A program made the position numbers and the translations under genes. From contig CM049322.1 of NCBI GenBank assembly GCA_026874595.1, positions 24,215,400-24,279,399 on the forward strand: 64,000 nucleotides of DNA, read 5' to 3'. This DNA is from Sipunculus nudus. Lineage: Eukaryota; Annelida; Sipuncula; Golfingiida; Sipunculidae. Shown here in pieces: positions 1 through 64,000 of this stretch (position 1 is its first letter; each line of letters starts with the position of its first letter). The notes beneath the pieces are model-generated. The model was not told where the DNA came from. It worked only from the letters and a program-made list of their open reading frames with translations, and made no database searches.

Positions 1-592
1 TCAGCCAGATGTTGACCACTTAAATATTATAACCAGCCATGCCACTCTGTAAAATGCCAGCCAGATGTTGACCATATACGTAATATGACCAGCCATGCCC
101 CTCTGTTAAATGCCAGCCAGATGTTGACCACATACCTAATATGACCAGCCATGCCCCTCTGTTAAATGTCAGCTTGATGTTGACCACAGGCCTAATATGA
201 CCAGCCATGCCCCTCTGTTAAATGTCAGCCGGATGTTGACCACATACCTAATATGACCAGCCATGCCCCTCTATTAAACGTCAGCCAGATTTTCACCACA
301 TACTTAATAAGACCAGCTAAGCCCCTCTGTTAAATGTCAGCCAGATGTTGACCACAGGCCTAATATGACCAGCCATGCCCCTCTGTTAAATGTCAGCCAG
401 GTGTAGAAAATTACCTAATATAACCAGCCATACCCCTCTGTTAAATGCCAGCCAGATGTTGACCACAGGCCTAATATGACCAGCCATGCCCCTCTGTTAA
501 ATGTCAGCCAGATGTTGACCACATACTTAATAAGACCAGCCATGCCCCTCTGTTAAATGTCAGCCAGATGTTGACCACATACCTTAAATGAT
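1..592 (+). repeat. Partial higher-order block before superrepeat copy 1
   Basis: This stretch matches the start of the blocks at 9085 (offset 9066) and 24811 (offset 24792), including the CTTAAATATTATAACC monomer at 19, the TACGTAATATG monomer and the CAGGTGTAGAAAATTACC monomer. It has no counterpart at the 26,808 offset used by the following 27 kb. The alignment with copy 2 fails at position 592 (T here, C at 27400). It is the continuation of the array to the left of the duplicated segment. Confidence 0.85.
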
Positions 593-965
593 CAGCCATG
601 CCCCTCTGTTAAATGTCAGCCAAATGTTGACCACACACTTAATAAGACCAGCCATGCCCCTATGTTAAATGTCAGCCAGATGTTGACCACATACCTAATA
701 TGACCAGCCATGCACCTCTGTTAAATGCCAGCCAAATGTTGACCACATACCTAATATAACCAGCCATGCCCCTCTGTTAAATGCCAGTCAGATGTTGACC
801 ACAGGCCTAATATGACCAGCCATGCCCCTCTGTTAAATGCCAGCCAGATGTTGACCACTTACCTAATATGACCAGCCATGCACCTCTGTTAAATGCCAAC
901 CGAATGTTGACCACGTACCTAATATGACCAGCCATGCCCCTCTATTAAATGCCATCCAGATGTTG

Positions 966-975
966 ACCAAAGGGC
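966..975 (+). repeat. 57-bp marker monomer (ACCAAAGGGC type)
   Basis: In this monomer the usual ACCACAGGCC is replaced by ACCAAAGGGCC, adding one base. It is always preceded by a monomer with TATTAAATGCCATCC and, one further up, by ACCGAATG. Further copies lie near 8.74, 12.49, 14.23, 15.52, 22.24, 24.36, 25.76, 27.77, 36.34, 37.62, 40.59, 42.33, 43.61, 49.04, 50.33, 52.46, 53.86, 56.93, 60.46 and 63.43 kb. It marks two positions per standard block. Its odd length explains several one-base shifts between otherwise parallel copies. Confidence 0.9.
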
Positions 976-2580
976 CTAATATGACCAGCCATGCCCCTCT
1001 GTTAAATGTCAGCCAGATATTGACCACATACCTAATATGACCAGCCATGCCCCTCTGTTGAATGTCAGCCAGATGTTGACCACTTAAATATTATAACCAG
1101 CCATGCCACTCTGTAAAATGCCAGCCAGATGTTGACCACATGCCTAATATGACCAGCCATGCCCCTCTGTTAAACGTCAGCCAGATGTTGACCATTTACC
1201 TAACATGACCAGCCATGCCCCTCTGTTAAATGTCAGCCAGATGATGACCACAGGCCTAATATGACCAGCCATGCCCCTCAGTTTAATGCCAGCCAGATGT
1301 TGACCACAGGCCTAATATTACCAGCCATGCCCCTCCGTTAAATGCCAGCCAAATGTTGACCACTTACCTAATATGACCAGCCATGCCTCTCTGTTAAATG
1401 CCAGCCAGATGTTGACCAAATACCTAATATGACCAGCCATGCCCCTCTGTTAAATGTCAGCCAGATGTTGACCACAGGCCTAATATGACCATCCATGCCC
1501 CTCTGTTAAATGTCAGCCAGATGTTGACCACTTACCTAATAGGACCAGCCATGCCCCTCTGTTAAATGTCAGCCAGATGTTGACCACATGCATAATATGA
1601 CCAGCCATGCCCCTCTGTTAAATGTCAGCCAGATGTTGACCACAGGCCTAATATGACCAGCCATGCCCCTCTGTTAAATTTTCAGCCAGATGTTGACCAC
1701 ATACCTAATATGACAAGCCATGCCCCTCTGTTAAATGTCAACCAGATTTTGACCACAGGCCTAATATGACCAGCCATGCCCCTCTGTTAAATGTCTGCCA
1801 GATGTTGACCACAGGCCTAATATGACCAGCCATGCCCCTCTGTTAAACGTCAGCCAGATGTTGACCACATACTTAATAAGACCAGCTAAGCCCCTCTGTT
1901 AAATGTCAGCCAGATGTTGACCATATAAATAATATGACCAGCCATCCCCTCTGTTAAATGTCAGCCAGATGTTGACCACAGGCCTAATATGACCAGCCAT
2001 GCCCCTCTGTTAAATGTCAGCCAGATGTTGACCACATACTTAATAAGAACAGCTATGCCCCTCTGTTAAATGTCAGCCAGATGTTGACCACATAACTAAT
2101 ATGACCAGCCATGGCCCTCTGTTAAATGTCAGCCAGGTGTTGAAAATTACCTAATATAACCAGCCATACCCCTCTGTTAAATGCCAGCCAGATGTTGACC
2201 ACAGGCCTAATATGACCAGCCATGCCCCTCTGTTAAATGTCAGCCAGATGTTGACCACATACTTAATAAGACCAGCCATGCCCCTCTGTTAAATGTCAGC
2301 CAGATGTTGACCACATACCTTAAATGATCGGCCATGCCCCTCTGTTAAATGTCAGCCAGATGTTGACCACATACTTAATAAGACCAGCCATGCCCCTCTG
2401 TTAAATGTCAGCCAGATGTTGACCACATACCTAATATGACCAGCCATGCACCTCTGTTAAATGCCAGCCAAATGTTGACCACATACCTTATATAACCAGC
2501 CATGCCCCTCTGTTAAATGCCAGCCAGATGTTGACCACATGCATAATATGACCAGCCATGCCTCTCCGTTAAATGTCAGC

Positions 2581-2588
2581 CATTTATT
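2581..2588 (+). repeat. Rare marker monomer CATTTATT, 12 copies in window
   Basis: One monomer type has CATTTATT in place of CAGATGTT. It occurs at 2581, 4930, 11030, 17131, 27373, 29389, 31738, 39126, 45227, 55470, 58828 and 61962. It is always preceded by a monomer ending in CCTCTCCG, so it tags a fixed position in the higher-order blocks. Spacings are 2349, 6100, 6101, 10242, 2016, 2349, 7388, 6101, 10243, 3358 and 3134 bp. The series 2349 / 6-7 kb / 6101 / 10242 appears twice, which is direct evidence for the duplication of about 28 kb. Confidence 0.93.
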
Positions 2589-2678
2589 GACCACATGCCT
2601 AATATGACCAGCCATGCCCCTCTGTTACATGTCAGCCAGATGTTGACCATATGCCTAATATGACCAGCCATGCCCCTC

Positions 2679-2734
2679 TGTTAAATGTCAGCCAGATGTT
2701 GACCACATACCTAATATGACCAGCCATGCCCCTC
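2679..2734 (+). repeat. Reference consensus monomer (56 bp)
   Basis: This is a clean example of the basic unit, followed by an identical copy at 2735-2790 and a one-base variant at 2791-2846. Numbering from TGTTAAATG as position 1: CAGCCAGATG is 11-20, TTGACC is 21-26, the variable stretch is 28-33, TAATATGACC is 34-43 and CAGCCATGCCCC covers 43-54. The two most frequent alternatives are C instead of T at position 10 (TGCCAGCC) and AGGCCT instead of ATACCT after CAC. The choice of start within the unit is arbitrary because the array is circularly permutable. Confidence 0.95.
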
Positions 2735-3629
2735 TGTTAAATGTCAGCCAGATGTTGACCACATACCTAATATGACCAGCCATGCCCCTCTGTTAAATGT
2801 CAGCCAGATGTTGACCACATACCTAATATGACCAGCCATGCCCATCTGTTAAATGTCAGCCAGATGTTGACCACAGGCCTAATATGACCAGCCATGCCCC
2901 TCTGTTTGATGCCAGCCAGATGTTGACCAGAGACCTAATATTACCAGCCATGCCCCTCTGTTAAATGCCAGCCAAATGTTGACCACTTACCTAATATGAC
3001 CAGCCCTGCCCCTCTGTTAAATGCCAGCCAGATGTTGACCACATACCTAATATGACCAGCCATGCCCCTCTGTTAAATGTCAGCCAGATGTTGACCACAT
3101 ACCTAATATGACCAGCCATGCCCCTCTGTTAAATGTCAGCCAGATGTTGACGTCATACCTAATATGACCAGCCATGCCCCTCAGTTAAATGTCAGCCAGA
3201 TGTTGACCACAGGCCTAATATGACCAGCCATGCCCGTCTGTTAAATGCCAGCCAGATGTTGACCACATACCTAACAGACCAGCCATGCCCCTCTGTTAAA
3301 TGTCAGCCAGATGTTGACCACAGGCCTAATATGACCAGCCATGCCCCTCTGTTAATTGTCAGCCAGATGTTGACCTCATACTTAATAAGACCAGCTATGC
3401 CCCTCTGTTAAATGTCAGCAAGATGTTGACCACATACCTAATATAACCAGCCATGCCCCTCTGTTAAATGTCAGCCAGATGTTGACCACAGGCCTAATAT
3501 GACAAGCCATGCCCCTCTGTCAAATGTCAGCTGGATTTTGACCACATACGTAATATGACCAGCCATGCCCCTCTGTTAAATGTCAGCCAAATGTTGACCA
3601 CATACCTAATATGACCAGCCATGTCCCTC

Positions 3630-3880
3630 TGTTGAATGCCAGCCAGATGTTGACCACATACCTAACAGACCAGCCATGCCCCTCTGTTAAATGTCAGCCA
3701 GATGTTGACCACAGGCCTAATATGACCAGCCATGCCCCTCTGTTAATTGTCAGCCAGATGTTGACCTCATACTTAATAAGACCAGCTATGCCCCTCTGTT
3801 AAATGTCAGCAAGATGTTGACCACATACCTAATATAACCAGCCATGCCCCTCTGTTAAATGTCAGCCAGATGTTGACCAC
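3630..3880 (+). repeat. 391-bp-offset duplication joining the two 2,349-bp copies
   Basis: After GTCCCTCTGTTGAATG the sequence steps back to repeat 3239-3489 (offset 391, seven monomers less one base). It carries the same CATACCTAACAGACC, GTTAATTGTC, GACCTCATACTT and GTCAGCAAG monomers. It then jumps to TTACCTAATAGGACC, the start of the next 2,349-bp copy. The same arrangement lies at offset 26,808 (30438-30688). Two illegitimate but unit-registered joins in 250 bp suggest a local rearrangement hotspot or one complex event. Confidence 0.82.
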
Positions 3881-5985
3881 TTACCTAATAGGACCAGCCA
3901 TGCCCCTCTGTTAAATGTCAGCCAGATGTTGACCACATGCATAATATGACCAGCCATGCCCCTCTGTTAAATGTCAGCCAGATGTTGACCACAGGCCTAA
4001 TATGACCAGCCATGCCCCTCTGTTAAATTTTCAGCCAGATGTTGACCACATACCTAATATGACAAGCCATGCCCCTCTGTTAAATGTCAACCAGATTTTG
4101 ACCACAGGCCTAATATGACCAGCCATGCCCCTCTGTTAAATGTCTGCCAGATGTTGACCACAGGCCTAATATGACCAGCCATGCCCCTCTGTTAAACGTC
4201 AGCCAGATGTTGACCACATACTTAATAAGACCAGCTAAGCCCCTCTGTTAAATGTCAGCCAGATGTTGACCATATAAATAATATGACCAGCCATCCCCTC
4301 TGTTAAATGTCAGCCAGATGTTGACCACAGGCCTAATATGACCAGCCATGCCCCTCTGTTAAATGTCAGCCAGATGTTGACCACATACTTAATAAGAACA
4401 GCTATGCCCCTCTGTTAAATGTCAGCCAGATGTTGACCACATAACTAATATGACCAGCCATGGCCCTCTGTTAAATGTCAGCCAGGTGTTGAAAATTACC
4501 TAATATAACCAGCCATACCCCTCTGTTAAATGCCAGCCAGATGTTGACCACAGGCCTAATATGACCAGCCATGCCCCTCTGTTAAATGTCAGCCAGATGT
4601 TGACCACATACTTAATAAGACCAGCCATGCCCCTCTGTTAAATGTCAGCCAGATGTTGACCACATACCTTAAATGATCGGCCATGCCCCTCTGTTAAATG
4701 TCAGCCAGATGTTGACCACATACTTAATAAGACCAGCCATGCCCCTCTGTTAAATGTCAGCCAGATGTTGACCACATACCTAATATGACCAGCCATGCAC
4801 CTCTGTTAAATGCCAGCCAAATGTTGACCACATACCTTATATAACCAGCCATGCCCCTCTGTTAAATGCCAGCCAGATGTTGACCACATGCATAATATGA
4901 CCAGCCATGCCTCTCCGTTAAATGTCAGCCATTTATTGACCACATGCCTAATATGACCAGCCATGCCCCTCTGTTAAATGTCAGCCAGATGTTGACCATA
5001 TGCCTAATATGACCAGCCATGCCCCTCTGTTAAATGTCAGCCAGATGTTGACCACATACCTAATATGACCAGCCATGCCCCTCTGTTAAATGTCAGCCAG
5101 ATGTTGACCACATACCTAATATGACCAGCCATGCCCCTCTGTTAAATGTCAGCCAGATGTTGACCACATACCTAATATGACCAGCCATGCCCATCTGTTA
5201 AATGTCAGCCAGATGTTGACCACAGGCCTAATATGACCAGCCATGCCCCTCTGTTTGATGCCAGCCAGATGTTGACCAGAGACCTAATATTACCAGCCAT
5301 GCCCCTCTGTTAAATGCCAGCCAAATGTTGACCACTTACCTAATATGACCAGCCCTGCCCCTCTGTTAAATGCCAGCCAGATGTTGACCACATACCTAAT
5401 ATGACCAGCCATGCCCCTCTGTTAAATGTCAGCCAGATGTTGACCACATACCTAATATGACCAGCCATGCCCCTCTGTTAAATGTCAGCCAGATGTTGAC
5501 GTCATACCTAATATGACCAGCCATGCCCCTCAGTTAAATGTCAGCCAGATGTTGACCACAGGCCTAATATGACCAGCCATGCCCGTCTGTTAAATGCCAG
5601 CCAGATGTTGACCACATACCTAACAGACCAGCCATGCCCCTCTGTTAAATGTCAGCCAGATGTTGACCACAGGCCTAATATGACCAGCCATGCCCCTCTG
5701 TTAATTGTCAGCCAGATGTTGACCTCATACTTAATAAGACCAGCTATGCCCCTCTGTTAAATGTCAGCAAGATGTTGACCACATACCTAATATAACCAGC
5801 CATGCCCCTCTGTTAAATGTCAGCCAGATGTTGACCACAGGCCTAATATGACAAGCCATGCCCCTCTGTCAAATGTCAGCTGGATTTTGACCACATACGT
5901 AATATGACCAGCCATGCCCCTCTGTTAAATGTCAGCCAAATGTTGACCACATACCTAATATGACCAGCCATGTCCCTCTGTTGAA
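3842..5985 (+). repeat. 2,349-bp-offset tandem duplication, second copy
   Basis: This is the second copy of 1493-3636. The one difference I noticed is TTAAATG near 4975 where the first copy has TTACATG near 2626, and copy 2 of the superrepeat keeps the same distinction (TTACATG near 29434, TTAAATG near 31783). From 5985 it continues into the GTCAGCAAG / CTTAAATATTATAACC / CTCTGAAAAATG series. That series is also found after the equivalent point at 18.36 kb, so this copy retains the ancestral right flank. Confidence 0.87.
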
Positions 5986-8900
5986 TGTCAGCAAGATGTT
6001 GACAACTTAAATATTATAACCAGCCATGCCCCTCTGAAAAATGCCAGCCAGATGTTGACCACAGGCCTAATATGACCAGCCATGCCCCTCTGTTAAATGC
6101 CAGCCAGATGTTGACCACATACCTAATATGACCAGCCATCCCCCTCTGTTAAATGTCAGCCAGATGTTGACCACAGGCCTTATATGACCAGCCATGCCCC
6201 TCTGTTAAATGTCAGCCTGATGTTGACCACATACTTAATAAGACCAGCTATGCCCCTCTGTTAAATGTCAGCCAGATGTTGACCACATACCTAATATGAC
6301 CAGCCATGCCCCTCTGTTAAATGTCAGCTAGATGTTGACCACAGGCCTAATATGACCAGCCATGCCCCTCTGTTAAATGTCAGCCGGATGTTGACCATAT
6401 ACCTAATATGACCAGCCATGCCCCTCTGTTAAATGTCAGCCAGATGTTGACCACATACCTAATATGACCAGCCATGTCCCTCTGTTGAATGTCAGTCAGA
6501 TGTTGACCACTTAAATATTATAACCAGCCATGCCACTCTGTAAAATGCCAGCCAGATGTTGACCACATACGTAATATGACCAGCCATGCCCCTCTGTTAA
6601 ATGCCAGCCAGATGTTGACCACATACCTAATATGACCAGCCATGCCCCTCTGTTAAATGTCAGCTTGATGTTGACCACAGGCCTAATATGACCAGCCATG
6701 CCCCTCTGTTAAATGTCAGCCAGATGTTGACCACATACCTAATATGACCAGCCATGCCCCTCTGTTAAACGTCAGCCAGATGTTGACCACATACTTAATA
6801 AGACCAGCTAAGCCCCTCTGTTAAATGTCAGTCAGATGTTGACCACAGGCCTAATATGACCAGCCATGCCCCTCTGTTAAATGTCAGCCAGGTGTTCAAA
6901 ATTACCTAATATAACCAGCCATACCCCTCTGTTAAATGCCAGCCAGATGTTGACCACAGGCCTAATATGACCAGCCATGCCCCTCTGTTAAATGTCAGCC
7001 AGATGTTGACCACATACTTAATAAGACCAGCCATGCCCCTCTGTTAAATGTCAGCCAGATGTTGACCACATACCTTAAATGATCAGCCATGCCCCTCTGT
7101 TAAATGTCAGCCAGATGTTGACCACATACTTAATAAGACCAGCCATGCCCCTCTGTTAAATGTCAGCCAGATGTTGACCACATATCTAATATGACCAGCA
7201 ATGCACCTCTGTTAAATGCCAGCCAAATGTTGACCACATACCTAATATAACCAGCCATGCCCCTCTGTTGAATGCCAGCCAGATGTTGACCACATGCATA
7301 ATATGACCAGCCATGCCCCTCTGTTAAATGTCAGCCAGTTGTTGAACACAGGCCTAATATGACCAGCCATGCCCCTCTGCTAAATGTCAGCCAGATGTTG
7401 ACCATATGCCTAATATGACCAGCCATGCCCCTCTGTTAAATGTCAGCCAGATGTTGACCACATACCTAATATGACCAGCCATGCCCCTCTGTTAAATGTC
7501 AGCCAGATGTTGACCACATACCTAATATGACCAGCCATGCCCCCCTGTTAAATGTCAGCCAGATGTTGAGCACATACCTAATATGACCAGCCATGCCCCT
7601 CTGTTAAATGTCAGCCAGATGTTGACCACATACCTAATATGACCAGCCATGCACCTCTGTTAAATGTCAGCCAGATGTTGACCACATACCTAATATGACC
7701 AGCCATGCCCCTCTGTTAAATGTCAGCCAGATGTTGACCACATACCTAATATGACCAGCCATGCTCCTCTGTTAAATGTCAGCCAGATGTTGACCACATA
7801 CCCAATATGACCAGCCATGCCCCTCAGTTAAATGTCAGCCAGATGTTGACCACAGGCCTAATATGACCAGCCATGCCCCTGCGTTAAACGTCAGCCAGAT
7901 GTTGACCACATACTAAATAAGACCAGCTAAGCCCCTCTGTTAAATGTCAGCCAGCTGTTGACCACATAAATAATATGACCAGCCATGCCCCTCTGTTAAA
8001 TGTCAGCCAGATGTTGACCACAGGCCTAATATGACCAGCCATGCCCCTCTGTTAAATGTCAGCCAGATGTTGACCACATACTTAATAAGAACAGCTATGC
8101 CCCTCTGTTAAATGTCAGCCAGATGTTGACCACATACCTAATATGACCAGCCATGCCCCTCTGTTAAATGTCAGCCAGGTGTTGAAAATTACCTAATATA
8201 ACCAGCCATACCCCTCTGTTAAATGCCAGCCAGATGTTGACCACAGGCCTAATATGACCAGCCATGCCCCTCTGTTAAATGTCAGCCAGATATTGACCAC
8301 ATACTTAATAAGACCAGCCATGCCCCTCTGTTAAATGTCAGCCAGATGTTGACCACATACCTTAAATGATCAGCCATGCCCCACTGTTAAATGTCAGTCA
8401 GATGTTGACCACACACATAATAAGACCAGCCATGCCCCTCTGTTAAATGTCAGCCAGATGTTGACCACATACCTAATATGACCAGCCATGCACCTCTGTT
8501 AAATGCCAGCCAAATGTTGACCACATACCTAATATAACCAGCCATGCCCCTCTGTTAAATGCCAGTCAGATGTTGACCACAGGCCTAATATGACCAGCCA
8601 TGCCCCTCTGTTAAATGCCAGCCAGATGTTGACCACTTACCTAATATGACCAACCATGCACCTCTGTTAAATGCCAACCGAATGTTGACCACGTACCTAA
8701 TATGACCAGCCATGCCCCTCTATTAAATGCCATCCAGATGTTGACCAAAGGGCCTAATATGACCAGCCATGCCCCTCTATTAAATGCCAGCCAGATGTTG
8801 ACCACATGCCTAATGTGACCAGCCATGCCCCTCTGTTAAATGTCAGCCAGATGTTGACCACAGGCCTAATATGACCAGCCATGCCCCTCTGTTTAATGCC

Positions 8901-9084
8901 AGCCAGATGTTGACCACAGGCCTAATATTACCAGCCATGCCCCTCTGTTAAATGCCAGCCAAATGTTGACCACTTACCTAATATGACCAGCCCTCCCCCT
9001 CTGTTAAATGCCAGCCAGATGTTGACCACATACCTAATATGACCAGCCATGTCCCTCTGTTGAATGTCAGCCAGATGTTGACCA

Positions 9085-12000
9085 CTTAAATATTATAACC
9101 AGCCATGCCACTCTGTAAAATGCCAGCCAGATGTTGACCACATACGTAATATGACCAGCCATGCCCCTCTGTTAAATGCCAGCCAGATGTTGACCACATA
9201 CCTAATATGACCAGCCATGCCCCTCTGTTAAATGTCAGCTTGATGTTGACCACAGGCCTAATATGACCAGCCATGCCCCTCTGTTAAATGTCAGCCGGAT
9301 GTTGACCACATACCTAATATGACCAGCCATGCCCCTCTATTAAACGTCAGCCAGATTTTCACCACATACTTAATAAGACCAGCTAAGCCCCTCTGTTAAA
9401 TGTCAGCCAGATGTTGACCACAGGCCTAATATGACCAGCCATGCCCCTCTGTTAAATGTCAGCCAGGTGTAGAAAATTACCTAATATAACCAGCCATACC
9501 CCTCTGTTAAATGCCAGCCAGATGTTGACCACAGGCCTAATATGACCAGCCATGCCCCTCTGTTAAATGTCAGCCAGATGTTGACCACATACTTAATAAG
9601 ACCAGCCATGCCCCTCTGTTAAATGTCAGCCAGATGTTGACCACATACCTTAAATGATCAGCCATGCCCCTCTGTTAAATGTCAGCCAGATGTGGACCAC
9701 ATGCCTAATATGACCAGCCATGCCCCTCTGTTAAACGTCAGCCAGATGTTGACCACTTACCTAACATGACCAGCCATGCCCCTCTGTTAAATGTCAGCCA
9801 GATGATGACCACAGGCCTAATATGACCAGCCATGCCCCTCAGTTTAATGCCAGCCAGATGTTGACCACAGGCCTAATATTACCAGCCATGCCCCTCCGTT
9901 AAATGCCAGCCAAATGTTGACCACTTACCTAATATGACCAGCCATGCCTCTCTGTTAAATGCCAACCAGATGTTGACCAAATACCTAATATGACCAGCCA
10001 TGCCCCTCTGTTAAATGTCAGCCAGATGTTGACCACAGGCCTAATATGACCATCCATGCCCCTCTGTTAAATGTCAGCCAGATGTTGACCACTTACCTAA
10101 TAGGACCAGCCATGCCCCTCTGTTAAATGTCAGCCAGATGTTGACCACATGCATAATATGACCAGCCATGCCCCTCTGTTAAATGTCAGCCAGATGTTGA
10201 CCACAGGCCTAATATGACCAGCCATGCCCCTCTGTTAAATGTCAGCCAGATGTTGACCACATACCTAATATGACAAGCCATGCCCCTCTGTTAAATGTCA
10301 ACCAGATTTTGACCACAGGCCTAATATGACCAGCCATGCCCCTCTGTTAAATGTCTGCCAGATGTTGACCACAGGCCTAATATGACCAGCCATGCCCCTC
10401 TGTTAAACGTCAGCCAGATGTTGACCACATACTTAATAAGACCAGCTAAGCCCCTCTGTTAAATGTCAGCCAGATGTTGACCATATAAATAATATGACCA
10501 GCCATGCCCCTCTGTTAAATGTCAGCCAGATGTTGACCACAGGCCTAATATGACCAGCCATGCCCCTCTGTTAAATGTCAGCCAGATGTTGACCACATAC
10601 TTAATAAGAACAGCTATGCCCCTCTGTTAAATGTCAGCCAGATGTTGACCACATAACTAATATGACCAGCCATGGCCCTCTGTTAAATGTCAGCCAGGTG
10701 TTGAAAATTACCTAATATAACCAGCCATACCCCTCTGTTAAATGCCAGCCAGATGTTGACCACAGGCCTAATATGACCAGCCATGCCCCTCTGTTAAATG
10801 TCAGCCAGATGTTGACCACATACTTAATAAGACCAGCCATGCCCCTCTGTTAAATGTCAGCCAGATGTTGACCACATACCTAATATGACCAGCCATGCAC
10901 CTCTGTTAAATGCCAGCCAAATGTTGACCACATACCTAATATAACCAGCCATGCCCCTCTGTTAAATGCCAGCCAGATGTTGACCACATGCATAATATGA
11001 CCAGCCATGCCTCTCCGTTAAATGTCAGCCATTTATTGACCACATGCCTAATATGACCAGCCATGCCCCTCTGTTAAATGTCAGCCAGATGTTGACCATA
11101 TGCCTAATATGACCAGCCATGCCCCTCTGTTAAATGTCAGCCAGATGTTGACCACATACCTAATATTACCAGCCATGCCCCTCTGTTAAATGTCAGCCAG
11201 ATGTTGACCACATACCTAATATGACCAGCCATGCCCCCCTGTTAAATGTCAGCCAGATGTTGACCACATACCTAATATGACCAGCCATGCACCTCTGTTA
11301 AACGCCAGCCAAATGTTGACCACATACCTAATATAACCAGCCATGCCCCTCTGTTATATGCCAGCCAGATGTTGACCACATGCATAATATGACCAGCCAT
11401 GCCCCTCTGTTAAATGTCAGCCAGATGTTGACCACATACCTAATATGACCAGCCATGCCCCTATGTTAAATGTCAGCCAGATGTTGACCACATACCTAAT
11501 ATGACCAGCCATGCTCCTCTGTTAAATGTCAGCCAGATGTTGACCACATACCTAATATGACCAGCCATGCCCCTCTGTTAAATGTCAGCCAGATGTTGAC
11601 CACAGGCCTAATATGACCAGCCATGCCCCTCTGTTAAACGTCAGCCAGATGTTGACCACATACTTAATAAGACCAGCTAAGCCCCTCTGTTAAATGTCAG
11701 CCAGATGTTGACCACATAAATAATATGACCAGCCATGCCCCTCTGTTAAATGTCAGCCAGATGTTGACCACAGGCCTAATATGACCAGCCATGCCCCTCT
11801 GTTAAATGTCAGCCAGATGTTGACCACATACCTAATTAGAACAGCTATGCCCCTCTGTTAAATGTCAGCCAGATGTTGACCACATACCTAATATGACCAG
11901 CCATGCCCCTCTGTTAAATGTCAGCCAGGTGTTGAAAATTACCTAATATAACCAGACATACCCCTCTGTTAAATGCCAGCCAGATGTTGACCACAGGCCT

Positions 12001-14569
12001 AATATGACCAGCCATGCCCCTCTGTTAAATGTCAGCCAGATATTGACCACATACTTAATAAGACCAGCCATGCCCCTCTGTTAAATGTCAGCCAGATGTT
12101 GACCACATACCTTAAATGATCAGCCATGCCCCACTGTTAAATGTCAGCCAGATGTTGACCACATACTTAATAAGACCAGCCATGCCCCTCTGTTAAATGT
12201 CAGCCAGATGTTGACCACATACCTAATATGACCAGCCATGCACCTCTGTTAAATGCCGGCCAAATGTTGACCACATACCTAATATAACCAGCCATGCCCC
12301 TCTGTTAAATGCCAGCCAGATGTTGACCACAGGCCTAATATGACCAGCCATGCCCCTCTGTTAAATGCCAGCCAGATGTTGACCACTTACCTAATATGAC
12401 CAGCCATGCACCTCTGTTAAATGCCAACCGAATGTTGACCACGTACCTAATATGACCAGCCATGCCCCTCTATTAAATGCCATCCAGATGTTGACCAAAG
12501 GGCCTAATATGACCAGCCATGCCCCTCTGTTAAATGTCAGTCAGATATTGACCACATACCTAATATGACCAGCCATGCCCCTCTGTTGAATGTCAGCCAG
12601 ATGTTGACCACTTAAATATTATAACCAGCCATGCCACTCTGTAAAATGCCAGCCAGATGTTGACCACATGCCTAATATGACCAGCCATGCCCCTCTGTTA
12701 AATGTCAGCCAGATGTTGACCACTTACCTAACATGACCAGCCATGCCCCTCTGTTAAATGTCAGCCAGATGTTGACCACAGGCCTAATATGACCAGCCAT
12801 ACCCCTCTGTTTAATGCCAGCCAGATGTTGACCACAGGCCTAATATTACCAGTCATGCCCCTCCGTTAAATGCCAGCCAAATGATGACCACTTACTTAAT
12901 ATGACCAGCCATACCTCTCTGTTAAATGCCAGCCAGATGTTGACCACATACCTAATATGACCAGCCATGCCCCTCTGTTAAATGTCAGCCAGATGTTGAC
13001 CACAGGCCTAATATGACCATCCATGCCCCTCTGTTAAATGTCAGCCAGATGTTGCCCACTTACCTAATAGGACCAGCCATGCCCCTCTGTTGAATGCCAG
13101 CCAGATGTTGAAAATTACCTAATATGACCAGCCATGCCCCTCTGTTAAATGTCAGACAGATGTTGACCACATACCTAATATGACCAGCCATGCCCCTCTG
13201 TTAAATGTCAGCCAGATGTTGACCACAGGCCTAATATGACCAGCCATGCCCCTCTGTTAAATGTCAGCCAGATGTTGACCACAGGCCTAATATGACCAGC
13301 CATGCCCCTCTGTTAAATGTCAGCCAGATGTTGACCACAGGCCTAATATGACCAGCCATGCCCCTCTGTTAAATGTCAGCCAGATGTTGACCACATAAAT
13401 AATACGACCAGCCATGCCCCTCTCTTAAATGTCAGCCAGATGTTGACCACAGGCCTAATATGACCATCCATGCCCCTCTGTTAAATGTCAGCCAGATGTT
13501 GACCACAGGCCTAATATGACCAGCCATGCCCCTCTGTTAAATGTCAGCCAGATATTGACCACATACTTAATAAGACCAGCTAAGCCCCTCTGTTAAATGT
13601 CAGTCAGATGTTGACCACAGGCCTAATATGACCAGCCATGCCCCTCTGTTAAATGTCAGCCAGGTGTTGAAAATTACCTAATATAACCAGCCATACCCCT
13701 CTGTTAAATGCCAGCCAGATGTTGACCACAGGCCTAATATGACCAGCCATGCCCCTCTGTTAAATGTCAGCCAGATATTGACCACATACTTAATAAGACC
13801 AGCCATGCCCCTCTGTTAAATGTCAGCCAGATGTTGACCACATACCTTAAATGATCAGCCATGCCCCACTGTTAAATGTCAGTCAGATGTTGACCACACA
13901 CATAATAAGACCAGCCATGCCCCTCTGTTAAATGTCAGCCAGATGTTGACCACATACCTAATATGACCAGCCATGCACCTCTGTTAAATGCCAGCCAAAT
14001 GTTGACCACATACCTAATATAACCAGCCATGCCCCTCTGTTAAATGCCAGTCAGATGTTGACCACAGGCCTAATATGACCAGCCATGCCCCTCTGTTAAA
14101 TGCCAGCCAGATGTTGACCACTTACCTAATATGACCAACCATGCACCTCTGTTAAATGCCAACCGAATGTTGACCACGTACCTAATATGACCAGCCATGC
14201 CCCTCTATTAAATGCCATCCAGATGTTGACCAAAGGGCCTAATATGACCAGCCATGCCCCTCTATTAAATGCCAGCCAGATGTTGACTACATGCCTAATG
14301 TGACCAGCCATGCCCCTCTGTTAAATGTCAGCCAGATGTTGACCACAGGCCTAATATGACCAGCCATGCCCCTCTGTTTAATGCCAGCCAGGTGTTGACC
14401 ACAGGCCTAATATTACCAGCCATGCCCCTCTGTTAAATGCCAGCCAAATGTTGACCACTTACCTAATATGACCAGCCCTCCCCCTCTGTTAAATGCCAGC
14501 CAGATGTTGACCACATACCTAATATGACCAGCCATGTCCCTCTGTTGAATGTCAGCCAGATGTTGACCA
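9085..14569 (+). repeat. Higher-order block B1 (5.49 kb, carries a 505-bp deletion)
   Basis: The order of markers is CTTAAATATTATAACC at 9085, the GATGTGGACC monomer at 9693, CATTTATT at 11030, the ACCAGACATACC monomer at 11950, ACCGAATG near 12.43 kb, CTTAAATATTATAACC near 12.61 kb, AGTCATGCCCCTCCG near 12.85 kb, GTTGCCCAC near 13.05 kb, and ACCAACCATGCACC near 14.13 kb. Block B1' in superrepeat copy 2 is 5,990 bp. The 505-bp difference is at about 9.69 kb, where this copy passes from GTGGACCACA straight into CATGCCTAATATG. The block lacks TGACGTCA and the CTCTGAAAAATG series that define type A. Confidence 0.8.
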
Positions 14570-17500
14570 CTTAAATATTATAACCAGCCATGCCACTCTG
14601 TAAAATGCCAGCCAGATGTTGACCACATACGTAATATGACCAGCATGCCCCTCTGTTAAATGCCAGCCAAATGTTGACCACATACCTAATATGACCAGCC
14701 ATGCCCCTCTGTTAAATGTCAGCTTGATGTTGACCACAGGCCTAATATGACCAGCCATGCCCCTCTGTTAAATGTCAGCCGGATGTTGACCACATACCTA
14801 ATATGACCAGCCATGCCCCTCTATTAAACGTCAGCCAGATTTTCACCACATACTTAATAAGACCAGCTAAGCCCCTCTGTTAAATGTCAGCCAGATGTTG
14901 ACCACAGGCCTAATATGACCAGCCATGCCCCTCTGTTAAATGTCAGCCAGGTGTAGAAAATTACCTAATATAACCAGCCATACCCCTCTGTTAAATGCCA
15001 GCCAGATGTTGACCACAGGCCTAATATGACCAGCCATGCCCCTCTGTTAAATGTCAGCCAGATGTTGACCACATACTTAATAAGACCAGCCATGCCCCTC
15101 TGTTAAATGTCAGCCAGATGTTGACCACATACCTTAAATGATCAGCCATGCCCCTCTGTTAAATGTCAGCCAAATGTTGACCACACACTTAATAAGACCA
15201 GCCATGCCCATCTGTTAAATGTCAGCCAGATGTTGACCACATACCTAATATGACCAGCCATGCACCTCTGTTAAATGCCAGCCAAATGTTGACCACATAC
15301 CTAATATAACCAGCCATGCCCCTCTGTTAAATGCCAGTCAGATGTTGACCACAGGCCTAATATGACCAGCCATGCCCCTCTGTTAAATGCCAGCCAGATG
15401 TTGACCACTTACCTAATATGACCAGCCATGCACCTCTGTTAAATGCCAACCGAATGTTGACCACGTACCTAATATGACCAGCCATGCCCCTCTATTAAAT
15501 GCCATCCAGATGTTGACCAAAGGGCCTAATATGACCAGCCATGCCCCTCTGTTAAATGTCAGCCAGATATTGACCACATACCTAATATGACCAGCCATGC
15601 CCCTCTGTTGAATGTCAGCCAGATGTTGACCACTTAAATATTATGACCAGCCATGCCACTCTGTAAAATGCCAGCCAGATGTTGACCACATGCCTAATAT
15701 GACCAGCCATGCCCCTCTGTTAAACGTCAGCCAGATGTTGACCATTTACCTAACATGACCAGCCATGCCCCTCTGTTAAATGTCAGCCAGATGATGACCA
15801 CAGGCCTAATATGACCAGCCATGCCCCTCAGTTTAATGCCAGCCAGATGTTGACCACAGGCCTAATATTACCAGCCATGCCCCTCCGTTAAATGCCAGCC
15901 AAATGTTGACCACTTACCTAATATGACCAGCCATGCCTCTCTGTTAAATGCCGGCCAGATGTTGACCAAATACCTAATATGACCAGCCATGCCCCTCTGT
16001 TAAATGTCAGCCAGATGTTGACCACAGGCCTAATATGACCATCCATGCCCCTCTGTTAAATGTCAGCCAGATGTTGACCACTTACCTAATAGGACCAGCC
16101 ATGCCCCTCTGTTAAATGTCAGCCAGATGTTGACCACATGCATAATATGACCAGCCATGCCCCTCTGTTAAATGTCAGCCAGATGTTGACCACAGGCCTA
16201 ATATGACCAGCCATGCCCCTCTGTTAAATTTTCAGCCAGATGTTGACCACATACCTAATATGACAAGCCATGCCCCTCTGTTAAATGTCAACCAGATTTT
16301 GACCACAGGCCTAATATGACCAGCCATGCCCCTCTGTTAAATGTCTGCCAGATGTTGACCACAGGCCTAATATGACCAGCTATGCCCCTCTGTTAAACGT
16401 CAGCCAGATGTTGACCACATACTTAATAAGACCAGCTAAGCCCCTCTGTTAAATGTCAGCCAGATGTTGACCATATAAATAATATGACCAGCCATCCCCT
16501 GTGTTAAATGTCAGCCAGATGTTGACCACAGGCCTAATATGACCAGCCATGCCCCTCTGTTAAATGTCAGCCAGATGTTGACCACATACTTAATAAGAAC
16601 AGCTATGCCCCTCTGTTAAATGTCAGCCAGATGTTGACCACATAACTAATATGACCAGCCATTGCCCTCTGTTAAATGTCAGCCAGGTGTTGAAAATTAC
16701 CTAATATAACCAGCCATACCCCTCTGTTAAATGCCAGCCAGATGTTGACCACAGGCCTAATATGACCAGCCATGCCCCTCTGTTAAATGTCAGCCAGATG
16801 TTGACCACATACTTAATAAGACCAGCCATGCCCCTCTGTTAAATGTCAGCCAGATGTTGACCACATACCTTAAATGATCAGCCATGCCCCTCTGTTAAAT
16901 GTCAGCCAGATGTTGACCACATACTTAATAAGACCAGCCATGCCCCTCTGTTAAATGTCAGCCAGATGTTGACCACATACCTAATATGACCAGCCATGCA
17001 CCTCTGTTAAATGCCAGCCAAATGTTGACCACATACCTTATATAACCAGCCATGCCCCTCTGTTAAATGCCAGCCAGATGTTGACCACATGCATAATATG
17101 ACCAACCATGCCTCTCCGTTAAATGTCAGCCATTTATTGACCACATGCCTAATATGACCAGCCATGCCCCTCTGTTAAATGTCAGCCAGATGTTGACCAT
17201 ATGCCTAATATGACCAGCCATGCCCCTCTGTTAAATGTCAGCCAGATGTTGACCACATACCTAATATGACCAGCCATGCCCCTCTGATAAATGTCAGCCA
17301 GATGTTGACCACATACCTAATATGACCAGCCATGCCCCTCTGTTAAATGTCAGCCAGATGTTGACCACAGGCCTAATATGACCAGCCATGCCCCTCTGTT
17401 TAATGCCAGCCAGATGTTGACCAGAGGCCTAATATTACCAGCCATGCCCCTCTGTTAAATGCCAGCCAAATGTTGACCACTTACCTAATATGACCAGCCA

Positions 17501-20500
17501 TGCCCCTCTGTTAAATGCCAGCAAGATGTTGACCACATACCTAATATGACCAGCCATGCCCCTCTGTTAAATGTCAGCCAGATGTTGACCACAGGCCTAA
17601 TATGACCAGCCATGCCCCTCTGTTAATTGCCAGCCAGATGTTTACCACATACCTAATATGACCAGCCATGCCCCTCTGTTAAATGCCAGCCAAATGTTGA
17701 CCACTTACCTAATATGACCAGCCATGCCCCTCTGTTAAATGCCAGCCAGATGTTGACCACATACCTAATATGACCAGCCATGCCCCTCTGTTAAATGTCA
17801 GCCAGATGTTGACCACATACCTAATATGACCAGCCATGCCCCTCTGTTAAATGTCAGCCAGATGTTGACGTCATACCTAATATGACCAGCCATGCCCCTC
17901 TGTTAAATGTCAGCCAGATGTTGACCACAGGCCTAATATGACCAGCCATGCCCGTCTGTTAAATGCCAGCCAGATGTTGACCACATACCTAACAGACCAG
18001 CCATGCCCCTCTGTTAAATGTCAGCCAGATGTTGACCACAGGCCTAATATGACCAGCCATGCCCCTCTGTTAATTGTCAGCCAGATGTTGACCTCATACT
18101 TAATAAGACCAGCTATGCCCCTCTGTTAAATGTCAGCAAGATGTTGACCACATACCTAATATAACCAGCCATGCCCCTCTGTTAAATGTCAGCCAGATGT
18201 TGACCACAGGCCTAATATGACAAGCCATGCCCCTCTGTCAAATGTCAGCTGGATTTTGACCACATACGTAATATGACCAGCCATGCCCCTCTGTTAAATG
18301 TCAGCCAGATGTTGACCACATACCTAATATGACCAGCCATGTCCCTCTGTTGAATGTCAGCAAGATGTTGACAACTTAAATATTATAACCAGCCATGCCC
18401 CTCTGAAAAATGCCAGCCAGATGTTGACCACAGGCCTAATATGACCAGCCATGCCCCTCTGTTAAATGCAAGCCAGATGTTGACCACATACCTAATATGA
18501 CCAGCCATCCCCCTCTGTTAAATGTCAGCCAGATGTTGACCACAGGCCTTATATGACCAGCCATGCCCCTCTGTTAAATGTCAGCCTGATGTTGACCACA
18601 TACTTAATAAGACCAGCTATGCCCCTCTGTTAAATGTCAGCCAGATGTTGACCACATACCTAATATGACCAGCCATGCCCCTCTGTTAAATGTCAGCTAG
18701 ATGTTGACCACAGGCCTAATATGACCAGCCATGCCCCTCTGTTAAATGTCAGCCGGATGTTGACCATATACCTAATATGACCAGCCATGCCCCTCTGTTA
18801 AATGTCAGCCAGATGTTGACCACATACCTAATATGACCAGCCATGTCCCTCTGTTGAATGTCAGTCAGATGTTGACCACTTAAATATTATAACCAGCCAT
18901 GCCACTCTGTAAAATGCCAGCCAGATGTTGACCACATACGTAATATGACCAGCCATGCCCCTCTGTTAAATGCCAGCCAGATGTTGACCACATACCTAAT
19001 ATGACCAGCCATGCCCCTCTGTTAAATGTCAGCTTGATGTTGACCACAGGCCTAATATGACCAGCCATGCCCCTCTGTTAAATGTCAGCCAGATGTTGAC
19101 CACATACCTAATATGACCAGCCATGCCCCTCTGTTAAACGTCAGCCAGATGTTGACCACATACTTAATAAGACCAGCTAAGCCCCTCTGTTAAATGTCAG
19201 TCAGATGTTGACCACAGGCCTAATATGACCAGCCATGCCCCTCTGTTAAATGTCAGCCAGGTGTTCAAAATTACCTAATATAACCAGCCATACCCCTCTG
19301 TTAAATGCCAGCCAGATGTTGACCACAGGCCTAATATGACCAGCCATGCCCCTCTGTTAAATGTCAGCCAGATGTTGACCACATACTTAATAAGACCAGC
19401 CATGCCCCTCTGTTAAATGTCAGCCAGATGTTGACCACATACCTTAAATGATCAGCCATGCCCCTCTGTTAAATGTCAGCCAGATGTTGACCACATACTT
19501 AATAAGACCAGCCATGCCCCTCTGTTAAATGTCAGCCAGATGTTGACCACATACCTAATATGACCAGCAATGCACCTCTGTTAAATGCCAGCCAAATGTT
19601 GACCACATACCTAATATAACCAGCCATGCCCCTCTGTTGAATGCCAGCCAGATGTTGACCACATGCATAATATGACCAGCCATGCCCCTCTGTTAAATGT
19701 CAGCCAGTTGTTGAACACAGGCCTAATATGACCAGCCATGCCCCTCTGTTAAATGTCAGCCAGATGTTGACCATATGCCTAATATGACCAGCCATGCCCC
19801 TCTGTTAAATGTCAGCCAGATGTTGACCACATACCTAATATGACCAGCCATGCCCCTCTGTTAAATGTCAGCCAGATGTTGACCACATACCTAATATGAC
19901 CAGCCATGCCCCCCTGTTAAATGTCAGCCAGATGTTGAGCACATACCTAATATGACCAGCCATGCCCCTCTGTTAAATGTCAGCCAGATGTTGACCACAT
20001 ACCTAATATGACCAGCCATGCCCCTCTGTTAAATGTCAGCCAGATGTTGACCACATACCTAATATGACCAGCCATGCCCCTCTGTTACATGTCAGCCAGA
20101 TGTTGACCACATACCTAATATGACCAGCCATGCTCCTCTGTTAAATGTCAGCCAGATGTTGACCACATACCTAATATGACCAGCCATGCCCCTCAGTTAA
20201 ATGTCAGCCAGATGTTGACCACAGGCCTAATATGACCAGCCATGCCCCTCTGTTAAACGTCAGCCAGATGTTGACCACATACTAAATAAGACCAGCTAAT
20301 CCCCTCTGTTAAATGTCAGCCAGCTGTTGACCACATAAATAATATGACCAGCCATGCCCCTCTGTTAAATGTCAGCCAGATGTTGACCACAGGCCTAATA
20401 TGACCAGCCATGCCCCTCTGTTAAATGTCAGCCAGATGTTGACCACATACTTAATAAGAACAGCTATGCCCCTCTGTTAAATGTCAGCCAGATGTTGACC

Positions 20501-21284
20501 ACATACCTAATATGACCAGCCATGCCCCTCTGTTAAATGTCAGCCAGGTGTTGAAAAGTACCTAATATAACCAGCCATACCCCTCTGTTAAATGCCAGCC
20601 AGATGTTGACCACAGGCCTAATATGACCAGCCATGCCCCTCTGTTAAATGTCAGCCAGATATTGACCACATACTTAATAAGACCAGCCATGCCCCTCTGT
20701 TAAATGTCAGCCAGATGTTGACCACATACCTTAAATGATCAGCCATGCCCCACTGTTAAATGTCAGTCAGATGTTGACCACACACATAATAAGACCAGCC
20801 ATGCCCCTCTGTTAAATGTCAGCCAGATGTTGACCACATACCTAATATGACCAGCCATGCACCTCTGTTAAATGCCAGCCAAATGTTGACCACATACCTA
20901 ATATAACCAGCCATGCCCCTCTGTTAAATGCCAGTCAGATGTTGACCACAGGCCTAATATGACCAGCCATGCCCCTCTGTTAAATGCCAGCCAGATGTTG
21001 ACCACTTACCTAATATGACCAACCATGCACCTCTGTTAAATGCCAACCGAATGTTGACCACGTACCTAATATGACCAGCCATGCCCCTCTATTAAATGCC
21101 ATCCAGATGTTGACCACAGGCCTAATATTACCAGCCATGCCCCTCTGTTAAATGCCAGCCAAATGTTGACCACTTACCTAATATGACCAGCCCTCCCCCT
21201 CTGTTAAATGCCAGCCAGATGTTGACCACATACCTAATATGACCAGCCATGTCCCTCTGTTGAATGTCAGCCAGATGTTGACCA
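14570..21284 (+). repeat. Higher-order block A2 (6.72 kb, standard length)
   Basis: This block has the same marker order as A1 but without the 2,349-bp duplication: ACCGAATG/ACCAAAGGG near 15.5 kb, CATTTATT at 17131, TGACGTCA at 17866, CTCTGAAAAATG near 18.4 kb, a second block-type start at 18879 and ACCAACCATGCACC near 21.0 kb. Between CATTTATT and TGACGTCA it is 168 bp longer than A1 (three extra monomers near 17.4-17.7 kb, including GATGTTTACCAC). A one-base deletion near 14644 (CAGCATGCC) is shared with the counterpart at 42740. Near 21.11 kb it lacks three monomers present in copy 2. Confidence 0.82.
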
Positions 21285-24200
21285 CTTAAATATTATAACC
21301 AGCCATGCCACTCTGTAAAATGCCAGCCAGATGTTGACCACATACGTAATATGACCAGCCATGCCCCTCTGTTAAATGCCAGCCAGATGTTGACCACATA
21401 CCTAATATGACCAGCCATGCCCCTCTGTTAAATGTCAGCTTGATGTTGACCACAGGCCTAATATGACCAGCCATGCCCCTCTGTTAAATGTCAGCCGGAT
21501 GTTGACCACATACCTAATATGACCAGCCATGCCCCTCTATTAAACGTCAGCCAGATTTTCACCACATACTTAATAAGACCAGCTAAGCCCCTCTGTTAAA
21601 TGTCAGCCAGATGTTGACCACAGGCCTAATATGACCAGCCATGCCCCTCTGTTAAATGTCAGCCAGGTGTAGAAAATTACCTAATATAACCAGCCATACC
21701 CCTCTGTTAAATGCCAGCCAGATGTTGACCACAGGCCTAATATGACCAGCCATGCCCCTCTGTTAAATGTCAGCCAGATGTTGACCACATACTTAATAAG
21801 ACCAGCCATGCCCCTCTGTTAAATGTCAGCCAGATGTTGACCACATACCTTAAATGATCAGCCATGCCCCTCTGTTAAATGTCAGCCAGATGTTGACCAC
21901 ACACTTAATAAGACCAGCCATGCCCCTCTGTTAAATGTCAGCCAGATGTTGACCACATACCTAATATGACCAGCCATGCACCTCTGTTAAATGCCAGCCA
22001 AATGTTGACCACATACCTAATATAACCAGCCATGCCCCTCTGTTAAATGCCAGTCAGATGTTGACCACAGGCCTAATATGAACAGCCATGCCCCTCTGTT
22101 AAATGCCAGCCAGATGTTGACCACTTACCTAATATGACCAGCCATGCACCTCTGTTAAATGCCAACCGAATGTTGACCACGTACCTAATATGACCAGCCA
22201 TTCCCCTCTATTAAATGCCATCCAGATGTTGACCAAAGGGCCTAATATGACCAGCCATGCCCCTCTGTTAAATGTCAGCCAGATATTGACCACATTCCTA
22301 ATATGACCAGCCATGCCCCTCTGTTGAATGTCAGCCAGATGTTGACCACTTAAATATTATGACCAGCCATGCCACTCTGTAAAATGCCAGCCAGATGTTG
22401 ACCACATGCCTAATATGACCAGCCATGCCCCTCTGTTAAACGTCAGCCAGATGTTGACCACTTACCTAACATGACCAGCCATGCCCCTCTGTTAAATGTC
22501 AGCCAGATGATGACCACAGGCCTAATATGACCAGCCATGCCCCTCAGTTTAATGCCAGCCAGATGTTGACCACAGGCCTAATATTACTAGCCATGCCCCT
22601 CCGTTAAATGCCAGCCAAATGTTGACCACTTACCTAATATGACCAGCCATGCCTCTCTGTTAAATGCCAGCCAGATGTTGACCAAATACCTAATATGACC
22701 AGCCATGCCCCTCTGTTAAATGTCAGCCAGATGTTGACCACAGGCCTAATATGACCATCCATGCCCCTCTGTTAAATGTCAGCCAGATGTTGACCACTTA
22801 CCTAATAGGACCAGCCATGCCCCTCTGTTAAATGTCAGCCAGATGTTGACCACATGCATAATATGACCAGCCATGCCCCTCTGTTAAATGTCAGCCAGAT
22901 GTTGACCACAGGCCTAATATGACCAGCCATGCCCCTCTGTTAAATGTCAGCCAGATGTTGACCACATACCTAATATGACAAGCCATGCCCCTCTGTTAAA
23001 TGTCAACCAGATTTTGACCACAGGCCTAATATGACCAGCCATGCCCCTCTGTTAAATGTCTGCCAGATGTTGACCACAGGCCTAATATGACCAGCCATGC
23101 CCCTCTGTTAAACGTCAGCCAGATGTTGACCACATACTTAATAAGACCAGCTAAGCCCCTCTGTTAAAAGTCAGCCAGATGTTGACCACAGGCCTAATAT
23201 GACCAGCCATGCCCCTCTGTTAAATGTCAGCCAGATGTTGACCACATACTTAATAAGAACAGCTATGCCCCTCTGTTAAATGTCAGCCAGATGTTGACCA
23301 CATAACTAATATGACCAGCCATGGCCCTCTGTTAAATGTCAGCCAGGTGTTGAAAATTACCTAATATAACCAGCCATACCCCTCTGTTAAATGCCAGCCA
23401 GATGTTGACCACAGGCCTAATATGACCGGCCATGCCCCTCTGTTAAATGTCAGCCAGATGTTGACCACATACTTAATAAGACCGGCCATGCCCCTCTGTT
23501 AAATGTCAGCCAGATGTTGACCACATACCTTAAATGATCAGCCATGCCCCTCTGTTAAATGTCAGCCAGATGTTGACCACATACTTAATAAGACCAGCCA
23601 TGCCCCTCTGTTAAATGTCAGCCAGATGTTGACCACAGGCCTAATATGACCAGCCATGCCCCTCTGTTAAATGTCAGCCAGATGTTGACCACATACTTAA
23701 TAAGAACAGCTATGCCCCTCTGTTAAATGTCAGCCAGATGTTGACCACATACCTAATATGACCAGCCATGCCCCTCTGTTAAATGTCAGCCAGGTGTTGA
23801 AAAGTACCTAATATAACCAGCCATACCCCTCTGTTAAATGCCAGCCAGATGTTGACCACAGGCCTAATATGACCAGCCATGCCCCTCTGTTAAATGTCAG
23901 CCAGATATTGACCACATACTTAATAAGACCAGCCATGCCCCTCTGTTAAATGTCAGCCAGATGTTGACCACATACCTTAAATAATCAGCCATGCCCCACT
24001 GTTAAATGTCAGTCAGATGTTGACCACACACATAATAAGACCAGCCATGCCCCTCTGTTAAATGTCAGCCAGATGTTGACCACATACCTAATATGACCAG
24101 CCATGCACCTCTGTTAAATGCCAGCCAAATGTTGACCACATACCTAATATAACCAGCCATGCCCCTCTGTTAAATGCCAGTCAGATGTTGACCACAGGCC

Positions 24201-24810
24201 TAATATGACCAGCCATGCCCCTCTGTTAAATGCCAGCCAGATGTTGACCACTTACCTAATATGACCAACCATGCACCTCTGTTAAATGCCAACCGAATGT
24301 TGACCACGTACCTAATATGACCAGCCATGCCCCTCTATTAAATGCCATCCAGATGTTGACCAAAGGGCCTAATATGACCAGCCATGCCCCTCTATTAAAT
24401 GCCAGCCAGATGTTGACCACATGCCTAATGTGACCAGCCATGCCCCTCTGTTAAATGTCAGCCAGATGTTGACCACAGGCCTAATATGACCAGCCATGCC
24501 CCTCTGTTTAATGCCAGCCAGATGTTGACCACAGGCCTAATATTACCAGCCATGCCCCTCTGTTAAATGCCAGCCAAATGTTGACCACTTACCTAATATG
24601 ACCAGCCCTCCCCCTCTGTTAAATGCCAGCCAGATGTTGACCACATACCTAATATGACCAGCCATGTCCCTCTGTTAAATGTCAACCAGATTTTGACCAC
24701 AGGCCTAATATGACCAGCCATGGCCCTCTGTTAAATGTCAGCCAGGTGTTGAAAATTACCTAATATAACCAGCCATACCCCTCTGTTAAATGCCAGCCAG
24801 ATGTTGACCA
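21285..24810 (+). repeat. Higher-order block C1 (3.53 kb, shortened)
   Basis: This is a short block. It starts like A and B (CTTAAATATTATAACC, TACGTAATATG, GTGTAGAAAATT, ACCGAATG and ACCAAAGGG near 22.2 kb), then passes through GTTAAAAGTC (23167) and a repeated AATAAGAACAGC monomer into the ACCAACCATGCACC series near 24.27 kb. It has no CATTTATT and no TGACGTCA. From 21285 to 24811 the period is 3,526 bp (63 monomers less 2 bases), and the following block begins with the same opening series. Its counterpart C1' has exactly the same length. Confidence 0.8.
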
Positions 24811-27441
24811 CTTAAATATTATAACCAGCCATGCCACTCTGTAAAATGCCAGCCAGATGTTGACCACATACGTAATATGACCAGCCATGCCCCTCTGTTA
24901 AATGCCAGCCAGATGTTGACCACATACCTAATATGACCAGCCATGCCCCTCTGTTAAATGTCAGCTTGATGTTGACCACAGGCCTAATATGACCAGCCAT
25001 GCCCTTCTGTTAAATGTCAGCCGGATGTTGACCACATACCTAATATGACCAGCCATGCCCCTCTATTAAACGTCAGCCAGATTTTCACCACATACTTAAT
25101 AAGACCAGCTAAGCCCCTCTGTTAAATGTCAGCCAGATGTTGACCACAGGCCTAATATGACCAGCCATGCCCCTCTGTTAAATGTCAGCCAGGTGTAGAA
25201 AATTACCTAATATAACCAGCCATACCCCTCTGTTAAATGCCAGCCAGATGTTGACCACAGGCCTAATATGACCAGCCATGCCCCTCTGTTAAATGTCAGC
25301 CAGATGTTGACCACATACTTAATAAGACCAGCCATGCCCCTCTGTTAAATGTCAGCCAGATGTTGACCACATACCTTAAATGATCAGCCATGCCCCTCTG
25401 TTAAATGTCAGCCAGATGTTGACCACACACTTAATAAGACCAGCCATGCCCCTCTGTTAAATGTCAGCCAGATGTTGACCACATACCTAATATGACCAGC
25501 CATGCACCTCTGTTAAATGCCAGCCAAATGTTGACCACATACCTAATATAACCAGCCATGCCCCTCTGTTAAATGCCAGTCAGATGTTGACCACAGGCCT
25601 AATATGACCAGCCATGCCCCTCTGTTAAATGCCAGCCAGATGTTGACCACTTACCTAATATGACCAGCCATGCACCTCTGTTAAATGCCAACCGAATGTT
25701 GACCACGTACCTAATATGACCAGCCATTCCCCTCTATTAAATGCCATCCAGATGTTGACCAAAGGGCCTAATATGACCAGCCATGCCCCTCTGTTAAATG
25801 TCAGCCAGATATTGACCACATTCCTAATATGACCAGCCATGCCCCTCTGTTGAATGTCAGCCAGATGTTGACCACTTAAATATTATGACCAGCCATGCCA
25901 CTCTGTAAAATGCCAGCCAGATGTTGACCACATGCCTAATATGACCAGCCATGCCCCTCTGTTAAACGTCAGCCAGATGTTGACCACTTACCTAACATGA
26001 CCAGCCATGCCCCTCTGTTAAATGTCAGCCAGATGATGACCACAGGCCTAATATGACCAGCCATGCCCCTCAGTTTAATGCCAGCCAGATGTTGACCACA
26101 GGCCTAATATAACTAGCCATGCCCCTCCGTTAAATGCCAGCCAAATGTTGACCACTTACCTAATATGACCAGCCATGCCTCTCTGTTAAATGCCAGCCAG
26201 ATGTTGACCAAATACCTAATATGACCAGCCATGCCCCTCTGTTAAATGTCAGCCAGATGTTGACCACAGGCCTAATATGACCATCCATGCCCCTCTGTTA
26301 AATGTCAGCCAGATGTTGACCACTTACCTAATAGGACCAGCCATGCCCCTCTGTTAAATGTCAGCCAGATGTTGACCACATGCATAATATGACCAGCCAT
26401 GCCCCTCTGTTAAATGTCAGCCAGATGTTGACCACAGGCCTAATATGACCAGCCATGCCCCTCTGTTAAATGTCAGCCAGATGTTGACCACATACCTAAT
26501 ATGACAAGCCATGCCCCTCTGTTAAATGTCAACCAGATTTTGACCACAGGCCTAATATGACCAGCCATGCCCCTCTGTTAAATGTCTGCCAGATGTTGAC
26601 CACAGGCCTAATATGACCAGCCATGCCCCTCTGTTAAACGTCAGCCAGATGTTGACCACATACTTAATAAGACCAGCTAAGCCCCTCTGTTGAATGTCAG
26701 CCAGATGTTGACCATATAAATAATATGACCAGCCATGCCCCTCTGTTAAATGTCAGCCAGATGTTGACCACAGGCCTAATATGACCAGCCATGCCCCTCT
26801 GTTAAATGTCAGCCAGATGTTGACCACATACTTAATAAGAACAGCTATGCCCCTCTGTTAAATGTCAGCCAGATGTTGACCACATAACTAATATGACCAG
26901 CCATGGCCCTCTGTTAAATGTCAGCCAGGTGTTGAAAATTACCTAATATAACCAGCCATACCCCTCTGTTAAATGCCAGCCAGATGTTGACCACAGGCCT
27001 AATATGACCAGCCATGCCCCTCTGTTAAATGTCAGCCAGATGTTGACCACATACTTAATAAGACCAGCCATGCCCCTCTGTTAAATGTCAGCAAGATGTT
27101 GACCACATACCTTAAATGATCAGCCATGCCCCTCTGTTAAATGTCAGCCAGATGTTGACCACATACTTAATATAACCAGCCATGCCCCTCTGTTAAATGT
27201 CAGCCAGATGTTGACCACATACCTAATATGACCAGCCATGCACCTCTGTTAAATGCCAGCCAAATGTTGACCACATACCTAATATAACCAGCCATGCCCC
27301 TCTGTTAAATGCCAGCCAAATGTTGACCACATGCATAATATGACCAGCCATGCCTCTCCGTTAAATGTCAGCCATTTATTGACCACATGCCTAATATGAC
27401 CAGCCATGCCCCTCTGTTAAATGTCAGCCAGATGTTGACCA
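24811..27441 (+). repeat. Higher-order block D1, cut off at the superrepeat junction
   Basis: The block opens with the standard series (CTTAAATATTATAACC at 24811, ACCGAATG near 25.69 kb, ACCAAAGGG near 25.76 kb, CATTTATT at 27373) and then ends at the superrepeat junction. Just upstream (24678-24810) a short mosaic joins a GTCCCTCTG monomer, a CAACCAGATTTTGACC monomer and a GTGTTGAAAATTACC monomer that are not neighbours elsewhere. The same mosaic is at 52775-52907 in copy 2. The uncut version of the block continues from 52908. Confidence 0.8.
27401..27441 (+). other. Junction between the two superrepeat copies
   Basis: To the left, the sequence follows the copy-2 path seen at 55470-55538 (CATTTATT monomer, then ATGCCTAATATG). 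To the right, it follows the path seen from 593 (CACACTTAATAAG). The 41 bases between the two diagnostic differences fit both, so the crossover lies inside an ordinary stretch of the repeat and in register with the unit. There is no filler sequence and no target-site duplication. A join in register fits unequal exchange but would also result from an assembly join. Confidence 0.85.
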
Positions 27442-28300
27442 CACACTTAATAAGACCAGCCATGCCCCTCTGTTAAATGTCAGCCAGATGTTGACCACAT
27501 ACCTAATATGACCAGCCATGCACCTCTGTTAAATGCCAGCCAAATGTTGACCACATACCTAATATAACCAGCCATGCCCCTCTGTTAAATGCCAGTCAGA
27601 TGTTGACCACAGGCCTAATATGACCAGCCATGCCCCTCTGTTAAATGCCAGCCAGATGTTGACCACTTACCTAATATGACCAGCCATGCACCTCTGTTAA
27701 ATGCCAACCGAATGTTGACCACGTACCTAATATGACCAGCCATGCCCCTCTATTAAATGCCATCCAGATGTTGACCAAAGGGCCTAATATGACCAGCCAT
27801 GCCCCTCTGTTAAATGTCAGCCAGATATTGACCACATACCTAATATGACCAGCCATGCCCCTCTGTTGAATGTCAGCCAGATGTTGACCACTTAAATATT
27901 ATAACCAGCCATGCCACTCTGTAAAATGCCAGCCAGATGTTGACCACATGCCTAATATGACCAGCCATGCCCCTCTGTTAAACGTCAGCCAGATGTTGAC
28001 CATTTACCTAACATGACCAGCCATGCCCCTCTGTTAAATGTCAGCCAGATGATGACCACAGGCCTAATATGACCAGCCATGCCCCTCAGTTTAATGCCAG
28101 CCAGATGTTGACCACAGGCCTAATATTACCAGCCATGCCCCTCCGTTAAATGCCAGCCAAATGTTGACCACTTACCTAATATGACCAGCCATGCCTCTCT
28201 GTTAAATGCCAGCCAGATGTTGACCAAATACCTAATATGACCAGCCATGCCCCTCTGTTAAATGTCAGCCAGATGTTGACCACAGGCCTAATATGACCAT

Positions 28301-30444
28301 CCATGCCCCTCTGTTAAATGTCAGCCAGATGTTGACCACTTACCTAATAGGACCAGCCATGCCCCTCTGTTAAATGTCAGCCAGATGTTGACCACATGCA
28401 TAATATGACCAGCCATGCCCCTCTGTTAAATGTCAGCCAGATGTTGACCACAGGCCTAATATGACCAGCCATGCCCCTCTGTTAAATTTTCAGCCAGATG
28501 TTGACCACATACCTAATATGACAAGCCATGCCCCTCTGTTAAATGTCAACCAGATTTTGACCACAGGCCTAATATGACCAGCCATGCCCCTCTGTTAAAT
28601 GTCTGCCAGATGTTGACCACAGGCCTAATATGACCAGCCATGCCCCTCTGTTAAACGTCAGCCAGATGTTGACCACATACTTAATAAGACCAGCTAAGCC
28701 CCTCTGTTAAATGTCAGCCAGATGTTGACCATATAAATAATATGACCAGCCATCCCCTCTGTTAAATGTCAGCCAGATGTTGACCACAGGCCTAATATGA
28801 CCAGCCATGCCCCTCTGTTAAATGTCAGCCAGATGTTGACCACATACTTAATAAGAACAGCTATGCCCCTCTGTTAAATGTCAGCCAGATGTTGACCACA
28901 TAACTAATATGACCAGCCATGGCCCTCTGTTAAATGTCAGCCAGGTGTTGAAAATTACCTAATATAACCAGCCATACCCCTCTGTTAAATGCCAGCCAGA
29001 TGTTGACCACAGGCCTAATATGACCAGCCATGCCCCTCTGTTAAATGTCAGCCAGATGTTGACCACATACTTAATAAGACCAGCCATGCCCCTCTGTTAA
29101 ATGTCAGCCAGATGTTGACCACATACCTTAAATGATCGGCCATGCCCCTCTGTTAAATGTCAGCCAGATGTTGACCACATACTTAATAAGACCAGCCATG
29201 CCCCTCTGTTAAATGTCAGCCAGATGTTGACCACATACCTAATATGACCAGCCATGCACCTCTGTTAAATGCCAGCCAAATGTTGACCACATACCTTATA
29301 TAACCAGCCATGCCCCTCTGTTAAATGCCAGCCAGATGTTGACCACATGCATAATATGACCAGCCATGCCTCTCCGTTAAATGTCAGCCATTTATTGACC
29401 ACATGCCTAATATGACCAGCCATGCCCCTCTGTTACATGTCAGCCAGATGTTGACCATATGCCTAATATGACCAGCCATGCCCCTCTGTTAAATGTCAGC
29501 CAGATGTTGACCACATACCTAATATGACCAGCCATGCCCCTCTGTTAAATGTCAGCCAGATGTTGACCACATACCTAATATGACCAGCCATGCCCCTCTG
29601 TTAAATGTCAGCCAGATGTTGACCACATACCTAATATGACCAGCCATGCCCATCTGTTAAATGTCAGCCAGATGTTGACCACAGGCCTAATATGACCAGC
29701 CATGCCCCTCTGTTTGATGCCAGCCAGATGTTGACCAGAGACCTAATATTACCAGCCATGCCCCTCTGTTAAATGCCAGCCAAATGTTGACCACTTACCT
29801 AATATGACCAGCCCTGCCCCTCTGTTAAATGCCAGCCAGATGTTGACCACATACCTAATATGACCAGCCATGCCCCTCTGTTAAATGTCAGCCAGATGTT
29901 GACCACATACCTAATATGACCAGCCATGCCCCTCTGTTAAATGTCAGCCAGATGTTGACGTCATACCTAATATGACCAGCCATGCCCCTCAGTTAAATGT
30001 CAGCCAGATGTTGACCACAGGCCTAATATGACCAGCCATGCCCGTCTGTTAAATGCCAGCCAGATGTTGACCACATACCTAACAGACCAGCCATGCCCCT
30101 CTGTTAAATGTCAGCCAGATGTTGACCACAGGCCTAATATGACCAGCCATGCCCCTCTGTTAATTGTCAGCCAGATGTTGACCTCATACTTAATAAGACC
30201 AGCTATGCCCCTCTGTTAAATGTCAGCAAGATGTTGACCACATACCTAATATAACCAGCCATGCCCCTCTGTTAAATGTCAGCCAGATGTTGACCACAGG
30301 CCTAATATGACAAGCCATGCCCCTCTGTCAAATGTCAGCTGGATTTTGACCACATACGTAATATGACCAGCCATGCCCCTCTGTTAAATGTCAGCCAAAT
30401 GTTGACCACATACCTAATATGACCAGCCATGTCCCTCTGTTGAA
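28301..30444 (+). repeat. 2,349-bp-offset duplication in copy 2, first copy
   Basis: This is the counterpart of 1493-3636 at offset 26,808, with the same internal variants (AAATTTTCAG, CATCCCCTC, GATCGG, TTACATG, CATTTATT at 29389, TGACGTCA at 29956). Its partner within copy 2 is 30650-32793. Both edges are at the same bases as in copy 1, so the event happened once, before the large duplication. Confidence 0.86.
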
Positions 30445-30649
30445 TGCCAGCCAGATGTTGACCACATACCTAACAGACCAGCCATGCCCCTCTGTTAAAT
30501 GTCAGCCAGATGTTGACCACAGGCCTAATATGACCAGCCATGCCCCTCTGTTAATTGTCAGCCAGATGTTGACCTCATACTTAATAAGACCAGCTATGCC
30601 CCTCTGTTAAATGTCAGCAAGATGTTGACCACATACCTAATATAACCAG

Positions 30650-32793
30650 CCATGCCCCTCTGTTAAATGTCAGCCAGATGTTGACCACTTACCTAATAGG
30701 ACCAGCCATGCCCCTCTGTTAAATGTCAGCCAGATGTTGACCACATGCATAATATGACCAGCCATGCCCCTCTGTTAAATGTCAGCCAGATGTTGACCAC
30801 AGGCCTAATATGACCAGCCATGCCCCTCTGTTAAATTTTCAGCCAGATGTTGACCACATACCTAATATGACAAGCCATGCCCCTCTGTTAAATGTCAACC
30901 AGATTTTGACCACAGGCCTAATATGACCAGCCATGCCCCTCTGTTAAATGTCTGCCAGATGTTGACCACAGGCCTAATATGACCAGCCATGCCCCTCTGT
31001 TAAACGTCAGCCAGATGTTGACCACATACTTAATAAGACCAGCTAAGCCCCTCTGTTAAATGTCAGCCAGATGTTGACCATATAAATAATATGACCAGCC
31101 ATCCCCTCTGTTAAATGTCAGCCAGATGTTGACCACAGGCCTAATATGACCAGCCATGCCCCTCTGTTAAATGTCAGCCAGATGTTGACCACATACTTAA
31201 TAAGAACAGCTATGCCCCTCTGTTAAATGTCAGCCAGATGTTGACCACATAACTAATATGACCAGCCATGGCCCTCTGTTAAATGTCAGCCAGGTGTTGA
31301 AAATTACCTAATATAACCAGCCATACCCCTCTGTTAAATGCCAGCCAGATGTTGACCACAGGCCTAATATGACCAGCCATGCCCCTCTGTTAAATGTCAG
31401 CCAGATGTTGACCACATACTTAATAAGACCAGCCATGCCCCTCTGTTAAATGTCAGCCAGATGTTGACCACATACCTTAAATGATCGGCCATGCCCCTCT
31501 GTTAAATGTCAGCCAGATGTTGACCACATACTTAATAAGACCAGCCATGCCCCTCTGTTAAATGTCAGCCAGATGTTGACCACATACCTAATATGACCAG
31601 CCATGCACCTCTGTTAAATGCCAGCCAAATGTTGACCACATACCTTATATAACCAGCCATGCCCCTCTGTTAAATGCCAGCCAGATGTTGACCACATGCA
31701 TAATATGACCAGCCATGCCTCTCCGTTAAATGTCAGCCATTTATTGACCACATGCCTAATATGACCAGCCATGCCCCTCTGTTAAATGTCAGCCAGATGT
31801 TGACCATATGCCTAATATGACCAGCCATGCCCCTCTGTTAAATGTCAGCCAGATGTTGACCACATACCTAATATGACCAGCCATGCCCCTCTGTTAAATG
31901 TCAGCCAGATGTTGACCACATACCTAATATGACCAGCCATGCCCCTCTGTTAAATGTCAGCCAGATGTTGACCACATACCTAATATGACCAGCCATGCCC
32001 ATCTGTTAAATGTCAGCCAGATGTTGACCACAGGCCTAATATGACCAGCCATGCCCCTCTGTTTGATGCCAGCCAGATGTTGACCAGAGACCTAATATTA
32101 CCAGCCATGCCCCTCTGTTAAATGCCAGCCAAATGTTGACCACTTACCTAATATGACCAGCCCTGCCCCTCTGTTAAATGCCAGCCAGATGTTGACCACA
32201 TACCTAATATGACCAGCCATGCCCCTCTGTTAAATGTCAGCCAGATGTTGACCACATACCTAATATGACCAGCCATGCCCCTCTGTTAAATGTCAGCCAG
32301 ATGTTGACGTCATACCTAATATGACCAGCCATGCCCCTCAGTTAAATGTCAGCCAGATGTTGACCACAGGCCTAATATGACCAGCCATGCCCGTCTGTTA
32401 AATGCCAGCCAGATGTTGACCACATACCTAACAGACCAGCCATGCCCCTCTGTTAAATGTCAGCCAGATGTTGACCACAGGCCTAATATGACCAGCCATG
32501 CCCCTCTGTTAATTGTCAGCCAGATGTTGACCTCATACTTAATAAGACCAGCTATGCCCCTCTGTTAAATGTCAGCAAGATGTTGACCACATACCTAATA
32601 TAACCAGCCATGCCCCTCTGTTAAATGTCAGCCAGATGTTGACCACAGGCCTAATATGACAAGCCATGCCCCTCTGTCAAATGTCAGCTGGATTTTGACC
32701 ACATACGTAATATGACCAGCCATGCCCCTCTGTTAAATGTCAGCCAAATGTTGACCACATACCTAATATGACCAGCCATGTCCCTCTGTTGAA
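30650..32793 (+). repeat. 2,349-bp-offset duplication in copy 2, second copy
   Basis: This is the counterpart of 3842-5985 at offset 26,808 and the partner of 28301-30444 at offset 2,349. CATTTATT is at 31738 and TGACGTCA at 32305. It runs into the GTCAGCAAG / CTCTGAAAAATG series near 32.8 kb as in copy 1. Confidence 0.86.
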
Positions 32794-33206
32794 TGTCAGC
32801 AAGATGTTGACAACTTAAATATTATAACCAGCCATGCCCCTCTGAAAAATGCCAGCCAGATGTTGACCACAGGCCTAATATGACCAGCCATGCCCCTCTG
32901 TTAAATGCCAGCCAGATGTTGACCACATACCTAATATGACCAGCCATCCCCCTCTGTTAAATGTCAGCCAGATGTTGACCACAGGCCTTATATGACCAGC
33001 CATGCCCCTCTGTTAAATGTCAGCCTGATGTTGACCACATACTTAATAAGACCAGCTATGCCCCTCTGTTAAATGTCAGCCAGATGTTGACCACATACCT
33101 AATATGACCAGCCATGCCCCTCTGTTAAATGTCAGCTAGATGTTGACCACAGGCCTAATATGACCAGCCATGCCCCTCTGTTAAATGTCAGCCGGATGTT
33201 GACCAT

Positions 33207-34067
33207 ATACCTAATATGACCAGCCATGCCCCTCTGTTAAATGTCAGCCAGATGTTGACGTCATACCTAATATGACCAGCCATGCCCCTCAGTTAAATGT
33301 CAGCCAGATGTTGACCACAGGCCTAATATGACCAGCCATGCCCGTCTGTTAAATGCCAGCCAGATGTTGACCACATACCTAACAGACCAGCCATGCCCCT
33401 CTGTTAAATGTCAGCCAGATGTTGACCACAGGCCTAATATGACCAGCCATGCCCCTCTGTTAATTGTCAGCCAGATGTTGACCTCATACTTAATAAGACC
33501 AGCTATGCCCCTCTGTTAAATGTCAGCAAGATGTTGACCACATACCTAATATAACCAGCCATGCCCCTCTGTTAAATGTCAGCCAGATGTTGACCACAGG
33601 CCTAATATGACAAGCCATGCCCCTCTGTCAAATGTCAGCTGGATTTTGACCACATACGTAATATGACCAGCCATGCCCCTCTGTTAAATGTCAGCCAAAT
33701 GTTGACCACATACCTAATATGACCAGCCATGTCCCTCTGTTGAATGTCAGCAAGATGTTGACAACTTAAATATTATAACCAGCCATGCCCCTCTGAAAAA
33801 TGCCAGCCAGATGTTGACCACAGGCCTAATATGACCAGCCATGCCCCTCTGTTAAATGCCAGCCAGATGTTGACCACATACCTAATATGACCAGCCATCC
33901 CCCTCTGTTAAATGTCAGCCAGATGTTGACCACAGGCCTTATATGACCAGCCATGCCCCTCTGTTAAATGTCAGCCTGATGTTGACCACATACTTAATAA
34001 GACCAGCTATGCCCCTCTGTTAAATGTCAGCCAGATGTTGACCACATACCTAATATGACCAGCCATG
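33207..34067 (+). repeat. 861-bp duplication at 951-bp offset, found only in copy 2
   Basis: 33207-34067 repeats 32256-33116, including TGACGTCA (33256), the AACAGACC monomer, GTTAATTGTC, GTCAGCTGG, and the CTCTGAAAAATG, CCATCCCCCTC and GTCAGCCTG monomers. The left limit is GACCATATAC at 33206 against GACCACATAC. The right limit is GTCCCTC at 34068 against GCCCCTC. The duplication replaced three monomers (168 bp) that copy 1 has near 6.3-6.4 kb, giving a net gain of 783 bp. It must be later than, or a haplotype difference from, the 28-kb duplication. Confidence 0.87.
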
Positions 34068-36675
34068 TCCCTCTGTTGAATGTCAGTCAGATGTTGACCA
34101 CTTAAATATTATAACCAGCCATGCCACTCTGTAAAATGCCAGCCAGATGTTGACCACATACGTAATATGACCAGCCATGCCCCTCTGTTAAATGCCAGCC
34201 AGATGTTGACCACATACCTAATATGACCAGCCATGCCCCTCTGTTAAATGTCAGCTTGATGTTGACCACAGGCCTAATATGACCAGCCATGCCCCTCTGT
34301 TAAATGTCAGCCAGATGTTGACCACATACCTAATATGACCAGCCATGCCCCTCTGTTAAACGTCAGCCAGATGTTGACCACATACTTAATAAGACCAGCT
34401 AAGCCCCTCTGTTAAATGTCAGTCAGATGTTGACCACAGGCCTAATATGACCAGCCATGCCCCTCTGTTAAATGTCAGCCAGGTGTTCAAAATTACCTAA
34501 TATAACCAGCCATACCCCTCTGTTAAATGCCAGCCAGATGTTGACCACAGGCCTAATATGACCAGCCATGCCCCTCTGTTAAATGTCAGCCAGATGTTGA
34601 CCACATACTTAATAAGACCAGCCATGCCCCTCTGTTAAATGTCAGCCAGATGTTGACCACATACCTTAAATGATCAGCCATGCCCCTCTGTTAAATGTCA
34701 GCCAGATGTTGACCACATACTTAATAAGACCAGCCATGCCCCTCTGTTAAATGTCAGCCAGATGTTGACCACATATCTAATATGACCAGCAATGCACCTC
34801 TGTTAAATGCCAGCCAAATGTTGACCACATACCTAATATAACCAGCCATGCCCCTCTGTTGAATGCCAGCCAGATGTTGACCACATGCATAATATGACCA
34901 GCCATGCCCCTCTGTTAAATGTCAGCCAGTTGTTGAACACAGGCCTAATATGACCAGCCATGCCCCTCTGTTAAATGTCAGCCAGATGTTGACCATATGC
35001 CTAATATGACCAGCCATGCCCCTCTGTTAAATGTCAGCCAGATGTTGACCACATACCTAATATGACCAGCCATGCCCCTCTGTTAAATGTCAGCCAGATG
35101 TTGACCACATACCTAATATGACCAGCCATGCCCCCCTGTTAAATGTCAGCCAGATGTTGAGCACATACCTAATATGACCAGCCATGCCCCTCTGTTAAAT
35201 GTCAGCCAGATGTTGACCACATACCTAATATGACCAGCCATGCACCTCTGTTAAATGTCAGCCAGATGTTGACCACATACCTAATATGACCAGCCATGCC
35301 CCTCTGTTAAATGTCAGCCAGATGTTGACCACATACCTAATATGACCAGCCATGCTCCTCTGTTAAATGTCAGCCAGATGTTGACCACATACCCAATATG
35401 ACCAGCCATGCCCCTCAGTTAAATGTCAGCCAGATGTTGACCACAGGCCTAATATGACCAGCCATGCCCCTGCGTTAAACGTCAGCCAGATGTTGACCAC
35501 ATACTAAATAAGACCAGCTAAGCCCCTCTGTTAAATGTCAGCCAGCTGTTGACCACATAAATAATATGACCAGCCATGCCCCTCTGTTAAATGTCAGCCA
35601 GATGTTGACCACAGGCCTAATATGACCAGCCATGCCCCTCTGTTAAATGTCAGCCAGATGTTGACCACATACTTAATAAGAACAGCTATGCCCCTCTGTT
35701 AAATGTCAGCCAGATGTTGACCACATACCTAATATGACCAGCCATGCCCCTCTGTTAAATGTCAGCCAGGTGTTGAAAATTACCTAATATAACCAGCCAT
35801 ACCCCTCTGTTAAATGCCAGCCAGATGTTGACCACAGGCCTAATATGACCAGCCATGCCCCTCTGTTAAATGTCAGCCAGATATTGACCACATACTTAAT
35901 AAGACCAGCCATGCCCCTCTGTTAAATGTCAGCCAGATGTTGACCACATACCTTAAATGATCAGCCATGCCCCACTGTTAAATGTCAGTCAGATGTTGAC
36001 CACACACATAATAAGACCAGCCATGCCCCTCTGTTAAATGTCAGCCAGATGTTGACCACATACCTAATATGACCAGCCATGCACCTCTGTTAAATGCCAG
36101 CCAAATGTTGACCACATACCTAATATAACCAGCCATGCCCCTCTGTTAAATGCCAGTCAGATGTTGACCACAGGCCTAATATGACCAGCCATGCCCCTCT
36201 GTTAAATGCCAGCCAGATGTTGACCACTTACCTAATATGACCAACCATGCACCTCTGTTAAATGCCAACCGAATGTTGACCACGTACCTAATATGACCAG
36301 CCATGCCCCTCTATTAAATGCCATCCAGATGTTGACCAAAGGGCCTAATATGACCAGCCATGCCCCTCTATTAAATGCCAGCCAGATGTTGACCACATGC
36401 CTAATGTGACCAGCCATGCCCCTCTGTTAAATGTCAGCCAGATGTTGACCACAGGCCTAATATGACCAGCCATGCCCCTCTGTTTAATGCCAGCCAGATG
36501 TTGACCACAGGCCTAATATTACCAGCCATGCCCCTCTGTTAAATGCCAGCCAAATGTTGACCACTTACCTAATATGACCAGCCCTCCCCCTCTGTTAAAT
36601 GCCAGCCAGATGTTGACCACATACCTAATATGACCAGCCATGTCCCTCTGTTGAATGTCAGCCAGATGTTGACCA

Positions 36676-39600
36676 CTTAAATATTATAACCAGCCATGCC
36701 ACTCTGTAAAATGCCAGCCAGATGTTGACCACATACGTAATATGACCAGCCATGCCCCTCTGTTAAATGCCAGCCAGATGTTGACCACATACCTAATATG
36801 ACCAGCCATGCCCCTCTGTTAAATGTCAGCTTGATGTTGACCACAGGCCTAATATGACCAGCCATGCCCCTCTGTTAAATGTCAGCCGGATGTTGACCAC
36901 ATACCTAATATGACCAGCCATGCCCCTCTATTAAACGTCAGCCAGATTTTCACCACATACTTAATAAGACCAGCTAAGCCCCTCTGTTAAATGTCAGCCA
37001 GATGTTGACCACAGGCCTAATATGACCAGCCATGCCCCTCTGTTAAATGTCAGCCAGGTGTAGAAAATTACCTAATATAACCAGCCATACCCCTCTGTTA
37101 AATGCCAGCCAGATGTTGACCACAGGCCTAATATGACCAGCCATGCCCCTCTGTTAAATGTCAGCCAGATGTTGACCACATACTTAATAAGACCAGCCAT
37201 GCCCCTCTGTTAAATGTCAGCCAGATGTTGACCACATACCTTAAATGATCAGCCATGCCCCTCTGTTAAATGTCAGCCAGATGTGGACCACACACTTAAT
37301 AAGACCAGCCATGCCCCTCTGTTAAATGTCAGCCAGATGTTGACCACATACCTAATATGACCAGCCATGCACCTCTGTTAAATGCCAGCCAAATGTTGAC
37401 CACATACCTAATATAACCAGCCATGCCCCTCTGTTAAATGCCAGTCAGATGTTGACCACAGGCCTAATATGACCAGCCATGCCCCTCTGTTAAATGCCAG
37501 CCAGATGTTGACCACTTACCTAATATGACCAGCCATGCACCTCTGTTAAATGCCAACCGAATGTTGACCACGTACCTAATATGACCAGCCATTCCCCTCT
37601 ATTAAATGCCATCCAGATGTTGACCAAAGGGCCTAATATGACCAGCCATGCCCCTCTGTTAAATGTCAGCCAGATATTGACCACATACCTAATATGACCA
37701 GCCATGCCCCTCTGTTGAATGTCAGCCAGATGTTGACCACTTAAATATTATGACCAGCCATGCCACTCTGTAAAATGCCAGCCAGATGTTGACCACATGC
37801 CTAATATGACCAGCCATGCCCCTCTGTTAAACGTCAGCCAGATGTTGACCACTTACCTAACATGACCAGCCATGCCCCTCTGTTAAATGTCAGCCAGATG
37901 ATGACCACAGGCCTAATATGACCAGCCATGCCCCTCAGTTTAATGCCAGCCAGATGTTGACCACAGGCCTAATATTACCAGCCATGCCCCTCCGTTAAAT
38001 GCCAGCCAAATGTTGACCACTTACCTAATATGACCAGCCATGCCTCTCTGTTAAATGCCAACCAGATGTTGACCAAATACCTAATATGACCAGCCATGCC
38101 CCTCTGTTAAATGTCAGCCAGATGTTGACCACAGGCCTAATATGACCATCCATGCCCCTCTGTTAAATGTCAGCCAGATGTTGACCACTTACCTAATAGG
38201 ACCAGCCATGCCCCTCTGTTAAATGTCAGCCAGATGTTGACCACATGCATAATATGACCAGCCATGCCCCTCTGTTAAATGTCAGCCAGATGTTGACCAC
38301 AGGCCTAATATGACCAGCCATGCCCCTCTGTTAAATGTCAGCCAGATGTTGACCACATACCTAATATGACAAGCCATGCCCCTCTGTTAAATGTCAACCA
38401 GATTTTGACCACAGGCCTAATATGACCAGCCATGCCCCTCTGTTAAATGTCTGCCAGATGTTGACCACAGGCCTAATATGACCAGCCATGCCCCTCTGTT
38501 AAACGTCAGCCAGATGTTGACCACATACTTAATAAGACCAGCTAAGCCCCTCTGTTAAATGTCAGCCAGATGTTGACCATATAAATAATATGACCAGCCA
38601 TGCCCCTCTGTTAAATGTCAGCCAGATGTTGACCACAGGCCTAATATGACCAGCCATGCCCCTCTGTTAAATGTCAGCCAGATGTTGACCACATACTTAA
38701 TAAGAACAGCTATGCCCCTCTGTTAAATGTCAGCCAGATGTTGACCACATAACTAATATGACCAGCCATGGCCCTCTGTTAAATGTCAGCCAGGTGTTGA
38801 AAATTACCTAATATAACCAGCCATACCCCTCTGTTAAATGCCAGCCAGATGTTGACCACAGGCCTAATATGACCAGCCATGCCCCTCTGTTAAATGTCAG
38901 CCAGATGTTGACCACATACTTAATAAGACCAGCCATGCCCCTCTGTTAAATGTCAGCCAGATGTTGACCACATACCTAATATGACCAGCCATGCACCTCT
39001 GTTAAATGCCAGCCAAATGTTGACCACATACCTAATATAACCAGCCATGCCCCTCTGTTAAATGCCAGCCAGATGTTGACCACATGCATAATATGACCAG
39101 CCATGCCTCTCCGTTAAATGTCAGCCATTTATTGACCACATGCCTAATATGACCAGCCATGCCCCTCTGTTAAATGTCAGCCAGATGTTGACCATATGCC
39201 TAATATGACCAGCCATGCCCCTCTGTTAAATGTCAGCCAGATGTTGACCACATACCTAATATTACCAGCCATGCCCCTCTGTTAAATGTCAGCCAGATGT
39301 TGACCACATACCTAATATGACCAGCCATGCCCCCCTGTTAAATGTCAGCCAGATGTTGACCACATACCTAATATGACCAGCCATGCACCTCTGTTAAACG
39401 CCAGCCAAATGTTGACCACATACCTAATATAACCAGCCATGCCCCTCTGTTATATGCCAGCCAGATGTTGACCACATGCATAATATGACCAGCCATGCCC
39501 CTCTGTTAAATGTCAGCCAGATGTTGACCACATACCTAATATGACCAGCCATGCCCCTATGTTAAATGTCAGCCAGATGTTGACCACATACCTAATATGA

Positions 39601-42600
39601 CCAGCCATGCTCCTCTGTTAAATGTCAGCCAGATGTTGACCACATACCTAATATGACCAGCCATGCCCCTCTGTTAAATGTCAGCCAGATGTTGACCACA
39701 GGCCTAATATGACCAGCCATGCCCCTCTGTTAAACGTCAGCCAGATGTTGACCACATACTTAATAAGACCAGCTAAGCCCCTCTGTTAAATGTCAGCCAG
39801 ATGTTGACCACATAAATAATATGACCAGCCATGCCCCTCTGTTAAATGTCAGCCAGATGTTGACCACAGGCCTAATATGACCAGCCATGCCCCTCTGTTA
39901 AATGTCAGCCAGATGTTGACCACATACCTAATTAGAACAGCTATGCCCCTCTGTTAAATGTCAGCCAGATGTTGACCACATACCTAATATGACCAGCCAT
40001 GCCCCTCTGTTAAATGTCAGCCAGGTGTTGAAAATTACCTAATATAACCAGACATACCCCTCTGTTAAATGCCAGCCAGATGTTGACCACAGGCCTAATA
40101 TGACCAGCCATGCCCCTCTGTTAAATGTCAGCCAGATATTGACCACATACTTAATAAGACCAGCCATGCCCCTCTGTTAAATGTCAGCCAGATGTTGACC
40201 ACATACCTTAAATGATCAGCCATGCCCCACTGTTAAATGTCAGCCAGATGTTGACCACATACTTAATAAGACCAGCCATGCCCCTCTGTTAAATGTCAGC
40301 CAGATGTTGACCACATACCTAATATGACCAACCATGCACCTCTGTTAAATGCCGGCCAAATGTTGACCACATACCTAATATAACCAGCCATGCCCCTCTG
40401 TTAAATGCCAGCCAGATGTTGACCACAGGCCTAATATGACCAGCCATGCCCCTCTGTTAAATGCCAGCCAGATGTTGACCACTTACCTAATATGACCAGC
40501 CATGCACCTCTGTTAAATGCCAACCGAATGTTGACCACGTACCTAATATGACCAGCCATGCCCCTCTATTAAATGCCATCCAGATGTTGACCAAAGGGCC
40601 TAATATGACCAGCCATGCCCCTCTGTTAAATGTCAGTCAGATATTGACCACATACCTAATATGACCAGCCATGCCCCTCTGTTGAATGTCAGCCAGATGT
40701 TGACCACTTAAATATTATAACCAGCCATGCCACTCTGTAAAATGCCAGCCAGATGTTGACCACATGCCTAATATGACCAGCCATGCCCCTCTGTTAAATG
40801 TCAGCCAGATGTTGACCACTTACCTAACATGACCAGCCATGCCCCTCTGTTAAATGTCAGCCAGATGTTGACCACAGGCCTAATATGACCAGCCATACCC
40901 CTCTGTTTAATGCCAGCCAGATGTTGACCACAGGCCTAATATTACCAGTCATGCCCCTCCGTTAAATGCCAGCCAAATGATGACCACTTACTTAATATGA
41001 CCAGCCATACCTCTCTGTTAAATGCCAGCCAGATGTTGACCACATACCTAATATGACCAGCCATGCCCCTCTGTTAAATGTCAGCCAGATGTTGACCACA
41101 GGCCTAATATGACCATCCATGCCCCTCTGTTAAATGTCAGCCAGATGTTGCCCACTTACCTAATAGGACCAGCCATGCCCCTCTGTTGAATGCCAGCCAG
41201 ATGTTGAAAATTACCTAATATGACCAGCCATGCCCCTCTGTTAAATGTCAGACAGATGTTGACCACATACCTAATATGACCAGCCATGCCCCTCTGTTAA
41301 ATGTCAGCCAGATGTTGACCACAGGCCTAATATGACCAGCCATGCCCCTCTGTTAAATGTCAGCCAGATGTTGACCACAGGCCTAATATGACCAGCCATG
41401 CCCCTCTGTTAAATGTCAGCCAGATGTTGACCACAGGCCTAATATGACCAGCCATGCCCCTCTGTTAAATGTCAGCCAGATGTTGACCACATAAATAATA
41501 CGACCAGCCATGCCCCTCTCTTAAATGTCAGCCAGATGTTGACCACAGGCCTAATATGACCATCCATGCCCCTCTGTTAAATGTCAGCCAGATGTTGACC
41601 ACAGGCCTAATATGACCAGCCATGCCCCTCTGTTAAATGTCAGCCAGATATTGACCACATACTTAATAAGACCAGCTAAGCCCCTCTGTTAAATGTCAGT
41701 CAGATGTTGACCACAGGCCTAATATGACCAGCCATGCCCCTCTGTTAAATGTCAGCCAGGTGTTGAAAATTACCTAATATAACCAGCCATACCCCTCTGT
41801 TAAATGCCAGCCAGATGTTGACCACAGGCCTAATATGACCAGCCATGCCCCTCTGTTAAATGTCAGCCAGATATTGACCACATACTTAATAAGACCAGCC
41901 ATGCCCCTCTGTTAAATGTCAGCCAGATGTTGACCACATACCTTAAATGATCAGCCATGCCCCACTGTTAAATGTCAGTCAGATGTTGACCACACACATA
42001 ATAAGACCAGCCATGCCCCTCTGTTAAATGTCAGCCAGATGTTGACCACATACCTAATATGACCAGCCATGCACCTCTGTTAAATGCCAGCCAAATGTTG
42101 ACCACATACCTAATATAACCAGCCATGCCCCTCTGTTAAATGCCAGTCAGATGTTGACCACAGGCCTAATATGACCAGCCATGCCCCTCTGTTAAATGCC
42201 AGCCAGATGTTGACCACTTACCTAATATGACCAACCATGCACCTCTGTTAAATGCCAACCGAATGTTGACCACGTACCTAATATGACCAGCCATGCCCCT
42301 CTATTAAATGCCATCCAGATGTTGACCAAAGGGCCTAATATGACCAGCCATGCCCCTCTATTAAATGCCAGCCAGATGTTGACTACATGCCTAATGTGAC
42401 CAGCCATGCCCCTCTGTTAAATGTCAGCCAGATGTTGACCACAGGCCTAATATGACCAGCCATGCCCCTCTGTTTAATGCCAGCCAGGTGTTGACCACAG
42501 GCCTAATATTACCAGCCATGCCCCTCTGTTAAATGCCAGCCAAATGTTGACCACTTACCTAATATGACCAGCCCTCCCCCTCTGTTAAATGCCAGCCAGA

Positions 42601-42665
42601 TGTTGACCACATACCTAATATGACCAGCCATGTCCCTCTGTTGAATGTCAGCCAGATGTTGACCA
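36676..42665 (+). repeat. Higher-order block B1' (5.99 kb, full length)
   Basis: This is the counterpart of B1 with the 505 bp restored: after GTGGACCACA (37284) it continues through CACTTAATAAG, ACCGAATG (37557), ACCAAAGGG (37621) and CTTAAATATTATGACC (37739) to CATGCC and AACGTCAGCC. Later markers are CATTTATT at 39126, ACCAGACATACC near 40.05 kb, AGTCATGCCCCTCCG near 40.95 kb and GTTGCCCAC near 41.15 kb. The offset to B1 is 27,591 before the deletion point and 28,096 after it. Confidence 0.8.
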
Positions 42666-45600
42666 CTTAAATATTATAACCAGCCATGCCACTCTGTAAA
42701 ATGCCAGCCAGATGTTGACCACATACGTAATATGACCAGCATGCCCCTCTGTTAAATGCCAGCCAAATGTTGACCACATACCTAATATGACCAGCCATGC
42801 CCCTCTGTTAAATGTCAGCTTGATGTTGACCACAGGCCTAATATGACCAGCCATGCCCCTCTGTTAAATGTCAGCCGGATGTTGACCACATACCTAATAT
42901 GACCAGCCATGCCCCTCTATTAAACGTCAGCCAGATTTTCACCACATACTTAATAAGACCAGCTAAGCCCCTCTGTTAAATGTCAGCCAGATGTTGACCA
43001 CAGGCCTAATATGACCAGCCATGCCCCTCTGTTAAATGTCAGCCAGGTGTAGAAAATTACCTAATATAACCAGCCATACCCCTCTGTTAAATGCCAGCCA
43101 GATGTTGACCACAGGCCTAATATGACCAGCCATGCCCCTCTGTTAAATGTCAGCCAGATGTTGACCACATACTTAATAAGACCAGCCATGCCCCTCTGTT
43201 AAATGTCAGCCAGATGTTGACCACATACCTTAAATGATCAGCCATGCCCCTCTGTTAAATGTCAGCCAAATGTTGACCACACACTTAATAAGACCAGCCA
43301 TGCCCATCTGTTAAATGTCAGCCAGATGTTGACCACATACCTAATATGACCAGCCATGCACCTCTGTTAAATGCCAGCCAAATGTTGACCACATACCTAA
43401 TATAACCAGCCATGCCCCTCTGTTAAATGCCAGTCAGATGTTGACCACAGGCCTAATATGACCAGCCATGCCCCTCTGTTAAATGCCAGCCAGATGTTGA
43501 CCACTTACCTAATATGACCAGCCATGCACCTCTGTTAAATGCCAACCGAATGTTGACCACGTACCTAATATGACCAGCCATGCCCCTCTATTAAATGCCA
43601 TCCAGATGTTGACCAAAGGGCCTAATATGACCAGCCATGCCCCTCTGTTAAATGTCAGCCAGATATTGACCACATACCTAATATGACCAGCCATGCCCCT
43701 CTGTTGAATGTCAGCCAGATGTTGACCACTTAAATATTATGACCAGCCATGCCACTCTGTAAAATGCCAGCCAGATGTTGACCACATGCCTAATATGACC
43801 AGCCATGCCCCTCTGTTAAACGTCAGCCAGATGTTGACCATTTACCTAACATGACCAGCCATGCCCCTCTGTTAAATGTCAGCCAGATGATGACCACAGG
43901 CCTAATATGACCAGCCATGCCCCTCAGTTTAATGCCAGCCAGATGTTGACCACAGGCCTAATATTACCAGCCATGCCCCTCCGTTAAATGCCAGCCAAAT
44001 GTTGACCACTTACCTAATATGACCAGCCATGCCTCTCTGTTAAATGCCGGCCAGATGTTGACCAAATACCTAATATGACCAGCCATGCCCCTCTGTTAAA
44101 TGTCAGCCAGATGTTGACCACAGGCCTAATATGACCATCCATGCCCCTCTGTTAAATGTCAGCCAGATGTTGACCACTTACCTAATAGGACCAGCCATGC
44201 CCCTCTGTTAAATGTCAGCCAGATGTTGACCACATGCATAATATGACCAGCCATGCCCCTCTGTTAAATGTCAGCCAGATGTTGACCACAGGCCTAATAT
44301 GACCAGCCATGCCCCTCTGTTAAATTTTCAGCCAGATGTTGACCACATACCTAATATGACAAGCCATGCCCCTCTGTTAAATGTCAACCAGATTTTGACC
44401 ACAGGCCTAATATGACCAGCCATGCCCCTCTGTTAAATGTCTGCCAGATGTTGACCACAGGCCTAATATGACCAGCTATGCCCCTCTGTTAAACGTCAGC
44501 CAGATGTTGACCACATACTTAATAAGACCAGCTAAGCCCCTCTGTTAAATGTCAGCCAGATGTTGACCATATAAATAATATGACCAGCCATCCCCTGTGT
44601 TAAATGTCAGCCAGATGTTGACCACAGGCCTAATATGACCAGCCATGCCCCTCTGTTAAATGTCAGCCAGATGTTGACCACATACTTAATAAGAACAGCT
44701 ATGCCCCTCTGTTAAATGTCAGCCAGATGTTGACCACATAACTAATATGACCAGCCATTGCCCTCTGTTAAATGTCAGCCAGGTGTTGAAAATTACCTAA
44801 TATAACCAGCCATACCCCTCTGTTAAATGCCAGCCAGATGTTGACCACAGGCCTAATATGACCAGCCATGCCCCTCTGTTAAATGTCAGCCAGATGTTGA
44901 CCACATACTTAATAAGACCAGCCATGCCCCTCTGTTAAATGTCAGCCAGATGTTGACCACATACCTTAAATGATCAGCCATGCCCCTCTGTTAAATGTCA
45001 GCCAGATGTTGACCACATACTTAATAAGACCAGCCATGCCCCTCTGTTAAATGTCAGCCAGATGTTGACCACATACCTAATATGACCAGCCATGCACCTC
45101 TGTTAAATGCCAGCCAAATGTTGACCACATACCTTATATAACCAGCCATGCCCCTCTGTTAAATGCCAGCCAGATGTTGACCACATGCATAATATGACCA
45201 ACCATGCCTCTCCGTTAAATGTCAGCCATTTATTGACCACATGCCTAATATGACCAGCCATGCCCCTCTGTTAAATGTCAGCCAGATGTTGACCATATGC
45301 CTAATATGACCAGCCATGCCCCTCTGTTAAATGTCAGCCAGATGTTGACCACATACCTAATATGACCAGCCATGCCCCTCTGATAAATGTCAGCCAGATG
45401 TTGACCACATACCTAATATGACCAGCCATGCCCCTCTGTTAAATGTCAGCCAGATGTTGACCACAGGCCTAATATGACCAGCCATGCCCCTCTGTTTAAT
45501 GCCAGCCAGATGTTGACCAGAGGCCTAATATTACCAGCCATGCCCCTCTGTTAAATGCCAGCCAAATGTTGACCACTTACCTAATATGACCAGCCATGCC

Positions 45601-48600
45601 CCTCTGTTAAATGCCAGCAAGATGTTGACCACATACCTAATATGACCAGCCATGCCCCTCTGTTAAATGTCAGCCAGATGTTGACCACAGGCCTAATATG
45701 ACCAGCCATGCCCCTCTGTTAATTGCCAGCCAGATGTTTACCACATACCTAATATGACCAGCCATGCCCCTCTGTTAAATGCCAGCCAAATGTTGACCAC
45801 TTACCTAATATGACCAGCCATGCCCCTCTGTTAAATGCCAGCCAGATGTTGACCACATACCTAATATGACCAGCCATGCCCCTCTGTTAAATGTCAGCCA
45901 GATGTTGACCACATACCTAATATGACCAGCCATGCCCCTCTGTTAAATGTCAGCCAGATGTTGACGTCATACCTAATATGACCAGCCATGCCCCTCTGTT
46001 AAATGTCAGCCAGATGTTGACCACAGGCCTAATATGACCAGCCATGCCCGTCTGTTAAATGCCAGCCAGATGTTGACCACATACCTAACAGACCAGCCAT
46101 GCCCCTCTGTTAAATGTCAGCCAGATGTTGACCACAGGCCTAATATGACCAGCCATGCCCCTCTGTTAATTGTCAGCCAGATGTTGACCTCATACTTAAT
46201 AAGACCAGCTATGCCCCTCTGTTAAATGTCAGCAAGATGTTGACCACATACCTAATATAACCAGCCATGCCCCTCTGTTAAATGTCAGCCAGATGTTGAC
46301 CACAGGCCTAATATGACAAGCCATGCCCCTCTGTCAAATGTCAGCTGGATTTTGACCACATACGTAATATGACCAGCCATGCCCCTCTGTTAAATGTCAG
46401 CCAGATGTTGACCACATACCTAATATGACCAGCCATGTCCCTCTGTTGAATGTCAGCAAGATGTTGACAACTTAAATATTATAACCAGCCATGCCCCTCT
46501 GAAAAATGCCAGCCAGATGTTGACCACAGGCCTAATATGACCAGCCATGCCCCTCTGTTAAATGCAAGCCAGATGTTGACCACATACCTAATATGACCAG
46601 CCATCCCCCTCTGTTAAATGTCAGCCAGATGTTGACCACAGGCCTTATATGACCAGCCATGCCCCTCTGTTAAATGTCAGCCTGATGTTGACCACATACT
46701 TAATAAGACCAGCTATGCCCCTCTGTTAAATGTCAGCCAGATGTTGACCACATACCTAATATGACCAGCCATGCCCCTCTGTTAAATGTCAGCTAGATGT
46801 TGACCACAGGCCTAATATGACCAGCCATGCCCCTCTGTTAAATGTCAGCCGGATGTTGACCATATACCTAATATGACCAGCCATGCCCCTCTGTTAAATG
46901 TCAGCCAGATGTTGACCACATACCTAATATGACCAGCCATGTCCCTCTGTTGAATGTCAGTCAGATGTTGACCACTTAAATATTATAACCAGCCATGCCA
47001 CTCTGTAAAATGCCAGCCAGATGTTGACCACATACGTAATATGACCAGCCATGCCCCTCTGTTAAATGCCAGCCAGATGTTGACCACATACCTAATATGA
47101 CCAGCCATGCCCCTCTGTTAAATGTCAGCTTGATGTTGACCACAGGCCTAATATGACCAGCCATGCCCCTCTGTTAAATGTCAGCCAGATGTTGACCACA
47201 TACCTAATATGACCAGCCATGCCCCTCTGTTAAACGTCAGCCAGATGTTGACCACATACTTAATAAGACCAGCTAAGCCCCTCTGTTAAATGTCAGTCAG
47301 ATGTTGACCACAGGCCTAATATGACCAGCCATGCCCCTCTGTTAAATGTCAGCCAGGTGTTCAAAATTACCTAATATAACCAGCCATACCCCTCTGTTAA
47401 ATGCCAGCCAGATGTTGACCACAGGCCTAATATGACCAGCCATGCCCCTCTGTTAAATGTCAGCCAGATGTTGACCACATACTTAATAAGACCAGCCATG
47501 CCCCTCTGTTAAATGTCAGCCAGATGTTGACCACATACCTTAAATGATCAGCCATGCCCCTCTGTTAAATGTCAGCCAGATGTTGACCACATACTTAATA
47601 AGACCAGCCATGCCCCTCTGTTAAATGTCAGCCAGATGTTGACCACATACCTAATATGACCAGCAATGCACCTCTGTTAAATGCCAGCCAAATGTTGACC
47701 ACATACCTAATATAACCAGCCATGCCCCTCTGTTGAATGCCAGCCAGATGTTGACCACATGCATAATATGACCAGCCATGCCCCTCTGTTAAATGTCAGC
47801 CAGTTGTTGAACACAGGCCTAATATGACCAGCCATGCCCCTCTGTTAAATGTCAGCCAGATGTTGACCATATGCCTAATATGACCAGCCATGCCCCTCTG
47901 TTAAATGTCAGCCAGATGTTGACCACATACCTAATATGACCAGCCATGCCCCTCTGTTAAATGTCAGCCAGATGTTGACCACATACCTAATATGACCAGC
48001 CATGCCCCTCTGTTACATGTCAGCCAGATGTTGACCACATACCTAATATGACCAGCCATGCTCCTCTGTTAAATGTCAGCCAGATGTTGACCACATACCT
48101 AATATGACCAGCCATGCCCCTCAGTTAAATGTCAGCCAGATGTTGACCACAGGCCTAATATGACCAGCCATGCCCCTCTGTTAAACGTCAGCCAGATGTT
48201 GACCACATACTAAATAAGACCAGCTAAGCCCCTCTGTTAAATGTCAGCCAGCTGTTGACCACATAAATAATATGACCAGCCATGCCCCTCTGTTAAATGT
48301 CAGCCAGATGTTGACCACAGGCCTAATATGACCAGCCATGCCCCTCTGTTAAATGTCAGCCAGATGTTGACCACATACTTAATAAGAACAGCTATGCCCC
48401 TCTGTTAAATGTCAGCCAGATGTTGACCACATACCTAATATGACCAGGCTTGCCCCTCTGTTAAATGTCAGCCAGGTGTTGAAAAGTACCTAATATAACC
48501 AGCCATACCCCTCTGTTAAATGCCAGCCAGATGTTGACCACAGGCCTAATATGACCAGCCATGCCCCTCTGTTAAATGTCAGCCAGATATTGACCACATA

Positions 48601-49381
48601 CTTAATAAGACCAGCCATGCCCCTCTGTTAAATGTCAGCCAGATGTTGACCACATACCTTAAATGATCAGCCATGCCCCACTGTTAAATGTCAGTCAGAT
48701 GTTGACCACACACATAATAAGACCAGCCATGCCCCTCTGTTAAATGTCAGCCAGATGTTGACCACATACCTAATATGACCAGCCATGCACCTCTGTTAAA
48801 TGCCAGCCAAATGTTGACCACATACCTAATATAACCAGCCATGCCCCTCTGTTAAATGCCAGTCAGATGTTGACCACAGGCCTAATATGACCAGCCATGC
48901 CACTCTGTTAAATGCCAGCCAGATGTTGACCACTTACCTAATATGACCAACCATGCACCTCTGTTAAATGCCAACCGAATGTTGACCACGTACCTAATAT
49001 GACCAGCCATGCCCCTCTATTAAATGCCATCCAGATGTTGACCAAAGGGCCTAATATGACCAGCCATGCCCCTCTATTAAATGCCAGCCAGATGTTGACC
49101 ACATGCCTAATGTGACCAGCCATGCCCCTCTGTTAAATGTCAGCCAGATGTTGACCACAGGCCTAATATGACCAGCCATGCCCCTCTGTTTAATGCCAGC
49201 CAGATGTTGACCACAGGCCTAATATTACCAGCCATGCCCCTCTGTTAAATGCCAGCCAAATGTTGACCACTTACCTAATATGACCAGCCCTCCCCCTCTG
49301 TTAAATGCCAGCCAGATGTTGACCACATACCTAATATGACCAGCCATGTCCCTCTGTTGAATGTCAGCCAGATGTTGACCA
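42666..49381 (+). repeat. Higher-order block A2' (6.72 kb)
   Basis: This is the counterpart of A2 at offset 28,096: the one-base deletion near 42740, CATTTATT at 45227, TGACGTCA at 45962, CTCTGAAAAATG near 46.5 kb and a second start at 46975. Near 48.0 kb it lacks three monomers of A2, including the CCCCCCTG and GTTGAGCAC ones. Near 49.04-49.2 kb it has three monomers missing from A2. Total length is therefore almost unchanged (6,716 against 6,715 bp) although the monomer content differs. Confidence 0.82.
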
Positions 49382-52300
49382 CTTAAATATTATAACCAGC
49401 CATGCCACTCTGTAAAATGCCAGCCAGATGTTGACCACATACGTAATATGACCAGCCATGCCCCTCTGTTAAATGCCAGCCAGATGTTGACCACATACCT
49501 AATATGACCAGCCATGCCCCTCTGTTAAATGTCAGCTTGATGTTGACCACAGGCCTAATATGACCAGCCATGCCCCTCTGTTAAATGTCAGCCGGATGTT
49601 GACCACATACCTAATATGACCAGCCATGCCCCTCTATTAAACGTCAGCCAGATTTTCACCACATACTTAATAAGACCAGCTAAGCCCCTCTGTTAAATGT
49701 CAGCCAGATGTTGACCACAGGCCTAATATGACCAGCCATGCCCCTCTGTTAAATGTCAGCCAGGTGTAGAAAATTACCTAATATAACCAGCCATACCCCT
49801 CTGTTAAATGCCAGCCAGATGTTGACCACAGGCCTAATATGACCAGCCATGCCCCTCTGTTAAATGTCAGCCAGATGTTGACCACATACTTAATAAGACC
49901 AGCCATGCCCCTCTGTTAAATGTCAGCCAGATGTTGACCACATACCTTAAATGATCAGCCATGCCCCTCTGTTAAATGTCAGCCAGATGTTGACCACACA
50001 CTTAATAAGACCAGCCATGCCCCTCTGTTAAATGTCAGCCAGATGTTGACCACATACCTAATATGACCAGCCATGCACCTCTGTTAAATGCCAGCCAAAT
50101 GTTGACCACATACCTAATATAACCAGCCATGCCCCTCTGTTAAATGCCAGTCAGATGTTGACCACAGGCCTAATATGACCAGCCATGCCCCTCTGTTAAA
50201 TGCCAGCCAGATGTTGACCACTTACCTAATATGACCAGCCATGCACCTCTGTTAAATGCCAACCGAATGTTGACCACGTACATAATATGACCAGCCATTC
50301 CCCTCTATTAAATGCCATCCAGATGTTGACCAAAGGGCCTAATATGACCAGCCATGCCCCTCTGTTAAATGTCAGCCAGATATTGACCACATTCCTAATA
50401 TGACCAGCCATGCCCCTCTGTTGAATGTCAGCCAGATGTTGACCACTTAAATATTATGACCAGCCATGCCACTCTGTAAAATGCCAGCCAGATGTTGACC
50501 ACATGCCTAATATGACCAGCCATGCCCCTCTGTTAAACGTCAGCCAGATGTTGACCACTTACCTAACATGACCAGCCATGCCCCTCTGTTAAATGTCAGC
50601 CAGATGATGACCACAGGCCTAATATGACCAGCCATGCCCCTCAGTTTAATGCCAGCCAGATGTTGACCACAGGCCTAATATTACTAGCCATGCCCCTCCG
50701 TTAAATGCCAGCCAAATGTTGACCACTTACCTAATATGACCAGCCATGCCTCTCTGTTAAATGCCAGCCAGATGTTGACCAAATACCTAATATGACCAGC
50801 CATGCCCCTCTGTTAAATGTCAGCCAGATGTTGACCACAGGCCTAATATGACCATCCATGCCCCTCTGTTAAATGTCAGCCAGATGTTGACCACTTACCT
50901 AATAGGACCAGCCATGCCCCTCTGTTAAATGTCAGCCAGATGTTGACCACATGCATTATATGACCAGCCATGCCCCTCTGTTAAATGTCAGCCAGATGTT
51001 GACCACAGGCCTAATATGACCAGCCATGCCCCTCTGTTAAATGTCAGCCAGATGTTGACCACATACCTAATATGACAAGCCATGCCCCTCTGTTAAATGT
51101 CAACCAGATTTTGACCACAGGCCTAATATGACCAGCCATGCCCCTCTGTTAAATGTCTGCCAGATGTTGACCACAGGCCTAATATGACCAGCCATGCCCC
51201 TCTGTTAAACGTCAGCCAGATGTTGACCACATACTTAATAAGACCAGCTAAGCCCCTCTGTTGAATTTCAGCCAGATGTTGACCATATAAATAATATGAC
51301 CAGCCATGCCCCTCTGTTAAAAGTCAGCCAGATGTTGACCACAGGCCTAATATGACCAGCCATGCCCCTCTGTTAAATGTCAGCCAGATGTTGACCACAT
51401 ACTTAATAAGAACAGCTATGCCCCTCTGTTAAATGTCAGCCAGATGTTGACCACATAACTAATATGACCAGCCATGGCCCTCTGTTAAATGTCAGCCAGG
51501 TGTTGAAAATTACCTAATATAACCAGCCATACCCCTCTGTTAAATGCCAGCCAGATGTTGACCACAGGCCTAATATGACCAGCCATGCCCCTCTGTTAAA
51601 TGTCAGCCAGATGTTGACCACATACTTAATAAGACCGGCCATGCCCCTCTGTTAAATGTCAGCCAGATGTTGACCACATACCTTAAATGATCAGCCATGC
51701 CCCTCTGTTAAATGTCAGCCAGATGTTGACCACATACTTAATAAGACCAGCCATGCCCCTCTGTTAAATGTCAGCCAGATGTTGACCACAGGCCTAATAT
51801 GACCAGCCATGCCCCTCTGTTAAATGTCAGCCAGATGTTGACCACATACCTAATATGACCAGCCATGCCCCTCTGTTAAATGTCAGCCAGGTGTTGAAAA
51901 GTACCTAATATAACCAGCCATACCCCTCTGTTAAATGCCAGCCAGATGTTGACCACAGGCCTAATATGACCAGCCATGCCCCTCTGTTAAATGTCAGCCA
52001 GATATTGACCACATACTTAATAAGACCAGCCATGCCCCTCTGTTAAATGTCAGCCAGATGTTGACCACATACCTTAAATGATCAGCCATGCCCCACTGTT
52101 AAATGTCAGTCAGATGTTGACCACACACATAATAAGACCAGCCATGCCCCTCTGTTAAATGTCAGCCAGATGTTGACCACATACCTAATATGACCAGCCA
52201 TGCACCTCTGTTAAATGCCAGCCAAATGTTGACCACATACCTAATATAACCAGCCATGCCCCTCTGTTAAATGCCAGTCAGATGTTGACCACAGGCCTAA

Positions 52301-52907
52301 TATGACCAGCCATGCCCCTCTGTTAAATGCCAGCCAGATGTTGACCACTTACCTAATATGACCAACCATGCACCTCTGTTAAATGCCAACCGAATGTTGA
52401 CCACGTACCTAATATGACCAGCCATGCCCCTCTATTAAATGCCATCCAGATGTTGACCAAAGGGCCTAATATGACCAGCCATGCCCCTCTATTAAATGCC
52501 AGCCAGATGTTGACCACATGCCTAATGTGACCAGCCATGCCCCTCTGTTAAATGTCAGCCAGATGTTGACCACAGGCCTAATATGACCAGCCATGCCCCT
52601 CTGTTTAATGCCAGCCAGATGTTGACCACAGGCCTAATATTACCAGCCATGCCCCTCTGTTAAATGCCAGCCAAATGTTGACCACTTACCTAATATGACC
52701 AGCCCTCCCCCTCTGTTAAATGCCAGCCAGATGTTGACCACATACGTAATATGACCAGCCATGTCCCTCTGTTAAATGTCAACCAGATTTTGACCACAGG
52801 CCTAATATGACCAGCCATGGCCCTCTGTTAAATGTCAGCCAGGTGTTGAAAATTACCTAATATAACCAGCCATACCCCTCTGTTAAATGCCAGCCAGATG
52901 TTGACCA
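49382..52907 (+). repeat. Higher-order block C1' (3.53 kb)
   Basis: This is the counterpart of C1 at offset 28,097 and the same length, 3,526 bp. It has one extra CATATAAATAATATG monomer before GTTAAAAGTC (51319) and lacks one AATAAGAACAGC monomer near 51.83 kb. The two changes cancel. Copy-specific substitutions are TACATAATATG (50279), GCATTATATG (50953) and GAATTTCAG (51264). Confidence 0.8.
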
Positions 52908-55900
52908 CTTAAATATTATAACCAGCCATGCCACTCTGTAAAATGCCAGCCAGATGTTGACCACATACGTAATATGACCAGCCATGCCCCTCTGTTAAAT
53001 GCCAGCCAGATGTTGACCACATACCTAATATGACCAGCCATGCCCCTCTGTTAAATGTCAGCTTGATGTTGACCACAGGCCTAATATGACCAGCCATGCC
53101 CTTCTGTTAAATGTCAGCCGGATGTTGACCACATACCTAATATGACCAGCCATGCCCCTCTATTAAACGTCAGCCAGATTTTCACCACATACTTAATAAG
53201 ACCAGCTAAGCCCCTCTGTTAAATGTCAGCCAGATGTTGACCACAGGCCTAATATGACCAGCCATGCCCCTCTGTTAAATGTCAGCCAGGTGTAGAAAAT
53301 TACCTAATATAACCAGCCATACCCCTCTGTTAAATGCCAGCCAGATGTTGACCACAGGCCTAATATGACCAGCCATGCCCCTCTGTTAAATGTCAGCCAG
53401 ATGTTGACCACATACTTAATAAGACCAGCCATGCCCCTCTGTTAAATGTCAGCCAGATGTTGACCACATACCTTAAATGATCAGCCATGCCCCTCTGTTA
53501 AATGTCAGCCAGATGTTGACCACACACTTAATAAGACCAGCCATGCCCCTCTGTTAAATGTCAGCCAGATGTTGACCACATACCTAATATGACCAGCCAT
53601 GCACCTCTGTTAAATGCCAGCCAAATGTTGACCACATACCTAATATAACCAGCCATGCCCCTCTGTTAAATGCCAGTCAGATGTTGACCACAGGCCTAAT
53701 ATGACCAGCCATGCCCCTCTGTTAAATGCCAGCCAGATGTTGACCACTTACCTAATATGACCAGCCATGCACCTCTGTTAAATGCCAACCGAATGTTGAC
53801 CACGTACCTAATATGACCAGCCATTCCAGTCTATTAAATGCCATCCAGATGTTGACCAAAGGGCCTAATATGACCAGCCATGCCCCTCTGTTAAATGTCA
53901 GCCAGATATTGACCACATTCCTAATATGACCAGCCATGCCCCTCTGTTGAATGTCAGCCAGATGTTGACCACTTAAATATTATGACCAGCCATGCCACTC
54001 TGTAAAATGCCAGCCAGATGTTGACCACATGCCTAATATGACCAGCCATGCCCCTCTGTTAAACGTCAGCCAGATGTTGACCACTTACCTAACATGACCA
54101 GCCATGCCCCTCTGTTAAATGTCAGCCAGATGATGACCACAGGCCTAATATGACCAGCCATGCCCCTCAGTTTAATGCCAGCCAGATGTTGACCACAGGC
54201 CTAATATAACTAGCCATGCCCCTCCGTTAAATGCCAGCCAAATGTTGACCACTTACCTAATATGACCAGCCATGCCTCTCTGTTAAATGCCAGCCAGATG
54301 TTGACCAAATACCTAATATGACCAGCCATGCCCCTCTGTTAAATGTCAGCCAGATGTTGACCACAGGCCTAATATGACCATCCATGCCCCTCTGTTAAAT
54401 GTCAGCCAGATGTTGACCACTTACCTAATAGGACCAGCCATGCCCCTCTGTTAAATGTCAGCCAGATGTTGACCACATGCATAATATGACCAGCCATGCC
54501 CCTCTGTTAAATGTCAGCCAGATGTTGACCACAGGCCTAATATGACCAGCCATGCCCCTCTGTTAAATGTCAGCCAGATGTTGACCACATACCTAATATG
54601 ACAAGCCATGCCCCTCTGTTAAATGTCAACCAGATTTTGACCACAGGCCTAATATGACCAGCCATGCCCCTCTGTTAAATGTCTGCCAGATGTTGACCAC
54701 AGGCCTAATATGACCAGCCATGCCCCTCTGTTAAACGTCAGCCAGATGTTGACCACATACTTAATAAGACCAGCTAAGCCCCTCTGTTGAATGTCAGCCA
54801 GATGTTGACCATATAAATAATATGACCAGCCATGCCCCTCTGTTAAATGTCAGCCAGATGTTGACCACAGGCCTAATATGACCAGCCATGCCCCTCTGTT
54901 AAATGTCAGCCAGATGTTGACCACATACTTAATAAGAACAGCTATGCCCCTCTGTTAAATGTCAGCCAGATGTTGACCACATAACTAATATGACCAGCCA
55001 TGGCCCTCTGTTAAATGTCAGCCAGGTGTTGAAAATTACCTAATATAACCAGCCATACCCCTCTGTTAAATGCCAGCCAGATGTTGACCACAGGCCTAAT
55101 ATGACCAGCCATGCCCCTCTGTTAAATGTCAGCCAGATGTTGACCACATACTTAATAAGACCAGCCATGCCCCTCTGTTAAATGTCAGCCAGATGTTGAC
55201 CACATACCTTAAATGATCAGCCATGCCCCTCTGTTAAATGTCAGCCAGATGTTGACCACATACTTAATAAGACCAGCCATGCCCCTCTGTTAAATGTCAG
55301 CCAGATGTTGACCACATACCTAATATGACCAGCCATGCACCTCTGTTAAATGCCAGCCAAATGTTGACCACATACCTAATATAACCAGCCATGCCCCTCT
55401 GTTAAATGCCAGCCAAATGTTGACCACATGCATAATATGACCAGCCATGCCTCTCCGTTAAATGTCAGCCATTTATTGACCACATGCCTAATATGACCAG
55501 CCATGCCCCTCTGTTAAATGTCAGCCAGATGTTGACCATATGCCTAATATGACCAGCCATGCCCCTCTGTTAAATGTCAGCCAGATGTTGACCACATACC
55601 TAATATGACCAGCCATGCCCCTCTGTTAAATGTCAGCCAGATGTTGACCACATACCTAATATGACCAGCCATGCCCCCCTGTTATATGTCAGCCAGATGT
55701 TGACCACATACCTAATATGACCAGCCATGCACCTCTGTTAAACGCCAGCCAAATGTTGACCACATACCTAATATAACCAGCCATGCCCCTCTGTTATATG
55801 CCAGCCAGATGTTGACCACATGCATAATATGACCAGCCATGCCCCTCTGTTAAATGTCAGCCAGATGTTGACCACATACCTAATATGACCAGCCATGCCC

Positions 55901-58900
55901 CTATGTTAAATGTCAGCCAGATGTTGACCACATACCTAATATGACCAGCCATGCTCCTCTGTTAAATGTCAGCCAGATGTTGACCACATACCTAATATGA
56001 CCAGCCATGCCCCTCTGTTAAATGTCAGCCAGATGTTGACCACAGGCCTAATATGACCAGCCATGCCCCTCTGTTAAACGTCAGCCAGATGTTGACCACA
56101 TACTTAATAAGACCAGCTAAGCCCCTCTGTTAAATGTCAGCCAGATGTTGACCACATAAATAATATGACCAGCCATGCCCCTCTGTTAAATGTCAGCCAG
56201 ATGTTGACCACATAAATAATATGACCAGCCATGCCCCTCTGTTAAATGTCAGCCAGATGTTGACCACATACCTAATAAGAACAGCTATGCCCCTCTGTTA
56301 AATGTCAGCCAGATGTTGACCACATACCTAATATGACCAGCCATGCCCCTCTGTTAAATGTCAGCCAGGTGTTGAAAATTACCTAATATAACCAGACATA
56401 CCCCTCTGTTAAATGCCAGCCAGATGTTGACCACAGGCCTAATATGACCAGCCATGCCCCTCTGTTAAATGTCAGCCAGATATTGACCACATACTTAATA
56501 AGACCAGCCATGCCCCTCTGTTAAATGTCAGCCAGATGTTGACCACATACCTTAAATGATCAGCCATGCCCCACTGTTAAATGTCAGCCAGATGTTGACC
56601 ACATACTTAATAAGACCAGCCATGCCCCTCTGTTAAATGTCAGCCAGATGTTGACCACATACCTAATATGACCAGCCATGCACCTCTGTTAAATGCCGGC
56701 CAAATGTTGACCACATACCTAATATAACCAGCCATGCCCCTCTGTTAAATGCCAGCCAGATGTTGACCACAGGCCTAATATGACCAGCCATGCCCCTCTG
56801 TTAAATGCCAGCCAGATGTTGACCACTTACCTAATATGACCAGCCATGCACCTCTGTTAAATGCCAACCGAATGTTGACCACGTACCTAATATGACCAGC
56901 CATGCCCCTCTATTAAATGCCATCCAGATGTTGACCAAAGGGCCTAATATGACCAGCCATGCCCCTCTGTTAAATGTCAGTCAGATATTGATCACATACC
57001 TAATATGACCAGCCATGCCCCTCTGTTGAATGTCAGCCAGATGTTGACCACTTAAATATTATAACCAGCCATGCCACTCTGTAAAATGCCAGCCAGATGT
57101 TGACCACATGCCTAATATGACCAGCCATGCCCCTCTGTTAAATGTCAGCCAGATGTTGACCACTTACCTAACATGACCAGCCATGCCCCTCTGTTAAATG
57201 TCAGCAAGATGTTGACCACAGGCCTAATATGACCAGCCATACCCCTCTGTTTAATGCCAGCCAGATGTTGACCACAGGCCTAATATTACCAGTCATGCCC
57301 CTCCGTTAAATGCCAGCCAAATGATGACCACTTACTTAATATGACCAGCCATACCTCTCTGTTAAATGCCAGCCAGATGTTGACCACATACCTAATATGA
57401 CCAGCCATGCCCCTCTGTTAAATGTCAGCCAGATGTTGACCACAGGCCTAATATGACCATCCATGCCCCTCTGTTAAATGTCAGCCAGATGTTGCTCACT
57501 TACCTAATAGGACCAGCCATGCCCCTCTGTTGAATGCCAGCCAGATGTTGAAAATTACCTAATATGACCAGCCATGCCCCTCTGTTAAATGTCAGACAGA
57601 TGTTGACCACATACCTAATATGACCAGCCATGCCCCTCTGTTAAATGTCAGCCAGATGTTGACCACAGGCCTAATATGACCAGCCATGCCCCTCTGTTAA
57701 ATGTCAGCCAGATGTTGACCACAGGCCTAATATGACCAGCCATGCCCCTCTGTTAAATGTCAGCCAGATGTTGACCACAGGCCTAATATGACCAGCCATG
57801 CCCCTCTGTTAAATGTCAGCCAGATGTTGACCACAGGCCTAATATGACCAGCCATGCCCCTCTGTTAAACGTCAGCCAGATGTTGACCACATACTTAATA
57901 AGACCAGCTAAGCCCCTCTGTTAAATGTCAGCCAGATGTTGACCACATAAATAATACGACCAGCCATGCCCCTCTGTTAAATGTCAGCCAGATGTTGACC
58001 ACAGGCCTAATATGACCGGCCATGCCCCTCTGTTAAATGTCAGCCAGATGTTGACCACATACTTAATAAGATCAGCTATGCCCCTCTGTTAAATGTCAGC
58101 CAGATGTTGACCACATACCTAATATGACCAGCCATGCCCCTCTGTTAAATGTCAGCCAGATGTTGACCACAGGCCTAATATGACCAGCCATGCCCCTCTG
58201 TTAAATGTCAGCCAGATGTTGACCACATACTTAATAAGACCAGCCATGCCCCTCTGTTAAATGTCAGCCAGATGTTGACCACATACTTAATAAGAACAGC
58301 TATGCCCCTCTGTTAAATGTCAGCCAGATGTTGACCACATAACTAATATGACCAGCCATGGCCCTCTGTTAAATGTCAGCCAGGTGTTGAAAATTACCTA
58401 ATATAACCAGCCATACCCCTCTGTTAAATGCCAGCCAGATGTTGACCACAGGCCTAATATGACCAGCCATGCCCCTCTGTTAAATGTCAGCCAGATGTTG
58501 ACCACATACTTAATAAGACCAGCCATGCCCCTCTGTTAAATGTCAGCCAGATGTTGACCACATACCTTAAATGATCAGCCATGCCCCTCTGTTAAATGTC
58601 AGCCAGATGTTGACCACATACTTAATAAGACCAGCCATGCCCCTCTGTTAAATGTCAGCCAGATGTTGACCACATACCTAATATGACCAGCCATGCACCT
58701 CTGTTAAATGCCAGCCAAATGTTGACCACATACCTAATATAACCAGCCATGCCCCTCTGTTAAATGCCAGCCAAATGTTGACCACATGCATAATATGACC
58801 AGCCATGCCTCTCCGTTAAATGTCAGCCATTTATTGACCACATGCCTAATATGACCAGCCATGCCCCTCTGTTAAATGTCAGCCAGATGTTGACCATATG

Positions 58901-59838
58901 CCTAATATGACCAGCCATGCCCCTCTGTTAAATGTCAGCCAGATGTTGACCACATACCTAATATGACCAGCCATGCCCCTCTGTTAAATGTCAGCCAGAT
59001 GTTGACCACATACCTAATATGACCAGCCATGCCCCCCTGTTATATGTCAGCCAGATGTTGACCACATACCTAATATGACCAGCCATGCACCTCTGTTAAA
59101 CGCCAGCCAAATGTTGACCACATACCTAATATAACCAGCCATGCCCCTCTGTTATATGCCAGCCAGATGTTGACCACATGCATAATATGACCAGCCATGC
59201 CCCTCTGTTAAATGTCAGCCAGATGTTGACCACATACCTAATATGACCAGCCATGCCCCTATGTTAAATGTCAGCCAGATGTTGACCACATACCTAATAT
59301 GACCAGCCATGCTCCTCTGTTAAATGTCAGCCAGATGTTGACCACATACCTAATATGACCAGCCATGCCCCTCTGTTAAATGTCAGCCAGATGTTGACCA
59401 CAGGCCTAATATGACCAGCCATGCCCCTCTGTTAAACGTCAGCCAGATGTTGACCACATACTTAATAAGACCAGCTAAGCCCCTCTGTTAAATGTCAGCC
59501 AGATGTTGACCACATAAATAATATGACCAGCCATGCCCCTCTGTTAAATGTCAGCCAGATGTTGACCACATAAATAATATGACCAGCCATGCCCCTCTGT
59601 TAAATGTCAGCCAGATGTTGACCACATACCTAATAAGAACAGCTATGCCCCTCTGTTAAATGTCAGCCAGATGTTGACCACATACCTAATATGACCAGCC
59701 ATGCCCCTCTGTTAAATGTCAGCCAGGTGTTGAAAATTACCTAATATAACCAGACATACCCCTCTGTTAAATGCCAGCCAGATGTTGACCACAGGCCTAA
59801 TATGACCAGCCATGCCCCTCTGTTAAATGTCAGCCAGA
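52908..59838 (+). repeat. Higher-order block D1' with an internal 3,358-bp duplication
   Basis: The block starts as D1 but continues past the point where D1 is cut: CATTTATT at 55470, CCCCCCTGTTATATG near 55.68 kb, ACCAGACATACC near 56.39 kb, ACCGAATG near 56.87 kb, AGTCATGCCCCTCCG near 57.29 kb, GTTGCTCAC near 57.49 kb. It thus resembles block B after its first 2.5 kb. From about 58.24 kb it steps back 3,358 bp and replays the AATAAGAACAGC to ACCAGACATACC section. It then steps again into the GTGTAGAAAATT series at about 59.82-59.89 kb. Confidence 0.78.
58242..59838 (+). repeat. 3,358-bp-offset duplication, second copy
   Basis: This segment repeats about 54884-56480. Matching variants are AATAAGAACAGC (54931/58289), GGCCCTCTG, CATTTATT (55470/58828), CCCCCCTGTTATATG (55674/59032), the doubled CATAAATAATATG monomers and ACCAGACATACC. 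The left edge is set by TAATAAGACC here against TAATATGACC. The right edge is set by GATGTTGACC here against GATATTGACC. No equivalent exists in the first 55 kb, so it belongs to the right-hand part of the array. Confidence 0.83.
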
Positions 59839-62800
59839 TGTTGACCACAGGCCTAATATGACCAGCCATGCCCCTCTGTTAAATGTCAGCCAGGTGTAGA
59901 AAATTACCTAATATAACCAGCCATACCCCTCTGTTAAATGCCAGCCAGATGTTGACCACAGGCCTAATATGACCAGCCATGCCCCTCTGTTAAATGTCAG
60001 CCAGATGTTGACCACATACTTAATAAGACCAGCCATGCCCCTCTGTTAAATGTCAGCCAGATGTTGACCACATACCTTAAATGATCAGCCATGCCCCTCT
60101 GTTAAATGTCAGCCAGATGTTGACCACACACTTAATAAGACCAGCCATGCCCCTCTGTTAAATGTCAGCCAGATGTTGACCACATACCTAATATGACCAG
60201 CCATGCACCTCTGTTAAATGCCAGCCAAATGTTGACCACATACCTAATATAACCAGCCATGCCCCTCTGTTAAATGCCAGTCAGATGTTGACCACAGGCC
60301 TAATATGACCAGCCATGCCCCTATGTTAAATGCCAGCCAGATGTTGACCACTTACCTAATATGACCAGCCATGCACCTCTGTTAAATGCCAACCGAATGT
60401 TGACCACGTACCTAATATGACCAGCCATTCCCCTCTATTAAATGCCATCCAGATGTTGACCAAAGGGCCTAATATGACCAGCCATGCCCCTCTGTTAAAT
60501 GTCAGCCAGATATTGACCACATTCCTAATATGACCAGCCATGCCCCTCTGTTGAATGTCAGCCAGATGTTGACCACTTAAATATTATGACCAGCCATGCC
60601 ACTCTGTAAAATGCCAGCCAGATGTTGACCACATGCCTAATATGACCAGCCATGCCCCTCTGTTAAACGTCAGCCAGATGTTGACCACTTACCTAACATG
60701 ACCAGCCATGCCCCTCTGTTAAATGTCAGCCAGATGATGACCACAGGCCTAATATGACCAGCCATGCCCCTCAGTTTAATGCCAGCCAGATGTTGACCAC
60801 AGGCCTAATATAACTAGCCATGCCCCTCCGTTAAATGCCAGCCAAATGTTGACCACTTACCTAATATGACCAGCCATGCCTCTCTGTTAAATGCCAGCCA
60901 GATGTTGACCAAATACCTAATATGACCAGCCATGCCCCTCTGTTAAATGTCAGCCAGATGTTGACCACAGGCCTAATATGACCATCCATGCCCCTCTGTT
61001 AAATGTCAGCCAGATGTTGACCACTTACCTAATAGGACCAGCCATGCCCCTCTGTTAAATGTCAGCCAGATGTTGACCACATGCATAATATGACCAGCCA
61101 TGCCCCTCTGTTAAATGTCAGCCAGATGTTGACCACAGGCCTAATATGACCAGCCATGCCCCTCTGTTAAATGTCAGCCAGATGTTGACCACATACCTAA
61201 TATGACAAGCCATGCCCCTCTGTTAAATGTCAACCAGATTTTGACCACAGGCCTAATATGACCAGCCATGCCCCTCTGTTAAATGTCTGCCAGATGTTGA
61301 CCACAGGCCTAATATGACCAGCCATGCCCCTCTGTTAAACGTCAGCCAGATGTTGACCACATACTTAATAAGACCAGCTAAGCCCCTCTGTTGAATGTCA
61401 GCCAGATGTTGACCATATAAATAATATGACCAGCCATGCCCCTCTGTTAAATGTCAGCCAGATGTTGACCACAGGCCTAATATGACCAGCCATGCCCCTC
61501 TGTTAAATGTCAGCCAGATGTTGACCACATACTTAATAAGAACAGCTATGCCCCTCTGTTAAATGTCAGCCAGATGTTGACCATATAACTAATATGACCA
61601 GCCATGGCCCTCTGTTAAATGTCAGCCAGGTGTTGAAAATTACCTAATATAACCAGCCATACCCCTCTGTTAAATGCCAGCCAGATGTTGACCACAGGCC
61701 TAATATGACCAGCCATGCCCCTCTGTTAAATGTCAGCCAGATGTTGACCACATACTTAATAAGACCAGCCATGCCCCTCTGTTAAATGTCAGCCAGATGT
61801 TGACCACATACCTAATATGACCAGCCATGCACCTCTGTTAAATGCCAGCCAAATGTTGACCACATACCTAATATAACCAGCCATGCCCCTCTGTTAAATG
61901 CCAGCCAAATGTTGACCACATGCATAATATGACCAGCCATGCCTCTCCGTTAAATGTCAGCCATTTATTGACCACATGCCTAATATGACCAGCCATGCCC
62001 CTCTGTTAAATGTCAGCCAGATGTTGACCATATGCCTAATATGACCAGCCATGCCCCTCTGTTAAATGTCAGCCAGATGTTGACCACATACCTAATATGA
62101 CCAGCCATGCCCCTCTGTTAAATGTCAGCCAGATGTTGACCACATACCTAATATGACCAGCCATGCCCCCCTGTTATATGTCAGCCAGATGTTGACCACA
62201 TACCTAATATGACCAGCCATGCACCTCTGTTAAACGCCAGCCAAATGTTGACCACATACCTAATATAACCAGCCATGCCCCTCTGTTATATGCCAGCCAG
62301 ATGTTGACCACATGCATAATATGACCAGCCATGCCCCTCTGTTAAATGTCAGCCAGATGTTGACCACATACCTAATATGACCAGCCATGCCCCTATGTTA
62401 AATGTCAGCCAGATGTTGACCACATACCTAATATGACCAGCCATGCTCCTCTGTTAAATGTCAGCCAGATGTTGACCACATACCTAATATGACCAGCCAT
62501 GCCCCTCTGTTAAATGTCAGCCAGATGTTGACCACAGGCCTAATATGACCAGCCATGCCCCTCTGTTAAACGTCAGCCAGATGTTGACCACATACTTAAT
62601 AAGACCAGCTAAGCCCCTCTGTTAAATGTCAGCCAGATGTTGACCACATAAATAATATGACCAGCCATGCCCCTCTGTTAAATGTCAGCCAGATGTTGAC
62701 CACATAAATAATATGACCAGCCATGCCCCTCTGTTAAATGTCAGCCAGATGTTGACCACATACCTAATAAGAACAGCTATGCCCCTCTGTTAAATGTCAG

Positions 62801-64000
62801 CCAGATGTTGACCACATACCTAATATGACCAGCCATGCCCCTCTGTTAAATGTCAGCCAGGTGTTGAAAATTACCTAATATAACCAGACATACCCCTCTG
62901 TTAAATGCCAGCCAGATGTTGACCACAGGCCTAATATGACCAGCCATGCCCCTCTGTTAAATGTCAGCCAGATATTGACCACATACTTAATAAGACCAGC
63001 CATGCCCCTCTGTTAAATGTCAGCCAGATGTTGACCACATACCTTAAATGATCAGCCATGCCCCACTGTTAAATGTCAGCCAGATGTTGACCACATACTT
63101 AATAAGACCAGCCATGCCCCTCTGTTAAATGTCAGCCAGATGTTGACCACATACCTAATATGACCAGCCATGCACCTCTGTTAAATGCCGGCCAAATAAT
63201 GACCACATACCTAATATAACCAGCCATGCCCCTCTGTTAAATGCCAGCCAGATGTTGACCACAGGCCTAATATGACCAGCCATGCCCCTCTGTTAAATGC
63301 CAGCCAGATGTTGACCACTTACCTAATATGACCAGCCATGCACCTCTGTTAAATGCCAACCGAATGTTGACCACGTACCTAATATGACCAGCCATGCCCC
63401 TCTATTAAATGCCATCCAGATGTTGACCAAAGGGTCTAATATGACCAGCCATGCCCCTCTGTTAAATGTCAGTCAGATATTGATCACATACCTAATATGA
63501 CCAGCCATGCCCCTCTGTTGAATGTCAGCCAGATGTTGACCACTTAAATATTATAACCAGCCATGCCACTCTGTAAAATGCCAGCCAGATGTTGACCACA
63601 TGCCTAATATGACCAGCCATGCCCCTCTGTTAAATGTCAGCCAGATGTTGACCACTTACCTAACATGACCAGCCATGCCCCTCTGTTAAATGTCAGCAAG
63701 ATGTTGACCACAGGCCTAATATGACCAGCCATACCCCTCTGTTTAATGCCAGCCAGATGTTGACCACAGGCCTAATATTACCAGTCATGCCCCTCCGTTA
63801 AATGCCAGCCAAATGATGACCACTTACTTAATATGACCAGCCATACCTCTCTGTTAAATGCCAGCCAGATGTTGACCACATACCTAATATGACCAGCCAT
63901 GCCCCTCTGTTAAATGTCAGCCAGATGTTGACCACAGGCCTAATATGACCATCCATGCCCCTCTGTTAAATGTCAGCCAGATGTTGCCCACTTACCTAAT
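59816..64000 (+). repeat. Further copy of block D1', running off the window
   Basis: This segment follows 53212 onward at offset 6,604 and, after a two-monomer (112-bp) loss near 61.81 kb, at offset 6,492. Shared variants absent from the older B blocks are GATATTGATCACATACC (56986/63478) and GTCAGCAAGATGTTGACCAC in the equivalent place (57203/63695). Private changes are CAAATAATGACC (63193), AGGGTCTAAT (63432) and GACCATATAACTAAT (61579). The segment ends in the GTTGCCCAC monomer at the window edge, so the array continues to the right. Confidence 0.85.

Follow-up and report, generated by a model that had tools for sequence, protein, structure and literature searches.

A short array of small units with multiple splice donors, located at an exon-intron boundary, is reportedly found in the human 6-16 minisatellite, which by analogy is probably the closest known system to the locus described here. 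In both cases, tandem repeat units carry 5' splice donors, but here the units are 56 bp long and present in ~2,000 copies over 112 kb, with nested block duplications of up to 28 kb. As in repeats of the 6-16 type, the array adjoins the boundary between an exon and an intron, and each unit would include a 5' splice donor, as judged from sequence homology. Human alpha satellite forms higher-order arrays in which multi-monomer blocks are copied as units; the array analysed here is likewise a monomer array with multi-monomer blocks copied as units, but, unlike alpha satellite, it occupies a single locus within a gene intron and has no dominant many-copy unit. The Drosophila genes kl-3 and kl-5 are Y-linked, and their satellites are not known to have arisen from a splice site of the host gene. 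Their satellite-containing gigantic introns are megabase-sized (PMC6508621), and here, too, satellite DNA has hugely enlarged an intron. Intron gain by tandem genomic duplication (e.g., PMC4974935) similarly involves an intragenic tandem duplication bearing on splice sites; that process, however, makes a new intron, whereas here an existing donor would have been amplified within an existing intron. Satellites originating from transposons are treated in PMC12628747, and the excerpts surveyed from the open-access literature contain no description of a satellite of this size built from an exon-intron boundary.

Results

The window, i.e., the whole 64,000-nucleotide stretch of DNA that was analysed, lies within one tandem array (Table 1). 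TRF run over positions 1-64000 returned a single 56-bp array of 1143.5 copies with 89% matches, and the complete array, of ~2,000 monomers, extends over ~C17:24203213-24315185 (window coordinates -12186 to 99786). When the genome was scanned at <=3 mismatches, a 32-mer pattern of the monomer gave 1,897 forward and 0 reverse matches, and a 29-mer from the monomer's other half gave 1,884 matches, all on a single strand. All of these matches (1,897/1,897 and 1,884/1,884) fall inside the array, and no monomer copy was found beyond it at the same mismatch limit for either the 32-mer or the 29-mer; both monomer patterns occur at a single locus and in a single orientation. Elsewhere in the genome, a ferritin exon on C14 had as its best PDB matches chains labelled simply 'Ferritin', which ranked above those labelled ferritin heavy chain.

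Table 1. Features of the array in the window (window coordinates).
Feature	Position	Strand	Basis or remark
Window part of the array	1..64000	-	array of 112 kb of 56-bp monomer
Block copy 1 (26,808 bp)	617..27424		exact repeats, monomer alignment, edge mapping
Nested 42-monomer (2,349-bp) pair	1514..5932		recurs at 28322-32740 and upstream of the window
Right part of copy 1, with higher divergence from copy 2	19900..27424		14/17 differing monomers
Seam between the copies	27369..27470		exact repeats and ungapped matching
Block copy 2 (28,097 bp)	27425..55521		exact repeats, monomer alignment, edge mapping
14 extra monomers in copy 2	33245..34027		monomer alignment
Nine monomers in copy 2, missing from copy 1	37274..37778		monomer alignment
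Start of the array's right part	55242..64000		recurrence of a 40-monomer block

The whole array lies inside a predicted intron (C17:24197364-24315160) of an Ig-domain gene on the minus strand, and both flanking exons are located outside the window: a V-set exon ends at C17:24315161, and a second Ig-like exon begins at C17:24197363. Given this exon pair, the satellite would account for the bulk of a very long intron, namely 111,948 of 117,797 bp (95% of the 118-kb intron). Four V exons were found in all, and behind each of them lies one exon of the second type (matches to two of these four are weak, with E values of 7e-6 and 3e-4), preceded in 4/4 cases by an AG acceptor that we read as phase 1. 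The two exon types are paired one-to-one with agreeing splice phases, and the gene is probably spliced across the array, the donor adjoining the exon being the one used. Neither the single-locus, intronic nature of the satellite nor its exon-intron-boundary seed is visible from the window alone.

A sequence-only reading of the window had proposed that a large stretch of the satellite is tandemly duplicated, and the alignment of the two stretches, which it had put forward as a check, confirmed the copies and refined their edges. The match at an offset of 479 monomers begins at 673/27481 (the 617/27425 pair has 2 edits) and the match at an offset of 502 monomers stops at 27369/55466, which together set the approximate limits of both copies given in Table 1. 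Exact repeats between the copies measure 5,789 bp (663/27471, offset 26808), 2,321 bp (7381/34972, offset 27591), 2,540 bp (9695/37791, offset 28096), 7,677 bp (12236/40332, offset 28096) and 1,360 bp (25733/53830, offset 28097), so that the offset rises from 26,808 to 28,097 bp just as had been stated. The spacing series of CATTTATT, claimed to occur twice, was recovered as 2349, 6100, 6101 and 10242 and, after a spacing of 2016, as 2349, 7388, 6101 and 10243. The description of the copies as differing by few substitutions but several whole-monomer indels also held: among 475 aligned monomer pairs, 457 are identical and 18 differ, with 24 edits in total (~0.09%), and there are six monomer indels. 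Copy 2 carries 14 (at 33245), nine (at 37274) and three (at 49028) extra monomers and copy 1 three (at 19813), and each copy has one further single-monomer indel.

The 14 extra monomers represent a local tandem duplication seen in copy 2 alone, in which a 14-monomer run is duplicated exactly at an offset of 17 monomers and three monomers of the interval have been lost. Seven of the nine monomers at 37274 have identical counterparts in another block of the array, and hence their lack in copy 1 probably reflects a deletion there. Divergence between the copies is uneven: with the edge monomer (617) excluded, 17 monomers differ, and 14 of these lie to the right of 19.9 kb, in a part that makes up 28% of the total (binomial P 5e-6, for a cut chosen post hoc). 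Such mosaic divergence is unexpected from a single untouched event.

The two copies are adjacent and the seam between them is unique. At the probed positions 27250-27441, no exact repeat longer than 343 bp crosses it (the 5,789-bp repeat starts only at 27471), and, in a comparison made within the assembled array, the best ungapped 20-monomer (1.1-kb) match found elsewhere for the seam position 27425 has 50 edits. With neither long repeats nor near matches at the seam, a false overlap of accurate reads would be hardly likely. These observations bear on the alternative offered by the sequence-only reading, namely that the second copy is an allele of the first and that two haplotypes were joined in assembly. 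The small difference between the copies and their whole-monomer indels resemble what is seen in satellite alleles, and all pattern matches fall in one array, so that the other haplotype does not form a separate contig. However, besides the properties of the seam, the 164 kb of sequence checked contain zero N, and other duplications in the array are equally little diverged (0 edits over 68 monomers and 3 edits over 118 monomers); we therefore regard a haplotype join as unlikely. The 28-kb doubling is very probably a real tandem duplication.

It is also one among many nested doublings, which involve blocks of 17 to ~500 monomers. A third copy of the leftmost 5.5-6 kb of the unit starts before position 1 of the window, with -6827 to -895 matching 953-6884 (106 monomers, 4 edits), and a 137-139-monomer pair was found upstream as well. 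A block of 40 monomers is found repeatedly, with 0-6 edits, at 55578, 62070, 65428, 68283, 74833, 82949 and 93863 (the last five outside the window), giving seven copies in the right half of the array, 2.9 to 10.9 kb apart, to which two more at 10-11 edits can be added. Tandem seams, defined as positions at which the left side matches one unit ahead and the right side one unit back, were recognised at 74105 (117 monomers), 89609 (72), 81774 (22), 33189/34028 (17) and 27481 (479/502); the simple tandem reading applies to 6 of the 15 listed seam positions and to none of the other 9. Offsets between repeated blocks include 17, 22, 42, 60, 63, 72, 116-118, 137-145, 195, 217 and 479-502 monomers, among others.

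This variety does not agree with the further proposal that the 27-28 kb unit represents a genuine higher-order repeat, i.e., a stable third level of organisation above the monomer and a 6-kb block. In its favour, an offset of 502 monomers gives the strongest monomer-level autocorrelation (0.193, among offsets 1-699), and monomers differ more than units do, with a mean difference from the consensus of 2.35-3.58 sites per monomer (by 100-monomer bin) vs 24 edits per 475 monomers. Many near-identical head-to-tail units would be expected, but the unit is present in two copies only in 112 kb, it has private indels in addition to its mosaic divergence, and the offsets of repeated blocks are spread widely. 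We consider a higher-order repeat quite improbable; given the other seam units, the two copies and the mosaic divergence, the 28-kb doubling is a single member of a series of events rather than a level.

Discussion

Our collective results make it very likely that an exon-boundary seed grew by block duplication and deletion into an intron-filling, single-locus array, in which the 28-kb doubling is one recent event. The monomer corresponds to the 3' end of a V-set exon (..NRGAWLVIL) followed by a splice donor (TTAG|GTATGT), and the last monomer is continuous with the Ig V-set exon. With the satellite-encoded residues, the match to the V-set profile extends to position 107/109 (36.6 bits), and without them to position 92 (35.2 bits). 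All four V exons have the GAWL[VI] end, and in three of the four, the satellite gene included, a G|GT donor follows in the same codon phase, the exception being the V exon at C17:56904351, which has G|CT. The monomer is therefore homologous to the V exon end plus donor, and the satellite would have been born from an exon-intron boundary. Since three of the four V exons are located outside the satellite, their shared end suggests that the exon end is the older of the two.

The opposite course, in which the satellite came from outside (e.g., with a transposable element as its source) and supplied the V exon with its end, could draw on a dispersed repeat that terminates ~170 bp from the array's left edge, but it is very improbable in view of the same end in three paralogous V exons and the lack of any other genomic copy of the monomer in the pattern scans. 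It is extremely improbable that the array serves as a chromosome-structural satellite, centromeric or otherwise: its 112-kb size and chromosome-internal position (24.2 of 61.1 Mb) would fit, but both monomer patterns are confined to one place, inside a predicted gene intron. At the array's left edge, no recognisable continuation of the ancestral intron was seen, and, with the dispersed repeat so near, the first duplication is not reconstructable. A model in which both array ends are flush with the exon-plus-donor half was dropped, as the left edge runs a few bases further as decayed monomer-like sequence (judged by eye).

According to the exon-boundary origin, 56 bp reaching from the last part of the Ig V-set exon across the 5' splice donor would have been tandemly duplicated within the gene. 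Blocks of 17 to ~500 monomers would then have been duplicated in tandem and deleted time and again, presumably through unequal exchange or an equivalent break-and-copy process, leading to a single-locus array of ~2,000 monomers occupying the 118-kb intron. In the order of events that we infer, the 27-28 kb doubling would be a recent large event in this series, after which monomers were gained or lost and gene conversion or another exchange probably took place, which would account for the mosaic divergence. The satellite is assembled edge to edge, its seed would be the exon end and donor of a gene that still hosts it, and several growth steps of the array are readable as seams. Hence, one locus allows both the birth of a satellite and its growth by blocks to be tested, as well as donor choice by the spliceosome, given that ~1,200 GT-donor monomers follow within 112 kb.

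Concerning function, we speculate that ~850 sense-strand donor-like sites per pre-mRNA might recruit U1 snRNP and tune expression of the V-set exon as decoy donors, with array length as a dosage dial, although we regard this as rather unlikely. If it were true, use of a decoy donor would add the first monomer's stop codon, which follows GMWSTSG, and jumps such as the 28-kb doubling would alter dosage via array length; alternatively, the sites could act as a polyadenylation shield, guarding the giant intron from premature polyadenylation. The donor GT is kept in 1,197 of 2,000 monomers, with TTAG|GTATGT in 543 and TTAG|GTAAGT in 126. The donor window (-1 to +6) shows more variation than any other of the monomer's 56 seven-site windows (mean heterozygosity 0.252 vs 0.071 elsewhere; Mann-Whitney P 0.0017). 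Changes per site, counted on a minimum spanning tree of 239 distinct aligned monomers, are not raised there (5.9 vs 5.4), and the comparison of common vs rare alleles in the donor window gave a Fisher P of 0.13. The donor-window pattern expected from selection against decoy donors would also arise if duplication had spread a small number of early variants.

Results

A single 56-bp array covers all 64,000 bases of the window (TRF), and with 50 kb of flank added on either side for mapping it runs from about C17:24203213 to 24315185 (C17 being the window's contig), with non-array sequence beyond both ends and no N bases in the 164 kb. It was decomposed into 2,000 monomers of 242 kinds. In the genome assembly searched (1.43 Gb, 153 contigs; window at G000:C17:24215400-24279399), a 32-mer from one monomer half gave 1,897 forward and 0 reverse matches and a 29-mer from the remaining half gave 1,884, every one on a single strand (≤3 mismatches for each), and the counts inside the array equal these genome-wide counts of assembled sequence. 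That the assembly comes from an animal is suggested by its Ig-domain exons, which bear splice signals, and by ferritin exons. A dispersed repeat (C17:24202801-24203042) stops about 170 bp short of the left edge, and the final 118 bp before that edge (C17:24203090-24203207) share 72% identity with sequence about 0.9 kb past the right edge. Farther left, C17:24185438-24190308 holds long frames resembling a Gypsy-type retrotransposon. Pfam assigns a SCAN-like frame plus H2C2 and rve integrase domains there, and a further frame, outside the Pfam scan, reads like reverse transcriptase.

Read on the minus strand, the final monomer passes without a break into an open frame that encodes an Ig V-set domain; this frame is the V exon of the satellite gene. 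The profile match reaches position 92 without the satellite-encoded residues and 107 of 109 with them, and its score rises only from 35.2 to 36.6 bits; therefore the paralogs, not the profile, carry the exon-end argument. Protein searches with two V exons as queries revealed four V exons in the genome, counting that of the satellite gene. Each of them contains GAWL[VI]. Two codons past it, three share a phase-matched G|GT (the satellite gene with donor GTATGT, two paralogs with GTAAGT and GTAAAA); the fourth (paralogous gene, C17:56904351-56904641) has G|CT in place of the donor and may be decaying. This fourth exon is also without the V-set domain's conserved tryptophan. The monomer thus reproduces 28 coding bases, the donor and the stretch that follows. 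Since GAWL[VI] also occurs in paralogs that lie away from the satellite, this end of the exon is older than the satellite.

A search with the satellite gene's second exon yielded four second Ig-like exons, and every V exon is followed by one of them on its own strand, at distances of about 0.5, 0.5, 1.9 and 118 kb; an AG acceptor stands in all four, in phase 1 as read by eye. The query itself matched no Pfam family, and it is linked to the other three by 52, 36 and 48% identity (E 7e-6 and 3e-4 for the last two). From this pairing of V exons with second exons we infer an intron at C17:24197364-24315160, 117,797 bp long and 95% satellite.

GT is kept at the donor place in 1,197 of the 2,000 monomers, the donor being the monomer's most variable part. 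The 5' splice donor consensus is MAG|GTRAGT, and donor-like sites (at least 7 of 9 matches) number 854 on the array's sense strand (7.6 per kb) versus 37 on the opposite strand (0.33 per kb) and 1.8 per kb on either strand of the flanks; full 9 of 9 matches number 0 in the array, and 1 and 2 in the flanks. Read-through past the V exon meets a stop in the first monomer, after GMWSTSG, so splicing at any inner donor would shorten the predicted protein. The 112 kb of sense-strand array contain 18 AATAAA and 37 ATTAAA motifs, against 87 and 54 in 51 kb of flank; such a bias would be expected, without selection, from repeating one monomer.

The 27-28 kb tandem doubling described by the sequence-only reading was borne out at the monomer level (Table): 457 of 475 aligned monomer pairs are identical between copies 1 and 2, and the claimed few substitutions and whole-monomer indels appear as 24 edits in the 18 differing pairs and six indels. 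The rising offset (26808, then 27591, then 28096/28097) and the spacings of the marker CATTTATT likewise agree with that reading, and the longest exact stretches common to both copies span 7,677 and 5,789 bp. The marker, rare in the array (window 2581 and 11 more sites in the window; 18 across the whole array), reads AATAAATG on the gene's sense strand, where it contains an AATAAA poly(A) signal. Copy 2's 14 extra monomers are a local tandem duplication, and the nine monomers missing from copy 1 look like a deletion. The differences cluster mostly in the right part of the copies, 14 of 17 differing monomers lying within 28% of the length (edge monomer excluded; P 5e-6, for a cut position picked after viewing the data); hence, the pair was probably altered after the doubling, by conversion or a second exchange.

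That the doubling reflects two haplotypes joined in assembly is quite improbable. At probed positions 27250-27441 exact repeats spanning the seam reach at most 343 bp (the 5,789-bp repeat is already under way at 27480), and the best matches elsewhere for the seam at 27425 carry 50 edits over 20 monomers, ungapped, and 106 over 40. The seam is among the least-matched places of the array, 2 to 3% of array positions being equally unique, and this uniqueness lowers the case for a join; if the reads are accurate, a false overlap here is hard to get.

Tandem doubling extends beyond this pair. At least 15 seam positions were surveyed, a tandem seam being one where sequence to the left recurs a unit ahead and sequence to the right a unit back; among the 15 listed, six read as tandem duplications (Table). 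The seam at -6883, one of the remaining nine, belongs to a pair of 137-139 monomers that starts upstream of the window and includes copy 1's start. Compared with copy 1, the start of copy 2 has 0 edits in 103 monomers, fewer than the 3 in 98 that separate it from the upstream copy; the upstream doubling therefore probably predates the 28-kb one. The proposed third level of organisation was not supported: offset 502 is the strongest, yet with just two copies the 28-kb unit is an event rather than a level. The tandem seams suggest that the array may have grown by unequal exchange.

Copies, tandem seams (window coordinates; values >64000 lie outside the window, in the same array) and contigs with ferritin-family frames
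Feature	Location	Unit (monomers)	Basis
Copy 1	about 617-27424		monomer-level alignment
Copy 2	about 27425-55521		monomer-level alignment
Tandem seam	27481	479/502	
Tandem seam	74105	117	
Tandem seam	89609	72	
Tandem seam	81774	22	
Tandem seam	33189/34028	17	
Ferritin-frame contigs	C61, C62, C69, C72, C74, C77, C79, C83, C89, C90, C111, C124, C127		

Discussion

The nearest known case is a human interferon-induced minisatellite providing multiple splice donors (cited in PMC3618361). Its gene is 6-16. Giant introns containing satellite are known in Drosophila (PMC6508621), and tandem duplication is described as an intron source in a potato gene. As far as the open-access literature searched goes, what is new here is how large the array is, how it is built of blocks and how clearly its birthplace can be seen.

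Separately, unbroken ferritin-family frames lie on 13 small contigs of the assembly (Table), several with identical scores, which suggests that bacterial genomes, symbiont or associated, are included in it.
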